This document shows, one piece after another, positions 1 through 64,000 of a stretch of DNA of 64,000 nt (position 1 is the first letter of the stretch; every line of letters starts with the position of its first letter). The stretch comes from Bosea sp. 685. Its GTDB lineage: Bacteria > Pseudomonadota > Alphaproteobacteria > Rhizobiales > Beijerinckiaceae. The stretch spans positions 496,001 to 560,000 of the forward strand of contig NZ_CP134779.1 of the NCBI RefSeq assembly GCF_031884435.1. Reading direction: 5' to 3'. Under the pieces are notes generated by a model. That model searched no databases. It was not told the DNA's origin and worked only from the letters and a program-made list of their open reading frames with translations. The position numbers were made by a program, and so were the translations under genes.

Positions 1-60
1 AACCGATGGGCCTTGTCGCCAAAGCTCGGCTGTCGGGCGGCTTTCGTTAGCCTGCATCGG

Positions 61-105
61 TTCTGGGTTCCGGGCTCAGGCCTGCGGCCTGCCCCGGAAT
101 GACGG
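61..105. repeat. dispersed palindromic repeat (GGAATGAC type)
   Basis: A GC-rich imperfect hairpin built of a 'ttccgggctc' arm, a 'cctgcggcc' loop region and a 'ccccggaatgac' arm. The same style of element recurs near 11.46, 13.33, 26.53 and 28.49 kb, always between genes. Bases 1-141 contain no gene I can support. Confidence 0.55.
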
Positions 106-141
106 CGTGGTTCCGAGGACGGCTGCGTAGCTGAGCCTGCC

Positions 142-1869
142 TCAGCGCATCAAGCGCGGTTCCGCTATGGCCTGGGGCTGAAAGGTCACCTCGCGGTCGC
201 CGGGCCATTTGATCCGGTAGGCGAGCTTGATCTCCTTCTCGGTCGCGGGGGCGAGGTCGAAGGTCCAGGCCTGGATGCCGCGCTTGTCGCCGACCTGCTT
301 TTCGGTCGGCGGGGTGGTCTGCGGCAAGGTCTCGATGGTGATGGCGCTGCTCTCGGAGAAGGGCACGCGCTCGGTCACTGTGACCTTCACGGGCTGGGCG
401 TGCAGGCTCTTCACCACGGTGCGGAACTCGCGCAGATCGGTGCGGCTCTGGCCGAGCCAGGTCGGGTCGTTCTCGCGCCGCCTGACCGGCGCGCGCGTCA
501 CCTTGAGCTTGTCGTCGGCGCCGAAGCCGAGCTCGACCTTGTCGCCTGATGCGACGAGGCCGATCCGGCCCTTGCCGATATAGCCGCCGTCGCGATGCAG
601 GAAGACCTCGCCGGGCAGCAATGGGGCCTCGTCCTCATGGGTGAAGGCGGCTTCGAGATAGGCTTTCTCCTCCAGCTCCGGCGTCGTCCGGGCGCTCAGA
701 TTCGGGCTGACCTTGCTCTGGCTCAGCAGGACGGCCTTGGACGAGCCGTCCTGCGGAACCGTGATCCGGCCGGGCACCTGGAAGCTCGCCTGATAGGCGC
801 CGGCCTCGATCGTCGAGGCCTCGATGGTCGCCGGCCGCGCGACGCGGTCCTCCAGCGATTGCGTTGCACCGAAGCTGCGTGGCGCCGGCGCACTGGCAGG
901 AGGAGCGGCGCGCTCCGTCGCCTGTTTGCGGGCCTGCTCCATGGCGCGCTCGCGCGCCTGGTAGATTTCCTGCGGCTCGAAGAACATCACCTGCATCGGG
1001 GCAAGATCGGGCGCCCGCGTGCCGCCGGCCGAGCGGGTCGTCGAGAGGGTGACGGCGACATCGGCCCAGTCCTCGCCGCTGCGCTGGCGCAATTCGGCGC
1101 GGCGCATGAAATTGATCTCGGGCTTGGCCCCAGTGCTGCCGGTGGCGAGCCTGGCCTCGTAGAGCGGTGTCCAATTCGCCCCGGCAACGCGATAGCTCAC
1201 CGTGAACTCGGCAGCGACGGGAGTGGGGGCCTCGACGGCGATGGCGACGTCGCGCTTGGGCGCGCCGGGGCGGCCGGTTTGCGGGCGGGCGCGTTCGAGG
1301 GCTGCGATCTCGCTTTCGATCTCGGAGGCGCGGCCGCGCACAGTCCTGAGCTCGGCATTGACCTTGACCAGCGCGGTGCCGATCGCATCGAAAATCGCCG
1401 GCCAGTCGGCGACCGGCAGCGCCTTGCCGTCGGGGCCGAGCTTGTCGGGGCCGGTCTGCGCAAAACGTTCGATCGTGCCGCGCTTGGCCTCGATGGCGCC
1501 AGCCTGGCCGTCGAGCACGTCCTTCTCGTCGCGCAGAGCCTTGAGCTTGGCCTCGATCACGCTGTCGAGCGGCTTGGCGTCGCCCGGGGCGAGGCGGACA
1601 TCGACGGCGCCGATCGAGAAGGAGCCGTCACCGGGTTTTTCCGAAAAGCTCTTGCCCTCGACGCGGATCGAGGCCGGATCGATCGTCGCCGGCAGGCCAC
1701 GCAGGACGATCTGCGAGGCGCCCTGCAGCAGTTCGGCCCGGCCGAGACGGGTGATCACCGCCCCGTCGGGATAGACGGTCACGCGGTCGATCCGCGAGGC
1801 GAGGTCCGTTTCGGCGGCGGCTGCGAAGCTCGGCGCGATGATCAAGGCTGCGGCAAGTCGGCTCATCAT
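142..1869 (-). CDS. MuiA family (DUF4140/DUF4139) secreted protein
   Basis: This 575-residue protein has an N-terminal signal peptide (about residues 1-19, hydrophobic and ending in an Ala run), then a DUF4140-like beta segment starting near 'DRVTVYPDGAVITR', a charged coiled-coil stretch (about 110-200) and a C-terminal DUF4139-like domain. This matches proteins annotated as 'mucoidy inhibitor MuiA', whose biochemical role is not established. Export to the periplasm is expected. The start is the first of two adjacent ATG codons, preceded by GGGAGGGG at good spacing. It stands alone, with no obvious operon partner. Confidence 0.85.
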   Translation of the reverse strand: MMSRLAAALIIAPSFAAAAETDLASRIDRVTVYPDGAVITRLGRAELLQGASQIVLRGLPATIDPASIRVEGKSFSEKPGDGSFSIGAVDVRLAPGDAKPLDSVIEAKLKALRDEKDVLDGQAGAIEAKRGTIERFAQTGPDKLGPDGKALPVADWPAIFDAIGTALVKVNAELRTVRGRASEIESEIAALERARPQTGRPGAPKRDVAIAVEAPTPVAAEFTVSYRVAGANWTPLYEARLATGSTGAKPEINFMRRAELRQRSGEDWADVAVTLSTTRSAGGTRAPDLAPMQVMFFEPQEIYQARERAMEQARKQATERAAPPASAPAPRSFGATQSLEDRVARPATIEASTIEAGAYQASFQVPGRITVPQDGSSKAVLLSQSKVSPNLSARTTPELEEKAYLEAAFTHEDEAPLLPGEVFLHRDGGYIGKGRIGLVASGDKVELGFGADDKLKVTRAPVRRRENDPTWLGQSRTDLREFRTVVKSLHAQPVKVTVTERVPFSESSAITIETLPQTTPPTEKQVGDKRGIQAWTFDLAPATEKEIKLAYRIKWPGDREVTFQPQAIAEPRLMR

Positions 1870-2066
1870 GATCTCATCCCCTCCCGGATTGCGAAGCCAT
1901 TATAGGCACGCTGGATTTCGACGCCGCAAAGGCGGAATTGGGCCGGACTGCGGAAGGGAATGGCAGAGTGCGCCACAGGTGTTGACGCAGGGGTCGGGGG
2001 CGCAGAGCCGTTCTCGATCAGAAGCGGCTCTCTCGCAGCGTCAGGGCTTCGCGCCTGGTCGCATGG

Positions 2067-2975
2067 TCAGAACGGCGGAAGGTCGATCGTGGTGCTGAGC
2101 ATCGGCCCCTGGATCGATCCCAGAAGGTCGACGCTGAGATAGCTCGGCTCGTCCCACTTCAAGGGTTTGACCAGATAAGTGAAATCGGCGGCTCCGCGCG
2201 TCTTGCCGAAGGCAAACGAGTCGTTGGGCAGGAATTTGCCCTTGGCGATCTTGGCGTCGCCGCCGAAATCACCGGTCGTCATGATCCGCGCCTGGCCCGG
2301 AGGGGTCCAGAACGGGTGATAGCCGCTGGGCTTCAGGGTCTTGCCACCCTGGATCTCGGAGCCGAGGCCGGCATTGAGCTCCTCGCCTTCGAACAGATAG
2401 CGGTGCGGCCTCTGCTTGAAGCGGTCAGTGATCTCGACGTCGATCTTGATCTTGCCCAGGAAGAAGACGCCGACCTTGGTGATCTTGAGGAAGCGGAGAT
2501 GGAACAGTTGCGCCTCGCCGATCTGGGGCGGCAGGGGCTTGTCCTCGAAGGGCGGCGGCTCGTCATCGGGCTCCACGCCCTTGTCGCTCGGCACCGCCTT
2601 GATGTGCACCGAGCGGTCGAGGCGGTTCTCCCACTCCTTGGCGTATTTTTCGCCGGCGCCCGTCGGCTTGATGCGCAGCGAGCGCAGCGGCGTATGGAAG
2701 CGAAGATGCAAGGCGACGGCCTGCGCCCGCCGCAAGGACAGCTCCTTGTTGTGGGCCGTGCTGCCCGAGGCGCTGCAATGGCCGATAATGGCGATGTTCC
2801 AGGGCATGAGCATGCCCTTTTGCATGAGGATGGGGGCGAGAACCTTCTCGATATAACCGCGATGCAGCGACTTCAGCCGGGTGCTGTCGATGTCGAAGTC
2901 ATAGAGCAGGGTGCTCACAGTCGGTTCGCGGCTATATTCTTCGAACCCGCCGGCGCTTCCGGTTTTTCTTATCAT
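2067..2975 (-). CDS. OmpA-like domain protein without a visible signal peptide
   Basis: The first half of this 302-residue protein (about 25-145) resembles an OmpA/MotB C-terminal peptidoglycan-binding fold: a 'YDFDIDSTRLK' strand, then 'IAIIGHCSASGS', 'NKELSLRRAQAVALHL' and 'GAGEKYA', in the family's order. The second half has no family I recognise. No signal peptide, lipobox or membrane segment is visible, which is unusual for an OmpA domain. The start is fixed by a strong AAAGGAGG seven bases upstream. Function unknown. Confidence 0.6.
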   Translation of the reverse strand: MIRKTGSAGGFEEYSREPTVSTLLYDFDIDSTRLKSLHRGYIEKVLAPILMQKGMLMPWNIAIIGHCSASGSTAHNKELSLRRAQAVALHLRFHTPLRSLRIKPTGAGEKYAKEWENRLDRSVHIKAVPSDKGVEPDDEPPPFEDKPLPPQIGEAQLFHLRFLKITKVGVFFLGKIKIDVEITDRFKQRPHRYLFEGEELNAGLGSEIQGGKTLKPSGYHPFWTPPGQARIMTTGDFGGDAKIAKGKFLPNDSFAFGKTRGAADFTYLVKPLKWDEPSYLSVDLLGSIQGPMLSTTIDLPPF

Positions 2976-3141
2976 CGCAAGTCCTCCTTTGAGTAGAGGT
3001 TGCCTGCGACGTTACGGCATGGAGGGCGCTATTGCACGCAGATTCCTTGAGTCAATGCGGTAGATTGGGCCAATGCGGCAGATTGCGCGTTTGCTGCGAT
3101 TGCGGGCCGGTATGGGCGACGCGCTGCCGTTGCGTCATATT

Positions 3142-4026
3142 CTAGGCCCGTCCCCGGGCGCTCACCTGCGGCTGGACGCGATGCTCCAGGAAATTGCGCA
3201 ATTCGGTGACGCGCCGCCAGGGATCGAGCACCTCCTCGTCGAGGGCATGCGCCCAGGCGAGGTCGAAGCGCGCCGGCTCGGCGTCGAGCGCGGTGATTTC
3301 CTCCAGCCAAGTCTGTGCTGCCGCCTCGTCCTTGCGAAAGCCTTCCGCGATCAGCAGCGGCGTCATCCGTCCCAGGATCGAGGCGACCTGCGCCAGCGGG
3401 AATTCGGGGTGGTATTGCACGCCCCAGAACAGCCCGCCCTCATGGGCGATCTCGCAGGCATGGACGACGCTATAGGGGTTGGAGGCGAGCACGGTCGCGC
3501 CGGCTGGCGGCTGCGCGATGGTATCGAGATGGATCGCCGGCGCGTCGAAGGCGGCTGGCCGGCCCGCGAGCAGTGGATGGCTCTGCCCGGCCTGCGTCAG
3601 CGTGATCCTGCGGGCGAAGCCGATCTCGCGGCCCCTGGGATTGGCGATGACCGTGCCGCCGGCCGCGACCGCGCCCATCTGGATGCCCCAGCAGGAGCCG
3701 AAGCAGGGCGTGCCGCTGGCATAGATCGCCCGCATCAATTCGATCTGGCGCGTGACCGCCGGCTCGAGATTGTAGATGTGCAGCGAGGAGCCGGTCAGGA
3801 AGACGCCGTCATAGGATTGCAGGCCGCTGCCGTCGGGCAGGTTGGCGCCCTCATCGGCCGGCAGGCAGATATCGGTGATGCTGCCCGGCGCGATGCAGCG
3901 CACCTCCTCGGCATAGGCGTCGGCGGGCGAGAGGTCGCGATAGCCTGCCGCATGGTTCTCGCGCTGCTCGCGCGTGTTGCCGTCGACGAAGAGCAGGCGG
4001 AGCGGGCGAGGCGAAATCTGCAGCAT
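3142..4026 (-). CDS. class I glutamine amidotransferase
   Basis: About 294 residues with a class I glutamine amidotransferase domain. The nucleophile elbow is 'CFGSCWGIQMG' (Cys near 112 from the chosen start) and the His-Glu pair is 'YHPEF' (about 206-208). Members hydrolyse glutamine or gamma-glutamyl compounds; stand-alone GMP synthase-like proteins of this type often act in gamma-glutamyl catabolism, but the substrate cannot be read here. I chose the ATG giving MLQISP. An in-frame start ten codons upstream (to 4056) is possible. Confidence 0.85.
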   Translation of the reverse strand: MLQISPRPLRLLFVDGNTREQRENHAAGYRDLSPADAYAEEVRCIAPGSITDICLPADEGANLPDGSGLQSYDGVFLTGSSLHIYNLEPAVTRQIELMRAIYASGTPCFGSCWGIQMGAVAAGGTVIANPRGREIGFARRITLTQAGQSHPLLAGRPAAFDAPAIHLDTIAQPPAGATVLASNPYSVVHACEIAHEGGLFWGVQYHPEFPLAQVASILGRMTPLLIAEGFRKDEAAAQTWLEEITALDAEPARFDLAWAHALDEEVLDPWRRVTELRNFLEHRVQPQVSARGRA

Positions 4027-4174
4027 GAGCGGAGTCCAGGCCAGGAGTGCGTGCAAAAAGGGCGTACTGAGGGATGCGCGGGGCGACGGGCGGCCCTGCG
4101 CCTCATCTCATAGGACGCAAGCCGTCTGCAAGGCTATTGCAATTGCCCATTCCTGAGGCAGCCGGACGCCAGAC

Positions 4175-5173
4175 GTGACAGAAGTCGAGACCATGCCTGC
4201 CAAGATTCCGCTCAACAAGCTCCCACTCGACAAGACCCTGCTCGACAAGACTCCCCTCAACGGGGTCGTCAGCAAGACCTTGCCGCAGCGCCTCTGGGGC
4301 AACGCCTATCTCCTGCTCAGCCTGACCACGCTGATGTGGGCCGGCAATGCTGTGGCCAGCCGGCTCGCAGTCGGCCAGATCTCGCCGATGGCCCTGACCT
4401 CGCTGCGCTGGGTCTTCGTCTGCGCCATCCTGCCCTGGCTGATGCGCCACGAGCTTGCCGCCTATTGGCCGGTGCTCAAGGCGCGCTGGCGCTATGTCGT
4501 CATGACGGGGGCCGTGGGCTTCACCGCTTTCAACGCGCTGATGTATCTCGCCGGTTATTCGACCACGGCGATCAATATCGGCATTCTCCAGGGCGCGATC
4601 CCGATCTTCGTCCTGGTCGGGGCCTTCGTGGCCCATCGCACCGCGATCGGCCCGCTGCAGGCGCTCGGCGTCTTTGTCACCCTGCTCGGCGTCATGGTCG
4701 TCGCCAGCCGTGGCGACTATCACGTGCTGACGCAGTTCGCCTTCTTCCCCGGCGATCTCCTGATGATCCTGGCGAGCTTTTTCTATGCCGGCTACACGGT
4801 GGCGATCCATTCGCGCCCAGTCATGCCCGGGCTCGTCTTCTTCACCGCGCTGGCGATCGTCGCCTGCCTCGCCTCGCTGCCACTCTTCGGGGTCGAGATC
4901 GCCTTGGGCCACAGCTACTGGCCGACGCCGAAGGGCTGGCTCATCCTCGCCTTCGTGGTGATCTTCCCCTCGCTGATCTCGCAGATCTTCTTCCTGCGCG
5001 CGGTCGAACTGATCGGCCCCGGGCGCGCCGGCGTCTTCGTCAATCTGGTGCCGGTCTTCGCGCCGATCCTGGCGGTCTTCATCCTCGGCGAGCAATTGGC
5101 GCTCTATCACGGCCTGGCGCTGGCGCTCGTGCTCGGCGGCATCTTCATCGCCGAGCGGCTGGGGAAGCGGTGA
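4175..5173 (+). CDS. EamA/DMT family transporter
   Basis: The 332-residue protein has ten hydrophobic segments in two EamA halves, typical of drug/metabolite transporters of the inner membrane. 'LTTLMWAGNAVASRLAVG' opens the first half, and the second ends with 'PVFAPILAVFILGEQLALYHGLALALVLGGIFIAE' (split here only as a family hallmark). Residues 1-38 form an unusual hydrophilic extension with degenerate LNKLPLDK / LLDKTPLNG repeats, so a start further downstream is conceivable. Substrate unknown. Confidence 0.88.
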   Translation: MTEVETMPAKIPLNKLPLDKTLLDKTPLNGVVSKTLPQRLWGNAYLLLSLTTLMWAGNAVASRLAVGQISPMALTSLRWVFVCAILPWLMRHELAAYWPVLKARWRYVVMTGAVGFTAFNALMYLAGYSTTAINIGILQGAIPIFVLVGAFVAHRTAIGPLQALGVFVTLLGVMVVASRGDYHVLTQFAFFPGDLLMILASFFYAGYTVAIHSRPVMPGLVFFTALAIVACLASLPLFGVEIALGHSYWPTPKGWLILAFVVIFPSLISQIFFLRAVELIGPGRAGVFVNLVPVFAPILAVFILGEQLALYHGLALALVLGGIFIAERLGKR

Positions 5174-5226
5174 GCCGGCAGCCCGGAAGCGGCCGCCATC
5201 GACACCCCAAATCGAGAATCTGGCTC

Positions 5227-5589
5227 ATGTACATGATCTCGCAAGTCAGTTTGGTCGCGGGCTTGATGACCGTGTCGATCTCCGGCGTCTCGGCGGCGCC
5301 GAGATATCTGTCCTGCGAATTTGCGCAGCCCTCGGGCAAACCTCAGGTCTTCAATTTCGCGCTCGATGCGTCCTCGGGAATGCTTGGAATTCATGTTCCG
5401 AGCACCGGCAGGGAAAGACAGGTGAAGGCGGTCTTCGCCGCCAACACGGTCAGCGCGAATGAGGGCGCGGTCGCATGGGAGATCGACCCATCCAAGCTGG
5501 TTGTCGTCCGCGACAAGCGGATGGTGGGGGCGAAGGATCGCGGCGTCTGCAAGCGCATATCCGCCGGGGAAAGCGGTTTTGACCAATAG
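5227..5589 (+). CDS. small secreted hypothetical protein
   Basis: A 120-residue reading frame with a clear signal peptide (MYMISQVSLVAGLMTVSISG, cleavage likely after 'VSAAP'). The mature part has two cysteines (in 'LSCEF' and 'GVCKRI') that could form a disulfide. No family is recognised. It follows the EamA gene by about 50 bases and may be cotranscribed. ATG at 5227 or 5233 could serve as the start. Confidence 0.55.
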   Translation: MYMISQVSLVAGLMTVSISGVSAAPRYLSCEFAQPSGKPQVFNFALDASSGMLGIHVPSTGRERQVKAVFAANTVSANEGAVAWEIDPSKLVVVRDKRMVGAKDRGVCKRISAGESGFDQ

Positions 5590-5752
5590 GGGGCCGGCGT
5601 GCTCGGAAGGCGCCGATGAGATCAGCCCGGCCGGCCCCTCGACGGGTCGTTGTAGAACTCTGGACATTCGCGACAAGACGGGTGGCTGCGGTCGGCATGC
5701 CGCGATGGCTCACGGCCGAGTTGGAAGGCATTCTACGAGGCAAGCGCCCGTT

Positions 5753-6673
5753 TTACGAGGCAAGTCCCCGCGGAAGCGCGATCGCCCGCTTTTGCTGCTC
5801 TGCCACGATCAGCATTTCCACGAAGGCGGTCACCTTGCGCGGCCGGAACCGCGCTGCGGGATAGACCGTATGGATGCCGCCGGACGGTAGCGACCATTGC
5901 GGCAGAATGTGGATCAGCCGGCCCGACGCCAGTTCATCTGCGACCAGGAAATCCGGCAGGACCGAAAGACCGCCCCCGGCTCGAACGACCCCGAGCACGC
6001 CTGGAGTCGTGTCGGTGGCAATTCTCGCCTGCAGGCGAACCGCGCGTCGATCGAGATCCCCGCGCGAGAATTGCCACAGCAGCGGTTCGCGCAGCGCCAT
6101 GTTGGCAACGAACGGAAGGGACACAAGATCGTTCGGGTCGAGGGCCCCCGCAATCCGGTCCGCGAACGCCGGTGCTGCGACCAAGACTTGCTGGAAGGCA
6201 CCTATCTTGCGCGCCTGAAGGCTGGAATCCGCGAGCCAGCCGAGGCGGACCGCCATGTCGACCTGGCCGGATGTCAGATCCATGGTCTGGTCGCTCAGCG
6301 TCTGCTCCACGCGGCAAGCCGGATAACGCGCCGTGAAAGCCGCGATGACCGGAGCGAGCACCGCGGCGCCGTAGTCGTTGGGCGCGGTAATCCGCAAGGT
6401 GCCGGTCGGCTCGATGGCGGCCTGGGCAAGTTCGTCGAAGGCATCCTCCGCTTCACGCAGGATCATCACGCAACGGGCATGAAACATCACCCCGGCCTCG
6501 GTCGGGTGGACGCGCCGGGTGGTGCGCACGAGCAGGCTCGTCCCGAGATCCTGTTCGAGCTGTGCCACCTGGTGGCTGACCACGGCCTTGGTGATGCCGA
6601 GCCGCTCCGCCGCGCGCGTGAACGATCCGGCATCAACGACCGCAGCGAAATAGGTCAATCGATTGAGATTCAT
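5753..6673 (-). CDS. LysR family transcriptional regulator
   Basis: About 306 residues with an N-terminal winged helix-turn-helix ('MNLNRLTYFAAVVDAGSFT', then 'AAERLGITKAVVSHQVAQLE') and a LysR substrate-binding domain. It diverges from the DsbA-like gene across a short AT-rich gap (6674-6791), the classic LysR arrangement, so it probably controls that gene and the MBL-fold gene after it. I used the ATG start; an in-frame TTG four codons upstream (6685) is an alternative. Confidence 0.88.
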   Translation of the reverse strand: MNLNRLTYFAAVVDAGSFTRAAERLGITKAVVSHQVAQLEQDLGTSLLVRTTRRVHPTEAGVMFHARCVMILREAEDAFDELAQAAIEPTGTLRITAPNDYGAAVLAPVIAAFTARYPACRVEQTLSDQTMDLTSGQVDMAVRLGWLADSSLQARKIGAFQQVLVAAPAFADRIAGALDPNDLVSLPFVANMALREPLLWQFSRGDLDRRAVRLQARIATDTTPGVLGVVRAGGGLSVLPDFLVADELASGRLIHILPQWSLPSGGIHTVYPAARFRPRKVTAFVEMLIVAEQQKRAIALPRGLAS

Positions 6674-6791
6674 CGTTTCGATCAAGTCTCGCCGGCATTG
6701 ATTGTCAAATAATAACAGACATTCTGTCTTATCTGTCGGTCTTTCTCAATCAGTATCCGCGCGTCATATCGGGTGGCGAAGGAGCCCGGAT

Positions 6792-7472
6792 ATGATCGTC
6801 ACCACCCGCATCACCTATCTCTTCGATCCGCTGTGCGGCTGGTGCTACGGCGCCTCGGCGGTGCTCGAAAAGCTGGTGGCCGGGCCGGATTTCGCCATCG
6901 ATCTCGCGCCGACGGGACTGTTTGCCGGCACTGGGGCTCGTCCGATGGACGATGGTTTCGCGGCTTACGCCTGGAGCAATGATCAGCGCATTGCGCGCCT
7001 GAGCGGCCAGCCCTTCAGCGCAGCCTATCGCCGCGATGTGCTTGGCGACCATACGCGTCTCTTCGACTCCGGCCCGGCGACGCTGGCGCTCACCGCTGTC
7101 GCCGTCACCGCCCCGGGGCAGGAATTCGCAGCGCTCAAAGCCATCCAAGGCGCCCGCTATGTGGAAGGCCGCGACATTACCGCTGTCTCCGTCCTCTCTG
7201 ATGTGCTGCGCGCCCTGGGTCTTCAGGAGGCCGCTCACCGCCTCACAACGCCCGATGACGGTCTGCTTGCCGCCTATCGCAGACGCATCGAGGCCGCCCG
7301 CGAAGAGATCCGCCGCTTTGGCATTGATGGCGTTCCAGCCCTGATTACGGGCGTTGGAGAGAGCCGCCGTCTCGTGCCCGGGAATGCGCTCTTCGGCAGC
7401 CTTGAGGTCCTGGTCGCCAGGCTGAACGGCGTGAGCCCCGATCTGCCCGGAACAGGCACAGGCCGCGGCTGA
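6792..7472 (+). CDS. DsbA family (FrnE/2-hydroxychromene isomerase-like) thioredoxin-fold protein
   Basis: A 226-residue thioredoxin-fold protein with an N-terminal CxxC-like site 'DPLCGWCYG' (residues 9-17) and a late cis-Pro region 'GIDGVPALI', as in cytoplasmic DsbA/FrnE proteins. No signal peptide is visible. Such proteins act as disulfide oxidoreductases or in stress defence. The start is set by AAGGAG seven bases upstream. It lies divergent from the LysR gene and 36 bases before the MBL-fold gene, with which it probably forms an operon. Confidence 0.82.
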   Translation: MIVTTRITYLFDPLCGWCYGASAVLEKLVAGPDFAIDLAPTGLFAGTGARPMDDGFAAYAWSNDQRIARLSGQPFSAAYRRDVLGDHTRLFDSGPATLALTAVAVTAPGQEFAALKAIQGARYVEGRDITAVSVLSDVLRALGLQEAAHRLTTPDDGLLAAYRRRIEAAREEIRRFGIDGVPALITGVGESRRLVPGNALFGSLEVLVARLNGVSPDLPGTGTGRG

Positions 7473-7508
7473 ATTTCACCTTCACAAATCCAGCAGCAGG
7501 AGACGATC

Positions 7509-8405
7509 ATGCTCACAAGGAGAGCCATCATGACATCCAGCATCGCCGCCGGCACCGCTGCCGTCTTTGCTCCCGCAGGCCTCGGCCATGCCGCAGGCGC
7601 GCTCAGCTGGAAGCATTTTCCAGCCGGGCAGAACGGCTTTTACCGCGCCCCGGTCCTGGTCTCCGGGGCGACGGAAGCCGTGCTGATCGACGGCGGCTTC
7701 ACCTTGTCTGACGGCCGCGCCCTCGCGGACGCAATCAAGGCGACCGGCAAGACGCTCACCACGATCTATATCAGCCAGTCCGACCCCGACTACTACTTCA
7801 GCCTCGGGCCGATCAAAGCTGCCTTTCCCAATGCGCGCGTGATTGCCGCCTCGGCCACGGTCGAGGCGATCAAGGGCAGCGTCGAGAAGAAGCTGGCCGT
7901 GTGGGGGCCGCAGCTCAAGGAGAACGGCCCGCAGACCCTCGCCGAGGTGGTCATTCCCGAAGCCTTCGACGGCAAGACGCTGACCGTCGATGGCGAGAGC
8001 ATCGAGATCGTCGATGCGGAAGGCCTCCCCAACCGCCGCTATCTCTGGGTGCCGTCGCTCAAGGCGGTGTTCGGTGGCGTGCTTGTCTTCTCCGGTGTTC
8101 ATGTCTGGACTGCGGACACCAATGGCGCCGAACTGCGAGCCGCCTGGGTCAGGAATCTCGATCTGATCGCCGCGCGTCGGCCCGCCCTCGTGGTCGCCGG
8201 CCATATGACAGCGGACGCCAAGACCGATCTGTCCGGCGTCGATCACACGAAGGCCTATCTGCTGGCCTTCGAGGAAGAGCTGGCGAAGAAGCCCGATTCC
8301 GCTGCGCTCAACGCAGCGATGAAGGCACGCTTCCCCAATTTGGGAATGAGCGTCGCGATCGATATCGGCGCCAAGGTCGCGACCGGCGAAATGAAGTGGG
8401 GCTGA
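7509..8405 (+). CDS. MBL-fold hydrolase-like protein with altered metal-binding motif
   Basis: The 298-residue protein has a leader peptide (two Arg, hydrophobic core, 'GLGHAAG' end) and a metallo-beta-lactamase-fold layout: 'VLIDGGFT', then 'TIYISQSDPDYYFSLG', then 'FGGVLVFSGVHVWTAD' and 'VVAGHMTAD'. In active enzymes the second segment carries HxHxDH; here it reads Q-S-D-P-D-Y, so three of four ligands differ. It may bind metal differently or not at all. AGGAG precedes the ATG. Probably cotranscribed with the DsbA-like gene. Confidence 0.75.
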   Translation: MLTRRAIMTSSIAAGTAAVFAPAGLGHAAGALSWKHFPAGQNGFYRAPVLVSGATEAVLIDGGFTLSDGRALADAIKATGKTLTTIYISQSDPDYYFSLGPIKAAFPNARVIAASATVEAIKGSVEKKLAVWGPQLKENGPQTLAEVVIPEAFDGKTLTVDGESIEIVDAEGLPNRRYLWVPSLKAVFGGVLVFSGVHVWTADTNGAELRAAWVRNLDLIAARRPALVVAGHMTADAKTDLSGVDHTKAYLLAFEEELAKKPDSAALNAAMKARFPNLGMSVAIDIGAKVATGEMKWG

Positions 8406-8454
8406 GCGCCAAGGGCGCCAATCTCGATCTGATCCGCTCGAGGCCTTGCGCGCT

Positions 8455-9465
8455 TCAGCGCAGCGCCGCGACCGCCGCCTTCGCCACCGCCGCATGGGCG
8501 GCCTCGCGGCCCTTCTCGTCGGCCTTCGATCCGGCGAGATAGATCGCGATGGCGAAGACGCGGCCATTGGGCAGCGTCACGATGCCGATGTCGTTGGTGG
8601 CGTGGTTGACGCCGTCCATGGTCAGCCCGGCCCCGGTCTTGTGGGCGAGGCGCACCCCTAGCGGCAGGCCGACGCGGATGCGCAGCGGGCCGCTCTTCGT
8701 CTCCGTGATGACCGTATCGAGGAAGGCGGCATGGGCTGGGTCGCGCAGCCAGTTGCCCTTGGCCAACGCCTCGAGGAACAGCGTGCTGGCCTCGGGCGTG
8801 GCGGCGTCGCGCGGGTCCTTGAGGGCGAGAGCGAGCGCGGCGGAGCGCTTCTTCGGAGCGAGCGCCTTCAGCTCGGCCCGGAAAGCCTGCTCATCGACGG
8901 TCCTGTCCCAGCCGAAGCCTTGCAGGCCGAACACCTGCGGCTGGAACTCGCGCTCATAGCGATCGACCGAAATCCCCCCGATGCCGCCATCCCGGAGCAT
9001 CTTCGTCACCACCTGAGGGCCGCCAATGAGGCGCATCAGAGTGTCGGCCGCGGTGTTGTCGCTCTGGCCGGCGGCGAGCGCGATCAGCTCGCGCAGCGGA
9101 TAGGCGTTGCTCTCGCCCTTGAAGGCCTTGGCCAGCGGGCTGTGAAACAGCGAGAAATCCTTGCGGGTGATGGTGATCGGCTGGTCGAGCTTCAGCTTGC
9201 CGGCCTCGACCGCCTGCAGCACCGCAACCGCCAGCGGCAGCTTGAAGACGCTCTGCATCGGGAAGGTCTCGGAGCCGCGATGCGACCAGCTCTTGCGGTC
9301 CTTCAGGTCGAGCAGGGCGACGCCGAGCCGGCCCTGCGACTGGCGCTCGATCGCCGCGATCTCCTGGTCGAGCTTGGTCTTATCCCAATCGGCGAGGGCC
9401 GGTGTCGCGAGCAGATTCGGTGCGGCGGCGAGGATTGCGAGAGCAAGGGTGGCGTAGCGAAGCAT
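8455..9465 (-). CDS. bla: class A serine beta-lactamase
   Basis: The 336-residue precursor has a signal peptide (about 1-25, ending 'TPALA') and all hallmarks of a periplasmic class A beta-lactamase: SxxK as 'SVFK' (Ser72/Lys75), 'SDN' (135-137), a likely omega-loop Glu171 in 'DRYEREF', and 'KTG' (276-278). These enzymes open the beta-lactam ring through a serine acyl-enzyme. The 'EREFQ' stretch rather than ExxLN suggests an A2-like subgroup. AGGAG precedes the ATG. No AmpR-type regulator is adjacent. Substrate range cannot be inferred. Confidence 0.9.
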   Translation of the reverse strand: MLRYATLALAILAAAPNLLATPALADWDKTKLDQEIAAIERQSQGRLGVALLDLKDRKSWSHRGSETFPMQSVFKLPLAVAVLQAVEAGKLKLDQPITITRKDFSLFHSPLAKAFKGESNAYPLRELIALAAGQSDNTAADTLMRLIGGPQVVTKMLRDGGIGGISVDRYEREFQPQVFGLQGFGWDRTVDEQAFRAELKALAPKKRSAALALALKDPRDAATPEASTLFLEALAKGNWLRDPAHAAFLDTVITETKSGPLRIRVGLPLGVRLAHKTGAGLTMDGVNHATNDIGIVTLPNGRVFAIAIYLAGSKADEKGREAAHAAVAKAAVAALR

Positions 9466-9530
9466 GAGGCATCTCCTGTGGCGGCGTCACAGGGGCGTGC
9501 GATTGGGGCGGCGATGGGGCGCGTTTTGGG

Positions 9531-9743
9531 CTAAGCCGCGCCGCCCGGCTCGTCCGTGCAGATCTCCAGCTCGATCGGGCAGTCGCAGTCGAGATCGAGA
9601 TGATCTGGCACGAGCTGCTTCAGGCGTTCGCGCAGGCCCTCCAGCGTCGGGGCTTCCGTGACGATGCCGAGATCGCAGCAGGAGACCGCGTACCAGACGC
9701 CAGCCTCCTCGTCGCGGCGGACCTCGAACTTGACGGGAAGCAT
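9531..9743 (-). CDS. DUF1902 family small protein
   Basis: A small (about 70-residue) acidic protein with the DUF1902/HicB-like pattern: 'VKFEVRRDEEAGVWYAVSCCDLGIVTEA' in order, then 'LEGLRERLKQLVPDHL'. This fold is an RNase H-like domain often seen in HicB antitoxins, but no HicA toxin is adjacent. It starts just downstream of serA on the same strand. A start 17 codons upstream (9794) is possible. Function unknown. Confidence 0.65.
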   Translation of the reverse strand: MLPVKFEVRRDEEAGVWYAVSCCDLGIVTEAPTLEGLRERLKQLVPDHLDLDCDCPIELEICTDEPGGAA

Positions 9744-9798
9744 GGGCGCAGCCTTGCGGGGTGCGACCATGGCGCGCAGATCTGCAAAACGCATCAGC

Positions 9799-11400
9799 TC
9801 AGAACCTGAGCCGCCGGGCCCGTTTGACCATCGGGATCTCGTGGATCTTGTCGAGCAGCGCGTCCGAGATCGGCTCGTCGACGGCAACATAGCAGATCGC
9901 GTCGCCGCCGGGCTTGTCGCGGCCGAGCGAGAAGGTCGCGACATTGACGCCGGCCTCGCCCAGGAGCGAGCCGAACTGGCCGATGAAGCCCGGCTTGTCG
10001 GCGTTGCGGACATAGAGCATGTGCGGGGCGAATTCGGCATCGACCTGGATGTCGCGGATCTCGACGATGCGCGGCTTGCCATCCTGGAAGACCGTGCCCG
10101 AGGCATGGCGCGGCATGTCCTCGGCCTCGACCACGATGCGGATGACGCTTTCGAGATTCCCCGCCACGTCGCGGGTCAATTCCTCGACCACGATGCCCTT
10201 CTCCTTGGCGATCATCGCGGCGTTGACCATGTTGATCTCGGGCAGGAAGGGCCGCAGCACGCCGGTGATGGCGGCAGCCGAGATCGCCTTCAGGTTGAGA
10301 TGGGCGACGGCGCCCTCATATTCGATGCGGATGCCCTTGACCGGCGCCTCGGTGAGCTGGCCCAGGAACGAGCCAAGCTTCTCGGCCAGCGCCACGAAGG
10401 GCTTGATCCGCGGCGCTTCCTCGGCCGAGATCGAGGGGAAGTTGACCGCATTGGTGATCGCGCCCTTGAGCAGATAGTCCGACATCTGCTCGGCGACCTG
10501 CAGCGCGACATTCTCCTGCGCCTCATTGGTCGAGGCGCCCAGATGCGGCGTGCAGACGACGTTCTCCAGGCCGAAGAGCGGGTTGGCCTCGGCGGGCTCG
10601 ACCGAGAACACGTCGAAGGCTGCGCCCGCGACATGGCCGGACTTGATCAATTCGGCCAGCGCCGCCTCGTCGACCAGTCCGCCACGGGCGCAGTTGATGA
10701 TGCGCACGCCCTTCTTGGTCTTGGCGAGGTTCTCCGCCGAGAGAATGTTCTTGGTCATCGCCGTCATCGGCACATGCAGCGTGATGAAATCGGCGCGCTT
10801 GAGCAGGTCCTCCAATTCGACCTTCTCGACGCCGAGCTGAACCGCCCGTTCGGCTGAGAGATAGGGGTCGAAGGCAATGACGCGCATCTTCAGCCCGATG
10901 CCGCGCTCGGCGACGATCGAGCCGATATTGCCGCAGCCGATCAGCCCGAGCGTCTTGGCCGTGATCTCCACGCCCATGAAGCGGTTCTTCTCCCATTTGC
11001 CGGCCTGTGTGGAGGTGTCGGCTGAGGGGATCTGCCTGGCCAGCGCGAACATCATCGCGATGGCGTGCTCGGCGGTGGTGATCGAATTGCCGAAGGGCGT
11101 GTTCATCACGATGATGCCGCGCGCGGTGGCGGCGGGAATCTCGACATTGTCGACGCCGATGCCGGCGCGGCCGATCACTTTCAGCCTCGTCGCGGCCTCG
11201 AGCAATTTGGCGGTGGCCTTGGTCGCCGAGCGGATGGCGAGGCCGTCATACTCGCCGATGATGCTGGCGAGCTTGTCCTTGTCCTTTCCCAGATTGGGAT
11301 CGAACGTCACCTCGATGCCGCGATCCTTGAAGATCTGCACGGCCGCGGGGGAGAGGGCGTCGGAGATGAGGACTTTGGGGGCGGGGTTCTGAGCGGTCAT
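9799..11400 (-). CDS. serA: D-3-phosphoglycerate dehydrogenase
   Basis: A 533-residue long-form (type I) phosphoglycerate dehydrogenase, first step of serine synthesis (3-phosphoglycerate to 3-phosphohydroxypyruvate). Seen in order: the substrate domain, the NAD Rossmann motif 'GLIGCGNIGS', the catalytic region 'ARGGLVDE' and His in 'CTPHLGAST', an intervening ASB domain (about 320-450) and a C-terminal ACT domain ('GFIGQFGSLLGEAGVNVAT') that usually senses serine. It lies about 200 bases downstream of serC on the same strand, separated by a palindromic repeat. Confidence 0.96.
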   Translation of the reverse strand: MTAQNPAPKVLISDALSPAAVQIFKDRGIEVTFDPNLGKDKDKLASIIGEYDGLAIRSATKATAKLLEAATRLKVIGRAGIGVDNVEIPAATARGIIVMNTPFGNSITTAEHAIAMMFALARQIPSADTSTQAGKWEKNRFMGVEITAKTLGLIGCGNIGSIVAERGIGLKMRVIAFDPYLSAERAVQLGVEKVELEDLLKRADFITLHVPMTAMTKNILSAENLAKTKKGVRIINCARGGLVDEAALAELIKSGHVAGAAFDVFSVEPAEANPLFGLENVVCTPHLGASTNEAQENVALQVAEQMSDYLLKGAITNAVNFPSISAEEAPRIKPFVALAEKLGSFLGQLTEAPVKGIRIEYEGAVAHLNLKAISAAAITGVLRPFLPEINMVNAAMIAKEKGIVVEELTRDVAGNLESVIRIVVEAEDMPRHASGTVFQDGKPRIVEIRDIQVDAEFAPHMLYVRNADKPGFIGQFGSLLGEAGVNVATFSLGRDKPGGDAICYVAVDEPISDALLDKIHEIPMVKRARRLRF

Positions 11401-11455
11401 CGGGGATGGCTCCGGCGGCGCAGCGGCGCACGCGAAAAGAGGGTGCCTCGTCTGT

Positions 11456-11590
11456 CATTCCGGGGCGGCGCGTCAGCGCCGAACCCGGAACCCATGACGG
11501 GGTGCGGCGGTATGGATGCAGCGGCGGGGAAGGCTCGCCCGGTCGTGGGTTCCGGGTTCGCGGGCTTGCGCCCGCGCCCCGGAATGACAG
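11456..11590. repeat. dispersed palindromic repeat between serC and serA
   Basis: Two facing half-elements: 'cattccggggcggcgcg' at the left and 'cccgcgccccggaatgaca' at the right, enclosing 'aacccggaacccatgac'. It is the same family as the elements near positions 61 and 28.49 kb and can fold into a long stem. It lies between cotranscribed serine genes, so it could affect readthrough or mRNA stability. Confidence 0.6.
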
Positions 11591-11599
11591 GGCAGCGCC

Positions 11600-12778
11600 T
11601 TACGCCGCCTTCTTGCTCAGCCCCGCCTTGGCCTCGGCGAAGGCATAGGTAATCCAGGGCAGCAGCGCCTTGAGATCACGCGATTGCACGGTGGCGCCGC
11701 ACCAGATGCGCAAGCCCGGAGGGGCGTCGCGGTAATGGCCGAGATCGAAGCCGGCGCCCGCCTTCTCGATGATCGAAACGACCTGCTTGGCAAACGCCGC
11801 CTGCGCGTCGGCCGGCAGCGCCGTCACCGCCGGATCGGTGAACTTCAGGCACACGCTCGTATTGGAACGCGTCTTCGGCTTCACCGCCAGGAAATCGATC
11901 CAGTCATTTTCGCGCACGAACTTTTGCAGCACACGGAAATTGCCGTCGGCGCGCTTCACCAGCCCGTCCAACCCGCCAACCTTCTTCGCCCAGTGCAGCG
12001 CATCGAGATAATCCTCGACCGCGAGCATGGAGGGCGTGTTGATCGTCTCGCCCTGGAAGATGCCCTCGGAGAGCTTGCCGCCCGAGACCATGCGGAAGAT
12101 CTTCGGCAGTGGCCAGCTGGGCTTGTAGGTCAAGAGCCGCTCGACCGCGCGGGGCGAGAGGATAATCATGCCATGGGCCGCCTCGCCGCCGAGCACCTTC
12201 TGCCAGGAGAAGGTGGTGACATCGAGTTTTTGCCAATCGAGGCGCTGGGCGAAGGCCGCCGAGGTCGCGTCGCAGATCGTCAGCCCCTCGCGGTCATCGG
12301 CGATCCAGCTGGCATCGGGCACGCGCACACCAGACGTCGTGCCGTTCCAGGTGAAGACGACGTCGCGGGTTTTCGTGTCGACCTTTTTCAGGTTCGGCAA
12401 TTCGCCATAGGGCGCGGTGATGGTGCGCACATCGGCGAGCCGGAGCTGCTTGGCGACATCGGTCACCCAGCCCTCGCCAAAACTTTCCCAGGCGACCATG
12501 TCGACGCCGCGGGCGCCGAGCAGCGACCACATCGCCATCTCGACGGCGCCGGTGTCGGAAGCTGGCACGATGCCGATGCGGTAATCCGCCGGCACCTGCA
12601 GCACCTCGCGGGTCAGGTCGATGGCAAGCTTGAGCTTGTCCTTGCCGACCTTGGCGCGGTGCGAGCGGCCGAGCGCTGCGTCAGAGAGGTTCTTGAGAGC
12701 CCAGCCGGGGCGCTTGGCGCAGGGGCCGGACGAGAAATGCGGCACGCGCGGACGCGTGGCCGGAACGGTATTCGCCAT
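11600..12778 (-). CDS. serC: phosphoserine aminotransferase
   Basis: The roughly 392-residue PLP enzyme converts 3-phosphohydroxypyruvate and glutamate to phosphoserine, the second step of serine synthesis. Motifs include '[13 protein letters not shown]' at the N-terminus, the PLP lysine in '[13 protein letters not shown]' and '[13 protein letters not shown]'. It resembles the alphaproteobacterial class V subgroup of SerC. The start is ATG at 12778, supported by GGAG six bases upstream; in-frame codons at 12790 and 12811 are less likely. It leads the serC-serA operon. Confidence 0.95.
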
Positions 12779-12788
12779 CGATGTCTCC

Positions 12789-12829
12789 ATCCTTACAGAT
12801 GGGCGCGCCACGGTGGGGTGGCGTGTCCC
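12789..12829 (-). promoter_or_regulatory. candidate serC leader RNA motif
   Basis: On the minus strand, just before serC, GGG-ACAC-GCCAC pairs with GUGGC-GCG-CCC (12829-12801). A second small stem AUC...GAU follows (12800-12789) and holds AAGGAU. This position and design match the serC motif described upstream of serC in Hyphomicrobiales; the match is from memory and was not run against a covariance model. It may regulate translation initiation. Confidence 0.6.
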
Positions 12830-12836
12830 GTCGATG

Positions 12837-12866
12837 GGGGTAAGGCGGGAGGGTGGGGGGAGTCAA
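12837..12866 (-). promoter_or_regulatory. possible serC promoter
   Basis: TTGACT (12866-12861) is followed after 17 bases by a weak TTACCC. Transcription from here would begin just before the leader stem. The -35 is convincing, the -10 is poor. Confidence 0.4.
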
Positions 12867-12949
12867 GGGTGGGGCCACCCGATCTGGGAACTGGCGCCAA
12901 AGGCTCGCGCTGCCGGACGGCCTCGCGAGGCCAGCGGCCAGAGCGCGCC

Positions 12950-13195
12950 TCAATCCCCCGTGATCGTCATCTCCGCGTCGATCGCCTTCATCTTCGGGTT
13001 GGCGGCGCAGAAGGCCCTGATCCTGGCTTCGACATCATGGCTGGCCTGATGGGCCTTCGGCTGGCGATGGCCTGCTGCGCTGTTCTTGAGATAGGCGGCG
13101 CAATCCATCTCCGGATCGGTGATGGCGGCGCGGGCCGGGGCGGCGAGGAGGAGCCAGGCGAAGGCCGCGATGAGTGCGCGGAAGGCGAGGGGCAT
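12950..13195 (-). CDS. small periplasmic protein, possibly HdeA-like
   Basis: An 81-residue precursor with a signal peptide (MPLAFRALIAAFAWLLLAAP, cleavage near 'ARA'). The mature part has two cysteines, in 'MDCAAYLK' and 'AFCAANPKMKAIDAEM', spaced as in small acid-stress chaperones of the HdeA type, which use a single disulfide. Similarity is only at pattern level, so the family call is tentative. AGGA lies eight bases before the ATG. Confidence 0.5.
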   Translation of the reverse strand: MPLAFRALIAAFAWLLLAAPARAAITDPEMDCAAYLKNSAAGHRQPKAHQASHDVEARIRAFCAANPKMKAIDAEMTITGD

Positions 13196-13552
13196 GATGG
13201 CGGTCCTGAAACGAGCGGGCCGCGCGCTGCGGCCGCGCCGCTCGTGCACTGCCCCGCTGCCGCGCGCAACGGCGTTTCCGGGTGCCCCGGATTGCAGGGA
13301 GGGCATTGCTCGGGGGAGGGCACGTCATGCTCGGGCTTGACCCGAGCATCTCTGAAACCAGTGCCTTCTGGTCATGAGATTCTCGGGTCTGCGCGGAGCC
13401 TGTCCTTGGGCCGGCCAAAGGCCGGACCCGAGGGCTCCGCCCGAGAATGACGGAGAGGACGGCTCACCCAAGCCCACCGCCCAGGCCCAAAATTGACATG
13501 ATCGCGGCAAAAATTGCTATTGGGAGGGGGCGCTGGGAACACGGCGATCAAG
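13196..13552. other. intergenic region with dispersed repeat
   Basis: No gene is supported here. The right half (13326-13452) is a palindromic repeat with 'cgggcttgacccga' and 'gggccggccaaaggccgg' stems ending in 'gagaatgacgg'; near-identical elements occur at 26.6 and 28.5 kb. Confidence 0.5.
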
Positions 13553-13735
13553 ATGACCAGAGATGACAATCCGGGCGGCTTTGACGACGCGCCGCCTCCA
13601 CAGCAGGAGCCGGGCGACGACCCCATGGTCGCGGAGGCGATGGAGCTGGTGAAGCTGTTTCGGGCGCTGCCGCCGATCAAGCGCAAGCTCGTCACGGATT
13701 TCGCCCGGGCGCTGGCCGAAGAGGCGGCGCGATAG
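13553..13735 (+). CDS. small hypothetical protein
   Basis: About 60 residues, acidic and proline-rich in the first half ('DDAPPPQQEPGDD'), with a predicted helix 'VAEAMELVKLFRALPPIKRKL' shortened at its end. No signal peptide and no known family. ATG at 13553 is preferred over the TTG at 13514. It precedes the PAS protein by about 100 bases. Confidence 0.45.
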   Translation: MTRDDNPGGFDDAPPPQQEPGDDPMVAEAMELVKLFRALPPIKRKLVTDFARALAEEAAR

Positions 13736-13842
13736 CGGGATGTGGAGAACCAGCTTAGAATTGTTGCAAGATTGGCCCGGAGCGGCGCAGTCTTTCGCGG
13801 TGCAGCAGGGCGCCGGTCCGGCTTCACCGCGACGAGGTCGAT

Positions 13843-14385
13843 ATGGCGGCACCCGCAAAGCGTGATCCAGCTCTGATCGGTCCCAGGCGCGTGCTCGGCT
13901 CGTGGCTGTGGAAGATCGAGGAGGGCACGCTACGGGCCAGCCCCGCCATTGCCAGGGCTTTCCGGGTTGATCCCGAGCGCGCCAAGATCGGGCTGCCGCT
14001 CGACGATTATATCCACGCCGTCCATCCCGATGATCGCGAGGCTTTCGATATTGAGGTCTCGAAGGCGGTCGCTGTTTCCGGTGAGTTCTGGGCCGAGTAT
14101 CGCGTCGTGGCGCATGATGGCTCGGTGCGCTGGCTCTGGGATCGCGGCCAATGCGTCGTCTCGAAAGCCGGGCGGCCGATCGAATATATGGGGGTGGTGA
14201 TCGACATCACCTTCGGCGCGCACCACGATCTGGACGATGCCGCCGACCATCTGATGGCGGCGCGCGAGATCGCGGCCGCTGCAGGGCAGAACGATCTGCG
14301 CTTCATGATCGACATGGCCCTGCTCGAGGTCGGCCGCGTGTCTCCGTCCGAGCAGGTGCGGCTGTCTCCGGGCAGCGAGCGCTAG
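13843..14385 (+). CDS. PAS domain protein
   Basis: A 180-residue cytoplasmic protein made almost wholly of one PAS_3-type fold: 'GSWLWKIEEGTLRASPAIARAF', then 'IHAVHPDDREAF', 'EYRVVAHDGSVRWLWDRG' and 'PIEYMGVVIDIT'. No histidine kinase, GGDEF or HTH output domain follows; the C-terminus is a short helix ('AADHLMAAREIAAAAG'). It may sense a ligand and act through a partner. GAGG lies close before the ATG. Confidence 0.8.
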   Translation: MAAPAKRDPALIGPRRVLGSWLWKIEEGTLRASPAIARAFRVDPERAKIGLPLDDYIHAVHPDDREAFDIEVSKAVAVSGEFWAEYRVVAHDGSVRWLWDRGQCVVSKAGRPIEYMGVVIDITFGAHHDLDDAADHLMAAREIAAAAGQNDLRFMIDMALLEVGRVSPSEQVRLSPGSER

Positions 14386-14396
14386 AGTAATTTCCG

Positions 14397-14482
14397 ATCC
14401 AGTTGGATCGTTCAATTGCTCTAGGTCTTTGTTTTAACGCGTTTTCTTCACGCGAACCGGTAGCCACTTCGCTCGAAAACGC
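14397..14482. repeat. dispersed repeat, CTTCACGCGAACCGG family
   Basis: Contains 'gttttcttcacgcgaaccgg', then 'ccacttcgctcgaaaacgc', preceded by 'tctttgttttaacgc'. A second copy lies at about 30.5-30.6 kb inside a broken acetyltransferase gene. It is non-coding and partly palindromic (gcgttttc / gaaaacgc). Confidence 0.65.
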
Positions 14483-14628
14483 GCGAGAGCATCGGCCCGA
14501 AAGGTGGAATGCGGTTTTCGGAAGAAGCCGATGCTGTAAGCGGAAGCGGGCTGGCTTTGCGCAAAACGGCCCTTGCGCTGGCCTAGCCGTCATGATGGGA
14601 CAGGCTGACACATGCACCGGAGCCCGTC

Positions 14629-14889
14629 ATGGCCAAGAAAACCCCCGAACAGCTAACCAAGGAGTTCGAGGGCCGCAAGGCGAAGGGGCTCGCCAAGGGC
14701 GCGGCGGCGTTCTGGCCCAACATCATCGCCAATGCGGTGCTGAAGCTCACCGTCGCCGGCAGCGAGATCAATGCGGCCGTGCTGATCGAGATGATCGAGC
14801 GCGAGGCGCAGACGCAGGAATTGGTGATCAAGGCCGGCGCGACGGAGGCCGTGGCGCGGTTGAAGCAGGCGGTGGCGAAGGGGACGTAA
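14629..14889 (+). CDS. conserved-looking small hypothetical protein
   Basis: An 86-residue, lysine- and alanine-rich, probably helical protein (MAKKTPEQLTKEFEGRKAKG, then 'FWPNIIANAVLKLTVAGSEI'). No signal peptide or known domain. GGAG sits six bases before the ATG. Isolated between two repeat regions. Confidence 0.5.
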   Translation: MAKKTPEQLTKEFEGRKAKGLAKGAAAFWPNIIANAVLKLTVAGSEINAAVLIEMIEREAQTQELVIKAGATEAVARLKQAVAKGT

Positions 14890-14899
14890 GGGCGTTTTC

Positions 14900-15112
14900 C
14901 TTTCTCCCCTTGAGTTTTCCTTCTCCCCTCGGGGGAGAAGGTGGCAGCGCGTAGCGCTGACGGATGAGGGAAGGACGGATGAGGCAAGACTTCCCTCATC
15001 CGTCTGCTTCGCAGACACCTTCTCCCGCCCATCTCGGGCTTGCCCGCGATGGGCGACCCAAAGTGTCAAGTCGGCAACAGCCGACTTTGATGGGGGAGAA
15101 GGGAAAAGAAGC
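14900..15112. repeat. long inverted dispersed repeat (TTCTCCCC...GGGGAGAAG)
   Basis: Bases 14906-14945 carry 'ccttctcccctcgggggaga' and the far end (about 15095-15110) carries 'gggggagaaggg'. Between them are 'ggatgagggaa' and its complement 'ttccctcatcc', so the whole can fold into a large cruciform. This is a typical intergenic palindromic repeat. No gene is seen. Confidence 0.5.
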
Positions 15113-15131
15113 CGTCGTGCCCTTTAGGCGC

Positions 15132-15626
15132 TCAGGCGCCCTTCAGCTTGGTGTTGCACTGGCTGTAATAGCCGCCGCCCTTCTCGATCCATTTCAGGCC
15201 GCCATTGCCGGTGCCGCCGCCGGCCTTGTTGGCGTTGTACTGGTCGTCGCAGGTCTTGAAGCGCTGCTTGCCGGCCGAGAGGGTCGAATATTTGGGATCG
15301 ACCTTGGCGGGGAAAACGGCGTTGCCGACGGCGGCCGGCGCGGCAGCCACGGGCTTGGGAGCCGCTGCGGGAGCTGCGGCCACAGGCTTCGCCGGAGCGG
15401 CTGGGGCCGGCGCGGTGGCTGCAGCCGGGGCGGCCGTGTCGGAGCACTGGGCCTTGCGGAAATCGTTCCAGGATTGACCGCCCAGCGTATTGCCGGTCTT
15501 GGCGGCGTTATATTTGGTGCTGCATTCCTTCATCGTCAGTGCCTGGGCCGGAGCCGAGGCTTGCAGGATGAAACCGCCGACGAGTGCGAAGACGCCGGCG
15601 GCGAGCGCGGTGCTGGTCTTTGTCAT
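15132..15626 (-). CDS. secreted protein with two Cys-flanked repeats and an Ala/Pro linker
   Basis: About 164 residues. A signal peptide (MTKTSTALAAGVFALVGGFI, ending 'APAQA') is followed by a repeat unit 'MKECSTKYNAAKTGNTLGGQ' ending 'FRKAQC', an Ala/Pro-rich linker (about 65-100, repeated 'KPVAAAPAA') and a second unit with 'FKTCDDQYNANKAGG' ending 'YYSQCNTKLKGA'. Each unit likely closes a disulfide. Such proteins are common in Hyphomicrobiales, with unknown role. The ATG at 15626 has better SD spacing than the one at 15632. Confidence 0.65.
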   Translation of the reverse strand: MTKTSTALAAGVFALVGGFILQASAPAQALTMKECSTKYNAAKTGNTLGGQSWNDFRKAQCSDTAAPAAATAPAPAAPAKPVAAAPAAAPKPVAAAPAAVGNAVFPAKVDPKYSTLSAGKQRFKTCDDQYNANKAGGGTGNGGLKWIEKGGGYYSQCNTKLKGA

Positions 15627-15778
15627 GATCATCGTTCCCTGACGGGCATGGCCCGTTGGTGGAGCTTCGGCCGGACGGCTCATTCCGGGCGGTCGTGCTG
15701 CAAGGAAGAAGGCTAACGCCTTTAAAATGAACGGTCCATGACAGAAATCCGGGCTTGTGGCCGAGCCAAGCCGGTCCT

Positions 15779-16234
15779 TTAGCCGGGTTCGCCCGCGATC
15801 ACGCCCTTGCGAAACAGGAAGCAGCCATAGGGGCGGGGATCGCCGACCTGGACGACGGCGAAGGCGGCCTTCGCCGCCTCATAGAAGGCGAAGCGCTCGA
15901 TGCCGACGAGCGGGAGCGGAGCACCGGTCGCGCGGTCGAGTTCATGCTGCACCTGCGCCTGCACGGCGGGCACCGCCTGCGCATCGCCGACCACCAGCAT
16001 GCGCCGCACTGGGGCGGGCTCGAAATCGTCGATCGGCAGCACGGAGAGGATGGCGCGGGCGGCGCGGGCCATGGTCAGCCCGGGCAGGCGAATAAGCCGG
16101 CCGCTGGTGGTGGCGCGCGCGATGGTTTCGGCCGGGTGGTTGGCGTCGACCAGCGCGAGATCGTCGCCATGGCCCATGGCGGCGAGCAGCCAGAGCAGAT
16201 CGGCGGAGAGGACGGGATCGAGGCCCTTCAGCAT
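15779..16234 (-). CDS. fucU: RbsD/FucU family sugar mutarotase (L-fucose mutarotase)
   Basis: A 151-residue RbsD/FucU protein with the family motif 'GHGDDLALVDANHPA' (catalytic His22 and Asp30) and the C-terminal 'PYGCFLFRKGV' that carries the conserved Tyr. These cytoplasmic enzymes interconvert sugar anomers, giving the right form for the dehydrogenase. Neighbouring fuconolactonase- and aldose-dehydrogenase-type genes on the same strand point to L-fucose. AAAGG lies six bases before the ATG. Confidence 0.88.
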   Translation of the reverse strand: MLKGLDPVLSADLLWLLAAMGHGDDLALVDANHPAETIARATTSGRLIRLPGLTMARAARAILSVLPIDDFEPAPVRRMLVVGDAQAVPAVQAQVQHELDRATGAPLPLVGIERFAFYEAAKAAFAVVQVGDPRPYGCFLFRKGVIAGEPG

Positions 16235-16264
16235 GCGAGACCTTTCTGAATCCGTTTGGAAACA

Positions 16265-16389
16265 CAGCCCTCATCCTGAGGAGCCATTCCGAGCGGAATG
16301 GCGTCTCGAAGGATGCTCCAGCGGATACCGGAGCCTCCTGGAGCATCCTTCGAGACGCCGCTACGCGGCTCCTCAGGATGAGGGCTCAG
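16265..16389. repeat. long hairpin repeat, copy A
   Basis: Starts 'cagccctcatcctgaggag' and ends with the near-exact complement 'ctcctcaggatgagggctc'. Inner arms 'gcgtctcgaaggatgctcca' and 'ggagcatccttcgagacgc' also pair. A second copy (24505-24644) sits inside the TRAP operon. This one lies between fucU and the amidohydrolase gene. Confidence 0.85.
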
Positions 16390-16426
16390 AAAAAGGCGCG
16401 AACAGATCGTCAGCATGGCAGCACCG

Positions 16427-17272
16427 TCATAGCGGGTTGCGTCCCCGGCGCGCGAGATAGAGCTTGCGGGCGTTGCCGCCCATGATGGCGGCGCGCTCGG
16501 CCTCCGCAAGCGGCGCGAGCAGCGTCTCGACGGTCTCGATCCAGCGGCCATAGCTGGCGCGCAGGGTCAGGACGGGCCAGTCGCTGCCCCAGATCAGGCG
16601 CTGCGGGCCGAAGCTCGCAAGCAGATGCTCGAAGACCGGGCGCAAGGTCGCGAGCGTCCAGTCCTCGCTGGCCTCGGTGACCAGGCCGGACAATTTGCAG
16701 AAGAGGTCCGGATGCCGCGCCAAGGCCGTGATGCCCTCGCGCCAACCGTCGAGATCGCCACTGACGAGGTCGGGCTTGGCGGCGTGGTCGATCACGGCGG
16801 CGAGCCCGGGATGGCGTTCGAGCCGGCTCAGCATCGGCGCGATATGCCGGGGCTTGAGCAAGGCGTCGAAGACGAGGTTTTCCGCGATCAGCGCATCAAA
16901 AGCGGGGTCGAGCTCCGGTTTGCCGAGCCAGTCCGCGTCGGGGATGTCATGTACCATCGGGCGCAGGCCGACGAGCAGCGGGGTCGAGGCGAGATGCGCG
17001 ATGCGCAGGCTTGCATCCCGCGCCTCGAAATCCGTCCAGCCGACGACGCCGGCGACGAAGGGCGTATGGGCGGCGACATCGAGCAGGAACAGGGTCTCGG
17101 CCTCGGTCGGGGCAGCCTGGACCAGGATGGTGCGGTCGATATCGTGGCCGGCCAGAAGCGGGGCGAGATCGTCGGGGCCGAAATCGCGATGGATCGGTCC
17201 CAGCGCCGGCGTCAGCCAGCCATAATCGCCGCGTGCGAGCGTCCAGACATGCTGATGGGCGTCGATCCGCAT
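16427..17272 (-). CDS. amidohydrolase family lactonase (L-fuconolactonase-like)
   Basis: A 281-residue TIM-barrel amidohydrolase beginning 'MRIDAHQHVWTLARGDYGWL', with the metal-binding HxH at residues 6-8, a later His in 'AAVIDHAAKPD' and Asp in 'IWGSDWPV'. This is the COG3618/fuconolactonase pattern: hydrolysis of L-fucono-lactone to L-fuconate in the cytoplasm. It starts five bases after the aldo/keto reductase stop, so the two are translationally linked. Other 2-pyrone or rhamnonolactone substrates remain possible. Confidence 0.85.
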   Translation of the reverse strand: MRIDAHQHVWTLARGDYGWLTPALGPIHRDFGPDDLAPLLAGHDIDRTILVQAAPTEAETLFLLDVAAHTPFVAGVVGWTDFEARDASLRIAHLASTPLLVGLRPMVHDIPDADWLGKPELDPAFDALIAENLVFDALLKPRHIAPMLSRLERHPGLAAVIDHAAKPDLVSGDLDGWREGITALARHPDLFCKLSGLVTEASEDWTLATLRPVFEHLLASFGPQRLIWGSDWPVLTLRASYGRWIETVETLLAPLAEAERAAIMGGNARKLYLARRGRNPL

Positions 17273-17276
17273 CGAT

Positions 17277-18302
17277 TCAAACCGGCACGGGAACATTGGC
17301 GCCGAGCAGCCCTTGCGCCTTCAATTCGGCCCAGAGCGCGGCGGGAACAGGGGCGGCGAATTCGGCGATCTGGTCCTCGACCTCGCGAGGAGAGACCGCG
17401 CCCATGACGAGGCTCGCGACAGCGGGATGCCCCAGCGGGAAATGCAGCGCGGCGCGTCGCAGCGGCACGTCATGGCGGAGGCAGACGGCTTCGATCGCCG
17501 CCACGCGGGCGAGGATCTCGGGCGGGGCGGGCTTGTAATTGTATTTCGCCCCAGTAACCGGGCCGGTCGCGAGGATGCCGGAATTGAAGACGCCGCCCAG
17601 CAACAGGCCGATGCCCTTCTCCAGCGCCAATGGCATGAAGGAGGCGAGCCCCGGCTGCTCCAGTAGGGAATAGCGGCCCGCCAGCAGCATCGTGTCGAAA
17701 TCGCCGGCGCGGGCGAAGCGCTCGCACATCTCAGCTTCGTTGACGCCGACGCCGATCGCTTTCACCGCGCCGGAAGCGCGCAGGCGTTCGAGCGCGCGAT
17801 AGGCCCCCTCCATGGCTTGCGAGAAGCGCGCCTCGATCGCGTCCGCGCCATGCGTCCAGACATCGACATCGTGGATCAGGACGATGTCGATCCGGTCGAC
17901 GCCGAGCCGTAGCGCCGATTGCTCCAGCGAGCGCATCGCGCCGTCATAGGAATAGTCGAAGCGCAGCGCATGCGGCAGGCCGCCGAGATAGCCGGAGCCA
18001 TCGCCGCGCGGACCGAAGGGCTCGGCGACGCGGCCGACCTTGGTCGAGATGGCGATGTCGGCGCGGTCCACACGGCGAAGCGCTGCGCCGATGCGGTGCT
18101 CGGACAGGCCGTGGCCATAAAGCGGAGAGGTGTCCAGAAGCGTCACACCGCCCGCGATGGCGGCCTCGACCGTCGCCACGGCCTGGGCCTCGTCGAGCCG
18201 GGCATAGAGATCGCCGAGCGGCGCGCCGCCGAAGCCGAGCGTCGAAACATCGAGGCCGGAGCGGCCGAGCGGGCGCGTTGCGAGGGCAGTCGTGGCAGGC
18301 AT
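17277..18302 (-). CDS. aldo/keto reductase, L-fucose (aldose) dehydrogenase type
   Basis: 341 residues, AKR fold, with the catalytic set Asp57 and Tyr62 in 'DTSPLYGHGLSE', Lys88 in 'STKVGR' and His in 'LIHDVD'. The 'LGFGGAPLGDLY' start and 'HFPLGHPAVASLVMG' C-terminal region fit the D-threo-aldose/L-fucose dehydrogenase subgroup, which oxidises the sugar to its lactone with NAD(P). First gene of a minus-strand operon (AKR, lactonase, fucU), divergent from the sugar ABC transporter. A 12-bp palindrome lies in the divergent promoter region. Confidence 0.87.
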   Translation of the reverse strand: MPATTALATRPLGRSGLDVSTLGFGGAPLGDLYARLDEAQAVATVEAAIAGGVTLLDTSPLYGHGLSEHRIGAALRRVDRADIAISTKVGRVAEPFGPRGDGSGYLGGLPHALRFDYSYDGAMRSLEQSALRLGVDRIDIVLIHDVDVWTHGADAIEARFSQAMEGAYRALERLRASGAVKAIGVGVNEAEMCERFARAGDFDTMLLAGRYSLLEQPGLASFMPLALEKGIGLLLGGVFNSGILATGPVTGAKYNYKPAPPEILARVAAIEAVCLRHDVPLRRAALHFPLGHPAVASLVMGAVSPREVEDQIAEFAAPVPAALWAELKAQGLLGANVPVPV

Positions 18303-18343
18303 GTCGGGGCATTTCCATGGTTGTTACCGGCACTATGTGCACG

Positions 18344-18355
18344 CCAACATGTTAG
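18344..18355. promoter_or_regulatory. palindromic operator, site 1 (fucose divergent promoter)
   Basis: CCAACATGTTAG, one mismatch from the perfect palindrome CTAACATGTTAG. It lies between the divergent aldose dehydrogenase and solute-binding genes. The same sequence type occurs upstream of the aldolase at 21759-21770. The FadR-type regulator at 22723 is the natural candidate to bind both. Confidence 0.55.
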
Positions 18356-18484
18356 CTTGCAACCCGGATCGAACGGCGCTAGCGTCCGTGCCGGATCGAT
18401 CGAGGCCGAGGTCGGAAGATCAAGGCGATCGCATAACCAACAGGCCCGAAAACGGGTCGTGCCATGTCCGGAGGGAGGACACCA

Positions 18485-19837
18485 ATGTCATCTGAGATTC
18501 TCAAGCTGACCCGTCGCGCCTTATTGCGCAATGCCGCAGCGCTCGGCGCGCTGGGCACGCTCGCGGCGCCTGCGATCATTCGCGAGGCCAACGCCCAGTC
18601 GAGCTTCAACTGGAAGCGCTTCGCCGGCGCCAAGCTCGACGTGATGCTGGTGAAGAACCCGCGTTCGGATTTGCTGCAGGCGCATGAAAAGGAGTTCACG
18701 GAACTCACCGGCATCCAGGTCTCCTCCGAGCAGGTGCCGGAGCAGCAGCAGCGCCAGAAGGCGATGATCGAATTCTCCTCGGGCAAGCCCGCCTTCGACG
18801 TGACGATGCTGGCGCTGCACGTCCAGAAGCGGCTCTCGGCCAAGGGCAAGTGGATGGAGGACCTGCGGCCCTATCTTGCGGACGCCTCGCTGACCTCGCC
18901 TGATTTCGACTATGCCGATTTCGCAGCCGGCGCGGTGGATTTCGGCAAGCAGGCGGACGGCTCGATCGACACGCTGCCGCACTTCATGGATTTCTGGATG
19001 GTCTATTACAACAAGGAGATGTTCGCCCAGAAGGGGCTCGAATATCCCAAGACCTTGGACGAGCTGGTCGCTGCCGCAGCCAAGCTCAACGACCCGTCGA
19101 AAGGTATCGCGGGCTTCGTTTCGCGCGGCCTGAAGAACGCCAATATTCCGGTCTGGACCTCCTGGCTGCTGGGCCAGGGGCTGGAGACGGTCTCGGCCGA
19201 CGGCAAGCTGCAGACGGACGGCCCCGAAGCTGTGTGGGCGGCGGACATGTACCGCAAGCTCAACAAGGATTACGGCCCTCCGGGCACGATCGGCTTCAAC
19301 TGGAACGAGTGCCAGACCACCTTCATGCAGGGCCGGGCCGCGATGTGGCTCGACGGTATCGGTTTCGCGACCCCGCTCGAGGATCCGACCAAGTCGCGCA
19401 TCGTCGGCAAGGTCGGTTATGGCGTGACGCCGGCCGGCCCGAAGGGGCATCACTCGGCGTTGTTCGGCGACGGACTCGGCATTGCGCGCGGGTCGAAGAA
19501 CAAGCAGGCCGCTTGGCTCTATGTCCAGTTCATGTGCAACAAGGGCCACCAGCTCGCCATGATCAAGGCTGGCGCCGGCGCGCCGGGGCGGCTCTCGGCG
19601 CTGAGCAACCCGGAAGCTGCGGCGGGTTCACGCTTCCCGAAGCAGTATTTCGAGTGCCTGGCGGAGTCCGGCAAGATCGCGCGGGCCGGCCTGCCGCAGA
19701 TCATTCCAGTGACGGAATTCCGCGACGTCTTCGGCGTGGCTCTCACCAATACCCTGTCGGGCGCGGATTCGGCCACCGAACTGAAGAAGGCGACCGAGAC
19801 CTTCAAGCCGATCCTCGAGAAGAGCGAGCAAGCTTAA
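18485..19837 (+). CDS. sugar ABC transporter substrate-binding protein
   Basis: 450 residues, extracellular solute-binding family 1. A Tat-like leader ('LTRRALLRNAAALGALGTLA', end 'EANAQ') directs it to the periplasm. It captures a sugar, probably L-fucose judging from the divergent catabolic genes, and hands it to the two permeases that follow. Start ATG at 18485 is backed by 'ggagggaggac'; the track of in-frame codons extends to 18464 without support. A dispersed repeat (19850-19930) separates it from the first permease. Confidence 0.9.
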   Translation: MSSEILKLTRRALLRNAAALGALGTLAAPAIIREANAQSSFNWKRFAGAKLDVMLVKNPRSDLLQAHEKEFTELTGIQVSSEQVPEQQQRQKAMIEFSSGKPAFDVTMLALHVQKRLSAKGKWMEDLRPYLADASLTSPDFDYADFAAGAVDFGKQADGSIDTLPHFMDFWMVYYNKEMFAQKGLEYPKTLDELVAAAAKLNDPSKGIAGFVSRGLKNANIPVWTSWLLGQGLETVSADGKLQTDGPEAVWAADMYRKLNKDYGPPGTIGFNWNECQTTFMQGRAAMWLDGIGFATPLEDPTKSRIVGKVGYGVTPAGPKGHHSALFGDGLGIARGSKNKQAAWLYVQFMCNKGHQLAMIKAGAGAPGRLSALSNPEAAAGSRFPKQYFECLAESGKIARAGLPQIIPVTEFRDVFGVALTNTLSGADSATELKKATETFKPILEKSEQA

Positions 19838-19969
19838 AGCATCCGCGCTCGCGTCATGGCCGGGCTCGTCCCGGCCATCCACATCTTCGCGGCCGCCATG
19901 CGGCGTTCAAGAGGTGGATGCTCGCCGCAAGGGCGAGCGTGACCAAGCGTGCCAGACAAGGCGCATCTG

Positions 19970-20899
19970 ATGACGATCAGCACATCCATGCCTGCAGCCA
20001 TTGCGCGGCCGCCCTCCGCGGCGTTCCAGCATTCGGCCGATTTCACGCCGCGCTACTGGCTGTTCTCGCTGCCGGCGGTGCTGCTCATCCTCGGCGTGAT
20101 CGTGTTTCCGTGGCTGTTCACGCTCTACATGTCGACGCAGGACTGGAAGATCGGCGGTGGGCCGGAATTCGTCGGTCTGCAGAATTTCGCCGAACTCTTT
20201 CGTGATGCCCGCTTCATCGAATCGATGGGGCATACCGCCTATTTCACGATTCTGGCGGTAGTGCTGCCGATCCTCTTCGGCACGGCCGCGGCGCTGGTCT
20301 TCCATCGCGAATTTCCGTTCCGGGGTTTGCTGCGCACCGTCTTCGTGATGCCGATGATGGCGACGCCGGTCGCGGTCGCGCTGGTCTGGACGATGATGTT
20401 CCACCCGCAACTCGGCGTGCTGAACTACCTGCTCTCGCTGGTCGGCATCGGTCCGCAAAACTGGGTCTACGACCCGGGAACGGTGATCCCGACGCTGATC
20501 CTGGTCGAGGTCTGGCACTGGACGCCGCTGGTCATGCTGATCGTGCTCGGTGGCCTCGCCGGACTGCCGCGCGAGCCCTATGAATCGGCGCTGATCGACG
20601 GTGCCAATAACTGGCACATGTTCCGCCACATCACGCTGCCTTTGGTCTGGCCCTTCATCATGGTCGCGATCGTGATCCGCACCATCGACGCGCTGAAGGC
20701 CTTCGACACGATCTTCGTGATCACCCAGGGCGGGCCGGGCACGGCGTCGGAGACGCTGAACATCTTCCTCTATCTGCAGGCCTTCCAGTTCTACAAGATC
20801 GGCTACGCCTCGGCCGTGGTGGTGATCTTCTTCGTGATGATCATCATGCTCTCGCTGCTGCTGCTCTATGCGCGCCAGAAGTCGAAGTGGAACGCGTGA
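19970..20899 (+). CDS. sugar ABC transporter permease (MalF type)
   Basis: About 309 residues with six membrane segments and the EAA-loop 'EPYESALIDGANNWHMFRHI' that docks the ATPase. 'MSTQDWKIGGGPEFVGLQNF' near the start is typical of CUT1 MalF-type permeases. ATG at 19970 gives MTISTS; an upstream in-frame ATG at 19949 is possible. The stop overlaps the next gene's start by one base. Confidence 0.9.
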   Translation: MTISTSMPAAIARPPSAAFQHSADFTPRYWLFSLPAVLLILGVIVFPWLFTLYMSTQDWKIGGGPEFVGLQNFAELFRDARFIESMGHTAYFTILAVVLPILFGTAAALVFHREFPFRGLLRTVFVMPMMATPVAVALVWTMMFHPQLGVLNYLLSLVGIGPQNWVYDPGTVIPTLILVEVWHWTPLVMLIVLGGLAGLPREPYESALIDGANNWHMFRHITLPLVWPFIMVAIVIRTIDALKAFDTIFVITQGGPGTASETLNIFLYLQAFQFYKIGYASAVVVIFFVMIIMLSLLLLYARQKSKWNA

Positions 20900-21717
20900 T
20901 GAAGCGCCTCGCCACCAAAATCGGCTTCTATGCCTCGGTCTTTGTGCTGGTCTCGCCGGCGGTGCTGGTCTTCCTCTGGATGATCTCGCTGTCGCTGAAG
21001 AACGAGCTCGACAACACGGCGTTCCCGCCAGTCTTCATCCCCGATCCGCCGACGCTGAAGAACTATGTCGACGTCTTCGCGCAGAACAATTTCGGGCTCT
21101 ATCTCTGGAACTCGATCCTGGTGACGGGTGGGGCCGTGCTGATCGGCCTGCTGGTCGGCGTGCCCGCGGGCTACGGCATCGCGCGCGGCAAGGCGACGAA
21201 GTTCGCGATCCTGATCCTGATTGCGCGGATGACGCCGGCCTTGTCCTATCTGATCCCGCTCTTCCTGCTGTTCCAGATCACCGGGCTGGTGGGCACGATC
21301 ACGGCGCTGGTGATCACTCATCTCGTCATCACGATCCCGATCATCGTCTGGATCATGATCGGCTATTTCGAGAATGTTCCCATGGAGCTCGAAGACGCGG
21401 CGCGTATCGACGGCGCCACGACCTGGCAGGCCTTCCGCCATGTCGCGTTGCCGCTGGCGCTGCCCGGCGTCACGATCGGCGGCATCCTCGCCTTCATCTT
21501 CTCCTGGAACAACTTCATCTTCTCGGTCGTGCTCGGCGGCAAGAACAGCCGCACGCTGCCCTCGGCGGTCTATAACTCGCTGACCTTCGAGCAGATCTCC
21601 TGGGGCCCGCTCGCGGCGGCTGCCCTGCTCGTGACCCTGCCCGTCCTCGTCGTCACCGTACTCGCCCAACGTCAGATCGTCGCTGGACTCTCGGCCGGCG
21701 GCCTCAAAGACGGCTGA
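20899..21717 (+). CDS. sugar ABC transporter permease (MalG type)
   Basis: 272 residues, six membrane segments, with the MalG-type EAA loop 'MELEDAARIDGATTWQAFRH' and 'PAGYGIARG' region. It pairs with the preceding permease in the inner membrane. The start codon overlaps the previous stop (TGATG). No ATP-binding subunit follows, so the transporter must use an ATPase encoded elsewhere, as often happens in CUT1 systems. Confidence 0.9.
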   Translation: MKRLATKIGFYASVFVLVSPAVLVFLWMISLSLKNELDNTAFPPVFIPDPPTLKNYVDVFAQNNFGLYLWNSILVTGGAVLIGLLVGVPAGYGIARGKATKFAILILIARMTPALSYLIPLFLLFQITGLVGTITALVITHLVITIPIIVWIMIGYFENVPMELEDAARIDGATTWQAFRHVALPLALPGVTIGGILAFIFSWNNFIFSVVLGGKNSRTLPSAVYNSLTFEQISWGPLAAAALLVTLPVLVVTVLAQRQIVAGLSAGGLKDG

Positions 21718-21758
21718 GAGCGGCGCGACGATATTGCGTGGCACGAACTTATCACATA

Positions 21759-21770
21759 CTAACATGTCAG
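21759..21770. promoter_or_regulatory. palindromic operator, site 2 (aldolase promoter)
   Basis: CTAACATGTCAG, one mismatch from CTAACATGTTAG, 29 bases before the aldolase ATG. It matches site 1 at 18344-18355 and suggests a separate regulated promoter inside the cluster. Confidence 0.55.
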
Positions 21771-21799
21771 TCCGTCATCTTCCTGGAAAGACAAGCTCC

Positions 21800-22696
21800 A
21801 TGGCTCTCAACCCCAACCGTTTCGGCCTCTCCTGCGCCATCACCACGCCGATGCGGGAAGGCGGCGCCGTCGATCTGCCGCGCCTCGTCAAGCATGCGCG
21901 CCATGTCCTCGCCGAGGGCTGCGACAGCATCACCCTGTTCGGCACCACCGGCGAGGGCGCGGCGCTCGGCCTGCCGGCGCGCACCGCGATGATGGGCGCG
22001 CTGATCGGGGCGGGCGTCGATCCGGCCAAGCAGATCTATGCGGGCATCGCGGCGGCTTCGCTGCATGAGGCTGTCGAGCAGGCGCGGCTGGCGCTCGACG
22101 CCGGAGCCAAGGGGCTCCTGGTCGCGCCGCCCTTCTACTTCAAGGGCGTCAGCGACGAAGGGCTCTATGCCTGGTTCTCGCAGTTCTTCGACAAGCTCGG
22201 CGCCTCCGCGCGCAACGCCATTCTCTATCACATCCCCTCGGTGACGGCGGTCAGCATCAGCGTCGGGCTGGTACAGAAGTTGAAGACGGCGTTTCCGGGT
22301 GTCGTCTCCGGCATCAAGGATTCCTCCGGCGATTATGCCAGCACGGAAGCGTTCCTGAAGGCGCATGGCGAACTCGCCATCCTGGTCGGCGACGAGCGGC
22401 AGCTCGCCCGCGCGGTGCGTGCGGGTGCGCAGGGCTCGATCTGCGGCGTTGCCAATCTCGTGCCGCATCTGCTGCGGCCGCTGGTCTATGAGGGAACCGA
22501 CAGCCCGGTGGTGAACGCGCTGGTCGACGAGATCTGCAGCTATCCGGTGCTGGCGGCGGTGAAGGCTCTGGTCGGGCATTTGCATGGCGATGCCGGCTAC
22601 GGCGCGATGCGCGCGCCGCTGGAGGCGCTTGACGACAGCCAGCGCAAGCGGCTCTTCGCCGCCTTCGACACGATCACGCGCGCCAAGGCGGCCTGA
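21800..22696 (+). CDS. DHDPS/NAL-family aldolase (2-keto-3-deoxy sugar acid aldolase)
   Basis: 298 residues, class I TIM-barrel aldolase. The Schiff-base lysine is in 'VVSGIKDSSGDY', the conserved Tyr in 'AILYHIPSV' and the 'TLFGTTGEGAALG' loop binds the keto-acid. In a fucose setting it would cleave 2-keto-3-deoxy-L-fuconate to pyruvate and lactaldehyde, but the family also includes N-acetylneuraminate lyases and others, so the substrate is inferred from context only. ATG at 21800 gives MALNPNRF; in-frame codons reach back to 21734, across the operator, and are unlikely. Confidence 0.85.
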   Translation: MALNPNRFGLSCAITTPMREGGAVDLPRLVKHARHVLAEGCDSITLFGTTGEGAALGLPARTAMMGALIGAGVDPAKQIYAGIAAASLHEAVEQARLALDAGAKGLLVAPPFYFKGVSDEGLYAWFSQFFDKLGASARNAILYHIPSVTAVSISVGLVQKLKTAFPGVVSGIKDSSGDYASTEAFLKAHGELAILVGDERQLARAVRAGAQGSICGVANLVPHLLRPLVYEGTDSPVVNALVDEICSYPVLAAVKALVGHLHGDAGYGAMRAPLEALDDSQRKRLFAAFDTITRAKAA

Positions 22697-22722
22697 GTCG
22701 GGGCGGCCCCAGGGAGGACAGG

Positions 22723-23403
22723 TTGAACCAGCCGGAGACGGAGCCCGAACGCGAGGCCGAGCCGCTGAAACTGCGGGAGCGGGCTTATGCCAGCTTCACC
22801 GAACGGTTGTTGGCGCGCGAGATCAAGCCCGGGCAATTCGTGACCCAGCGCGAGCTCGTGGCGCTGACCGGCCTGCCTCTGGGGGCGATCCGCGAACTGA
22901 TCCCTCGGCTCGAAGCCGAGGGATTGATCAAGACGGTGCCGCAACGGGGCATGCAGGTCGCCCATGTCGACCTCAACCTGATCCGCAACGCCTTCCAGTT
23001 CCGGCTTTTCCTGGAAAGGGAGGCGACCGCGCTCTATGCGGCGAACGCGACCGACACGGAAATCGCCGAGCAGCGCGAGCGGCACGAGGCGATCATCGCG
23101 CGCGCTGAGGCCGGCGGCGACGAGGCGCTGATCGAGGACGCCGAGGATGTCGACCGATTGATGCATGAGGCGATCATCGATCACCTCGACAACGATATCG
23201 TCTCGAAGGCCTTCCGCGTCACCTGGCTGAAGATCCGGCTGATCCGGCAATATGAGACGCGGATCCAGAACCACATCCTGGTGCCGGTGATGCGGGACCA
23301 CCTCAAGATCATCACGGCGATCGAGGCGCGCGATCCGGTGCGCGCCGCCGAGGAGATGAGCCTGCATATCGGCAATGCCCGGATGCGGGCGATGAATTAC
23401 TGA
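22723..23403 (+). CDS. GntR family (FadR/FCD) transcriptional regulator
   Basis: 226 residues: winged HTH (about 15-85, 'REIKPGQFVTQRELVALTG' then 'LIPRLEAEGLIKTVPQRGM') and an all-helical FCD ligand domain ('FRLFLEREATALYA', 'LMHEAIIDHL', 'VMRDHLKIITAIEARD'). FCD regulators bind organic acids and usually repress catabolic genes. It sits between the aldolase and the TRAP genes and likely controls both promoters of the locus. The start is TTG, preceded by AGGGAGG at ideal spacing. A strong hairpin follows. Confidence 0.9.
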   Translation: MNQPETEPEREAEPLKLRERAYASFTERLLAREIKPGQFVTQRELVALTGLPLGAIRELIPRLEAEGLIKTVPQRGMQVAHVDLNLIRNAFQFRLFLEREATALYAANATDTEIAEQRERHEAIIARAEAGGDEALIEDAEDVDRLMHEAIIDHLDNDIVSKAFRVTWLKIRLIRQYETRIQNHILVPVMRDHLKIITAIEARDPVRAAEEMSLHIGNARMRAMNY

Positions 23404-23411
23404 CGCAATAT

Positions 23412-23437
23412 GAAGCCGGCTCATGAGAGCCGGCTTC
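23412..23437 (+). terminator. strong hairpin after the GntR gene
   Basis: GAAGCCGGCTC pairs perfectly with GAGCCGGCTTC around an ATGA loop. There is no T-run, so it may be a partial terminator or an mRNA-stabilising stem between the GntR and TRAP genes. Confidence 0.55.
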
Positions 23438-23486
23438 ACCCAATAGCGATCCGGATAACCGGGCATTCTCGGGAGGAGCAAAGATC

Positions 23487-24482
23487 ATGACCAGGCTGAC
23501 CAAACGCGAACTGCTCGTCGGCTCCGCCGCGCTTGCCGGAGCAAGCATCGCCATGCCGGCCGTGCTGCGGGCGCAAGCGGTCGTGCTGCGCTGGGCCGAC
23601 GGCCAGCCGATGACGCATCCCTCGCCGCAAAGCGCGGTGAAGGCCTCAGCCGAGGTCAAGGACAAGACCGGCGGGCGCATCGACATACAGACCTTCCCGG
23701 CCGGCCAGCTCGGCTCGTCGCGCGACATGGTCGAGTCCGTCGCCAGCGGCGCCTTGACCATGGTGACGGAAGGGGCGGCGCAGCTCGGGCAGTTCGTGCC
23801 GCAGCTCTCGATCATCGAGGCGCCCTATCTCTGGCGCGACGCGGCGCATATGGCGCGGGCGCTGAAATCGCCACTGATCGACGAGCTCAACAAGGCTCTG
23901 GTCGAGAAGCGCGGCATGCGCGTCATCGGCGTGAACTATTACGGGGTCAGGCATCTGACCAGCGGCAAGCGCCCGATCAACTCGGTCGAGGACATGAAGG
24001 GCTTCAAGCTGCGGGTGCCGGAGGTCGACACCTTCCGCGCCATGGCCGAAGCCTGGGGCGCGCGGCCGACGCCGCTGAACTTCAGCGAGCTCTATCTCGC
24101 TTTGTCGCAAGGCGCGGTCGACGGCCAGGAGAATCCGCTGCCGACGATCCAGTCGGCCAAGCTCGCCGAGGTCCAGAAATACCTCGTCCTGACCGCCCAT
24201 ATCATCACCCCGCGCCTCGTCATCGTGAACGAGGCTGCCTGGTCGAAGCTCTCCGAGGCCGACCGTGCCCTCGTCCGGGCCGCGATCGACACGGCCGCGA
24301 CCTGGCAGGACAACGAGATCATCACGCAGGAGAACGGGCTCGCCGAGAGCCTCGGCAAGAGCGGCATGATCGTGGTCAAGCCCGACCTGGAGAGCTTCCG
24401 CAAGCCGGTGCTGGCGTCGCTGCCGGCCAAGTTCGAAAGCAAATGGGGCAAAGGCCTGTGGGAGCGCATCGAGGCGCTCTGA
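23487..24482 (+). CDS. TRAP transporter substrate-binding protein (DctP family)
   Basis: 331 residues with a leader peptide ('LTKRELLVGSAALAGASIAM', end 'LRAQA'), family DctP. The conserved carboxylate-binding Arg is in 'GFKLRVPEVD' (about residue 172), so the ligand is an organic or sugar acid, which fits L-fuconate or a related aldonate. It acts in the periplasm with the DctQ/DctM subunits downstream. GGGAGGAG precedes the ATG at good spacing. Confidence 0.92.
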   Translation: MTRLTKRELLVGSAALAGASIAMPAVLRAQAVVLRWADGQPMTHPSPQSAVKASAEVKDKTGGRIDIQTFPAGQLGSSRDMVESVASGALTMVTEGAAQLGQFVPQLSIIEAPYLWRDAAHMARALKSPLIDELNKALVEKRGMRVIGVNYYGVRHLTSGKRPINSVEDMKGFKLRVPEVDTFRAMAEAWGARPTPLNFSELYLALSQGAVDGQENPLPTIQSAKLAEVQKYLVLTAHIITPRLVIVNEAAWSKLSEADRALVRAAIDTAATWQDNEIITQENGLAESLGKSGMIVVKPDLESFRKPVLASLPAKFESKWGKGLWERIEAL

Positions 24483-24504
24483 AACGACTTCGCCGAGACT
24501 ATCT

Positions 24505-24644
24505 CAGCCCTCATCCTGAGGAGCACTCTGCAGGCGTGCGTCTCGAAGGATGCCCCAGCTTGCACGGGAGCCTCCTCTTGTACGGAAGCCTCCTGGAGCA
24601 TCCTTCGAGACGCCGCTTCGCGGCTCCTCAGGATGAGGGCTGAG
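24505..24644. repeat. long hairpin repeat, copy B
   Basis: Same element as 16265-16389: 'cagccctcatcctgaggag' at one end and its complement 'ctcctcaggatgagggctg' at the other, with inner 'cgtctcgaaggatgc' / 'gcatccttcgagacg' arms. It splits dctP from dctQ inside the TRAP operon, where it may lower downstream expression relative to the binding protein. Confidence 0.85.
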
Positions 24645-24670
24645 CCAGCAACCCGCTTTGGAGACACAGC

Positions 24671-25186
24671 ATGATCGCCCTCGCGCGCACGGTGTTCGAC
24701 CGTGCGATGGAGATCCTCGCCGGCATCCTGATCGTGACGCTGCTCGTCTGCGTGACGCTGGGCATCGTCACGCGGGCGCTGGGCGATCCGCTGATCTGGA
24801 CCGATGAGGTCTCGCGCTTCCTGATGCTCTGGGTCGCGGTCTGCGGCTGGGTCATCGCCAGCCGGCGGCAGGCCCATATCCGCATCCGCTTTTTCCATGA
24901 CCTGCTGCCGCGGCAGGGCTGGCGGGCCACTGAGACGGTGATGCAGATCGCCATGATCGTCTTCGGCCTGCTGGTTGGCTGGTACAGCATCCATCTCGTC
25001 GCCGTGAACTATGATCTCGAGGCGACGACGGTGCCGATCTCGATGGGGATGCTCTATGCGCCGATGGTCTTCGCCGGCTTCGTCACGGCTGTGCAGGGCC
25101 TGTTCGAACTGATCGCCAATCTCAGGAACTGGGCGGTTTCGCCCTATGAGCCGGCCGAGCCGCCGATCACGGGAGAGGTCCTTTGA
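24671..25186 (+). CDS. TRAP transporter small permease (DctQ family)
   Basis: 171 residues, four hydrophobic segments, with the DctQ motif 'TDEVSRFLMLWVAVCGWVIA' and 'RRQAHIRIRFF'. It bridges the binding protein and the large permease. The stop overlaps the start of dctM (TTGA). Confidence 0.92.
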   Translation: MIALARTVFDRAMEILAGILIVTLLVCVTLGIVTRALGDPLIWTDEVSRFLMLWVAVCGWVIASRRQAHIRIRFFHDLLPRQGWRATETVMQIAMIVFGLLVGWYSIHLVAVNYDLEATTVPISMGMLYAPMVFAGFVTAVQGLFELIANLRNWAVSPYEPAEPPITGEVL

Positions 25187-26469
25187 GCGCGCTGATCTTC
25201 AAGATCTCGGGCGTCTGGCTGCTCTCGATCCTCGCCGGCTTTCCGCTCTTCGCCTCGATGGGGCTCGCCGCCTTCGCCTTCGTGGCGCTGGCCGACCTCT
25301 CGGCCTCGATCGTGCCGCAGAAGATGGCGCAAGCCATGAACGCCTTTCCGATCGTCGCCGCCCCGCTCTTTATCCTGATGGGCAACATCCTGGGCGCGGC
25401 GCGGATCACCGACCGGATCGTGGCGTTTGCGACCTCGGTGATCGGCTGGCTGCGCGGCGGCTATGCCCATGCCTCGATCCTGACCAGCATGATCTTCGCG
25501 GGCATGGTCGGCTCGGCTGTCGCCGATGCGGCAGGCTCAGGCGCTATCGAGATCAGGGCCATGAAGAAGGCCGGCTACCGGCCCGAGACGGCGGCCGCGA
25601 TCACGGCCGCCGCGGCGACGATCGGCCCGATCATCCCGCCCAGCCTGCCGATGGTGATCTACGGCGTCACGGCCGATGTCTCGATCGGCCGGCTCTTCAT
25701 CGGCGGCGTCATTCCCGGCATCCTGATGGGGCTGTCGCTGATGGCGATGGTCATGCTGATCTCGAAGCGCCAGGGTTTCCGCAAGGAGCCGTTCAAAGGC
25801 TTCCGCGAGATCGGCCGAACCTTCCTCAGCGGCTTCTTCGCGCTGATGACACCGCCCTTGATCCTGGGCGGCATGTTCTCCGGCATCTTCACGCCGACGG
25901 AAGCCGCCGCGGTCGCCTGCCTTTACGCGCTGTTCCTCGGCTTCTTCGTCTACCGCACCCTGGAGGTGAAGCAACTCGGGCCGATCCTGGTCGAGACCGT
26001 CGAGACCACCGGCCTCGTCATGGTCCTGGTCATGGCGGCGGGCGCGCTCGGCTGGTGCATGTCGATCTCGCGGGTGCCGCAGACGCTGACGCCGCTGATC
26101 GTCGAGACGATCAAGAATCCGCTGGTCTTCCTCCTCGTCTGCAACCTGATCCTGCTTCTGGTCGGCTGCTTCATGGAAGCACTGGCGGCGATGCTGATCC
26201 TGATCCCGATCCTGGTGCCGGCCGCGCATAGTTTCGGCATCGACCCGGTCCAGTTCGGCATCATCATGATCCTGAACCTGATCCTGGGCACGATCCATCC
26301 GCCGATCGGGGTGGTGCTCTTCGTGGTGACCCGGATCGCCAATGTCTCCTTCGAGACCATGTCGAAGGCGATCCTGCCCTGGATCGTGCCGCTGCTGGTC
26401 GTGCTCGCGGCGATCACGCTCTGGCCGCCGCTGACGACCTGGCTGCCCAATCTGGTGATGGGCAAGTAA
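25183..26469 (+). CDS. TRAP transporter large permease (DctM family)
   Basis: 428 residues, about 12 hydrophobic segments, the sodium-coupled transport subunit. Family signatures include 'GMVGSAVADAAGSGAIEI', 'TIGPIIPPSLPMVIYG' and 'LNLILGTIHPPIGVVLFV'. The start is TTG overlapping the dctQ stop, with GGAG six bases upstream. Last gene of the fucose-side operon; a repeat-rich gap follows. Confidence 0.93.
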   Translation: MSALIFKISGVWLLSILAGFPLFASMGLAAFAFVALADLSASIVPQKMAQAMNAFPIVAAPLFILMGNILGAARITDRIVAFATSVIGWLRGGYAHASILTSMIFAGMVGSAVADAAGSGAIEIRAMKKAGYRPETAAAITAAAATIGPIIPPSLPMVIYGVTADVSIGRLFIGGVIPGILMGLSLMAMVMLISKRQGFRKEPFKGFREIGRTFLSGFFALMTPPLILGGMFSGIFTPTEAAAVACLYALFLGFFVYRTLEVKQLGPILVETVETTGLVMVLVMAAGALGWCMSISRVPQTLTPLIVETIKNPLVFLLVCNLILLLVGCFMEALAAMLILIPILVPAAHSFGIDPVQFGIIMILNLILGTIHPPIGVVLFVVTRIANVSFETMSKAILPWIVPLLVVLAAITLWPPLTTWLPNLVMGK

Positions 26470-26925
26470 GGCGGCGGGTAAGTAAGGCGGCTTGGCCGCG
26501 AGAGCAGCACGCTGCTCATGCTCTGAACCACGCCGTCATCCTGGGCGACCCACCGGGTCCGGCTTTCAGCCGGCCCGATGGCAGGCTCCGGTCGTCCCAG
26601 GATCCGAAGCGCGTCATGGTCGGGCTTGACCCGACCATCTCGGAAACTGGAGCGCTCTGGTCACGAGATTCTCGAGGCGCAACTGTTCTTCTTGAGAGAT
26701 ATCGCCCTGGAATGACGCCCTCCGATCGACCCCGGAGCGGCGTCGGCTGTCCTGCATGCCAGAAACCTCGCGCGCAGGCGGCTGCGATTGCGATTTCACG
26801 CCTGCAGACGCAGACTCGCAGCAAGGGCTCGTCTTGCAATTGGTATTCTAGAGGGCTAGCCTTCGATGAGACCACTCCGGGCAAGGCCATAGGCCGCCCG
26901 ATGCATTCGGTAGGGGAGTTGAGGC
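26470..26925. other. intergenic region with dispersed repeats and a GntR half-site
   Basis: No gene is supported. Bases 26528-26715 are palindromic repeats ('cgggcttgacccgaccatctc', cut at 20 elsewhere, as in 13.33 kb). Near the right end AATTGGTATT (26838-26847), about 80 bases before the next ATG, equals one arm of the operator at 44601-44627 and may control the peptide-binding protein. Confidence 0.5.
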
Positions 26926-28443
26926 ATGGCGCGTTTTCTGACCACCACGGCGCTGGCGCTGACCATGGGGCTCGCTGCGGCGGCTCTTCTGCCGGCAACA
27001 TCGCAGGCTCAGGTCCTGCAAGCGGCGGTCGATGCCTCTCCCGCCGGGCTCGACCCGCATATCATCACCGCCTTCAGCTCATTCCAGGTGGTGAACGGCT
27101 CGATCTATGAGGGCCTGACCGGGATCGACAAGGATCTGCACGTGGTGCCGGCCCTGGCCCAGTCCTGGACGCTCTCCGCTGATGGCAAGAGCTATGTCTT
27201 CAAGCTGGTCTCGGGCGCGACCTTCCATGACGGCAAGCCACTGGAGGCGGCCGATGTGGTGGCGAGCCTCAACCGCGTGCTCTCCAAGGACATTGCCTCG
27301 CCATTGGCGAGCCGTCTCGCAGCGATGGAAAAGGCGAGCGCCGTCGATGCCGGGACCGTCGAGGTCACGCTGAAGGAGCCGTCGGCGCCCTTCCTGACCG
27401 CGCTGGCCTCGATCGCGATCGTGCCGCGCGCTTTCGAGGCCGACAAGGATGGCTTGCAGCGCAAGCCTGTCGGCACAGGCCCGTTCAAGTTCAAGGAATG
27501 GCAGCCCAACGGCTTCATCGAATTGGAGAAGCATGCCGGCTACTGGAACAAGGGCCAGCCCAAGCTCGACGGCGTGAAGTTCAACATCATCCCGGAATCG
27601 GCGACGCGCCAGGTCGGGCTGTCGAGCGGCCAATATGCGCTGTTGCCGAATATCGATGCGGCCACGGCCCTGCAGCTCAAGGGTCGGCCGAACGTCAAGA
27701 TCGCCGACACGCTGGAGCTCGCCTATACGCTCGTCGGCATGAACACCTCCAAGCCGCCTTTCGACAATCCGAAGGTGCGCGAGGCGCTGAATTACGCGCT
27801 GAACCGGCAGGAGATCGTCCAGGCCGCGCTGTTCGGCGCCGGCGTTCCCGGCGGGCCGCTCTCGCCGGCGCTGAAGCAATGGGCGCTCGACGTGAAAGAG
27901 TTCCCCTGCTTCACGCCGTCCGCCGCCAAGGCGCAGGAGCTGCTCAAGGCCGCCGGCATTACGACGCCGGTTGCCGTGACGCTGCTCGTGCTGCCGCGCC
28001 AGGATATTCGCGACATCGCCCAAGTCGTGCAGGCGCAGCTCAACAAGGCCGGCTTCAAGGCGGAGCTGAAGATCCCCGAACTCGGCCAGTTCGTGCAGGA
28101 TTGGCGCAACTCGAATTTCGACGCCTTCGTCTCGACCAATGCGGGCTCGATCGATCCCGACGACTATTTCTACCGGACCTTCCGCACGGCCGGCTCGACC
28201 AATGTGTTCAAATACTCGAACCCCGAGATCGACGGCCTGCTCGATGCGGCCCGCATCGAGACCGATCAGGCGAAGCGCAAGGCGTCCTATAACCGGGTGC
28301 AGTCGCTGCTGACCTGTGACGGCCCGGCCGCTTTCATGACCTATGGCCAGCTCTTCACCGCCATGCGCACGAATGTCAGCGGGTTCGACATCGTCGCAAA
28401 CCGCTCGCTGTTCTCGCTTTCCACGACGATGCAGGCGCGGTGA
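26926..28443 (+). CDS. peptide/oligosaccharide ABC transporter substrate-binding protein (family 5)
   Basis: 505 residues, family 5 solute-binding protein with a signal peptide (MARFLTTTALALTMGLAAAA, end 'SQAQV'). Typical segments: 'LDPHIITAFSSFQVVNGSIY', 'YVFKLVSGATFHDGKPLEAADV', 'GTGPFKFKEW' and 'NPKVREALNYALNRQEIV'. It works with the dppB/dppC pair that follows. Nearby cell-wall-recycling genes suggest a muropeptide or amino-sugar ligand (inference). No DppD/DppF ATPases are present in the window. Confidence 0.9.
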   Translation: MARFLTTTALALTMGLAAAALLPATSQAQVLQAAVDASPAGLDPHIITAFSSFQVVNGSIYEGLTGIDKDLHVVPALAQSWTLSADGKSYVFKLVSGATFHDGKPLEAADVVASLNRVLSKDIASPLASRLAAMEKASAVDAGTVEVTLKEPSAPFLTALASIAIVPRAFEADKDGLQRKPVGTGPFKFKEWQPNGFIELEKHAGYWNKGQPKLDGVKFNIIPESATRQVGLSSGQYALLPNIDAATALQLKGRPNVKIADTLELAYTLVGMNTSKPPFDNPKVREALNYALNRQEIVQAALFGAGVPGGPLSPALKQWALDVKEFPCFTPSAAKAQELLKAAGITTPVAVTLLVLPRQDIRDIAQVVQAQLNKAGFKAELKIPELGQFVQDWRNSNFDAFVSTNAGSIDPDDYFYRTFRTAGSTNVFKYSNPEIDGLLDAARIETDQAKRKASYNRVQSLLTCDGPAAFMTYGQLFTAMRTNVSGFDIVANRSLFSLSTTMQAR

Positions 28444-28491
28444 GGCAGGGTTGATCGTCGCGATTTTGGGATTGTATCCAAAAACCGCGCC

Positions 28492-28632
28492 GTCATTCCG
28501 GGCGCAGCCCTCGGGTCCGGCCTTCGGCCGGCCCAAGGACAGGCTCCGCGGAGACCCGGAATCCCTTGTGGAGTGCGCCGCCCTTCGATGGATTCCGGAT
28601 CAGCGCCGCTTGCGCGGCTTGTCCGGAATGAC
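28492..28632. repeat. dispersed palindromic repeat before dppB copy 1
   Basis: 'cattccgggcgcagccctcg' and 'ggtccggccttcggccggcc' at the left, 'ttgtccggaatgacgggaga' at the right; same family as elements near 0.06, 11.5 and 13.3 kb. It lies between the binding-protein gene and dppB. Confidence 0.6.
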
Positions 28633-28668
28633 GGGAGATCGTTTGCCGAGCGCCTGCTGGTTTCGCCA

Positions 28669-29613
28669 ATGAATTTCCTGCGCTCCCGTGCGCTTGATCT
28701 TGCCGTCGTTTTGTTTGGCGTGTCGGTGCTGACGTTCCTGATGATCCGGCTGATCCCTGGCGATGCGGTTGCGATCATGCTCGGCGCCAACACCGAGGTG
28801 ACGCCCGATCGGGTGGCTGCGCTGCGCAGCCGGATCGGGCTCGATCAGCCGGTGCTGCTGCAGTATTTCAGCTGGCTCGGCGGCGTGCTGAGCGGTGATC
28901 TCGGCGTGTCGTTGTGGACCAGGCGGCCGGTCTCGCAGGAGATCGCGGGCCATATGTGGCCGACGCTCCAGCTCACCGTGCTGGCGCTGATCGTGGGAGC
29001 GGGCCTGTCGCTGCCGCTGGGCGTGCTGATGGCGCGGTTGCGCGGCAAGGCCTGGGACACCGCCTTGCGGATCGGCTCGGTGGCGGGGCTCACCATCCCC
29101 TCCTTCTGGCTCGGCATCATGATGATCCTGGCGCTGACGACATTGGCGCCGGACTGGCAGCTGCTCGGCTATGTCCCGTTCAGCGAGGACCCGCTCGGCA
29201 ATGTCGCAAAACTGCTGCTGCCGGCGGTGGCGCTGGCCCTGCCGATCCTGGCCAACCTGTCCCGGCTGGTGCGCTCGGCCATGCTCGACGCGCTGCAGCA
29301 GGACTATGTCCGCACTGCCCGCGCCAAGGGCCTGTCGGAGAGGCGCATCCTGTACCGGCACGCGCTGCGCAACGCGCTGATCCCCTTCGTGACGAGCGCG
29401 GGCATCATGACCGGCTATCTGCTCGGCGGTGCTATCGTGGTGGAGCAGGTTTTTGCCATTCCGGGACTGGGACGATTGATCCTGGGGGCCATCGCCGAAC
29501 GCAATTATCCGCTGGTGCAGGCGACCATCCTCGTCATCACCTTCGCCTTCGTGCTGGTCAATTTCGTGGTCGATCTGCTGTATGTGCTGATCGACCCGCG
29601 CGTGCGGCTGTGA
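28669..29613 (+). CDS. dppB: ABC transporter permease DppB, copy 1
   Basis: 314 residues, six membrane segments, DppB/OppB family: 'FLMIRLIPGDAVAIMLGAN' at the N-terminus and the EAA loop 'YVRTARAKGLSERRILYRHA'. From about codon 10 to the end the protein is identical to copy 2 (44719-45666); only the first few codons (MNFLRSRAL versus MRSFLANRAI) differ. It follows the binding-protein gene and a repeat. ATG at 28669 is the first codon matching family length. Confidence 0.93.
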   Translation: MNFLRSRALDLAVVLFGVSVLTFLMIRLIPGDAVAIMLGANTEVTPDRVAALRSRIGLDQPVLLQYFSWLGGVLSGDLGVSLWTRRPVSQEIAGHMWPTLQLTVLALIVGAGLSLPLGVLMARLRGKAWDTALRIGSVAGLTIPSFWLGIMMILALTTLAPDWQLLGYVPFSEDPLGNVAKLLLPAVALALPILANLSRLVRSAMLDALQQDYVRTARAKGLSERRILYRHALRNALIPFVTSAGIMTGYLLGGAIVVEQVFAIPGLGRLILGAIAERNYPLVQATILVITFAFVLVNFVVDLLYVLIDPRVRL

Positions 29614-30479
29614 GCGCTGCCATGGCCGGCAAGACGCCAAAAACAGGCAAGACACCAAAGACAGGGAAGTCGCCAAAGCTGCTGATCGTGGCAGCGAGCG
29701 CCGTGATCATGCTCGTCCTCGTCGCCGTGCTGGCGCCCTGGATCTCGCCTTACGATCCGCTGGCGCAGGACATCCTGGCCCGGTTGAAGGGTCCAAGCGC
29801 GGCGCATTGGCTCGGCGCCGACCAGTTCGGCCGCGATCTGCTGTCGCGGCTGATCCATGGCCTGCGCGCTTCGCTGGGCATCTCGGCTGCGGCGGTGATC
29901 GTCGCACTCCTGATCGGCGGCACGCTTGGCCTGGTCGCCGCCTATTATCGCGGCTGGACCGAGCGCATCGTCATGCGCTGCATGGATGTGCTCTTCGCCT
30001 TCCCGGTGATCCTGCTCGCCATCGGCGTCATCGCGATGCTGGGTCCAGGCTCCGGCCCGACCGCGATCGCGATCGCCGTCGTCTACACGCCGATCTTCGC
30101 GCGCTTGCTGCGCGGGCCGGCACTGGTCGTGGCCGAGAGCGATTTCGTGATGAATGCGCGCGCGATCGGGGCCTCCGATGCGCGCATCATCTTCGTCCAT
30201 ATGCTGCCCAATCTGGCGAGCGTGCTCTTGGTGCAGACGAGCCTTCTGCTCTCGGCCGCGATCCTGGTCGAAGCCTCGCTCTCCTTCCTCGGGCTCGGTA
30301 CGCAGCCACCGGCGCCATCGCTGGGTACCATGCTGTCGGAGGGGCGCAATGTGCTGCTGCTCTCGCCCTGGAGCGCGGTGTTCTCAGGCGTGGCGATCCT
30401 GATCCTGGCCTTCGCGCTCAACCTGCTCGGCGACGTGCTGCGCGACACGCTCGACCCGCGCCTGCGAGGCGAGCAGTGA
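29610..30479 (+). CDS. dppC: ABC transporter permease DppC, copy 1
   Basis: About 289 residues from the GTG that overlaps the dppB stop (GTGA), or 285 from ATG at 29622. DppC/OppC family with the EAA loop 'FVMNARAIGASDARIIFVHM' and 'GADQFGRDLLSRLI'. The N-terminal tail has repeated KTPKTG units; this copy has one more unit than copy 2. Partner of DppB in the inner membrane. The stop overlaps the start of a broken acetyltransferase gene, as in copy 2. Confidence 0.92.
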   Translation: MSAAMAGKTPKTGKTPKTGKSPKLLIVAASAVIMLVLVAVLAPWISPYDPLAQDILARLKGPSAAHWLGADQFGRDLLSRLIHGLRASLGISAAAVIVALLIGGTLGLVAAYYRGWTERIVMRCMDVLFAFPVILLAIGVIAMLGPGSGPTAIAIAVVYTPIFARLLRGPALVVAESDFVMNARAIGASDARIIFVHMLPNLASVLLVQTSLLLSAAILVEASLSFLGLGTQPPAPSLGTMLSEGRNVLLLSPWSAVFSGVAILILAFALNLLGDVLRDTLDPRLRGEQ

Positions 30480-30636
30480 TCTGCCGCGACGCTACAGCAT
30501 TTCCGCGTTTCTCCGAATCGCGGAAATGCTGTAGCTCCTTGTTTTATCACGTTTTCTTCACGCGAACCGGTGTCCACTTCGCTCGAAAACGCTCTGGCGC
30601 CCGCGATCTCGCATGGCTGACAGAGGTGGCGTTCTG
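30476..30636 (+). pseudogene. 5' remnant of the GNAT acetyltransferase, interrupted by a repeat
   Basis: Starts GTG ATC TGC CGC, overlapping the dppC stop exactly as the intact gene at 46511. After 'gctacagca' a repeat of about 100 bases intervenes, then 'gcgatctcgcatggctgac' resumes the gene before it is lost at about 30636. The remaining 120 codons of the acetyltransferase are absent. It shows that copy 1 once continued, or was copied from, the 46.5-kb locus. Confidence 0.8.
30500..30602. repeat. dispersed repeat, CTTCACGCGAACCGG family, inserted in the GNAT remnant
   Basis: Begins with a hairpin ('atttccgcg' ... 'cgcggaaat') and continues 'gttttcttcacgcgaaccgg', 'ccacttcgctcgaaaacgc', matching 14397-14482. 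It is absent from the corresponding place in copy 2, so this is an insertion. Confidence 0.75.
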
Positions 30637-30640
30637 ATCG

Positions 30641-31666
30641 TCACAGCGTTTCCGTGATCTTCTTCAGATGCGGTGGATTGTCGGGGTCATAGCCCATCGC
30701 GAGCGCCGTGCGCTCGATCATGCGATAGGCCGGGGCCAGCATGGCGATGGCGTCCGTGACCGGGTGATCGTCGCCGATCCAGGGCAGGCGCGAGTCCGGC
30801 CCGCCGGCCAGGTGCGCCGCGAGATGGGAGGCGTCGAGATTGGCGACCAGCGCGTCGACCGCCTCGGCGGTCTCGTCGCCGACCCGCAACGCCAGCACCG
30901 GGGTCTGGTCGGTGACGGCTGCGCGCGGCCCGTGCAGCAATTCGGCAGCGGAATAGGCGAGTGCCGGCAGGCGCAGGGTCTCGGCCATCTTGAGCGCGAT
31001 TTCGCGCGCCGGGCCCAAGCCGTAGCCGCGTCCTGCGATGAAGGCGGCGCGCGCCGTCGGCAGGCTCCGGCCGACCACGTCCCAATCGAGCCGCAACGCT
31101 TGCGACAGCCGCCCCGGCAGGCGCTCCAGCGCGGCCACGAGCTCGTGATCATCGGCGAGAAGAGCGACCAGCAGCGCGCCAAGCGCCATCGACCCGATCA
31201 CACTCTTGGTCGCGGCGACCGAGCGTTCTCGCCCCGCCTCGAGCGGCAGCACCCATTGGGCGGCCTGAGCCACGGGCGAGGCGATGTCGTTGAGGATGGC
31301 GACCGTGGCGGCACCTTCACGCCGGGCGGCCATCGTGGCCGCCACGAGGTCCGGGCTGCGGCCCGATTGCGAGATGACGATGAACAGTGCGCGGCGCAAC
31401 GCCACCGGCCGTTTCAAGCTGGTGATCACCGACGGCGCGGTCGCGGAAACGGGCACGCCGATACGCGTCTCCAAGAGATAGCGCAGATGGACGCCGGCAT
31501 GCCCGGAACTGCCGCGCCCGCAGATCACGGCGACATCGAAATCCATCCGCTGCAAGCGCGCTGCCAGCGCCGCGAGGTCACCGCGCGAGGCCATGATGCG
31601 AGCCACTACATCCGGGGCTTCGGCGGTTTCATTCGCCATTGCGGAGCCGAGCTCGAGATCCGTCAT
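30641..31666 (-). CDS. SIS-domain glucosamine-6-phosphate deaminase-like protein (NagB-II/GlmS isomerase type)
   Basis: 341 residues, two SIS domains: 'AVICGRGSSGHAGVHLRYLL' with 'VISQSGRSPDLVAATM', and 'AFIAGRGYGLGPAREIALKM'. There is no glutaminase domain, and the C-terminus 'DPDNPPHLKKITETL' resembles NagB-II and GlmS isomerase domains. The likely reaction is glucosamine-6-phosphate to fructose-6-phosphate plus ammonia, linking NagA and MurQ products to glycolysis. The perfect operator-like palindrome at 31805-31822 lies upstream. Start uncertain by a few codons (ATG at 31639 possible). Confidence 0.82.
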   Translation of the reverse strand: MTDLELGSAMANETAEAPDVVARIMASRGDLAALAARLQRMDFDVAVICGRGSSGHAGVHLRYLLETRIGVPVSATAPSVITSLKRPVALRRALFIVISQSGRSPDLVAATMAARREGAATVAILNDIASPVAQAAQWVLPLEAGRERSVAATKSVIGSMALGALLVALLADDHELVAALERLPGRLSQALRLDWDVVGRSLPTARAAFIAGRGYGLGPAREIALKMAETLRLPALAYSAAELLHGPRAAVTDQTPVLALRVGDETAEAVDALVANLDASHLAAHLAGGPDSRLPWIGDDHPVTDAIAMLAPAYRMIERTALAMGYDPDNPPHLKKITETL

Positions 31667-31991
31667 AGGTCGTTGGCCATTGCTTGACCGGCGCGGGGAG
31701 CGGCGACGGCCGAATTCGCTCCCTCCAGCGCATCGCCGGCCATCCCGGGGTGGGGATCGACGAAACGGTGACTGAGGCGTTCCGTCGGCATGGCTGGATT
31801 CCCTAGTGGTTATAGAACCACTTTAATGCCTTTCGTCATTCTAGCAATACCAATCGATGCGCGCCTGGGTAAAGTCGCTGCCACCGGATGACCGGAGTCC
31901 GTACCCGGCTCTCATCAAAAAGTGAGAGCCGGACCGACGCGAAAAACCGGTTCCCGCTGTTTCGCATCCAGCTCCAGCGCTGCTGGGTTCC
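31667..31991. other. intergenic region upstream of the SIS gene
   Basis: No gene is supported. It contains the palindrome described separately, an AATACCAAT half-site (31846-31854), and a short stem 'ctctcatcaaaaagtgagag' with 'gcgaaaaaccggttccc', related to the repeat at 61.68 kb. The first half is probably the SIS promoter region. Confidence 0.45.
31805..31822. promoter_or_regulatory. GntR/HutC-type operator upstream of the SIS gene
   Basis: AGTGGTTATAGAACCACT: perfect 7-base arms AGTGGTT / AACCACT around ATAG. It closely resembles known sites of NagR/DasR-type regulators (AGTGGTCTAGACCACT style). The two UTRA regulators in this window are the candidates. Confidence 0.65.
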
Positions 31992-33182
31992 TCAGATTGT
32001 CCCCGCCGCCTGCAACCGTTCGATCTCAGGGGCGCTCATGCCGAGCCAGTCCGACAGGATCTCGGCGCCGTGCTCGCCAAGGCCGGGCGCGCCGCGGCGA
32101 ATGACGGTGGGCGTGCCATGCAGCCGCACCGCAGGCGCCTGGAACGGCACCGAACCCATCACCGGGTGAGGCACGTCGACGATCTGCTTGCGATGCACCA
32201 CCTGCGGATTGGCGATGACGTCGGCGATGGTGGCGACGCGCTCGCAGGGTATGTCGGCTGCGTGGATGATCTCGAGAACGGCTTCGCCATCGCGCTCAGC
32301 TGCCCAGGCATCGATGATCGCCTCCAGCTCCGCGACATTGGCATTGCGGGCGACGAAGGTGGCGAAGCGCGCATCCTGCGCCAGCTCCGGCCGCCCCATT
32401 GCGGCGGCGAGCCGCGGGAAATGCACGTCGTTGCCGGCGACGATGTAGATCCAGATGCCATCCCGGCTGCGGAAGCAATGCGAGGGCGAGAGGTAGCGGT
32501 CACGGTTGCCAAGGCGCTCCGGCTCGCGCCCGAAGAGGATGCGCTCCGGAATCGCTGTGGTCATCAGCGCCATGCCGCTATCCATCAAGGTCGCCTCGAC
32601 GACCTGGCCGCGGCCGCTGGTCTCGCGCGCATGCAGCGCCGCGAGGGTACCGATCACTCCATAGAGCGCGGTCGAATAGTCGCAGACGAAGACGCCCGCC
32701 ATGGTCGGCGCGCCGCCTGCGGGTCCGGTCATCGCCATGACGCCGGACTGCGCCTGGGCGGCGCCGTCGAAGCAGGGGTGCTGGGCGAGCGGCCCTTCCT
32801 GCCCGAAGCCGGAGATGCGCACCATGATCAGGCGCGGATTCAGCGCGCTCAGCACGTCCCAGCCGAGCCCCATGGCCTCCATCGTGCCGGGCCGGAAGTT
32901 CTCGATCAGGATGTCGGCCGTAGCGGCGAGCTGCCGGAGCAGCGCCTGACCTTCCTTGTCGCGGAAATCGATGGCGAAGCCGCGCTTGTTGCGGTTGGCC
33001 GAGAGAAAGAACAGCGTGTCTCCCTCGACCGTCTCGCCGACGCGCCGGCCCTCCTCGCCGCCGTCGATGCGTTCGACCTTCACCACATCGGCGCCGAGAT
33101 CGCCCAGAAGTTGACCGCAGAACGGCCCGGCAATATAGCGCGAAAGGTCGATGATCTTTACCCCGTCAAGCGATGCCGGCAT
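31992..33182 (-). CDS. CaiB/BaiF family (class III) CoA-transferase
   Basis: 396 residues, class III CoA-transferase. Seen: 'VKIIDLSRYIAGPFCGQLLGD' region (start), 'NRNKRGFAIDFRDKEG', 'ENFRPGTMEAMGLG' and the catalytic Asp in 'GVFVCDYSTALYG' (about residue 167). The family moves CoA between carboxylic acids, often in catabolism of carnitine-, oxalate- or succinyl-type acids. Here the acid is unknown. AAGG lies ten bases before the ATG. It diverges from the MoaD-like gene across an AT-rich promoter gap (33183-33305). Confidence 0.9.
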   Translation of the reverse strand: MPASLDGVKIIDLSRYIAGPFCGQLLGDLGADVVKVERIDGGEEGRRVGETVEGDTLFFLSANRNKRGFAIDFRDKEGQALLRQLAATADILIENFRPGTMEAMGLGWDVLSALNPRLIMVRISGFGQEGPLAQHPCFDGAAQAQSGVMAMTGPAGGAPTMAGVFVCDYSTALYGVIGTLAALHARETSGRGQVVEATLMDSGMALMTTAIPERILFGREPERLGNRDRYLSPSHCFRSRDGIWIYIVAGNDVHFPRLAAAMGRPELAQDARFATFVARNANVAELEAIIDAWAAERDGEAVLEIIHAADIPCERVATIADVIANPQVVHRKQIVDVPHPVMGSVPFQAPAVRLHGTPTVIRRGAPGLGEHGAEILSDWLGMSAPEIERLQAAGTI

Positions 33183-33253
33183 GAATTCACCCTTCGGTTA
33201 TTGGCGCGTTTCTATAAAAATACTATAAATCTTGATTTTCTGAGAGATTGTTA

Positions 33254-33283
33254 TTGACATAAACGTCGATACCAGAATGTATT
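33254..33283 (+). promoter_or_regulatory. promoter of the MoaD-like gene
   Basis: A perfect TTGACA (33254-33259) and TGTATT after 18 bases, in an AT-rich gap. GATACCAG (33268-33275) in the spacer is a possible GntR half-site. The divergent CoA-transferase promoter probably lies around 33212-33232 (TATAGTATTTTTATAG on the minus strand). Confidence 0.5.
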
Positions 33284-33305
33284 ACGCTTGGAAATGGAGA
33301 TCCAT

Positions 33306-33557
33306 ATGAAAATTTCCTATTTCTCCTGGCTCCGCACCAAGACCGGCGTCCCCAATGAGGAGATCATCTTGCCGGCGCAATGCCGGACGGTTGACGACCT
33401 CGTGCGGCATCTTGCGGCGCGCTATCCGGCCCTGGCCGAGATCGCCGACGCCCGCGGCAGCATGCGCTTCACCGTCAATCGCCGTTACGTCGAGAATTCG
33501 CACGAGCTTGCCTCCGATGACGAGGTCGGGCTGTTCCCGCCGGTGACGGGCGGCTGA
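33306..33557 (+). CDS. MoaD/ThiS-like ubiquitin-fold sulfur carrier protein
   Basis: An 83-residue beta-grasp protein: 'MKISYFSWLRTKTG', 'CRTVDDLVRHLAARYPAL', 'FTVNRRYVENSHELASDDEV' and the C-terminal 'LFPPVTGG', ending exactly at Gly-Gly like MoaD. The C-terminal Gly is adenylated by an E1 and converted to a thiocarboxylate that donates sulfur. GGAG lies six bases before ATG at 33306. The 3' end overlaps the 3' end of the ThiF gene on the other strand by 73 bases. No MoaE or other molybdopterin genes are near, so a pathway-specific sulfur donor is more likely than cofactor synthesis. Confidence 0.88.
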   Translation: MKISYFSWLRTKTGVPNEEIILPAQCRTVDDLVRHLAARYPALAEIADARGSMRFTVNRRYVENSHELASDDEVGLFPPVTGG

Positions 33558-34330
33558 GTCAACGCTTCGCAGGTCAGGCAACCCACCCGGCGTGGCAGGG
33601 CGATGGCGTCGAGCGCGCAGCGCCAGGCGTCGTACATCATCAATGTGCCCGAGAGGCTCGGCCCCGTGCCCAGGACCTCCTTGATCACCTCGATGGCCTG
33701 CATCGAGCCGAGTGCGCCGACCGCCGGGCCGAGCACACCGATTTCGGAGCAGGACGGCGTCACCGCCGCTGGCGGCGTGTCCGGGAACAGGCAACGGTAG
33801 CAAGGGTGCGGCGGGCCGAGATAGGCCTTGAAGGTGGTGATCAGCCCGTCGGTGAGCTGTACCGCGGCGCTGACCAGCGGGATCTGTGCCGCAAGGCAGG
33901 CCGAATGCACGGCGTCCCGGGTGGCGAAATTGTCGCTGCCGTCTGCGACGATGTCGTAGCCGGCCACCAGCCCTGCCGCGTTCTCCGCGCTGATCGGCAT
34001 GTCGTGCCGGATGATCGCAACATGCGGGTTGAGCGCGCGCAGCGACTTCTCGGCGCTCTCGGTCTTCGGCATATCGAGCCGCTCGACCGAATGCAGGATC
34101 TGCCGGTGGAGGTTGGAGATCTCGACATAGTCGAAATCGACGATCCCCAGCGTGCCGATGCCGGCCGCGGCGAGATACAGCAGCAGCGGCGAGCCCAGCC
34201 CGCCGGCGCCGATCACCAGGACCCGGGCCGCCTTGAGCTTTTCCTGGCCGGAGACGCCGATCTCGGGCAGCACGGTCTGCCGCCGATACCATTGCAGCTC
34301 CTCGGGACTCAGCGTCTGGGGCATCCGCAT
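33485..34330 (-). CDS. ThiF/MoeB-type E1-like adenylyltransferase
   Basis: 281 residues. ATP loop 'GAGGLGS' (41-47), Asp in 'IVDFDYVEISNLHRQ', zinc cysteines 177/180 ('CYRC') and 251/254 ('CLTC'), and a MoeB-like Cys194 in 'TPSCSEIG'. It should adenylate the C-terminus of the MoaD-like partner encoded convergently. After the last zinc Cys the protein runs 27 residues further over the antisense of the carrier gene and contains its own 'PPVTGG' (260-265). The start MRMPQ is fixed by AAGGAGG nine bases upstream; a coupled ATG at 34378 is possible. Confidence 0.9.
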   Translation of the reverse strand: MRMPQTLSPEELQWYRRQTVLPEIGVSGQEKLKAARVLVIGAGGLGSPLLLYLAAAGIGTLGIVDFDYVEISNLHRQILHSVERLDMPKTESAEKSLRALNPHVAIIRHDMPISAENAAGLVAGYDIVADGSDNFATRDAVHSACLAAQIPLVSAAVQLTDGLITTFKAYLGPPHPCYRCLFPDTPPAAVTPSCSEIGVLGPAVGALGSMQAIEVIKEVLGTGPSLSGTLMMYDAWRCALDAIALPRRVGCLTCEALTQPPVTGGNSPTSSSEASSCEFST

Positions 34331-34374
34331 TCCGGCGCTCCTCCTTGCGTGCAATCCTGGCGGGCTGCCGCCGC

Positions 34375-34845
34375 TCATGCTTCCTGGGCCATCTGACGCC
34401 CGTCCGACGCGGCCGCTGCGGCCGCCCTGATGCGCTTGACCACCAGATACAGCCCATTGGCGCGACTTGGCGCGAGGCTGCGGCCGACGAGCAGCCGCTC
34501 GACCACCTCGGGCGAGTAGGCCAGGATCTCGTCCGGTCGCCGATCGCCATAGAGCCTGAGCACCATGGCGAGCAGGCCGCGCATCAGCATCGCGTCGGAA
34601 TCCAGCGCGAGCCGCATGCGGTCCTGGTCGGCGTCATGCTCGGCCACGACCCAGACCTGAGACTGGCAGCCCTTGACGCGGTTGTCCTCGCAGCAATCCT
34701 CCGGCGCCAGACGCGGCAGGCGCCGGCCGAGGCTGAGCACGTGCCCGACCCGTTCGGTGAAATCCGCGAAGGCGGCGAACTCGGCTTCGAGTTGCGCCGC
34801 GACTTCGGCGATGGATTCCTCGATCGGGCTGTCGAGCATGGTCAT
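34375..34845 (-). CDS. sufE: SufE family cysteine desulfuration protein
   Basis: 156 residues. The sulfur-accepting Cys60 is in the hallmark 'NRVKGCQSQVW'; an extra Cys pair (51-52) is just before it. SufE takes persulfide sulfur from a SufS-type cysteine desulfurase. In this operon, directly before ThiF, it most simply feeds sulfur to the MoaD-like carrier rather than Fe-S assembly, since no other suf genes are present. A second, housekeeping SufE probably exists elsewhere (inference). Confidence 0.9.
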   Translation of the reverse strand: MTMLDSPIEESIAEVAAQLEAEFAAFADFTERVGHVLSLGRRLPRLAPEDCCEDNRVKGCQSQVWVVAEHDADQDRMRLALDSDAMLMRGLLAMVLRLYGDRRPDEILAYSPEVVERLLVGRSLAPSRANGLYLVVKRIRAAAAAASDGRQMAQEA

Positions 34846-34899
34846 GGCCGACTCCGGCTTGATGACATTGGTCGTGCAGAGGGCTTGTTCCAGGCCGGT

Positions 34900-36039
34900 T
34901 CAGGCCCGCCTGGCCGTGGCCGGGCGGGTCGCGATCTGCCCTCCGGTCATCGGCCCGGCGACGCCGGTGGTGAGGGGGAAGCTCAACGGCATGCCGCGCA
35001 AAGCGCGGACCGCGAGAAAGGCGAAGCATTCGGCCTCGACCGCGTCGCCACGGAAGCCCACCGCCTCGGCTGGAACGACCTCGACCCCGGCGCGCTTCTG
35101 CAGCGCCGCCATGATCGCCGGATTCTTGCGCCCGCCGCCACAGACGATGAGCTTCGTCGGCCGTTGCGGCAACTGGTCGAGCGAGCGCCCGACCGTGCCG
35201 GCGGTGAAGGCGGTCAGCGTCGCTGCCCCGTCTGCCAGCGAAAGCCCTTCGGCCATGTCGGCGGTGAAATCGTAGCGGTCGAGCGATTTCGGATAGGGCG
35301 CGGTCAGATAGGGGTGGTCGAGCAAGCGGGCGAGCCGCTCCTCATCGACCGTGCCGCTGAGCGCCAGTGCGCCGTCGATATCCATCTCGCCCTTGCCGTG
35401 GCGCATGATCCAGTCGTTGATCGGCCCGTTGGCCGGCCCGGTGTCGAAGGCGTGGAACTCCTCGCCACCTGCCCACCAGGTGATGTTGCCGACCCCACCG
35501 AGGTTCAGCGCAGCCGCCTCGGGCCCCGCATTGATGCCGCGCAGCAGCGCGACGTGATAGCTCGCCGAAAGCGGCGCGCCATGGCCGCCGGCGCGCATGT
35601 CGGCAGTGCGGAAGTCGTAGACGACGTCGACGCCCAGCATGTCGGCCATCAAGCGCCCGTCGCCGAGCTGGCGTGTGTCGCCATGTCGGCCGGGCTCGGG
35701 CGCGCGGTGCAGCACCGTCTGCCCGTGGAAGCCGACAGCTGCGACATCGGACGGCGTCAGACCCGCCTCCGCCATGAAATCGGCCACCGCCTCGGACTGC
35801 GCCCGGGTCAACGCCGCCTCGGCTTCGGCGAAGATGGCGGGCTCCGGCCCTTCGAAGCGCCAGGCCAGCGCCGCCTCGACCGCGGCCGCGAGCAGGGCCC
35901 GGATGTCGGTCTTGTACGGAGCGAGCTTCCAGTGGCCGAACTCAGCCACATTCTCCCCATCGGTGCGGATCGACGCCACGTCGATCATCCCGTCGAGAAC
36001 TGTCCCGGTCATTAACCCGATAGCCCAAACCGGCTTCAT
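34900..36039 (-). CDS. anmK: anhydro-N-acetylmuramic acid kinase
   Basis: 379 residues, AnmK family: '[19 protein letters not shown]' at the N-terminus, '[12 protein letters not shown]', '[15 protein letters not shown]', '[10 protein letters not shown]', '[12 protein letters not shown]' and '[11 protein letters not shown]'. AnmK opens and phosphorylates anhydroMurNAc from cell-wall turnover to MurNAc-6-phosphate, the substrate of MurQ at 47.7 kb. ATG at 36039 follows AAGGGAG; a GTG three codons upstream is less likely. It lies in one operon with SufE and ThiF, an unusual partnership. Confidence 0.93.
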
Positions 36040-36117
36040 GCGCCGCACTCCCTTTCCGTTCCCAGATCCTAGTGATTCATAGTCAATTCGGCGCGGCGCG
36101 CATCACGGTTCATCGCC

Positions 36118-37116
36118 TCAGGCGGCCAGGCGGTGCTTGGCGTAGACCTGACCCTCCGGCTTCCGGCAGGTCTTGCAATGGCCGACGCTGCAGCGGCCCT
36201 GCGTTTCCATGCGGTCGCGGAAGGCCAGTCCGCGCTCCAGCACCTGCTCGGCGCTCTCCTCGAAGAGATTGCCGATCACGCCGTGCTGGCCGTGGCTGAT
36301 GATGCAGATCGAAACCTTGCCGTCCGGCGCCAGGCACATGACATGACCGGCCCAGAAGCAGGCGCCGCTCGGCACGGGCAGTTTGGGGTTGACGTCTTGC
36401 ATCATGCGCTGGTGCAGCTTCTCGTCGCTTTCGAGATCCGACAGGGAGGCGACGTCGTGATGCGCGCCGCCGGGCAGCAGCGGCGTGACCTTGACGTGGT
36501 CGTCGACGCGTTCGAGCAGGCGCAGGAAAGCCGGATCATAGCTCTCGATCGGTTCGCCGAGGTCGATCTGGTAAACTCCGACCTTGACGTGCTCGTCGCC
36601 GGCCGCCTCCTCGAGCAAGATCTCGAGCCCACGCAGCGTGCGCAGGAAGGTACCCTCGCCGCGGTTGAGATCGTGAGACAGTGCGTTGCCGCCGTCGATC
36701 GAGACGAAAATCTTGTGCCGGTGCTTCACCTCGAGCAGCTGCCGCGCCCGCTTCCTGGTCAGCATCGTGCCGTTGGTGTGCCATTGCAGCTGGGTGTCCG
36801 GCATGATGTCGCGCGTGACCGCCAGAAGTTCGTGGAAACGGTTGTTCATCAAGGGCTCGCCGCGCCAGTTCAGGTGGATGGTCTTCACCTCGAGCGCCGG
36901 CGATTCCTTGAGCTTGATCAGGGCCTGCTCCAGATCGGCCGGATCGAGGTCGAGCTTGCCGTGACTTTCCTTGGTGTAGCAAAGGCGACACGCCAGATTG
37001 CAGCGTGTCGTCGGGTCGAGCCAGAGCCAGACGGGCGAAGGAGTGGCCCCCTGGGCGGTGTTTGCATGCAGCATAGCCTTGGCCTCCGGGTTGAATTGCC
37101 CTTGCATGATTGCCAT
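36118..37116 (-). CDS. radical SAM protein with SPASM-type auxiliary cluster domain
   Basis: 332 residues. The SAM cluster motif is C39-x3-C43-x2-C46 ('TRCNLACRLCY'), followed by 'LNWRGEPLMN' (GxP region). Six further cysteines (253, 261, 271, 309, 314, 317; 'CSVGHCKTC') fit a SPASM auxiliary Fe-S domain. Relatives modify peptides or catalyse sugar/alcohol dehydrogenation; the absence of a precursor-peptide gene nearby and the sugar context favour a small-molecule or sugar substrate (inference). In-frame codons extend to 37248, but that part looks non-coding, so ATG at 37116 is preferred. Confidence 0.88.
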   Translation of the reverse strand: MAIMQGQFNPEAKAMLHANTAQGATPSPVWLWLDPTTRCNLACRLCYTKESHGKLDLDPADLEQALIKLKESPALEVKTIHLNWRGEPLMNNRFHELLAVTRDIMPDTQLQWHTNGTMLTRKRARQLLEVKHRHKIFVSIDGGNALSHDLNRGEGTFLRTLRGLEILLEEAAGDEHVKVGVYQIDLGEPIESYDPAFLRLLERVDDHVKVTPLLPGGAHHDVASLSDLESDEKLHQRMMQDVNPKLPVPSGACFWAGHVMCLAPDGKVSICIISHGQHGVIGNLFEESAEQVLERGLAFRDRMETQGRCSVGHCKTCRKPEGQVYAKHRLAA

Positions 37117-37328
37117 GGCCGGCCTGCCGCCCGGCGCACGCGCCGGGCCTGTTCTTGACGGCAGAAATACGCGCCGCCCTGCGGCGGCCAACCCTGTGCA
37201 ACCTCGAAACGCCCCACCACGGCGCTCGCTGCGCCGGTCGACCTCCATGCGTGTTCGATCATGGCCCCGCGGCGCGTCACGGGGACGCCGCCTCGGCAGC
37301 CGGGAGAGAGTGTGTTTCGCGTATTTTT

Positions 37329-37362
37329 ATAGGACCACTTTAGTATCGGAATAATACCACTG
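37329..37362 (-). promoter_or_regulatory. candidate GntR operator/promoter of the radical SAM gene
   Basis: On the minus strand AGTGGTATTA (about 37364-37353) and AAGTGGTCCTAT (37340-37329) lie about 12 bases apart, the second overlapping a TATAAA -10-like box. ATAGGACCACTT here matches ATAGGACCAATT at 39858-39869 in 11 of 12 bases. Confidence 0.55.
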
Positions 37363-37389
37363 CGTCAAACGATCCACCGCGCCGGACGC

Positions 37390-38439
37390 TCACGCCGGAG
37401 CCGGCGTCCGGAGAAATTTCGTCTCGTCATGTGCCGGAAAACCACCCTCGCGCGGGTAATAGATTGGTACGCACCAATGGTTCGTGGCGGCCCATTCCGT
37501 ATTCGGCAGCGAGACGTCCTGGCCGAATATCCGATGGCACGGCAATTCGTAGACCTTGCCGGTCGAGACCGGGATCTCATCGAAGACGATGTATTTGTAG
37601 AAGCCGCTCGACATGCCGGCGGGCAGGCGCACGCGGTTGGGGTGGTGCTGGTCCAGCACGTCGCGGGCATAGGCCTGCTTCCAGGCCACGATCTCGCCGA
37701 GGCGGCGGGTCTGCACCACGCCCAGCGCGGCCCGGAACTCGTCCAGGCGGTGGTTGAGGCTGCGCACCTTGTAGCGCGAGCCGCGCCCGTAATCGCGGTA
37801 GCTGCGCAGGTGCCGCACCATCTCGTCATTGGTGCTGACGGCGATGCCGCCCTCGGCCGTGGAGATCGTCTTGGTGGCATAGAAGGAGTAGAGGCCAACC
37901 TCGCCCCAGCTCCCGGGCTTGCGGCCGTTCCAGTCCGCGCCCGCAGCATGGGCGCAGTCCTCGAACAGGACGATGCCCTTCTCGCGGCAATAGGCGGCGA
38001 TGCGCTCGATGTCGAAAGCGATGTGCCCGCCGATATGAACGATCCAGGCGAGTTTGGGCTTCACCATCTCGGCCTTGGCGACGAAGTCGTCATAGGAGCC
38101 GCAGAGATCCTCGCGGTTGCAGTCGTAGAACACGATTTCGGCGCCGGCGAGCTGGGAGGCGCGCGGCGTCGCCAGGAAGGTGTTCGACGGGCACAGCACC
38201 GTCTCGCCGGCGACGCCGACGAAATCCAGCGCGGCCAACGCGGCCCCAGCCCAGTTATCGAAAGCGACGGAGGCGAGACCGTTCCAGTCCCGCCACAGCG
38301 CTTCGAACTCCTCGATCTGTTCGCCATGGCTCCAGCGCTGCGAGCGCAGCACTTTGCGCCAGCGCGCCATCACTTCGTCCTCGTCGCGGTCGTCGAAACC
38401 GACGGTGAAGGGCATTGGCGGCGGCATGGCGGGGGTCAT
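37390..38439 (-). CDS. DegT/DnrJ/EryC1/StrS family aminotransferase
   Basis: 349 residues. PLP lysine at about 190 in 'SFYATKTISTAEGG', preceded by the cofactor Asp in 'VLFEDCAHAAGADW'; 'CPSNTFLATPRASQLAGAEI' and the C-terminal 'CVPIYYP' region fit DegT enzymes. The family makes amino sugars of cell-surface glycans and natural products by transamination of keto-sugars, usually as nucleotide sugars. ATG at 38439 (MTPAMPPP) has GGAG upstream; the frame is open to 38517. It is transcribed toward the radical SAM gene. Confidence 0.9.
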   Translation of the reverse strand: MTPAMPPPMPFTVGFDDRDEDEVMARWRKVLRSQRWSHGEQIEEFEALWRDWNGLASVAFDNWAGAALAALDFVGVAGETVLCPSNTFLATPRASQLAGAEIVFYDCNREDLCGSYDDFVAKAEMVKPKLAWIVHIGGHIAFDIERIAAYCREKGIVLFEDCAHAAGADWNGRKPGSWGEVGLYSFYATKTISTAEGGIAVSTNDEMVRHLRSYRDYGRGSRYKVRSLNHRLDEFRAALGVVQTRRLGEIVAWKQAYARDVLDQHHPNRVRLPAGMSSGFYKYIVFDEIPVSTGKVYELPCHRIFGQDVSLPNTEWAATNHWCVPIYYPREGGFPAHDETKFLRTPAPA

Positions 38440-38517
38440 GGGCTTTGCGCTCCGGTGCTGATCGATGGCGCCTCGCAGCGCCAGATTTTCGAATTCACCA
38501 AATTTCTGCAGTTGCAA

Positions 38518-38596
38518 TCCGCAGACAATACGAATCTATGGTAGTAGTCAATCAGATTATTATAGTAATTTTACGAATACTATTCCATAAAATGAA
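38518..38596 (-). promoter_or_regulatory. AT-rich promoter region of the DegT gene
   Basis: Markedly AT-rich against a GC-rich background. The minus strand carries a perfect TATAAT (38564-38559) and, further upstream, GGTATTATAG (about 38609-38600). Between the flavin-monooxygenase-like gene's stop and the DegT start, this suggests the aminotransferase has its own promoter. Confidence 0.45.
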
Positions 38597-39841
38597 CTAT
38601 AATACCGTATCTTCTACGCCAACACCAAGCATAAATCCGCCAAGTGAGCGACCTTGAGCTTCGCTTTGATTGGCCGCATGCTGACGCGCGGCGGCGATAT
38701 CGGCGAGATACCGCCCGAAAGGATGGCTCTTCGCCAGCCCGGAGGCGCCGCAGGCCTTGAACAGCCTCGCGGCAAGCAAGGTGCAGCGTTCGGCCGCCAT
38801 CGTCGCCTGCAGGCGGTAGACCATGCGCTGTGGGATCGGCGCCTGCTCGCCGCGGCGGGCATAATCCGTCAGCCGCGCGAAGTTGCGTCCCATCATGGCG
38901 GTGATCTCGTCGAGGGAGGCCTCGACCTCGGCGACGATGAGCTGGGCCACCGGATCGCGCGCCACGGCCTGGCCGGTGACGGCGACGCGGGCGCGGCTAT
39001 GGTCGAGGAAGGCGTCAAGGAAGCCCTGCAGTGCCCCCACCGCCGGCATGGTGATGGTGCGGAACAGCAGTTGCGGCAGCGGCAGCCGGTAGAGCGGGGC
39101 CGTGTTGATCGCGAGCCCCGGGCTGGTGCCGAGGAAGCGGTCGATATGCCGGTGCGCGCGGTGCTCGGGAACGAAGATGCTCTCCACCGTGACATCTTGG
39201 CTGCCGGTGCCGCGCAGCCCCGTTGTGTCCCAGTTGTCATGCACGAGGGCGTCGGCGCGGGGCACGAGGAAGACGCGCAAATCCGGCAGCGCGCCTGATG
39301 CCCCGGCTGCCGTTTCGGGCGTCTCGGCGTTTACGCTGCCGGCGAGTATCAGCCAGTCGCAATAGTCGGAACCGCTGGCGAAGCCCCAGCGCCCGCTGAG
39401 TCGGAAGCCGCCGCCGACCGGCGTCGCCTTGCCTGTCGGCATGTAGCTGCAGGCGAGGAGAGCGTCGGGATCCTCGCCCCAGACATCGTCCTGCGCGCGT
39501 TCGTCGAACAATGCGAGGTGGAAGGCGAGTACCCCCATCACGCCCTGCAGCCAGCCGGCCGACATGTCGCCCTCGGCGAGCGCCGCCTGGATGATGAAGA
39601 AGGTCTCGGGGTCGAGTTCCGGCCCGCCATAACGCTGCGGCTGCAGCAACCGGAACAGCCCGGCCGAACGCATGGCATCCATCACGATCGGCGAGAGCCG
39701 TGCATCGCGATCGCCGTCCCCGGCCTTGCTGCGCAGCAGGGGGATCAGCGCCCGAGCCCGCGTCAACGCTGCAGCACGAGACTCCTCCGCCGCGGCACTG
39801 GGCGGGGCGGAAAATGATCGAAATACGCTAGCATTCTGCAT
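38597..39841 (-). CDS. acyl-CoA dehydrogenase-fold flavin-dependent monooxygenase (group D type)
   Basis: 414 residues with acyl-CoA dehydrogenase architecture: N-terminal helices ('MRSAGLFRLLQPQRYGG'), a middle beta domain ('GFRLSGRWGFASGSDYCDW', 'TGLRGTGSQDVTVESIFVP') and C-terminal helices. The 'FRLSGRWGFASG' and 'GLRGTGSQD' blocks, and the lack of an obvious catalytic Glu, resemble HsaA/HpaB-like oxygenase components, which use reduced flavin and oxygen. A reductase partner is not adjacent. ATG at 39841 follows GAGGAG; ATAGGACCAATT lies directly upstream. Confidence 0.8.
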   Translation of the reverse strand: MQNASVFRSFSAPPSAAAEESRAAALTRARALIPLLRSKAGDGDRDARLSPIVMDAMRSAGLFRLLQPQRYGGPELDPETFFIIQAALAEGDMSAGWLQGVMGVLAFHLALFDERAQDDVWGEDPDALLACSYMPTGKATPVGGGFRLSGRWGFASGSDYCDWLILAGSVNAETPETAAGASGALPDLRVFLVPRADALVHDNWDTTGLRGTGSQDVTVESIFVPEHRAHRHIDRFLGTSPGLAINTAPLYRLPLPQLLFRTITMPAVGALQGFLDAFLDHSRARVAVTGQAVARDPVAQLIVAEVEASLDEITAMMGRNFARLTDYARRGEQAPIPQRMVYRLQATMAAERCTLLAARLFKACGASGLAKSHPFGRYLADIAAARQHAANQSEAQGRSLGGFMLGVGVEDTVL

Positions 39842-40219
39842 GGCCACACTCCTCGAGATAGGACCAATTCGAATTATCTTCGCTTTCGCCTGCGATGTGT
39901 TGGCAAACGGCGAGGCCGTCTAACGATGGATAAAATATCGAATAATATCAGTAGAATTGGACTGTTCAGCTTCGGAGATGATCAAAACAGGGCCATTTGA
40001 GATCTTACGCTGAATTCTCGGCGGACATCCAGTGGCAGAAAGCCGTCATAGAGGTCGCCGAGAACCCTCTCAAGAGCAATACCTATCCTGTACCAATCTG
40101 TCTATTGCGTGACGGGAAAGAGAACGCCATCCTGAATCGGAGCGGCACTGCCGCAGGCATGAATCCGGCGGTCGCGCCGGCACAAGCGCTACCTGCGCGA
40201 AGCCGCTCCGGGAGAGCCG
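39842..40219. other. divergent AT-rich promoter region
   Basis: No gene is supported in this 378-base gap. ATAGGACCAATT (39858-39869) lies close to the minus-strand start. On the other side, AATACC (40079-40084) and TACCAAT (40091-40097) lie before the TIM-barrel gene. The stretch 39925-40030 is unusually AT-rich. Confidence 0.5.
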
Positions 40220-41272
40220 ATGACCGAGGCCGTTTTCGCCCTGAAGGCCGCGCTGGCCGATCCCGCTCAACTGGAGGCCCGCGCTGCATGGCTCGCCGGC
40301 GCCGGCCGGCCCATCGTGCTGGAGCTGCATACCTTCGGCGCGCGCGACATCGACACGACCGCCGGCCTCGCCGCCTCCCGCGCGACGGTGACCCAGCTGC
40401 GGGAACATCACGCGGTCGAGCGCCTGATCGTGCATGTGCCCGTGCAGCAGGTGCCCGTGGTGACGCAGGTCGATTTTGACGCCGGCCAATGCCAGAGGGC
40501 GATCGCCTTCGCGGCGGAGATCGGCGCCGAGGCGGTCGTGCTGCATCGCTATTTCGATCTGGTTTTCGGGGATGCGCCGCCCCGCGCCACCTCGAAGCTG
40601 GAGGCGGTCGCGCGCTTTAACGCCATTATTCACGACCTTGCCCGTCTCGCGCCCGAAATCAGGCTGCTGGTCGAGAATATCGGGCACTACTCGCTGCTGC
40701 CGCGCGATGGCCGAACTTACCTCAGCGGACCGCTCGACCATTTCTTCCCTTGGGAGATCAGCGCCTTCCGCCGCTTCTGCGCGCAGGAAGGGCTGACCAA
40801 TGTCGAGCCCTTCGTCGACGTGGCGCACGCCACGCTCTCGGCCAATCTGTTCAACCGCCGCAAGCTGCACTTCACTGAGACGGTCGACGATCCGCGCTTC
40901 GCCTGGATCACGCCGGACGATCTCGATCAGGCGGAATGGCTGGCGCCCTTCGATTTCGTCGATCCTGCGATGAGCTACCTCCATGTCTCGGACGCCAGCC
41001 TGCTTGATGCGGCCGAACTTGCGGAGCCGAACCTGCCCGAAGCGCGTCTCGTCGAGGGCATCGTCAGCGAGGGGCTGGAAATCTGTACGGGCAATCTGCC
41101 TTTTGCGCTGCTGCCAAGCCGGCTGGGACAGGGGACGCCGACGCTTGTCGTCGAGGTCGAGCCAGGAGCCGGTGAAACGCATATCGACAACGGCGCCCAG
41201 CTCCGCTCGCTCGAACGGCTCTCGGCGCTGTTCGACCGGGCGCCGGCGTCACATCGACCCGATGGCTCATAA
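40220..41272 (+). CDS. xylose isomerase-like TIM-barrel protein (sugar isomerase/epimerase family)
   Basis: 350 residues, AP-endonuclease-2/xylose-isomerase-like barrel. Likely metal ligands appear in 'RLLVENIGHYSLL' (Glu), 'EPFVDVAHATLSANLF' (Asp/His), 'MSYLHVSDA' (His) and 'TLVVEVEPGAGET' (Glu), in family order. Members isomerise or epimerise sugars and sugar acids. The substrate is unknown; context suggests a step on an amino-sugar or keto-sugar. GGAG is five bases before the ATG. It is followed by the GntR gene on the same strand. Confidence 0.75.
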   Translation: MTEAVFALKAALADPAQLEARAAWLAGAGRPIVLELHTFGARDIDTTAGLAASRATVTQLREHHAVERLIVHVPVQQVPVVTQVDFDAGQCQRAIAFAAEIGAEAVVLHRYFDLVFGDAPPRATSKLEAVARFNAIIHDLARLAPEIRLLVENIGHYSLLPRDGRTYLSGPLDHFFPWEISAFRRFCAQEGLTNVEPFVDVAHATLSANLFNRRKLHFTETVDDPRFAWITPDDLDQAEWLAPFDFVDPAMSYLHVSDASLLDAAELAEPNLPEARLVEGIVSEGLEICTGNLPFALLPSRLGQGTPTLVVEVEPGAGETHIDNGAQLRSLERLSALFDRAPASHRPDGS

Positions 41273-41483
41273 CAGCCTCTAGCCTTTGGATAAGGGCGCG
41301 TTCGCGGAATGAATCGATGTTAAACTCGTTTCGTCTGGCATAATCTCGATCCGCGGCCCCTGAGGCTTTTCAAGCATCGGCGGGGTGGAGCGTGTCGGCT
41401 CCCGGCGCAGCAGCACCCGTCGCGAGACGCTGCGGCCGAGTTCCGGTGCGCTTCGCGTAGCGCGGACATAAACAGACGAACGG

Positions 41484-42335
41484 ATGATGACGAAGCAGCC
41501 GTCGAATCGCGCCCGGTCGACGGTCGCCGAGCAAGCATCTGAAGCGGGGGACGCCGTCCGGCGCAATGTGCGGACGGAGCTCCTCGCGGCACTCAACCCG
41601 GCAAGCGCAACGCCGCGCTATCTACAGCTCGCCTCGGCCCTCCGCTACCTGATCCAGCGCGACGTCTTTCGCGCTGACGAGGCGTTGGCATCGGAGCGCG
41701 ACCTGGCGGCCTGGACCAATTTCGCACGCATCACGGTGCGTCGCGCGATCGAGGTGCTGCTGGGGGAGGGCATCCTGACACGGCGGCAAGGCTCAGGCAC
41801 CTATGTCACCCGCCGCATCGAGCAGCCTCTCTCCGTGCTGGCGAGCTTCACCGAGGAGATGTCCTCGCGCGGGCGTCGGGCCGGCTCGACCTGGATCTCC
41901 AAAGAGGTCGCGCGGGTCTCCTCCAGCGAGGCGCTGGCGCTGGGCCTGGATCCTGGCGAGTCCGTACTGCGCCTCTCCCGGGTCCGCACTGCCGAGAACG
42001 AACCGCTGGCTATCGAGATCGCGGCCGTGCCCGCCTCTTTGCTGTCCTCGCCGGATCTGGTGGGGGATTCCCTCTATGCGGCGCTCGCGACCGCCGGCTG
42101 CCGGCCGGCGCGGGGCGTGCAGCGTCTGCATGCCTCGCTCGCCACCACGCAGGAGGCCAAGCTGCTGATGATCCCGCCCGGCAGCGCCGTGCTCCGGATC
42201 GAGCGCCGCGCCTTCCTCGCCAATGGCCGCCCGATCGAGTTCACCGTCTCTGCCTATCGCGGCGACCGCTATGATTTCGTCGCGACGCTGCGTTCCAGCC
42301 CGAGCGAGGCCAATGGCGAGGGCGAGGGCAGCTGA
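41484..42335 (+). CDS. GntR family regulator with UTRA domain (HutC subfamily), paralogue 1
   Basis: 283 residues: a 35-residue basic N-terminal tail, winged HTH ('ASERDLAAWTNFARITVRRA', 'LTRRQGSGTYVT'), and a UTRA ligand domain ('LRLSRVRTAENEPLAIE', 'AVLRIERRAFLANGRPIEFT', 'AYRGDRYDFV'). UTRA regulators of this type often sense amino-sugar phosphates. It is clearly paralogous to the regulator at 46952. It probably controls the block through the TACCA/TGGTA sites described here. Confidence 0.92.
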   Translation: MMTKQPSNRARSTVAEQASEAGDAVRRNVRTELLAALNPASATPRYLQLASALRYLIQRDVFRADEALASERDLAAWTNFARITVRRAIEVLLGEGILTRRQGSGTYVTRRIEQPLSVLASFTEEMSSRGRRAGSTWISKEVARVSSSEALALGLDPGESVLRLSRVRTAENEPLAIEIAAVPASLLSSPDLVGDSLYAALATAGCRPARGVQRLHASLATTQEAKLLMIPPGSAVLRIERRAFLANGRPIEFTVSAYRGDRYDFVATLRSSPSEANGEGEGS

Positions 42336-42364
42336 CGCAACCTTCGCGTAGAGCCGCCCTCGCC

Positions 42365-43867
42365 TTAGACTTTTTCCGCCACGATCTTTCGGGCGGGTTC
42401 CCAGTGGGCCGGAGGCTGGAAGGGGGCCGTGTCTGCAGCCTGATCGGCGAAGCCGCGCACCCGGCCGCAGGCGCAATCGCCCTTGCGGCGCTGCGGACGG
42501 TCGACGGCGCCGAGGCATTCGGCCACCAGATCGAGCTGGAGGCGCTCGAATTTGGGATCGAAGCGCCCGGTCAGCCAGCCGATGACGAAGCCCGCCGCCA
42601 GCGTTCCCGCCGTCGTGGTGATGTAGCCCACCGTGTCGATCTGTGGGATCGCGCTGGCGATCGGGTCTGGCCGCTCACCGCGCGCGACGGCCGCCTCGGC
42701 TTCGGCCTTAGCGGCCTCGCGCTCGCTGGTCGACATCAACTCCTGCCGGAAGCGGGTCGGGTTTATCATGCCCCGGCACTGCGGGCAGGGATCCTCCGGG
42801 AGGAAGCGGACGAGTTGGACGATCTGCCCCGTGACCACCCCGTTCGCGCCCTCGATCAACCCGCCGGTGTCGAGCGCCGGCATGGCGTAGCGCCGCGCGA
42901 TGTCGGACACCGCGAGCCGGCTCGTATGCTGGTCGGTGCAGCCCATCAGGACATCGGCCTGGATCACGGCGTCGATGATCTCGGGCTGGGGCAGCCGGCC
43001 GATCCAGGTCTCGACGATCACGTCGGGCGACATGCCGGCGACATGGCGACGTGCGATCGTGACCTTGGGCACAGCATCCGCCGCGTCCTGCGGCACGCTG
43101 CCATGCAGCCTTTCCAGATTGGATTCGCTGGCATGGTCGGAATCGATCACGATCAGGCGTCCGACCCCGGCGCGCGCCAGGATCGGGATCGCGGCCGAGC
43201 CGGTGCCTCCGGCGCCGATCAGCGCCACGGTCGCGCGCTGGAGCCGCTGGTAGGCCTCCTTGCCGAAGGCGCTGGTCAGCCTGGCCACGCGCTCGGGCGG
43301 GATCGGAGGGGCGGGTGGGCGCTCGCCGCGCGGCCAGGCGACTACGTCGGGCCGGCGTGCCGCCGCCACGCGTGTCACCTCCCGCCAGATGCCGCCGTGG
43401 AAGATGCGGCCCGAGACCGCGATCTCCTTGCCGGTGTCGCCTGCGAACTCTGACATGATGATGCTGAGATAGGGGCGGCCCGGCGCGAAATCGGCAAAAT
43501 ACTCCGCGTAATAGCGATCCATCTCATCATCGATGGAGCTTGGCCGGGGCGGAGCGCCTTCGGGATGCGAGTGGATGATGCCGATACCAAGCGCATGCCG
43601 CTCCGCTGCGAGCGCGATCCGCCGCGAATAGCGGGCCGAAATCTTCACATCCGCGACGCTGTCGTCGAGATCGCCCTCAGCCGGCTCGTCGAGCGCAGCC
43701 AGAGTCACGACGAGCCCTTCCGGCGTCTCGCGCCAGCCGAAGCGCGCGAAACTCGCCCATTCCTTGTGCGGATAGCGCCGGAAGACGAGGCGCTCGAGGA
43801 GGTCGAACTCCGGCGAGGCGAAGCGCAACAGCGCTGTCGGCTCCGCCATGCGATGGAGGGCGTTCAC
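42365..43867 (-). CDS. JAB/JAMM peptidase-ThiF E1 fusion protein
   Basis: 500 residues. Residues 1-165 are a JAMM domain: Glu36, then H99-S-H101, and Ser110-x2-Asp113 in 'HSHPEGAPPRPSSIDD', a complete zinc-peptidase motif. Residues 200-455 are an E1/ThiF domain: 'GAGGTGS' (218-224), 'VIDSDHASESNLERLHG', 'GCTDQHTSR', and zinc cysteines 361/364 and 465/467. The JAMM part would trim a ubiquitin-like partner to Gly-Gly and the E1 part activate it. The GTG start overlaps the partner's stop by 4 bases (GTGA), with GGAG upstream. No E2-like gene is near. Confidence 0.92.
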   Translation of the reverse strand: MNALHRMAEPTALLRFASPEFDLLERLVFRRYPHKEWASFARFGWRETPEGLVVTLAALDEPAEGDLDDSVADVKISARYSRRIALAAERHALGIGIIHSHPEGAPPRPSSIDDEMDRYYAEYFADFAPGRPYLSIIMSEFAGDTGKEIAVSGRIFHGGIWREVTRVAAARRPDVVAWPRGERPPAPPIPPERVARLTSAFGKEAYQRLQRATVALIGAGGTGSAAIPILARAGVGRLIVIDSDHASESNLERLHGSVPQDAADAVPKVTIARRHVAGMSPDVIVETWIGRLPQPEIIDAVIQADVLMGCTDQHTSRLAVSDIARRYAMPALDTGGLIEGANGVVTGQIVQLVRFLPEDPCPQCRGMINPTRFRQELMSTSEREAAKAEAEAAVARGERPDPIASAIPQIDTVGYITTTAGTLAAGFVIGWLTGRFDPKFERLQLDLVAECLGAVDRPQRRKGDCACGRVRGFADQAADTAPFQPPAHWEPARKIVAEKV

Positions 43868-44145
43868 GCGCGCTCTCCGGCCGGCGACCCGCCCATCACA
43901 TATTGGCGCGTGACCAGGAATTGCTGGCCAGGCGCGAGCGTGACGGGCGCATCCAGCACCAACTCGGTGGGTTCGCCATCGCTCGCTTCGATCTCGACCA
44001 CGGCGTTCTCCGCCGGCACCCCGAGCAGGGCGGCGATGCCTGCGCCTGTCACCCCCGGCTTGACCTCGAACCGCCTGCGATTGACGAAGATGACGACGGC
44101 GCTGGACGTCGTCTCATCACCGGCGGGGTTTGTCGTGCTGCTCAT
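43864..44145 (-). CDS. ubiquitin-like protein with processable C-terminal tail
   Basis: 93 residues. A flexible Ser/Thr-rich tail (1-15) precedes a beta-grasp-like core: 'AVVIFVNRRRFEVKPGVTGA', 'IAALLGVP', 'AVVEIEAS', 'ELVLDAPVTLAPGQQFLVTR', similar in pattern to the prokaryotic multi-ubiquitin (Multi_ubiq) domain. It ends 'QYVMGG' (Gly85-Gly86) plus SPAGERA, so cleavage after Gly86 by the overlapping JAMM-E1 protein would expose Gly-Gly. AGGAGG lies six bases before ATG at 44145. The fold is inferred from pattern and partner. Confidence 0.75.
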   Translation of the reverse strand: MSSTTNPAGDETTSSAVVIFVNRRRFEVKPGVTGAGIAALLGVPAENAVVEIEASDGEPTELVLDAPVTLAPGQQFLVTRQYVMGGSPAGERA

Positions 44146-44718
44146 CGCTTGCCTCCTGGGGACGCTGCAAAGCCTTGGGTTCAAAAAAGCCTTAGGTTCA
44201 AACTTTGGGTTCGAGCGCATGCGTGCGGCCCAGCGGCCGCTCGCGAATACCTGCGGCGAGGCAAGGCGCAATCATCGGCGCGGCTGCCTGCGGCAATACC
44301 AATATGAAACCAGATAGCCGCAACTTTGGGTAGATAGTCAAGGACGGACCGGATCATCGTTAAGGGCAGCCCAATCCGCGATGGAAGCATTGAACGATCG
44401 GCGAGGCAGGGGTATCCCACTCGAGGCCCGTGAAGCTCTTTCTCTGCGTCGATGGCGGCGGCAAGGGCTGCCGACCGTGGATCGATATGCGGCATGGGCT
44501 GTTGTTGACGCTGGGCGATGCGATGGCGGGCGTGTTGTTTCTCGCCGACCGTCCCTGAAAATTCCGCCGTCGCGGGCGGGCAGGGATGTAAGTGGCTTGC
44601 AATTGGTATTCTCGAAGATTACCAATTTAGAACCGGATGGATGCTGGCATCGTCCGCCCAACGCACGGGCAGTCTCCGCCCGCGCCTGCAGTCAAAACCG
44701 AGTCAGTCAAACCGCATC
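44146..44718. other. divergent promoter region with operator-like sites
   Basis: No convincing gene in this 573-base gap. Near the Ub-like gene are three tandem 'GGTTCAAA/GGTTCGAG'-type units (44164-44216) and a stem TGCGGC...GCCGCA (44289-44320) holding AATACCAAT (44295-44303). The right part carries the palindrome at 44601-44627 before dppB copy 2. Confidence 0.5.
44601..44627. promoter_or_regulatory. GntR-type operator before dppB copy 2
   Basis: Perfect 8-base arms AATTGGTA and TACCAATT separated by 11 bases. The left arm with flanks ('ttgcaattggtattct') also occurs at 26834-26849 upstream of the binding-protein gene, so both transport units appear to share a regulator. Confidence 0.65.
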
Positions 44719-45666
44719 ATGCGCTCCTTCCTTGCCAACCGCGCGATAGATCTTGCCGTCGTTTTGTTTGGCGTGTCGGTGCTGACGTTCCTGATGATCC
44801 GGCTGATTCCTGGCGATGCGGTTGCGATCATGCTCGGCGCCAACACCGAGGTGACGCCCGATCGGGTGGCTGCGCTGCGCAGCCGGATCGGGCTCGATCA
44901 GCCGGTGCTGCTGCAGTATTTCAGCTGGCTCGGCGGCGTGCTGAGCGGTGATCTCGGCGTGTCGTTGTGGACCAGGCGGCCGGTCTCGCAGGAGATCGCG
45001 GGCCATATGTGGCCGACGCTCCAGCTCACCGTGCTGGCGCTGATCGTGGGAGCGGGCCTGTCGCTGCCGCTGGGCGTGCTGATGGCGCGGTTGCGCGGCA
45101 AGGCCTGGGACACCGCCTTGCGGATCGGCTCGGTGGCGGGGCTCACCATCCCCTCCTTCTGGCTCGGCATCATGATGATCCTGGCGCTGACGACATTGGC
45201 GCCGGACTGGCAGCTGCTCGGCTATGTCCCGTTCAGCGAGGACCCGCTCGGCAATGTCGCAAAACTGCTGCTGCCGGCGGTGGCGCTGGCCCTGCCGATC
45301 CTGGCCAACCTGTCCCGGCTGGTGCGCTCGGCCATGCTCGACGCGCTGCAGCAGGACTATGTCCGCACTGCCCGCGCCAAGGGCCTGTCGGAGAGGCGCA
45401 TCCTGTACCGGCACGCGCTGCGCAACGCGCTGATCCCCTTCGTGACGAGCGCGGGCATCATGACCGGCTATCTGCTCGGCGGTGCTATCGTGGTGGAGCA
45501 GGTTTTTGCCATTCCGGGACTGGGACGATTGATCCTGGGGGCCATCGCCGAACGCAATTATCCGCTGGTGCAGGCGACCATCCTCGTCATCACCTTCGCC
45601 TTCGTGCTGGTCAATTTCGTGGTCGATCTGCTGTATGTGCTGATCGACCCGCGCGTGCGGCTGTGA
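44719..45666 (+). CDS. dppB: ABC transporter permease DppB, copy 2
   Basis: 315 residues, same DppB/OppB permease as at 28669, identical from about residue 11 on. The first codons (MRSFLANRAI) differ, and there is no binding-protein gene upstream: the JAB-E1/Ub-like operon lies divergently instead. It probably shares the binding protein of copy 1. Start ATG at 44719. Confidence 0.93.
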   Translation: MRSFLANRAIDLAVVLFGVSVLTFLMIRLIPGDAVAIMLGANTEVTPDRVAALRSRIGLDQPVLLQYFSWLGGVLSGDLGVSLWTRRPVSQEIAGHMWPTLQLTVLALIVGAGLSLPLGVLMARLRGKAWDTALRIGSVAGLTIPSFWLGIMMILALTTLAPDWQLLGYVPFSEDPLGNVAKLLLPAVALALPILANLSRLVRSAMLDALQQDYVRTARAKGLSERRILYRHALRNALIPFVTSAGIMTGYLLGGAIVVEQVFAIPGLGRLILGAIAERNYPLVQATILVITFAFVLVNFVVDLLYVLIDPRVRL

Positions 45667-46567
45667 GTGCTGCCATGGCCGGCAAGACGCCAAAGACAGG
45701 CAAGACACCAAAGCTGCTGATCGTGGCAGCGAGCGCCGTGATCATGCTCGTCCTCGTCGCGGTGCTGGCGCCCTGGATCTCGCCTTACGATCCGCTGGCG
45801 CAGGACATCCTGGCCCGGTTGAAGGGTCCAAGCGCGGCGCATTGGCTCGGCGCCGACCAGTTCGGCCGCGATCTGCTGTCGCGATTGATCCATGGCCTGC
45901 GCGCTTCGCTGGGCATCTCGGCTGCGGCGGTGATCGTCGCGCTCCTGATCGGCGGCACGCTTGGCCTGGTCGCCGCCTATTATCGCGGCTGGACCGAGCG
46001 CATCGTCATGCGCTGCATGGATGTGCTCTTCGCCTTCCCGGTGATCCTGCTCGCCATCGGCGTCATCGCGATGCTGGGTCCAGGCTCCGGCCCGACCGCG
46101 ATCGCGATCGCCGTCGTCTACACGCCGATCTTCGCGCGCTTGCTGCGCGGGCCGGCACTGGTCGTGGCCGAGAGCGATTTCGTGATGAATGCGCGCGCGA
46201 TCGGGGCCTCCGATGCGCGCATCATCTTCGTCCATATGCTGCCCAATCTGGCGAGCGTGCTCTTGGTGCAGACGAGCCTTCTGCTCTCGGCCGCGATCCT
46301 GGTCGAAGCCTCGCTCTCCTTCCTCGGGCTCGGTACGCAGCCACCGGCGCCGTCGCTTGGCACCATGCTGTCGGAGGGGCGCAATGTGCTGCTGCTCTCG
46401 CCCTGGAGCGCGGTGTTCTCAGGCGTGGCGATCCTGATCCTGGCCTTCGCGCTCAACCTGCTCGGCGACGTGCTGCGCGACACGCTCGACCCGCGCCTGC
46501 GAGGCGAGCAGTGATCTGCCGCAACGCTACAGCAGGCGATCTCACATGGCTGACGGCGGTGGCGCTC
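44749..46567 (+). repeat. large direct duplication, copy 2
   Basis: Counterpart of 28696-30634. Observed differences include single bases (for example 'gattcctgg' for 'gatccctgg', 'tcgcgattgatc' for 'tcgcggctgatc'), an 18-base deletion near the dppC start, and no repeat insertion at the 3' end. It continues into an intact acetyltransferase gene, so this junction looks ancestral. Confidence 0.95.
45663..46514 (+). CDS. dppC: ABC transporter permease DppC, copy 2
   Basis: About 283 residues from GTG overlapping the dppB stop, or 279 from ATG at 45675. Same as copy 1 except one fewer KTPKTG unit in the N-terminal tail. EAA loop 'FVMNARAIGASDARIIFVHM' present. Its stop overlaps the GTG start of the intact GNAT gene (GTGA), a 4-base coupling. 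Confidence 0.92.
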   Translation: MSAAMAGKTPKTGKTPKLLIVAASAVIMLVLVAVLAPWISPYDPLAQDILARLKGPSAAHWLGADQFGRDLLSRLIHGLRASLGISAAAVIVALLIGGTLGLVAAYYRGWTERIVMRCMDVLFAFPVILLAIGVIAMLGPGSGPTAIAIAVVYTPIFARLLRGPALVVAESDFVMNARAIGASDARIIFVHMLPNLASVLLVQTSLLLSAAILVEASLSFLGLGTQPPAPSLGTMLSEGRNVLLLSPWSAVFSGVAILILAFALNLLGDVLRDTLDPRLRGEQ

Positions 46568-46945
46568 GACAATTACCGCGCGGTGTTCGCGCCGCTCCTG
46601 CCGGATTGCGATTGGTCGCCTTTCGACGAGGCGCATTTCCGGGCGCGCTTCAGCGAGGCCTGGCCGCGCATCAGGATCGTTGCGGATGCCGTTCCGCTCG
46701 GCTTTGCGCTGGTCACAGATGGGCATATCGACATGTTCTTCGTCGATCGCAGCGCGCAGGGCAGGGGCGTCGGGGCGAGCTTGCTTGGCGACGTGCAGGA
46801 GCGCGGCGCAGGCTCGCTTGAATCCTTCGCGGTCAACCAGGCCGCGCGGCGTTTCTATGAGCGCGCCGGCTGGCGCATCGTGGCGCGCTATTCCCGGCCT
46901 TTCGCCGGGGCGGAGTGCGATTTCCTGCGCTACGAACGGCCCTGA
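46511..46945 (+). CDS. GNAT family N-acetyltransferase
   Basis: 144 residues. GNAT acetyl-CoA site 'FVDRSAQGRGVGASLL' (motif A, Q/RxxGxG/A) and the C-terminal 'FAVNQAARRFYERAGWR'. It transfers an acetyl group to an amine; in this setting an amino sugar or peptide is plausible but unproven. GTG start overlapping the dppC stop. A truncated, repeat-interrupted copy of its 5' end is at 30476. Confidence 0.85.
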   Translation: MICRNATAGDLTWLTAVALDNYRAVFAPLLPDCDWSPFDEAHFRARFSEAWPRIRIVADAVPLGFALVTDGHIDMFFVDRSAQGRGVGASLLGDVQERGAGSLESFAVNQAARRFYERAGWRIVARYSRPFAGAECDFLRYERP

Positions 46946-46951
46946 CCGCTG

Positions 46952-47719
46952 TCAGATCGCGCTCTCGAGTTTAACGCCCTCGCTGCGCAATTCGCGGACC
47001 TCGACGACGAAATCGTAGCGGTCGCCGCGATAGGCCGAGCGAGTGAACTCGACCGGCGTGCCATTGGGCAGGAAGCCGCGGCGCTCGATCCGCAGGATGG
47101 CGGCGCCCACCGGCACGGATAGCAGTTTCGCCTCGGGCGCGGTCGCGAGCGAGGCTTGCAGGCGCTGCAGGCCGCGCACGGGCTTGGCGCCGCGCGCCTC
47201 CAGCGCGGCGTAGAGCGAGATGCCGACCTCGTCGAGCGAGGGCAGGTGACGCGCGGGGATGACGGCGCGCTCGATCGCGAGGGGCTCGTCATCGGCGGTG
47301 CGCACGCGCGTCAGGCGATGCACGGGTTGGTCGAGCGACAGCGCCAGCGCCATGGCCTCGTCGGGCGTGGGCAGGCCGGTCGCCTTCTCGACCCAGATCG
47401 AGCCCGCAGCATGGCCGCGGATCGCCATGTCGGCCGAGAACCCGGCCAGCAGCGCCGCCGGCTGTTCGATGCGCGGCGCGATATAGGTGCCCGAACCATG
47501 CTTGCGCGAGAGCAGGCCCTCTCGCAGCAGCACCTCCAGCGATTTGCGCACGGTGACGCGCGAAATCCCGATTGCGTCCGATAGTTCGCGCTCCGAGGGC
47601 AGCGCGTCGCCGGTCTTGATCGCGCCGTCGCGGACCTGGGTTCGGATCAATTCGGCCAGCTGCAGATAGAGCGGCGTCGGGCTCGCCTCGATGAGTTGGC
47701 CCTTGGTGATGCGCAGCAT
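46952..47719 (-). CDS. GntR family regulator with UTRA domain (HutC subfamily), paralogue 2
   Basis: 255 residues: HTH 'LPSERELSDAIGISRVTVRK' with 'LLSRKHGSGTYIA', and UTRA domain ('LTRVRTADDEPLAIERAVIP', 'AILRIERRGFLPNGTPVEFT', 'YRGDRYDFVVEV'). It begins inside the murQ stop (TGATG), so both are cotranscribed. It likely senses MurNAc-6-P, GlcNAc-6-P or similar and controls murQ and neighbouring amino-sugar genes (inference). Strongly similar to paralogue 1 at 41484. Confidence 0.92.
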   Translation of the reverse strand: MLRITKGQLIEASPTPLYLQLAELIRTQVRDGAIKTGDALPSERELSDAIGISRVTVRKSLEVLLREGLLSRKHGSGTYIAPRIEQPAALLAGFSADMAIRGHAAGSIWVEKATGLPTPDEAMALALSLDQPVHRLTRVRTADDEPLAIERAVIPARHLPSLDEVGISLYAALEARGAKPVRGLQRLQASLATAPEAKLLSVPVGAAILRIERRGFLPNGTPVEFTRSAYRGDRYDFVVEVRELRSEGVKLESAI

Positions 47720-48612
47720 CAGAGCGCCTCGTCGGCGATATCGGAGAGCGCGACGCGCAGATTGCCGCCGCTGCGCGCGAGAATGCCGGCCGCCGTCTCG
47801 GGCGTATAGCCGAGCACGACCAGTGTCGCGAGCTTGATGTCGCCATGCGTGATCTGCAGCGCAGCGGCGGCCTCCTCGACATCGCAGCCGGCGATGCGCG
47901 CGACCATCTGCTGCGCCCGCAGCTTCAGCTTCGCATTGGCGGTACGCATATTGACCATCATGCCGCGATAGACGCGGCCGAGCCGGAGCATGATGCCGGT
48001 CGAGATCAGATTGAGCACGACCTTCTGGGCGGTGCCGGCCTTCATCCGGGTCGAGCCCGCGATCAATTCGCTGCCGGTCTCGACCAGCACCGGAAACCGC
48101 GCCGCTGCCAGCAAAGGCGCGCCGGCATTGTTGGCGATGCCGATCGTCACCGCACCGCGCTCCGTCGCGCGCTGGACCGCCGCGACGGTGAATGGCGTCG
48201 TGCCGCTGGCCGCGACTCCGATCACCACATCGGCAGGGCCGATGCGCGCTTCTTCCATGCGCCGGATGCCGTCGGCGGTGTCGTCCTCGGCGCCTTCGAC
48301 GCTGGAGATCAAGGCGTCCTGGCCACCGGCCATGGCGAAGACGATGCGCTCCAGCGGCCAATCGAAGGTCGGCGGCAATTCGGCGCCGTCCTGCACCGCG
48401 ACGCGGCCCGAAGTGCCTGCTCCGACATAGACCAACCGCCCGTTCTCGCCGAGGACTTCGGCTGCTGCAGCCGCTGCTGCGGTCAGTGCGGGCAGGGCGC
48501 TGCGGACAGCGGCGACAGCGGCCATCTGGCCGTCCCACATCGCTTCCATGGCGCTGGCGAAGGGCCAGGCGTCGAGATCGGTGAATCGGGGATCGACGTC
48601 TTCGGTCGCCAT
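47719..48612 (-). CDS. murQ: N-acetylmuramic acid 6-phosphate etherase
   Basis: 297 residues, SIS-fold MurQ. Signatures: 'VYVGAGTSGRVAVQDGAELP', 'VVIGVAASGTTPFTVAAV', 'ETGSELIAGSTRMKAGTAQK' and the catalytic Glu regions. It cleaves the lactyl ether of MurNAc-6-P to GlcNAc-6-P and lactate, following AnmK and preceding NagA. It leads a murQ-gntR operon; two ATACCA half-sites lie just upstream. Confidence 0.95.
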   Translation of the reverse strand: MATEDVDPRFTDLDAWPFASAMEAMWDGQMAAVAAVRSALPALTAAAAAAAEVLGENGRLVYVGAGTSGRVAVQDGAELPPTFDWPLERIVFAMAGGQDALISSVEGAEDDTADGIRRMEEARIGPADVVIGVAASGTTPFTVAAVQRATERGAVTIGIANNAGAPLLAAARFPVLVETGSELIAGSTRMKAGTAQKVVLNLISTGIMLRLGRVYRGMMVNMRTANAKLKLRAQQMVARIAGCDVEEAAAALQITHGDIKLATLVVLGYTPETAAGILARSGGNLRVALSDIADEAL

Positions 48613-48630
48613 TTGCGGCAGGCTCTCAAG

Positions 48631-48672
48631 ATACCAGTTAAATGCCTTTTACGAAATCAGAGATACCAATTA
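48631..48672 (-). promoter_or_regulatory. paired GntR half-sites upstream of murQ
   Basis: ATACCAGTTA (48631-48640) and ATACCAATTA (48663-48672) are direct repeats 32 bases apart, just before the murQ start. They match the TACCAATT arm of the operator at 44601-44627. Confidence 0.55.
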
Positions 48673-48724
48673 GTCCAGGCTACCGCAATCGCCAATCCGC
48701 CCCGGCCGAGTGTGAAGCATCGCG

Positions 48725-48976
48725 ATGGAGAGCCTGGTCGCCCGATTTCCCTTCGTCGCCGCCTGGCTCGGCATGGCGCCGCTGACCGGCACTGGTCGCG
48801 CTGGTGCTGACGCCTGTCCTTGTCGTGCAGTTCGTTTGGCCGTCGCCTCAAGCCGGGCTGGTCTTCCTGCTGCGGGCCGGGGCTGCTCGGGGCTATGTCT
48901 TCTTCCGAAGGATGCGGCCGCTGTCCGTCTGGCTCGGCACTGGCGTGATCACCGCGGGCGTCCGAGGACGCATCAA
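48725..48976 (+). pseudogene. possible decayed EamA-type transporter fragment
   Basis: Two overlapping reading frames give 'MESLVARFPFVAAWLGMAPL' and then, in another frame, 'LTPVLVVQFVW' and 'MRPLSVWLGTGVITAGV', which resemble the last two helices of a DMT transporter (qlvW...l..wlGa.ii..G). No intact start or full domain remains. This 366-base gap (48613-48978) otherwise holds only the murQ promoter region. Confidence 0.3.
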
Positions 48977-48978
48977 GC

Positions 48979-49863
48979 CTAAGTTGCCGTCGTTCTCGCC
49001 AGGATGATCGCGCCCGAGACTGCATCGCCGTCGGCGGGCTTGAGGCGATGGCGGACATCGGGCGAGAGCCAGGGTTCGATCGCGCTCGACAGGCCGCCGA
49101 GCAGCGTGACGCGTGGCGCGCCCTGGTCGAACAGAGCGCGCACGAGCCCGTCGACATGCTCGGCCGCGCTCTGGACGATGCGCCGGCCGGCCGCGTCGCC
49201 CTGATTGGCATGGCGCATCACCAGGGGAGCGAAGGTCGCGTAATCCGTCGCCGTGGCGCGGTCCATCCAGGCGACAGCCTCGGCCGGCTCGTTCTGGAAG
49301 CGCTGCATCACCTCGCCGAGCAAAGCGGTGCGTTCATGGCGGCCGTCATGGGCCCGCAAGGCGAGCCTGACGGCTTGCAGGCCGAGATCGGCGCCGCTGC
49401 CTTCGTCCGAGATCGGGAAGCCATAGCCGCCGACACGCAATTCGCGCTCTCCGACGCGGCCGATTCCCATCGAGCCCGTGCCGGCGATCACGATCGCGCC
49501 GTCCTGGCCGGAATGCGCGCCGAGGCAGGCAGCGAAGCCGTCGCTGGTGAAAGCGATGCCGGCGAAGGGGTGGGGCAGGGCCTGCAGAGCCTCCAGCGCG
49601 CCCTTGCGGCCGAGCCCCGCAAGCCCGATGCCGGCGCGGATGGCGCCACGCGCCTCACCGGCAATACCGGCCTCCTGCAAGGCGGCCTCGACCGCCGTCA
49701 TGATCGAGGCCCAGGCCTTGTCGATGCCGAACCGCGTCGCCGCCGGTCCCGACAGACCCTGGCCGAGCACCTCGCCCGTGTCTGTCTCAAGCCGCGCGCG
49801 GCAGCCCGTGCCGCCGCCATCGACGCCCAGATAATGACGTGCTTGGCCCGACACCGCGCTCAA
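48979..49863 (-). CDS. BadF/BadG-type N-acetylglucosamine/glucosamine kinase
   Basis: 294 residues, ASKHA-fold kinase: phosphate-1 motif 'LGVDGGGTGCRARL' (12-25), 'AIVIAGTGSMGIGRVG', 'GGYGFPISDEGSGADLGLQA' and 'VTLLGGLSSAI'. These are hallmarks of GlcNAc/glucosamine kinases of the BcrAD-BadFG family. It would phosphorylate GlcNAc from wall recycling or chitin. It starts within the murA stop (ATGA overlap), so the two are translationally coupled. Confidence 0.87.
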   Translation of the reverse strand: MSAVSGQARHYLGVDGGGTGCRARLETDTGEVLGQGLSGPAATRFGIDKAWASIMTAVEAALQEAGIAGEARGAIRAGIGLAGLGRKGALEALQALPHPFAGIAFTSDGFAACLGAHSGQDGAIVIAGTGSMGIGRVGERELRVGGYGFPISDEGSGADLGLQAVRLALRAHDGRHERTALLGEVMQRFQNEPAEAVAWMDRATATDYATFAPLVMRHANQGDAAGRRIVQSAAEHVDGLVRALFDQGAPRVTLLGGLSSAIEPWLSPDVRHRLKPADGDAVSGAIILARTTAT

Positions 49864-51119
49864 TCCTTCAATCGGGTGATGTCGGCACCGCAGCGGCGGA
49901 GCTTGACGTCGAGCTGCTCATAGCCGCGATCGAGATGGTAGACGCGGTTGATGATGGTCTCGCCCTCGGCGACCAGCGCTGCCAGAACGAGGCAGACCGA
50001 GGCGCGCAGATCGGTCGCCATCACCTGCGCGCCCCTGAGAGGCGAGCGGCCGCGCACCAGCGCGGTCGTGCCCTGCAGCGCGATATTGGCGCCGAGTCGC
50101 TGCAACTCCGGCACATGCATGAACCGGTTCTCGAACACGGTTTCGCGGATCATCGCCGCACCAGTGGCCTGCGTCATCAGGGCCATGAACTGCGCCTGCA
50201 GATCCGTCGGGAAACCCGGATAGGGCTCGGTGCTGATGTCGACGCCGGTGAGGGCACCATCGCCGGAGACGATCAGGCCGCGATCGCCCGGCCAGATCCT
50301 GACGCCGGCTGCCTCCAGCACCTGTGCGACCGAGGCCATCTGTTCGAGCCTGGCATGAGTCAATTCGAGCTGGCCGCCGGTGATGGCGGCGGCGATGGCA
50401 TAGGTGCCGGTCTCGATGCGGTCTGGGATGATCTGGTGTTGCGTTGCGCGGAAGTCGGTATCGCCGGCAATCAGGATGCGGTGCGTGCCGACGCCTTCGA
50501 TGCGCGCGCCCATGGCGATCAGGCAATCGGCGAGGTCGGCGACTTCCGGCTCGCGCGCCGCGTTGACGATTTCGGTCTCGCCCTTGGCGCGGGTCGCCGC
50601 CATCATCGCGGTCTCGGTCGCGCCGACCGAGGGCGAGCCGAGCACGATGCGTGCGCCCTTCAGCCCCGCCTTCGCCTCGGCGACGATCGTGCCGCCTTCG
50701 ATCTCGATCCTGGCGCCCAGCGCCATCAAGGCCTTGACGTGGAGGTCGACCGGGCGCGCGCCGATGGCGCAGCCGCCGGGCAGCGAGACCCGCGTCGCCC
50801 CGAAGCGCGCGAGCAGGGGGCCGAGCACGAGCACGGTCGCGCGCATGCGTCGGACGGTGTCGTAGGGCGTCTCGCCGCCATTGGCAGCACCAGCGTCGAT
50901 CGTGGCGGAATGGAGATCATGGCGTGTGACCGTCGCGCCATGAGCGTGGACGACCGCCAGCATGTTGTCGATATCGCTCACGGCCGGGAGGTTGGTGAGC
51001 GTCAGCGGCTGGTCGCTCAAAAGAGCGGCCGCGATCTGGGGCAGACTCGCATTCTTGGCGCCGGCGATGGTCACCGCGCCTTCCAGCCGCTTGCCGCCGA
51101 CGATCCTGAGCCGATCCAT
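49860..51119 (-). CDS. murA: UDP-N-acetylglucosamine 1-carboxyvinyltransferase
   Basis: 419 residues, EPSP-synthase fold. Catalytic Cys117 in 'SLPGGCAIGARPVDLH', Lys22 in 'GAKNASLPQ', 'PSVGATETAMMAA' and 'GFPTDLQAQFMAL' all match MurA, which starts muramate synthesis from UDP-GlcNAc and phosphoenolpyruvate. Its place in an operon with an amino-sugar kinase, divergent from nagA and behind a regulatory palindrome, is unusual for this essential gene; a second housekeeping murA elsewhere is likely (inference). GAGG precedes the ATG. Confidence 0.94.
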   Translation of the reverse strand: MDRLRIVGGKRLEGAVTIAGAKNASLPQIAAALLSDQPLTLTNLPAVSDIDNMLAVVHAHGATVTRHDLHSATIDAGAANGGETPYDTVRRMRATVLVLGPLLARFGATRVSLPGGCAIGARPVDLHVKALMALGARIEIEGGTIVAEAKAGLKGARIVLGSPSVGATETAMMAATRAKGETEIVNAAREPEVADLADCLIAMGARIEGVGTHRILIAGDTDFRATQHQIIPDRIETGTYAIAAAITGGQLELTHARLEQMASVAQVLEAAGVRIWPGDRGLIVSGDGALTGVDISTEPYPGFPTDLQAQFMALMTQATGAAMIRETVFENRFMHVPELQRLGANIALQGTTALVRGRSPLRGAQVMATDLRASVCLVLAALVAEGETIINRVYHLDRGYEQLDVKLRRCGADITRLKD

Positions 51120-51156
51120 GAGCTTCCTCTTGTGATGAGCTGAATGGTGTTATACT

Positions 51157-51176
51157 GGTCTTGTCAAGACAAGACC
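51157..51176. promoter_or_regulatory. palindromic operator between murA and nagA
   Basis: GGTCTTGTC and GACAAGACC, perfect 9-base arms around AA. It lies between the divergent murA and nagA genes, with ACTGGTC at its left edge as in NagR/DasR-type sites. Confidence 0.65.
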
Positions 51177-52393
51177 ACAACAAGCAAGATCACAGCAAAG
51201 CGGCATCGCGCCGCGCGAACGGTCCTCAGCCCTTGCATCGCGATCCCTCTCCGTCTTGGCAAGGCCCCCATCTGATCGCGGCGTCGCAGCTCTTCGACGG
51301 CGAGCGGATGCTGGGACCGTGCTCGGTTGAGATCGCCGCTGGCCTCATCGTTGCGCTGCATGAGCCGGACGAGGCGCCAGCGGGGCTGCCTGCAAGGCAA
51401 TTGCCCGCCGGCAGCCTGCTCGCGCCGGGCTTCATCGACATCCAGGTCAATGGCGGCGGGGGCCTCCTGCTCAATGACGATCCGTCGGTGGAGACGGTCC
51501 GCACGATGGCTGCTGCGCATCGCCGTTTTGGCACGACGGGGCTGTTGCCGACATTGATCACCGACGCGCCGCGCCGGCTGACCGCGCTCGCTGCGATCGC
51601 CGGCGAGGCGCTGGCGGTCCCGGGCGTGCTGGGCTTTCATCTCGAAGGGCCCTTTCTGAATCCGGGGCGCAAGGGCATCCACCCACTGCCGCATATCCGC
51701 CAGCCGGGCGAGGCGGAGATCGCGCTGTTGACGCGGTTCGGCATGGTGGGCCGTTCGCTGTTGACGCTCGCGCCGGAGCAGGTCGACGGGGCCGTCCTGA
51801 AGCGGCTCGCTGCTGCGGGCCTGCGCATCGCGATCGGCCATAGCGATGCAACCGCTGCCGAGGTCGCGGCTGCTGTGGGCGATGGCGCGACGGGAGTGAC
51901 GCATCTCTTCAATGCGATGTCGCAGATGACACCGCGTGCGCCCGGCGTCGTCGGCGCAACGCTGGCGGATGAACTCCTCTTCGCCGGGATCATCTGCGAC
52001 GGCCTGCATGTCGACCCGGTCAATCTGCGCGCCGCCTTCCGTGCGACGGGGCGCGACAGGCTGATGTTGGTCACCGATGCGATGTCGCTTGTCGGCTCCG
52101 ACAAGGCATCCTTCCTGCTGCATGGCCGCATTATCACCCTGAAAGACGGGCGCCTGACCGATGCGCAAGGCACGCTTGCGGGCGCGCATATCGGCATGAT
52201 CGAGTCGGTCTGCAATGCGGTCAGGCTGATGGGCGTGACGATCGAGGATGCGCTCATCATGGCCTCGCGGACGCCGGCGCGCTTTCTCGGGCTGGACAAG
52301 GAGCTTGGACGGATCGCGCCTGGCTTCCGGGCCAATCTTGTCGCTTTTGATGCGACAAGCGTGCTCGCGACCTGGATCGATGGCCGGCCCTGA
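51161..52393 (+). CDS. nagA: N-acetylglucosamine-6-phosphate deacetylase
   Basis: Up to 410 residues. 'LLAPGFIDIQVNGGGGLLLN', 'GFHLEGPFLNPGRKGIHP', 'IAIGHSDATAAEV', 'GVTHLFNAMSQMTPRAPGVV' and 'LVTDAM' identify NagA: metal ligands Glu, His, His and catalytic Asp are present. It deacetylates GlcNAc-6-P to glucosamine-6-P, the substrate of the SIS protein at 30.6 kb. The start is unresolved: the open frame begins with TTG inside the operator, while homology begins near codon 38, so a later TTG (51233) is plausible. It leads a nagA-dgoK-dgoA operon. Confidence 0.92.
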   Translation: MSRQDHNKQDHSKAASRRANGPQPLHRDPSPSWQGPHLIAASQLFDGERMLGPCSVEIAAGLIVALHEPDEAPAGLPARQLPAGSLLAPGFIDIQVNGGGGLLLNDDPSVETVRTMAAAHRRFGTTGLLPTLITDAPRRLTALAAIAGEALAVPGVLGFHLEGPFLNPGRKGIHPLPHIRQPGEAEIALLTRFGMVGRSLLTLAPEQVDGAVLKRLAAAGLRIAIGHSDATAAEVAAAVGDGATGVTHLFNAMSQMTPRAPGVVGATLADELLFAGIICDGLHVDPVNLRAAFRATGRDRLMLVTDAMSLVGSDKASFLLHGRIITLKDGRLTDAQGTLAGAHIGMIESVCNAVRLMGVTIEDALIMASRTPARFLGLDKELGRIAPGFRANLVAFDATSVLATWIDGRP

Positions 52394-52467
52394 CGATCCG
52401 TGCTTGCGGCTTCGCCCGCAGGCTGCATAACTCCGGCCGCCTGATTTTGCGCCGGACCTTTACGCCC

Positions 52468-53403
52468 ATGAGCCCAGCCTCGCATCTGATCGCCATTGAC
52501 TGGGGCACCTCGTCGCTGCGGGCGGCGCTGATGGACCGCGACGGCACGATCCTCGACCGGCTGCAATCAGGCGACGGTGTCATGGCGATGCTGGGGCGCG
52601 ATTATGCCGAGCGTTTTGAGAGCCTGTTCGGCCCCTGGCTCGACCGCCATCCCGCGGCGACCGTCCTGGCCTCGGGCATGGTCGGCAGCCGCCAGGGCTG
52701 GCGCGAGGCGGCTTACGTCGCTTGCCCCGCCAGTTTTGAGGATCTGGCGCGCGGCATCGCCTATATCGAGGTGGAAGGGCGCGGCCGGATCGGCCTCGTG
52801 CCGGGCCTCGTCAGCGATCAGGCCGGGTCGGCGCCGGATGTCATCCGAGGCGAGGAGGTCCAGGTTTTCGGCGGCATGGGCCTCAACGGGCAAGGCAGCG
52901 GCGTCTTCGTGCTGCCGGGCACGCATAGCAAATGGGTCGTGGTCGAGGAGGGGAAGATCGCGCGCTTCCACACCTTCATGACCGGCGAGCTCTACGGCTT
53001 GCTCAAGCGGCATTCGATCCTGGGCAAGCTGATGCCGGAGGACAGCGAGCCGCCTTTCGCTCCCGCAGCCTTCGAAGCCGGTAGCAGGCTCGCGCTTTCC
53101 GACGAATCGGGTGCGCTGCTGCACAGGCTATTCTCGGTCAGGACGACCGGGCTGTTCCACCGCTTCACCAGCGAAGAGTTGCCGAGCTATCTCTCTGGCC
53201 TGCTGATCGGGGAGGAGGTGCGCGAGGCGAAGGCGCTGATCGGGGGGCATGCCCCCGGCCCCGTTCAGCTCATCTGCCGCGAGGATCTGGCGCGCTCCTA
53301 TCGGCTCTGCCTCCAGGCCGCCGGGATCGACAGCGCCTGGATCGATGACGCGGCCTTTCTCGGCCTGTTCGATATCGCCCGCCGCAACGCTTTGATCGCC
53401 TGA
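52468..53403 (+). CDS. dgoK: 2-dehydro-3-deoxygalactonokinase
   Basis: 311 residues, DgoK family: 'LIAIDWGTSSLRAALMDRDG' at the N-terminus, 'VLASGMVGSRQGWREA', 'VPGLVSD', 'GEEVQVFGG', 'LPGTHSKWVVVEEG' and 'FHTFMTGELYGLL'. It phosphorylates 2-keto-3-deoxy-D-galactonate with ATP. It sits directly before the aldolase (8-base gap). No DgoD dehydratase is in the window. ATG at 52468 is preferred over the TTG at 52447. Confidence 0.92.
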   Translation: MSPASHLIAIDWGTSSLRAALMDRDGTILDRLQSGDGVMAMLGRDYAERFESLFGPWLDRHPAATVLASGMVGSRQGWREAAYVACPASFEDLARGIAYIEVEGRGRIGLVPGLVSDQAGSAPDVIRGEEVQVFGGMGLNGQGSGVFVLPGTHSKWVVVEEGKIARFHTFMTGELYGLLKRHSILGKLMPEDSEPPFAPAAFEAGSRLALSDESGALLHRLFSVRTTGLFHRFTSEELPSYLSGLLIGEEVREAKALIGGHAPGPVQLICREDLARSYRLCLQAAGIDSAWIDDAAFLGLFDIARRNALIA

Positions 53404-53411
53404 GGTCCAGC

Positions 53412-54023
53412 ATGAGCTTTCACGATGCGCTCCGCGCCTTTCCGTTCATCGCCATCCTGCGCGGCGTGAAGCCTGACGAGGTCGTGGGCCTCACCGCGGA
53501 ACTGGTCGAGGCGGGATTTCGCATTGTCGAGGTGCCGCTGAACTCGCCCGAACCGCTGCGCAGCATCGAGGCGCTGGCGCGCGCCTTTCCCGACATCCTG
53601 ATCGGCGCGGGCACGGTGATGAGCGCTGAGGCCGTGGCTTCTGTCGAGCAGGCCGGTGGACGCCTGATCCTGATGCCGCATAGCGATGGGGCGGTCGTGC
53701 GCGCCGCCAAGGAGCGCGCCTTGACCTGCGTGCCCGGCGTCGCGACGCCGACAGAGGCGTTCGCGGCGCTCGCCAACGGGGCCGATGCGCTGAAGATGTT
53801 TCCGGCCGAGCAGATGCCGCCTGCCGTGGTCGGCGCCTGGCGCGCCGTGCTGCCGCAGGGGACGCTGCTCGTCCCGGTCGGCGGAATCAGCCCCGACAAG
53901 GTCGAGGCCTATCGCAAGGCTGGCGCAGGCGGCTTCGGTCTCGGCTCGGCGCTCTACAAGCCGGGCATGACGCGCGAACAGATCGGTGCCACCGCGCAGG
54001 CCTTCGCCCAGGTATCGGCTTGA
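53412..54023 (+). CDS. dgoA: 2-dehydro-3-deoxy-6-phosphogalactonate aldolase
   Basis: 203 residues, class I KDPG/KDPGal aldolase: 'FPFIAILRGVKPDEVVGLT', Glu/Arg region 'FRIVEVPLNSPEPLRSI', 'GAGTVMSAEAV', the Schiff-base Lys in 'ADALKMFPAEQMP' and 'PVGGISPDKV'. It splits KDPGal into pyruvate and glyceraldehyde-3-phosphate. The 'LNSPEP' motif fits DgoA over Eda. GAGG precedes the ATG. An intrinsic terminator follows 70 bases later. Confidence 0.93.
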   Translation: MSFHDALRAFPFIAILRGVKPDEVVGLTAELVEAGFRIVEVPLNSPEPLRSIEALARAFPDILIGAGTVMSAEAVASVEQAGGRLILMPHSDGAVVRAAKERALTCVPGVATPTEAFAALANGADALKMFPAEQMPPAVVGAWRAVLPQGTLLVPVGGISPDKVEAYRKAGAGGFGLGSALYKPGMTREQIGATAQAFAQVSA

Positions 54024-54092
54024 CGCGATAGGCCTGGCGTTAGCTACGCAGCCCCGCCGCTCGGGCCGCTGTTCCCACGACGATTTTTGCAG

Positions 54093-54120
54093 AGCCGCGC
54101 GCTTCCTCGCGCGGCTTTTG
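54093..54120 (+). terminator. intrinsic terminator after dgoA
   Basis: GCCGCGCG pairs with CGCGCGGC around CTTCCT, followed by TTTT. It ends the nagA-dgoK-dgoA operon. Confidence 0.8.
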
Positions 54121-54231
54121 CATGTGGCTGCCTGTGTAAAGCATTGCCGCGGGCGAGCGGGGCATGTCGGGCTGCCATGGCTCGATTGACTCCCGATCGC
54201 AGCGGCGTATATGTTCCTGTTATTGCAACTT

Positions 54232-54252
54232 AAGTTCCATTTAATGGAACTT
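54232..54252. promoter_or_regulatory. IclR-type operator
   Basis: Perfect 9-base arms AAGTTCCAT and ATGGAACTT separated by TTA, 16 bases before the IclR start. GTTCCA/TGGAAC symmetry is typical of IclR-family sites; autoregulation is likely. Confidence 0.7.
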
Positions 54253-54268
54253 TCTGAGATGCGCTCGA

Positions 54269-55045
54269 TTGTCCATCCTGCTCGCAGCCGCTGATGTGCT
54301 TCGTTGCTTCTCCAGCACGCGTCACGATGTGACGGTGACGGATCTGGTTGCTTTGCTCGACATGCCGAAAAGCAACGCGTCGCGGCTGCTGCGGACGATG
54401 CGGGATGCGGGGCTCCTGGAAACGGTCGGCGACAGCAAGCGCTACCGGCCCAGCGTGCTCCTGCATCAGGCCGGGCAGGTCTATCGCTTCTCTGCCTCCC
54501 TGATCGATCGCGCCGACGCGGTCGTTGCGCGAGTCTCGGCCGAGATCGGCCATACCGGCTATATCAGCGTGCGCCAGGGCACCGATATCATCGGCGTTAC
54601 CGCCCATCCCGGCCGCCATGCGCTGCGGGTGGTCACAGCGATCGGCGACAGGATCGCGGCCTTTGCCTCCAGCACCGGCCGGGCTTTGCTGGCGCGGCTG
54701 CCCGATGACGAGATCCGCCGCCTCTATGCCGGCGGTTTCACCCCGCCATCGGCCACGGCGCCGCAGGGTTTCGACGAGTTGTTCGCCCGCCTCGCGGCGG
54801 CGCGTGCCCGCGGCTATGCCGAATCCGAGGACGAAGCCGTCCGTGGCGTCGGCGCGATTTCGGTCGCGGTCGGCGATCCCGTCAGCGGCGACGAGGTCGC
54901 GCTCTGCATTTCCTTTCCGGCAGCGATGGCCAGCGCGGCCGAGCGGGCCGCCATCATCACCTCCCTTGGGCAGGGGGCGGCCGAGATCGCCGCCATCACC
55001 AAGGATCCCCGCTTCATCCCCCTCTCATCCTCTATCGCGGAGTGA
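54269..55045 (+). CDS. IclR family transcriptional regulator
   Basis: 258 residues: N-terminal winged HTH ('VTVTDLVALLDMPKSNASRL', 'LRTMRDAGLLETV') and an IclR effector domain ('TGYISVRQGTDIIGV', 'AFASSTGRALLARL', 'GYAESEDEAVRGVGAISVAV'). The start is TTG, shortly after the palindromic operator. Its stop overlaps a GTG nine bases before the hydantoinase ATG, so it is cotranscribed with and probably regulates that gene and the OPT transporter. Confidence 0.88.
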   Translation: MSILLAAADVLRCFSSTRHDVTVTDLVALLDMPKSNASRLLRTMRDAGLLETVGDSKRYRPSVLLHQAGQVYRFSASLIDRADAVVARVSAEIGHTGYISVRQGTDIIGVTAHPGRHALRVVTAIGDRIAAFASSTGRALLARLPDDEIRRLYAGGFTPPSATAPQGFDELFARLAAARARGYAESEDEAVRGVGAISVAVGDPVSGDEVALCISFPAAMASAAERAAIITSLGQGAAEIAAITKDPRFIPLSSSIAE

Positions 55046-55050
55046 GCTCC

Positions 55051-58000
55051 ATGAGCACGCGTTGGCGCATCGGCTTCGACATCGGCGGCACCTTCACCGA
55101 TTTCATCCTCTATGACGGGCAGGAGCGTTCGGTCCGGCTGCATAAGCGCCTGACCACGCCCCACGACCCGTCCGAGGCGGCTCTGATCGGCCTCGAGGAA
55201 CTCGTCGCCATGGCCGGAATCACGCTGGCGGATATCGGCGATATCGTCCACGGCACGACGCTGGTGACCAATGCCGTGATCGAGCGCAAAGGCGCCAAGC
55301 TCGGGCTGATCACCACCCAGGGCTTCCGCGACATCCTCGAAATGGGGACCGAGCAGCGCTACGACATCTACGATCTGTTCCTGACCTTCCCGGAGCCGCT
55401 GGTCTCACGCGAGCATCGGCTCGAAGTCACTGAGCGCATCGATCGCGACGGCAAGGTCGTCACGGCCCTCGACGCGGAGGCCGTGCGCAAGGCTGCCGGC
55501 GAACTTACTGCCGCCGGCTGCGAAGCGGTCGCGATCTGCTTCCTGAACAGCTATCGCAACACCGCCCATGAGCGCGAGGCCGGTCGCATCGTCCGCGAGG
55601 CCTTCCCGGAGCTGATCGTCTCGATCTCGAGCGAGGTCGTCGCCGAGATCTGGGAATATCAGCGCTTCGTCACCACCGCCGCGAATGCCTATGTCCAGCC
55701 CTTGATGGGGCGCTATCTCGAGCGGCTGCAGCGCGAACTCGCGGCCCGTTCATTTGCCGGTGCGCTGCGCCTGATGCATTCGGCCGGCGGCCTGGTCTCG
55801 CCCGAGACGGCGCGCGCCTTCCCGATCCGCCTGCTGGAGAGCGGCCCGGCGGGCGGCGGGCTGGCCACCGCCCTGTTCGGCGAGCTTGCCGGCCACAAGG
55901 ATGTGATCTCCTTCGACATGGGCGGCACCACCGCCAAGGCCTGCATGATCGAGGACGGCCGCGCCGAGATCGCGCCGATGCTCGAGGCCGGGCGCGTCAA
56001 CCGTTTCGCCAAGGGCTCCGGCCTGCCGATCAAGGCGCCCGTCATCGACATGATCGAGATCGGTGCCGGCGGCGGCTCGATCGCGGCGATCGACGAGGTC
56101 GGCCTGCTCAAGGTCGGTCCGCATTCGGCCGGCTCCGATCCGGGCCCGGCCTGCTACGGCATGGGCGGCACCAAGCCGACCGTGACCGACGCCAATCTCG
56201 TGCTCGGCTATTACGATCCAGGCTTCTTCCTCGGCGGGCGCATGGCGCTCGACTTGGAAGCGGCGCGCAAGGCCGTGGCCTCGATCGCGACCCCGCTCGG
56301 CCTCTCCATCGAGGAGGCTGCCTGGGGTATCCATAAGGTCGTGACCGAGAGCATGGGCGCCGCAGCCCGCGTCCATCTCGTCGAGAAGGGCAAGGATCCC
56401 CGCCGTTACGCCATGGTCGGCTTCGGCGGCGCGGGTCCGGCGCATGCCGTCGATGTCGCGCGTGTGCTCGGCGTCAGCCAGGTCATCATCCCGCCGGCCT
56501 CGGGCGCGGCTTCCGCGCTCGGCTTCCTGGCCGCGCCGCTGTCCTTCGATCTCGTCCGTTCGCTGCCGGTCGAATTCGCGGAGGGGTTTGACGCCACCTC
56601 GGTCAACGCCATGCTGGCCGATCTGGAGGCGGAAGGGCGCAAGCACCTTCTCGAAGCCGGCGTGAAACCGGTCGACATCGCTGTCGAGCGCTCGGCCGAT
56701 ATGCGCCTCGTCGGCCAGATGCACGATATCGCGGTCGATCTGCCAGCCGGGACGATCGACGCGTCGAGCCTGGAGGCAATCCGCGCCGCCTTCGCCAAGG
56801 CCTATTCGGCCCGCTACACCTCGGTCTATGAGGGCGCGCGGCTGGAGGCGATCAATTTCCGCGTCCGCTGCATTGGCCCCGCGCCGACGCTCTCGTTCTC
56901 CGGCGCTGCCGGCGGGGCCGAGGCCAGCGCCAAGGTCAAGGGCAGCCGCCAGGCCTGGTTCGAAACCGGCTGGAGCGAGGCCACGGTCTATGACCGCTAT
57001 GCGCTGCGCCCCGGCGACCACATCAGCGGACCGGCCATCATCGAGGAGCGCGAGGCGACGACGATCGTGCCGCCCGGCGACACGGTGGCGATCGACGAGG
57101 TCCTGAACCTGCTGATCAGCGTCGCCAGCACCAGCGCGGCCGATGTCAGCATCACCGCCGACATGCCGATGGCGGAAGCGGCGCGCCGCATTGAGGCCGA
57201 TCCGATCTCGCTCGAGATCATGTGGAGCCGCCTCGTCAACGTCGTCGAGGAGATGTGGCTGACCGTCTGCCGCACCGCCTTCTCGCTGGTGATCTCGGAA
57301 TCGCAGGATTTCGCCTGCGAATTGCTCGATCCGGAAGGCGAGACGCTGGCGCATAGCCCGCGTGCCATGCCGGTGTTCAACCTGACGCTGCCGCGCGCGG
57401 TCAAGGCGCTGCTGGAGCGCTATCCGGCCGAGACGCTGAAGCCCGGCGACGTGCTGATCACCAATGATCCCTGGCTCTGCGCCGGCCATCTCTTCGACAT
57501 CGCCATCGTCACGCCGGTCTTCCTGGGCGAGCGCGTCGTTGGCCTGATGGGCACCGTCGGCCATGTCTCCGACATCGGTGGCACCAAGGACTCGTTGCGG
57601 GCTCGCGAGATCTATGAGGAAGGCTTCCAGATCCCGCCGATGAAGCTCTACGAGGCCGGCGCGATCAACGAGACGCTGGTCAGGCTGCTGGCTGAGAACG
57701 TCCGCAACTCCGAGCAGGTGTTGGGCGACCTGCACTCCTTCGTGGCGGCCAACGCCATCGGGGCCGAGCGCCTGCAGTCCTTCATGGGCGATTACGGCAT
57801 GCAGGATCTGCGCGCGCTCGCCTTCGTCGTGCAGAACCGCTCGGAAAAGGCGATGCGCGAAGCGATCTCGGCGCTGCCGGACGGGACCTATCACGGCACC
57901 GTCTCGAACAACCCGTTGGGCACGCCGATGACCTATCCGCTGGCGCTGACGGTGAAGGGCGACACCATCCATCTCGACTTTGCCGGCGCACCGCCGCAGC

Positions 58001-58902
58001 TGGCGCAGGGCGGGCTGAACTGCACGCTGAACTACACCAGCGCGCATGCGACCTACCCGCTGAAATGCATGCTGACGCCGAATGTGCGCGGCAATGCCGG
58101 TTGCTACCGTGCCTTCACGCTCGATGTGCCCAAGGGCTCGATCCTGAACTGCGACAAGCCGCTGGCGGTCAATTTGCGCACCCGCACCGGCTGGTACATC
58201 GCGCCCAACATCTTCCGGGCGCTGTCGCAGGCCGCGCCGAAACAGGTCCAGGCCTTCACCGGCCTGCCCGTGGCGGCCAATGTCTATGGTCGGGACGAGG
58301 CCGGCAGCACCTATTCCGACATGCTCTTCGTCGGCGGCGGCCAGGGCGGTTCCGCCCATGGCGACGGCAAATCAGGCTTGCTCTACCCGACCTCGGCCGC
58401 CAACACCTCGATCGAGACCTTCGAGGCGCGCGTCCCGGTCCTTGTCGTCGAGAAGACCTATCTCCAGGATTCCGGCGGTGCCGGCCAGCAGCGCGGCGGC
58501 CTCGGCCAGCGCGTCAAGCTGCGCAAGCTCGCCGCCGACGGCCTGCCGACGCTCGTCTCGCTCTATCCGGAAGGCGTCAACAACCCGATCCCCGGCCTGT
58601 TCGGCGGCAAGCCGGGCGGCGGCGCTTCGGGCCGCGTGCTCAATGAGGCCGGCGAAGTGCTCAAGGATGTCGGCACCGGCCAGCTGGTCCAGGTCATGCA
58701 TCCCGATGAGATCGTCGAGCTCGTCCTGGCCGGCGGTGCCGGCTACGGCGCGGCTTCTGAACGCTCACCCGACGCCATCGCCCGCGACATCGCCCTGGGC
58801 TTCGTTTCGCCCGAGGCCGCCAGGCGCGACTACGGCGTCGCGGGCGGAGAGGCACGGCTGGACGAGGAGAAGACCAAGTCCGGTGCGTTTGCCGCCGGCT
58901 GA
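55051..58902 (+). CDS. fused HyuA-HyuB hydantoinase/5-oxoprolinase family protein
   Basis: 1283 residues, about the length of eukaryotic-type ATP-dependent 5-oxoprolinase. The N-terminal half is Hydant_A ('GFDIGGTFTDFILY' near residue 7, 'GTTLVTNAVIERKGAK', 'SFDMGGTTAKACMIEDG', 'GPACYGMGGTKPTVTDANLV'), and the C-terminal half from about 710 is Hydantoinase_B ('VISESQDFACELLDPEG', 'NDPWLCAGHLFDIAIV', 'GGQGGSAHGDGKSG'). In most bacteria these are two genes. It hydrolyses a cyclic amide such as 5-oxoproline or a hydantoin with ATP; exact substrate unknown. GGAG precedes the ATG. Confidence 0.92.
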   Translation: MSTRWRIGFDIGGTFTDFILYDGQERSVRLHKRLTTPHDPSEAALIGLEELVAMAGITLADIGDIVHGTTLVTNAVIERKGAKLGLITTQGFRDILEMGTEQRYDIYDLFLTFPEPLVSREHRLEVTERIDRDGKVVTALDAEAVRKAAGELTAAGCEAVAICFLNSYRNTAHEREAGRIVREAFPELIVSISSEVVAEIWEYQRFVTTAANAYVQPLMGRYLERLQRELAARSFAGALRLMHSAGGLVSPETARAFPIRLLESGPAGGGLATALFGELAGHKDVISFDMGGTTAKACMIEDGRAEIAPMLEAGRVNRFAKGSGLPIKAPVIDMIEIGAGGGSIAAIDEVGLLKVGPHSAGSDPGPACYGMGGTKPTVTDANLVLGYYDPGFFLGGRMALDLEAARKAVASIATPLGLSIEEAAWGIHKVVTESMGAAARVHLVEKGKDPRRYAMVGFGGAGPAHAVDVARVLGVSQVIIPPASGAASALGFLAAPLSFDLVRSLPVEFAEGFDATSVNAMLADLEAEGRKHLLEAGVKPVDIAVERSADMRLVGQMHDIAVDLPAGTIDASSLEAIRAAFAKAYSARYTSVYEGARLEAINFRVRCIGPAPTLSFSGAAGGAEASAKVKGSRQAWFETGWSEATVYDRYALRPGDHISGPAIIEEREATTIVPPGDTVAIDEVLNLLISVASTSAADVSITADMPMAEAARRIEADPISLEIMWSRLVNVVEEMWLTVCRTAFSLVISESQDFACELLDPEGETLAHSPRAMPVFNLTLPRAVKALLERYPAETLKPGDVLITNDPWLCAGHLFDIAIVTPVFLGERVVGLMGTVGHVSDIGGTKDSLRAREIYEEGFQIPPMKLYEAGAINETLVRLLAENVRNSEQVLGDLHSFVAANAIGAERLQSFMGDYGMQDLRALAFVVQNRSEKAMREAISALPDGTYHGTVSNNPLGTPMTYPLALTVKGDTIHLDFAGAPPQLAQGGLNCTLNYTSAHATYPLKCMLTPNVRGNAGCYRAFTLDVPKGSILNCDKPLAVNLRTRTGWYIAPNIFRALSQAAPKQVQAFTGLPVAANVYGRDEAGSTYSDMLFVGGGQGGSAHGDGKSGLLYPTSAANTSIETFEARVPVLVVEKTYLQDSGGAGQQRGGLGQRVKLRKLAADGLPTLVSLYPEGVNNPIPGLFGGKPGGGASGRVLNEAGEVLKDVGTGQLVQVMHPDEIVELVLAGGAGYGAASERSPDAIARDIALGFVSPEAARRDYGVAGGEARLDEEKTKSGAFAAG

Positions 58903-58955
58903 GATCATCGCCAATCGGCGTTCAAGCCCGAAAGGGGCAAAGAGGGGGACTACCT

Positions 58956-60626
58956 ATGACTGAACCTACCGGGGCGGGGCCGCAGAAGCACCCGAGCCTG
59001 TTCGAGCCGGCGACGCTGGTGCTGATCGGCATCCTCAGCGTCTTCGGCGCCATCATCGGCATGCAGCTTTTGGTGTCGCTTGGCGTCACCGCCAACACCT
59101 CGCTGATCGGCGCAATGGCGGCGATGGCGCTGGCGCGCCTGCCGCTGGGGCTGTTCCTGCGCTACCGCTCGATTCATGTGCAGAACCTGGCGCAAAGCGC
59201 GATCTCGTCGGCGACCTTCGGCGCCGCCAACAGCCTGCTCCTGCCGATCGGCATTCCCTTCCTGCTCGGGCGCCCCGACCTGGTCCTGCCGATGTTCGCC
59301 GGCGCCTTCATGGCGATGCTGCTCGACGCCTATCTGCTCTATCGGATGTTCGATTCGCGCGTCTTCCCGGCGACCGGAGCCTGGCCTCCGGGCGTCGCCG
59401 CCGCCGAGGCGATCAAGGCCGGTGACGAGGGTGGCCGCAAGGCCGTGCTGATGGGTGTCGGCTTCGTCACCGGCATCGCCGTGTCCTTCATCAAGATCCC
59501 GCTGGCGGCGATCGGCTTCGTCGGCTCGACTGCCGTCTCGGGCATTCCGATGTCGGCTTTCGGTGTCGCCTTCATCGGCAATACCTGGGCCCTGACGATG
59601 TTCGGCGTCGGCCTGCTGCTGCGCGGCTATTCCGGCCAGCTCTTCAACAACGAGACCTTCGCCACGCTGATCCCCAAGGGCGATCTGATGGCGGCCTATA
59701 TCCCTCACGGCTTCATGATCGGCGCGGGTGTCGTCGCGCTGTTCCAGGTGGTGCAATTGCTGATGCAGCGCAACGAGGCCGCCCGGAAGGCCGAGGCTGC
59801 CGCGGGCACGTCGGACGCTGCGGTACGCCGGGCGCTCGGGCTGGGCACCATCGGCTATCTCGTGATTGCCGTGTTCATCGCTGTGGCCGGCGGGCTGATG
59901 AGCGACATGTCGATCGGTATGCTGATCCTGTTCGTGCTCTATGCGGCCTTTGCGGCCTATGTGCATGAATTGATCGTCGGCCTGGCGGCGATGCATTCCG
60001 GCTGGTTCCCGGCCTTCGCAGTGGCGCTGATCACGCTGATCATCGGCATGCTGATCGGCTTCCCCGTCCCGGCTCTGGCCTTGCTTGTCGGCTTCTCCGC
60101 TGCGACGGGGCCGGCCTTCGCCGATATGGGCTACGACCTCAAGGCCGGCTACATCCTGCGCGGCAATGGCGTCGATCCCGCCTTCGAGCTTGACGGCCGC
60201 CGCCAGCAGCTCTTTGCGGCGATGTTCGCCTTCGTCATCGCCGGCATCGTGGTCCTGGTCTCCTATCAGAGCTATTTCGCCCAGAACCTCGTGGCTCCGG
60301 TCGACAAGGTCTATGCCGCGACGATCAAGGCCGGCGTTGCTCCGGGCGTTGCGTGGTCACTGTTCATGTGGGCGATTCCGGGCGCGATCCTGCAGTTCAT
60401 CGGCGGGCCGAAGCGCCAGATCGGCGTGCTCTTCGCGACCGGCCTGCTGATCAACTTCCCGATGGCGGGCTGGGCCGTGCTGTTCGGCATCGTCTGCCGG
60501 TTGATCTGGGAGAAGCTGCGCGGCACGAGCGGCGAAGGCGACATGGAGGTCTTTGCCGCCGGCGTCATCGCGGGCGATGCGATCTTCAGCTTCTTCGACT
60601 CCGTGCTGAAGGGCTTCAAGCGCTAG
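58956..60626 (+). CDS. OPT family oligopeptide transporter
   Basis: 556 residues, about 14 hydrophobic segments, OPT-type transporter ('SSATFGAANSLLLPIGIPFL', 'YIPHGFMIGAGVVALFQ', 'GPAFADMGYDLKAGYILRG', 'GDAIFSFFDSVLKGF'). OPT proteins import small peptides such as glutathione or metal chelates by proton symport. It follows the hydantoinase by 53 bases with GAGGGGG before the ATG and probably brings in its substrate. Its stop codon lies in the target site duplication of the IS481 element. Confidence 0.88.
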   Translation: MTEPTGAGPQKHPSLFEPATLVLIGILSVFGAIIGMQLLVSLGVTANTSLIGAMAAMALARLPLGLFLRYRSIHVQNLAQSAISSATFGAANSLLLPIGIPFLLGRPDLVLPMFAGAFMAMLLDAYLLYRMFDSRVFPATGAWPPGVAAAEAIKAGDEGGRKAVLMGVGFVTGIAVSFIKIPLAAIGFVGSTAVSGIPMSAFGVAFIGNTWALTMFGVGLLLRGYSGQLFNNETFATLIPKGDLMAAYIPHGFMIGAGVVALFQVVQLLMQRNEAARKAEAAAGTSDAAVRRALGLGTIGYLVIAVFIAVAGGLMSDMSIGMLILFVLYAAFAAYVHELIVGLAAMHSGWFPAFAVALITLIIGMLIGFPVPALALLVGFSAATGPAFADMGYDLKAGYILRGNGVDPAFELDGRRQQLFAAMFAFVIAGIVVLVSYQSYFAQNLVAPVDKVYAATIKAGVAPGVAWSLFMWAIPGAILQFIGGPKRQIGVLFATGLLINFPMAGWAVLFGIVCRLIWEKLRGTSGEGDMEVFAAGVIAGDAIFSFFDSVLKGFKR

Positions 60627-60627
60627 A

Positions 60628-61672
60628 TGTGAGCTGTCAATAGGTTGTCCATCCGGTCCCGAGCGAGGAAGCTGAGGTTGCGAAGCTTCAGAGCCCTCGG
60701 GGAGGAACCGGATGAACATCCACAAGAATGCCCGTCTGACACCGCTGGGTCGAGAGCGGATTGTGCGGATGGCGGCCGATGGGCACAGGCCTTCCGAGAT
60801 CGCGGTCTGCGTCGGCGTCAGCCTGAAGACCGTCGATAAATGGATCGCCCGCTTCGCCGCCGAGGGTGTGGCAGGTCTGGCCGACCGCTCGTCGCGGCCG
60901 CACCGGCTGCATCGCCCGACGCCGAGCGAACGGATCGAGCAGATCCTCGCGCTGCGGCGCCAGAAGCTGAGCGGCAAGGCCATCGCCAAGCAAGCTGGCG
61001 TCTCGCCGGCGACGGTGAGCCGGATCCTGCGGCGGGCGCGATTGAGCCGGATGCGCGACCTCGAGCCGGCCGAACCGGTGCGCCGCTACGAGCGCGCCCA
61101 TCCCGGCGAGTTGATCCACATCGACATCAAGAAGCTCGGCCGCATCGACGGTGTCGGCCACCGCATCACCGGGGACCGGACCCGCCAGAGCAACCGGCGC
61201 GGACGCGGCGAAGGCCTCGGCTGGGAGTTCGCCCATGTCTGCATCGACGATGCCTCGCGACTCGCCTTCGTCGAGATGAAGCCCGACGAGAAGGCCATAA
61301 GCGCGGTCGCTTTCCTCAGGGCGGCGGTGGCCTATTACGAGCGCCTCGGCGTCACCGTCACCCGCGTCATGACCGATAACGGCTCATGCTATAAAGCCTT
61401 CGCTTTCCGCGACGCATGTCGCGATCTCGGGCTCAAGCACATCCGGACAAAACCCTACACACCCAAGACCAACGGCAAGGCCGAGCGCTTCATCCAGACA
61501 GCTCTGCGCGAATGGGCCTACGCCAGGCCCTATGATCACTCAGACCGCCGAACAGAGGAGCTGCCGCGCTGGCTCCACCATTACAACTGGCATCGACCCC
61601 ATGGCGGTATCCAGGCCAATACCCCAATCAGCAGACTCGCTCTCGATCAGGACAACCTGTTGAGGCTCCACA
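60628..61672 (+). mobile_element. IS481 family insertion sequence with 6-bp target duplication
   Basis: 1045 bases. The left end TGTGAGCTGTCAATAGGTTG and the complement of the right end, TGTGGAGCCTCAACAGGTTG, match at 14 of 20 positions and form terminal inverted repeats. GCTAGA occurs directly outside both ends (60622-60627 and 61673-61678), a target duplication. The element carries a single transposase gene whose stop lies in the right duplication. Confidence 0.88.
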
Positions 61673-61677
61673 GCTAG
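60712..61677 (+). CDS. IS481 family transposase
   Basis: 321 residues: N-terminal HTH ('LTPLGRERIVRMAADGHRPS', 'VSLKTVDKWIARF'), a second HTH ('AIAKQAGVSPATVSRIL') and an rve/DDE core with Asp138 ('HIDIKKLG'), Asp222 ('MTDNGSCY') and Glu258 ('NGKAERFIQ'). The frame is intact, so the element may be active. GGAGG precedes the ATG. The final codons AGC TAG cross the element's right end into the target duplication. Confidence 0.94.
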   Translation: MNIHKNARLTPLGRERIVRMAADGHRPSEIAVCVGVSLKTVDKWIARFAAEGVAGLADRSSRPHRLHRPTPSERIEQILALRRQKLSGKAIAKQAGVSPATVSRILRRARLSRMRDLEPAEPVRRYERAHPGELIHIDIKKLGRIDGVGHRITGDRTRQSNRRGRGEGLGWEFAHVCIDDASRLAFVEMKPDEKAISAVAFLRAAVAYYERLGVTVTRVMTDNGSCYKAFAFRDACRDLGLKHIRTKPYTPKTNGKAERFIQTALREWAYARPYDHSDRRTEELPRWLHHYNWHRPHGGIQANTPISRLALDQDNLLRLHS

Positions 61678-61726
61678 AGCAGGATGCGAAAAAGTGGGAA
61701 CCGGTTTTTCGCAATCGATCCTGCTC
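61676..61726. repeat. dispersed hairpin repeat (AGAGCAGGAT family)
   Basis: Outer arms AGAGCAGGAT and ATCCTGCTCT, inner arms GCGAAAAA and TTTTTCGC around 'gtgggaaccgg'. A relative of this sequence lies near 31.9 kb. It would originally have followed the OPT stop codon and may act as its terminator. Confidence 0.75.
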
Positions 61727-61752
61727 TAACTCCTTGATGAGAGACGGATTCA

Positions 61753-61791
61753 GATTTCAGATCGGATCACTTCGTGACCCGATCTGAAATC
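61753..61791. terminator. strong hairpin between IS481 and aroM
   Basis: GATTTCAGATCGG and CCGATCTGAAATC pair around a TCAC/GTGA inner stem with one mismatch. No T-run follows, so it may be a repeat or a bidirectional block to transcription. Confidence 0.5.
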
Positions 61792-61869
61792 ATCCGGCTC
61801 CAGTGCCGGGGTCCGCGCGTCGGGGCTCCTCCCGGCGCGCGGACTGCCCGATAACGACGAGATCCCACC

Positions 61870-62556
61870 ATGACGATGACGGCTCGCAAACTCGGCACGC
61901 TCACCATTGGCCAGGCGCCGCGCGCCGACATCACGCCCATTCTCGACGCCGTCATCGATGCGGGCACGCCGCGCCGGCACGCCGGCGTGCTCGACGGTTT
62001 GAGCAGAGCCGAGATCGAGCGCGATTTCGCAGCCCGCCCGGGCGAGGCGATGCTGATCACCAAGCTGCTCGACGGCAGCTCCGTCATCATCGAAAGGAGC
62101 AAGACCGAAGCTGCGGCGCAGGCCAAGCTCGCCATGCTGGAGGCCGAGGGCTGCAGCACGATCCTGATGCTCTGCACCGGCCATTTCGAGACGCTCTCCT
62201 GCGAGCGGGCGCGCCTGATCGAGCCCGACCGCATCCTGCCGCCGACGGTCGCGGCCCTGACGCATGGGGCTCGGCTCGGCATCATCGTGCCGATCCCCGA
62301 GCAGATCGCCAGCGAAGCCGGCAAATGGGCGGCGCTCGGCCAGGAGCCGCTGTATGGCGCGGCCTCTCCCTATGCGGAGCCGAGCCCGGCGCTGGCGGAG
62401 GCCGCGCGCGATCTCGCCGAGCGCGGCGCACAGATCCTGCTGATGGACTGCATGGGCTTCGTCGAGAGCCATCGCCGCGAGGCGGCGGAGGCTTCCGGTT
62501 TGCCGGTCATCCTGTCCAACAGCCTGATCGCGAAGCTGGTCTCCGAAATCGTCTGA
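61870..62556 (+). CDS. AroM family protein
   Basis: 228 residues matching AroM-type proteins: 'KLGTLTIGQAPRADITPILD', 'AMLITKLLDGSSVIIERS', 'TILMLCTGHFETLSCERARL', 'RLGIIVPIPEQI' and 'ILLMDCMGF'. The two conserved Cys (in 'MLCTG' and 'MDCMG') sit as in aspartate/glutamate racemase-like folds. Biochemical function is unknown; the family often accompanies hydantoinase and peptide-transport genes, as here. Its stop abuts the convergent deacylase gene. Confidence 0.85.
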   Translation: MTMTARKLGTLTIGQAPRADITPILDAVIDAGTPRRHAGVLDGLSRAEIERDFAARPGEAMLITKLLDGSSVIIERSKTEAAAQAKLAMLEAEGCSTILMLCTGHFETLSCERARLIEPDRILPPTVAALTHGARLGIIVPIPEQIASEAGKWAALGQEPLYGAASPYAEPSPALAEAARDLAERGAQILLMDCMGFVESHRREAAEASGLPVILSNSLIAKLVSEIV

Positions 62557-63528
62557 TTACGGGCGGCGCGCGCTCGCCACGCCGAGACAGCAGATGCCTT
62601 CGCCGAGCTTGGCGGTGGCGTTGGGAAAGATGGTGAAGCCGTCGCGGGCTGCGGTGACTGGGTCGCCATTGGCGCGCCGCGCGATCACCTGGCCGGCCGC
62701 GATGCGGTCGCCGGTCTTCCAGATCCCTTCAAGACGGTCGCCCTCTGCTTCGCAGAGCACCTGATCGACCATGTCGATCACCGTGCGCTGCAAGGGCGCG
62801 GGTGGCGGCGCATCGACCAGCCCGAGATGTGTGAGCGCGTTGTGGATCGCGGCATGGCCGACATCCGCCGAGCTGGGGTCGTCATGCCGGCCGCATTCCA
62901 GCGTGACGCCGTAGCCCCCGGCGAAGCGCATATATTCCGTGGTGCCGAAGCCCTCCGTGACCGAGAGCGGCGGCAGGTTCAACCGTTCGCGCGCCGCGAT
63001 CTGGCGGGCATAGATGGGAAGCCAGCCATGGGTCAGGATGTCGGGGCCGAGGCAGGCGGCGAAGGCCGCCTCCTCCGTGGCATGACGGAAAGCCTCGAGC
63101 TCGCCGGTATTGTTCTCCGGACCGAAGAAGACGAAGGGCTCGCCCTCGCCTTTGAAGGAGTGGATATCGAGCAGGACATCGTGTTGGCGCAGCAGGGCGC
63201 AGAGGCGGTTGCCGATCCGGTCCTCATTATCGGCGGGGAGCGGCTTCTCGCGCAGGTCGCGGTTGAGGTTGCGATCGCCCTCGCGGGTGTTCTGCCGATA
63301 GGCCTTGGGATTGGCGACGGGCAGGAAGGTGACCTCGCCGCGCAGGATCGTCAGCCGGCCTTCCCGGCAGTCGGCAATGGCGCGGGCGATCGCGTTGGGG
63401 CCGCAGATCTCATTGCCATGGACTGCGCCGAGCACGAGCAGCTTCGGGCCGGCCTTGAGGCCGTGGAAGCACAGGCTTTCCAGCGGCGCGAGATCGATTG
63501 CGGCGTCAGGGCTGGGTTTCGTCGTCAT
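62557..63528 (-). CDS. succinylglutamate desuccinylase/aspartoacylase family (M14-like) deacylase
   Basis: 323 residues. Zinc-binding 'AVHGNE' (His37, Glu40) and His123 in 'LLDIHSFKG', then a catalytic-type Glu in 'GVTLECGRHDD' near 230, and a C-terminal beta domain. These enzymes cleave N-acyl amino acids or small peptides. It is cotranscribed after the ABC permease on the minus strand, so it may process the imported substrate. Convergent with aroM with no gap. Confidence 0.87.
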   Translation of the reverse strand: MTTKPSPDAAIDLAPLESLCFHGLKAGPKLLVLGAVHGNEICGPNAIARAIADCREGRLTILRGEVTFLPVANPKAYRQNTREGDRNLNRDLREKPLPADNEDRIGNRLCALLRQHDVLLDIHSFKGEGEPFVFFGPENNTGELEAFRHATEEAAFAACLGPDILTHGWLPIYARQIAARERLNLPPLSVTEGFGTTEYMRFAGGYGVTLECGRHDDPSSADVGHAAIHNALTHLGLVDAPPPAPLQRTVIDMVDQVLCEAEGDRLEGIWKTGDRIAAGQVIARRANGDPVTAARDGFTIFPNATAKLGEGICCLGVASARRP

Positions 63529-63560
63529 GGTCTCGGTCTCGGCTTTGAGGAGGCGGCCGC

Positions 63561-64000
63561 TCAGGCGCGGCGCGATTGCGATTGGGGGTCGAGGATGTCG
63601 CGCAGGCCATCGCCCAGCAGGTTGAGGCCGAGCACGGTCATGAAGATGGCAAGCCCGGGAAAGACCGAGATCCAGGGCGCGGTGGTGATCTGGTCGCGCG
63701 CATCCGAGAGCATCGAGCCCCAGCTCGGGAAGGGCGGGCGGATGCCCAAGCCCAGGAAGGACAGGGCAGCCTCCGCCAGCACCGCCCCGCCCATGCCCAG
63801 CGTGCCGATGACGATGATCGGGCCGGCGATATTGGGCAGGATTTGTTTGAGCATGATCCGGGTATTGCCGCTGCCGAAGGAGCGCGCCGCCTCAACATAG
63901 CCCTGCTGCTTGATCGAAAGCGTCGCCGCCCGCGAAAGTCGGCAGGTATAGGACCAGTTGGTCAGCCCGAGCGCGATCAGGAGGCTGGTCAGGCCGGGCT
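63561..64000 (-). CDS. ABC transporter permease (DppC type), partial
   Basis: Runs off the right edge of the window, so the N-terminus is missing; 146 codons are visible. The EAA loop 'YVEAARSFGSGNTRIMLKQI' and 'SFLGLGIRPPFPSWGSML' and the end 'GDGLRDILDP' show a DppC/OppC permease. The frame stays open to base 64000. It belongs to a third peptide-type ABC system, upstream of the M14-like deacylase. Confidence 0.9.
   Translation of the reverse strand, partial: PGLTSLLIALGLTNWSYTCRLSRAATLSIKQQGYVEAARSFGSGNTRIMLKQILPNIAGPIIVIGTLGMGGAVLAEAALSFLGLGIRPPFPSWGSMLSDARDQITTAPWISVFPGLAIFMTVLGLNLLGDGLRDILDPQSQSRRA

Follow-up and report, generated by a model that had tools for sequence, protein, structure and literature searches.

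Gene Content and Conservation of the Locus

The window analysed here, a 64,000-nucleotide stretch of the Bosea sp. 685 genome, carries a core unit of 11 genes, to which Pfam and NCBIfam profiles assign a CaiB-type CoA-transferase, a MoaD-like carrier, a MoeB-like E1, SufE, AnmK, a radical SAM enzyme, a DegT aminotransferase, an HsaA-like flavin oxygenase, an epimerase-like TIM barrel, a JAB-E1 fusion and a Multi_ubiq-type Ubl. Every part named in a first-pass annotation of this DNA is present where that annotation placed it, except that the JAMM peptidase and second E1 it listed separately are one fused protein. The same annotation took a 14-kb block as the unit; gene content compared across 13 loci retains 11 of its genes as one recurring module, and assigns the NagB-II and GntR genes to a neighboring, separable amino-sugar locus outside it.

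Co-occurrence in other genomes had been set beforehand as the test of the block. The block survives that test, its 11 core genes recurring as a single conserved unit instead of lying scattered: all are co-located in 12 of the 13 loci examined, and 10 of 11 in the thirteenth, whose contig is cut (E1/JAB-E1 cross-matches of <200 aligned residues were dropped). The hosts are scattered bacteria of soil and sea and comprise seven named genera (Bosea, Salinarimonas, Terrarubrum, Caulobacter, Sphingopyxis, Chelatococcus, and Stappia) and a MAG named Rhodobacteraceae, in which a contig end cuts the oxygenase gene. In Terrarubrum the module lies on a plasmid with rearranged gene order, and all 11 core genes are kept.

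The module is rare, occurring in 4/67 Bosea genomes (two of which, G1230 and G1190, were equated with loci L016 and L017 on matching coordinates and contig positions) and in 4/199 genomes of the family. The family sample, like the other genome samples, is an even draw from a larger group; in four of these samples the single match was Bosea sp. 685 itself. In plasmid searches, JAB-E1 and the TIM barrel each matched only that of Terrarubrum; a Sphingopyxis fribergensis plasmid match was set aside as a SPASM fragment lacking the rest of the core, its sole other match being to Ubl (3e-5) on the opposite strand of an annotated transposase. The three protein homologue searches scored the candidates sharing most words, and two of them listed the best 120 of 134 and the best 120 of 342 homologues. 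In line with the first-pass suspicion that the set is undescribed, no cluster with it was found in the literature searched for this gene set. A phage or defense island was also considered and rejected: neither JAB-E1 nor the radical SAM enzyme has a relative on the viral contigs searched, PADLOC gave the module only weak generic matches (E1 and JAB, plus viperin as a match to the radical SAM enzyme), and the anti-phage 6A-MBL/E1-E2 model was unmatched (6A-MBL 46.4 bits against a cut-off of 320).

The Neighboring Amino-Sugar Locus

The block is flanked by two copies of a permease pair and is itself part of a more extensive amino-sugar locus (MurQ, NagK, MurA, NagA). Upstream, an SBP family 5 protein and the first permease pair (26926..30479, + strand; PF00496, PF00528) form a peptide/muropeptide-type importer; the second permease copy (44703..46514, +) is 98.2% identical to the first over 1814 aligned bp. 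Neither this duplication nor any connection with the uptake and catabolism of murein sugars appeared in the first-pass annotation. The NagB-II/SIS gene (30641..31666, −) encodes a NagB-II-like glucosamine-6-phosphate deaminase that scores 257 bits against NF046059, below the cut-off of 430. Counted on available sequence, NagB-II accompanies the module in 8 of 13 loci, the SBP in 9, and the permeases in 11. Downstream lie the amino-sugar catabolism genes MurQ, NagK, and MurA (−) and NagA (+) (47719..52393), with NagA called from its match to the annotated nagA of Terrarubrum and a Pfam amidohydrolase hit. MurA was considered as a resistant target copy, a reading that turns on the Cys of GGCAIGARP; this Cys is retained, and MurA also occurs in a plain Bosea locus, so the reading was dropped.

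A GntR/UTRA (HutC-type) gene (41484..42335, +; PF00392, PF07702), found at the same place in the modules of Bosea and Salinarimonas, likely encodes the regulator of the locus, and a second GntR/UTRA gene lies at 46952..47720 (−; PF07702, 1.3e-35). The shared operator half-site proposed earlier holds up: TTGGTAT, which we take to resemble the NagR dre-site, occurs six times in the window (0.66 expected), and 0/100 shuffles reached six. Five of the six lie upstream of the SBP (26840..26846, +), NagB-II, Ubl, the second permease copy, and MurQ, and the sixth within JAB-E1 (positions beyond the first include 31847, 44296, 44603, and 48663); in relatives, similar sites occur at the importer, MurQ or the radical SAM gene.

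The MoaD-Like Carrier and Its Sulfur Relay

The MoaD-like sulfur carrier (83 aa; 33306..33557, +) matches PF02597 (1.7e-17) and passes TIGR01682 (72.1 bits, cut-off 66.15). Its MoeB/ThiF-like E1 (33485..34378, −; PF00899, 1.1e-71) is convergent with it, the 3′ end of the E1 gene overlapping the carrier gene, and a SufE-like sulfur acceptor follows (34375..34845, −; PF02657, 2.5e-33). The carrier's C-terminal PPVTGG and the SufE GCQS motif are each invariant in 12/12 orthologues, as is the TPxC-motif Cys of the E1 in the nine alignment rows shown. These invariant features support a predicted sulfur chemistry for the module. The adjoining CaiB (31992..33182, −; PF02515, 1.2e-126) is a single-domain type III CoA-transferase of 396 aa whose catalytic-type Asp, D168, is invariant in 12/12 orthologues.

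The Second Ubl and the JAB-E1 Fusion

The JAB (JAMM)-E1 fusion (42365..43867, −; PF14464, 3.2e-6; PF00899, 1.8e-32) is paired with a Multi_ubiq-type Ubl (43864..44145, −; PF14452, 3.5e-7), delimited from orthologue starts and tails. The Ubl ORF reaches 44271, and orthologues begin near 44145. Together with PPVTGG in the MoaD-like protein, a [VI][ML]GG near the C-terminus of 12/12 readable Ubls bears out the earlier call of two Gly-Gly carriers. In Bosea sp. 685 the Ubl ends in VMGG followed by SPAGERA. These residues past Gly-Gly vary among orthologues and are absent in 6/12 loci, and the JAB is dead or gone in 6/12. The two features are paired in all 12 readable loci: where the JAB is intact the Ubl has a tail past Gly-Gly, and where it is dead or absent the Ubl stops at Gly-Gly. 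The JAB is therefore likely a Ubl-trimming peptidase, as judged from this covariation. Intact JAMM motifs of Salinarimonas and Terrarubrum were missed by a strict regular expression and read from the alignment. Among the 120 listed JAB-E1 homologues, 115 hold the HxHP pattern; by eye, four of the remaining five hold HxH, and the fifth is the Caulobacter S45 protein. No JAB motif is present in the Chelatococcus and Stappia proteins, which are outside those 120.

If the trimming reading is true, the module offers a natural experiment on bacterial Ubl maturation, with JAB-less lineages encoding a Ubl that already ends at Gly-Gly, and the pattern of JAB loss makes the idea directly testable with purified proteins.

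Sugar-Directed Enzymes of the Module

The twitch/SPASM radical SAM enzyme (36118..37116, −; PF04055, PF13186) is BtrN-like: BtrN (1.2e-15), which dehydrogenates a sugar alcohol, leads its profile search, followed by BlsE (1.5e-12), and both act on sugars. It carries a CX3CX2C motif and one four-Cys auxiliary cluster, whose Cys all align to those of BtrN; across 49 sequences C39/C43/C46 and C271/C314/C317 are invariant and C253 is conserved in ≥90%. Next to it lies the DegT/DnrJ/EryC1/StrS aminotransferase (37390..38517, −; PF01041, 3e-50), with a PLP-type Lys (TKT motif) invariant in the nine alignment rows shown. Its true start is probably near 38439, because Bosea OK403 has a stop upstream of that point. 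In our trees, L016 DegT has a false long branch because its row had been truncated at codon 20, a stop that precedes the probable true start; rows of L023, a near copy of L022, were omitted. BtrS is the DegT aminotransferase partner of BtrN. The BtrN/BtrS pair of 2-deoxystreptamine biosynthesis likewise sets a twitch radical SAM enzyme with a four-Cys auxiliary cluster (PMC9012708) beside a DegT aminotransferase; the module core differs in lacking inosose synthase, in its linkage to AnmK and murein sugars, and in its low sequence identity to that pair.

The HsaA-like group D flavin monooxygenase of ACAD fold (38597..39847, −; PF08028) has the oxygenase of 3-HSA hydroxylase as its best solved relative (2e-71). 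KijD3/ORF36 represent the ACAD-fold enzymes that N-hydroxylate amino sugars; we rejected this assignment here, as HsaA-type hydroxylases, C2 hydroxylase, and XiaF head its solved relatives and 0/14 sequences at E ≤ 1e-5 are named as N-hydroxylase. The TIM barrel (40220..41272, +) belongs to a small family, has the xylose-isomerase-like/ketose-3-epimerase fold, and places four metal ligands at its strand ends. Its 79 homologues, from a search that scored only candidates sharing most words, extend to 2e-52 at the weakest under a limit of 1e-10, and every copy whose neighborhood was seen sits inside the module.

AnmK (34900..36048, −) matches PF03702 (6.7e-74, 249.6 bits) and NF007141 (488.4 bits, cut-off 352). 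Module AnmKs form a distinct subclade (support 1.000) that includes two lone Bosea AnmKs; MTGTxxDG is found in the four clade members printed, and [MI]SGTSxDG in three others where the motif is printed. Bosea sp. 685 has a second AnmK at G000:C2:5148094. A Croceicoccus plasmid locus carries AnmK, NagA, MurQ, NagK, and NagB-II, together with a distant radical SAM protein (33%) adjoining a class III aminotransferase. Linkage to AnmK/MurQ/NagA/NagB, the BtrN-like enzyme, and DegT support an amino-sugar chemistry for the module.

Proposed Pathway

We consider it roughly an even chance that the block is an 11-gene accessory biosynthetic module added to a locus for import and salvage of murein-type amino sugars and induced together with it. 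The module's most likely product is an amino-sugar metabolite carrying sulfur and an additional amination, assembled from recycled murein sugars. The first-pass annotation had likewise proposed an amino-sugar/sulfur compound; both chemistries find support, and the product itself is a prediction. We infer the reactions, their order, the substrate, and the product as follows. The peptide/muropeptide-type ABC importer would take up anhydro-amino sugars, one of which the module AnmK would open and phosphorylate; the BtrN-like enzyme would then oxidize one ring hydroxyl to a keto group, the epimerase-like barrel would reset the center next to it, and DegT would replace the keto group with an amine. 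Sulfur would be loaded on the MoaD-like carrier as a thiocarboxylate by SufE and the MoeB-like E1, and a carboxylate converted by CaiB to a CoA ester would take that sulfur. The HsaA-like oxygenase may add a hydroxyl, and the second Ubl, trimmed by JAB and adenylated by the fused E1, may serve as a second carrier.

A more specific version, which we think improbable in its particulars, would start from (anhydro)muramic acid of the cell's own or prey peptidoglycan. After release by AnmK and ring-carbon oxidation and amination by the radical SAM enzyme and DegT, the CaiB-activated lactyl carboxylate would become a thiocarboxylate via the MoaD-like carrier, yielding an amino-thio-muramic compound, which might be a thiolactam or a metal chelator, with two Ubl-like carriers, one of them JAB-uncapped, acting in series in one small-molecule pathway. 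If the module does make a metabolite of the general kind proposed, it would represent an undescribed class of sulfur-containing amino-sugar metabolite, drawn from recycled murein sugars and served by two dedicated Ubl-like carriers.

Alternative Explanations

The same genes could instead break down an unusual amino sugar or modified muropeptide brought in by the adjacent transporter, with the radical SAM enzyme, TIM barrel, oxygenase, and CoA-transferase dismantling it, DegT deaminating it, and the sulfur carriers feeding a cofactor or removing a group. We regard this as possible but doubtful. Half-sites common to the module, importer, and MurQ, and linkage with the importer and MurQ/NagA/NagB, are consistent with it, as are the module's rarity, its plasmid location in Terrarubrum, and the catabolic roles of the closest solved relatives of the oxygenase (HsaA) and of CaiB (SUGCT). 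Yet a sulfur relay alongside two carrier systems that consume ATP typifies synthesis rather than degradation, and the importer and MurQ/NagA/NagB/NagK genes, though often beside the module, are also found without it: Bosea G1192 has the same MurQ/NagK/MurA/NagA set, and the Salinarimonas-genus genome G091 an amino-sugar locus, neither with the module. Compared with murein amino-sugar salvage loci (AnmK, MurQ, NagA, NagB-II, NagK), which hold the same enzymes and importer as the module locus, the module has an AnmK of a separate subclade and 10 extra genes.

An unlikely alternative is protein modification, in which Ubl and JAB-E1 work as a conjugation pair of Bub or SAMP/TtuB type, tagging the enzymes of a separate pathway, encoded by the other genes, and so controlling it. 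Citrobacter BubCD is the best solved relative of JAB-E1 (profile search, 6.2e-26), the Ubl matches Multi_ubiq, and TtuB and SAMPs serve both as sulfur carriers and as protein tags; Bub operons and the row 6e polyUbl operons of Iyer also fuse JAB N-terminally to E1 and encode a Multi_ubiq-type Ubl. In the module, however, Pfam finds no E2/RWD protein among the 11 core proteins, the Ubl is single-domain (one PF14452 stretch) rather than tandem as in row 6e, and Ubl and JAB-E1 are embedded in a metabolic gene set. Moreover, 23 aligned JAB-E1 rows have no invariant Cys besides the CxxC/CxC pairs and GCTD, and JAB, lost in some module lineages, is dead or gone in half the readable loci, so JAB-mediated deconjugation is dispensable there.

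It is very unlikely that the radical SAM enzyme acts in RiPP-like fashion on the carrier or a small peptide, even though Foldseek places the peptide/protein modifiers anSME and SkfB first and many NCBIfam peptide maturase profiles match below their cut-offs: its sequence profile points to BtrN and BlsE, and the variable Ubl tail, absent in 6/12 loci, is therefore not a conserved core peptide. Assembly of a molybdopterin-like cofactor by MoaD, E1, and a MoaA-like radical SAM enzyme is most improbable: the MoaD-like protein does exceed its TIGR01682 cut-off and MoaA is among the structural relatives, but the 11 core proteins include no MoaC/MoaE family and no MoaA above cut-off, the four-Cys auxiliary cluster is that of BtrN rather than MoaA's with its open iron site (PMC9012708), and a plain moaD/moeB reading was rejected given two further ThiS/MoaD matches above cut-off, and one more ThiF-family gene scoring slightly better than the module E1, elsewhere in the genome.

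Comparison With Thioacid Cassettes

For the biosynthetic module that we favor, thioacid cassettes (PtmA3/PtmU4; QbsL/K, PDTC OrfJ/I, YtkG/F) offer a natural comparison. In thioplatensimycin, a type III CoA-transferase and sulfur carriers make thioacids, and the PtmS2 carrier has two extra residues past Gly-Gly, according to PMC6006322; row 4a of Table 1 in PMC1779556 lists a sulfur carrier capped past Gly-Gly with an E1 and a JAB/JAMM. As far as these sources describe them, the cassettes share with the module a type III CoA-transferase, a JAB/JAMM, carriers capped past Gly-Gly, and a Gly-Gly carrier with an adjacent ThiF-family E1 (PPVTGG in the module). The module departs from them in four respects: CaiB has one PF02515 stretch in place of a two-domain CoA-transferase, no AMP-binding family, and hence no acyl-CoA synthetase, occurs among the 11 core proteins, the JAB goes with the second pair of Ubl and E1, and the genes for the scaffold are amino-sugar rather than aryl-acid genes.

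A Rare Module Kept Whole

Each gene named in the first-pass annotation was recovered by ORF and family searches of the window, although the JAMM peptidase that it had placed beside two carriers, each with an E1, is not separate: peptidase and second E1 form a single 500-residue protein (JAB-E1). The eleven core genes (Ubl, JAB-E1, TIM barrel, HsaA-like oxygenase, DegT, radical SAM, AnmK, SufE, E1, MoaD-like carrier and CaiB) are seldom encountered. The window is Bosea DNA, its radical SAM protein being a 97% match to that of Bosea sp. OK403 and B. psychrotolerans. This protein was matched in 4/199 same-family genomes (own genome counted) and at 10 loci in named genomes; the TIM barrel gene occurs in 4/67 Bosea genomes; and in class, order and phylum samples (i.e., genomes drawn evenly from larger groups) the window's own genome was the sole match (1/385; 1/289; 1/297; 1/398). 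When 13 distinct loci, window included, were searched for all block genes by tblastn, 12 held all eleven—counting that of a MAG named Rhodobacteraceae (L023), where the oxygenase is cut at the contig end—and the 13th, from a Sphingopyxis MAG, held ten on a contig that starts within JAB-E1. The remaining loci belong to Bosea (4), Salinarimonas, Terrarubrum, Caulobacter sp. S45, Chelatococcus and Stappia (3), and Terrarubrum carries all eleven genes in shuffled order on a 435-kb plasmid. The module is therefore rare and patchy, yet kept whole, and apparently mobile. Scattered homologues, named in the first-pass annotation as an outcome that would speak against its pathway idea, are not what these loci show. 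A TIM barrel homologue in the eukaryote set (P0278, record labelled Tetstr1; 57% identical to the window protein) is probably bacterial contamination.

The Surrounding Amino-Sugar Locus

ORF and family searches place the block within a longer amino-sugar locus. Upstream are a family-5 solute-binding protein (SBP) and two permeases; downstream come another permease pair, a GNAT protein, a further GntR/UTRA regulator, MurQ, NagK, MurA and NagA. Within the sequence covered at the 13 module loci, NagB-II was seen in 8, the SBP in 9 and permeases in 11. The neighbors also occur without the module: one module-less Bosea (G1192) has the entire set (SBP, permeases, GNAT, MurA, NagK, NagA, NagB-II, GntR and MurQ), and a module-less genome of the Salinarimonas genus, in which JAB-E1 was sought and found absent, has permeases, SBP, NagK, GntR and MurQ. 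Two layers are thus present: a locus for importing and salvaging murein-type amino sugars and, placed upon it, the eleven-gene module. MurQ was not found in 7 of 8 module-less Bosea searched (E <= 1e-40).

The AnmK of G1192 is of another type (45.5% identical), and a second AnmK lies elsewhere in the window's genome. Module AnmKs fall within a separate subclade (support 1.000) that also takes in two lone AnmKs from module-less Bosea; these lone genes (L060:84-1265 and L061:9379-10830) have neighbors that look like dTDP-sugar genes.

Two copies of the permease pair flank the block, one on each side (28650-30480 and 44703-46514). They share 98.2% identity within the window and 99.8% within another Bosea (G1240), but only 91.6–94.3% when compared across these two species (flanks are included in the 91.6% alignment). 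That copies are closer within species than between, despite between-species identities of 96.7% for CaiB and 96.2% for MurQ, looks like a sign of gene conversion; recombination between the two pairs would excise the module.

Shared Sites and a Catabolic Alternative

The operator half-sites previously reported as common to the short operons are borne out: TTGGTAT occurs 6 times in 64 kb against 0.66 expected (an expectation that applies to the window only), with five copies upstream of the SBP, NagB-II, Ubl, the second permease copy and MurQ, and the shorter TGGTAT lies between CaiB and MoaD and between radical SAM and DegT. Similar sites precede the importer in Salinarimonas, Stappia indica and Chelatococcus, MurQ in Salinarimonas and Terrarubrum, and the radical SAM gene in Salinarimonas, Terrarubrum and Caulobacter, although several matches in relatives are intragenic. 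It also speaks against co-regulation that the two module-less loci hold just 2 matches and 1 match, respectively, in 19.9 kb. The sites are probably read by a GntR/UTRA regulator that responds to an amino-sugar phosphate. Because the module has these sites in common with importer and salvage enzymes, the strongest rival reading is that it breaks down an unusual amino sugar.

Proposed Biosynthetic Pathway

We file the module under carrier-dependent small-molecule biosynthesis. Composition, conservation, motifs, sites and a correlation between JAB and Ubl are shown here, and each reaction step is inferred. In the most likely route, an anhydro-amino sugar would be imported and opened by AnmK, oxidized by the radical SAM enzyme, epimerized by the TIM barrel protein, aminated by DegT and hydroxylated by the oxygenase; SufE, E1 and the MoaD-like carrier would deliver sulfur to a CoA ester that CaiB forms, and Ubl with JAB-E1 would provide a second activated carrier. 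Each arm has a known model, and nowhere in the literature searched were the arms found combined or linked in this way to murein sugars. The first-pass annotation knew of no described cluster with this gene set, and none was found in the titles and opening lines of abstracts searched (preprints and most subscription papers lie outside this coverage). The product may represent a categorically new class.

Ketone formation followed by amination is proposed mainly because a radical SAM/aminotransferase pairing recurs in an amino-sugar locus with another aminotransferase family. Specifically, a Croceicoccus marinus plasmid (L028:11755-26212) encodes a distant radical SAM protein (33%) and then a class III aminotransferase, together with AnmK, NagA, MurQ, NagK, NagB-II, a HAD phosphatase-like protein, an SSF symporter and a TonB receptor; this locus may encode another pathway, simpler than that of the module, for the same substrate. 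Against solved structures, a profile of 49 radical SAM homologues placed BtrN first (1.2e-15) and the cytosylglucuronate decarboxylase BlsE second (1.5e-12), and 4/4 auxiliary-cluster Cys align to those of BtrN. BtrN oxidizes an aminocyclitol by two electrons, and four Cys hold its auxiliary cluster, in which it differs from MoaA (PMC9012708). The AF2 model (pLDDT 87.8) gave its top Z for BtrN (19.6), tied with SuiB (19.4) and anSME (18.9); Foldseek ranked anSME first and BtrN ninth. DegT keeps its PLP-type Lys motif. A SPASM-domain fragment related to the module enzyme (L029:12683-14601, Sphingopyxis fribergensis plasmid) adjoins a Tn3 transposase and a ceramidase-like gene.

In the sulfur arm, SufE GCQS, carrier PPVTGG and CaiB D168 are each kept in 12/12 orthologues, and CaiB is closest to a succinate-type CoA-transferase. 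A type III CoA-transferase and sulfur carriers yield the thiocarboxylic acid of thioplatensimycin (PMC6006322), with related genes in PDTC, thioquinolobactin and yatakemycin clusters (PMC6006322; PMC1779556). The sulfur arm may work like such a thioacid cassette; however, it is not a member, as the cassette's CoA-transferase is two-domain and CaiB one-domain, and no acyl-CoA synthetase is among the core genes. The MoaD-like and E1 genes are convergent and overlap (33485-33557), so that the carrier tail is also antisense-encoded inside the E1 C-terminus, where PPVTGG reads as PPVTGG in the shifted antisense frame; this holds in 7/9 E1 rows shown, and the three Stappia E1 rows end exactly there.

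The Second Carrier

The JAB-E1 profile best matched Citrobacter BubCD among solved structures (6.2e-26, HSHP motif aligned); an E2 was sought among the core proteins and none was found. At the 12 loci with both genes readable, an intact JAB motif accompanies a Ubl running 7 to 10 residues past Gly-Gly in six (four Bosea, Salinarimonas, Terrarubrum); the remaining six (Caulobacter, Chelatococcus, three Stappia and the MAG named Rhodobacteraceae) pair a dead or missing JAB with a Ubl that stops exactly at Gly-Gly. Most telling is Caulobacter, which retains the JAB domain but with HxHP changed to RCRP. As the losses form two separate groups on a concatenated tree (built without L023, a near copy of locus L022), they count as two independent events rather than six. 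Of the 120 JAB-E1 homologues listed by similarity (a list without the Chelatococcus and Stappia proteins), HxH is kept in 119 (115 by pattern, four by eye), the exception being the Caulobacter protein itself. This pairing of intact JAB with a Ubl tail, and of lost JAB with a Gly-Gly end, together with the retained HxH, supports a role for JAB as the putative trimming peptidase of the second carrier.
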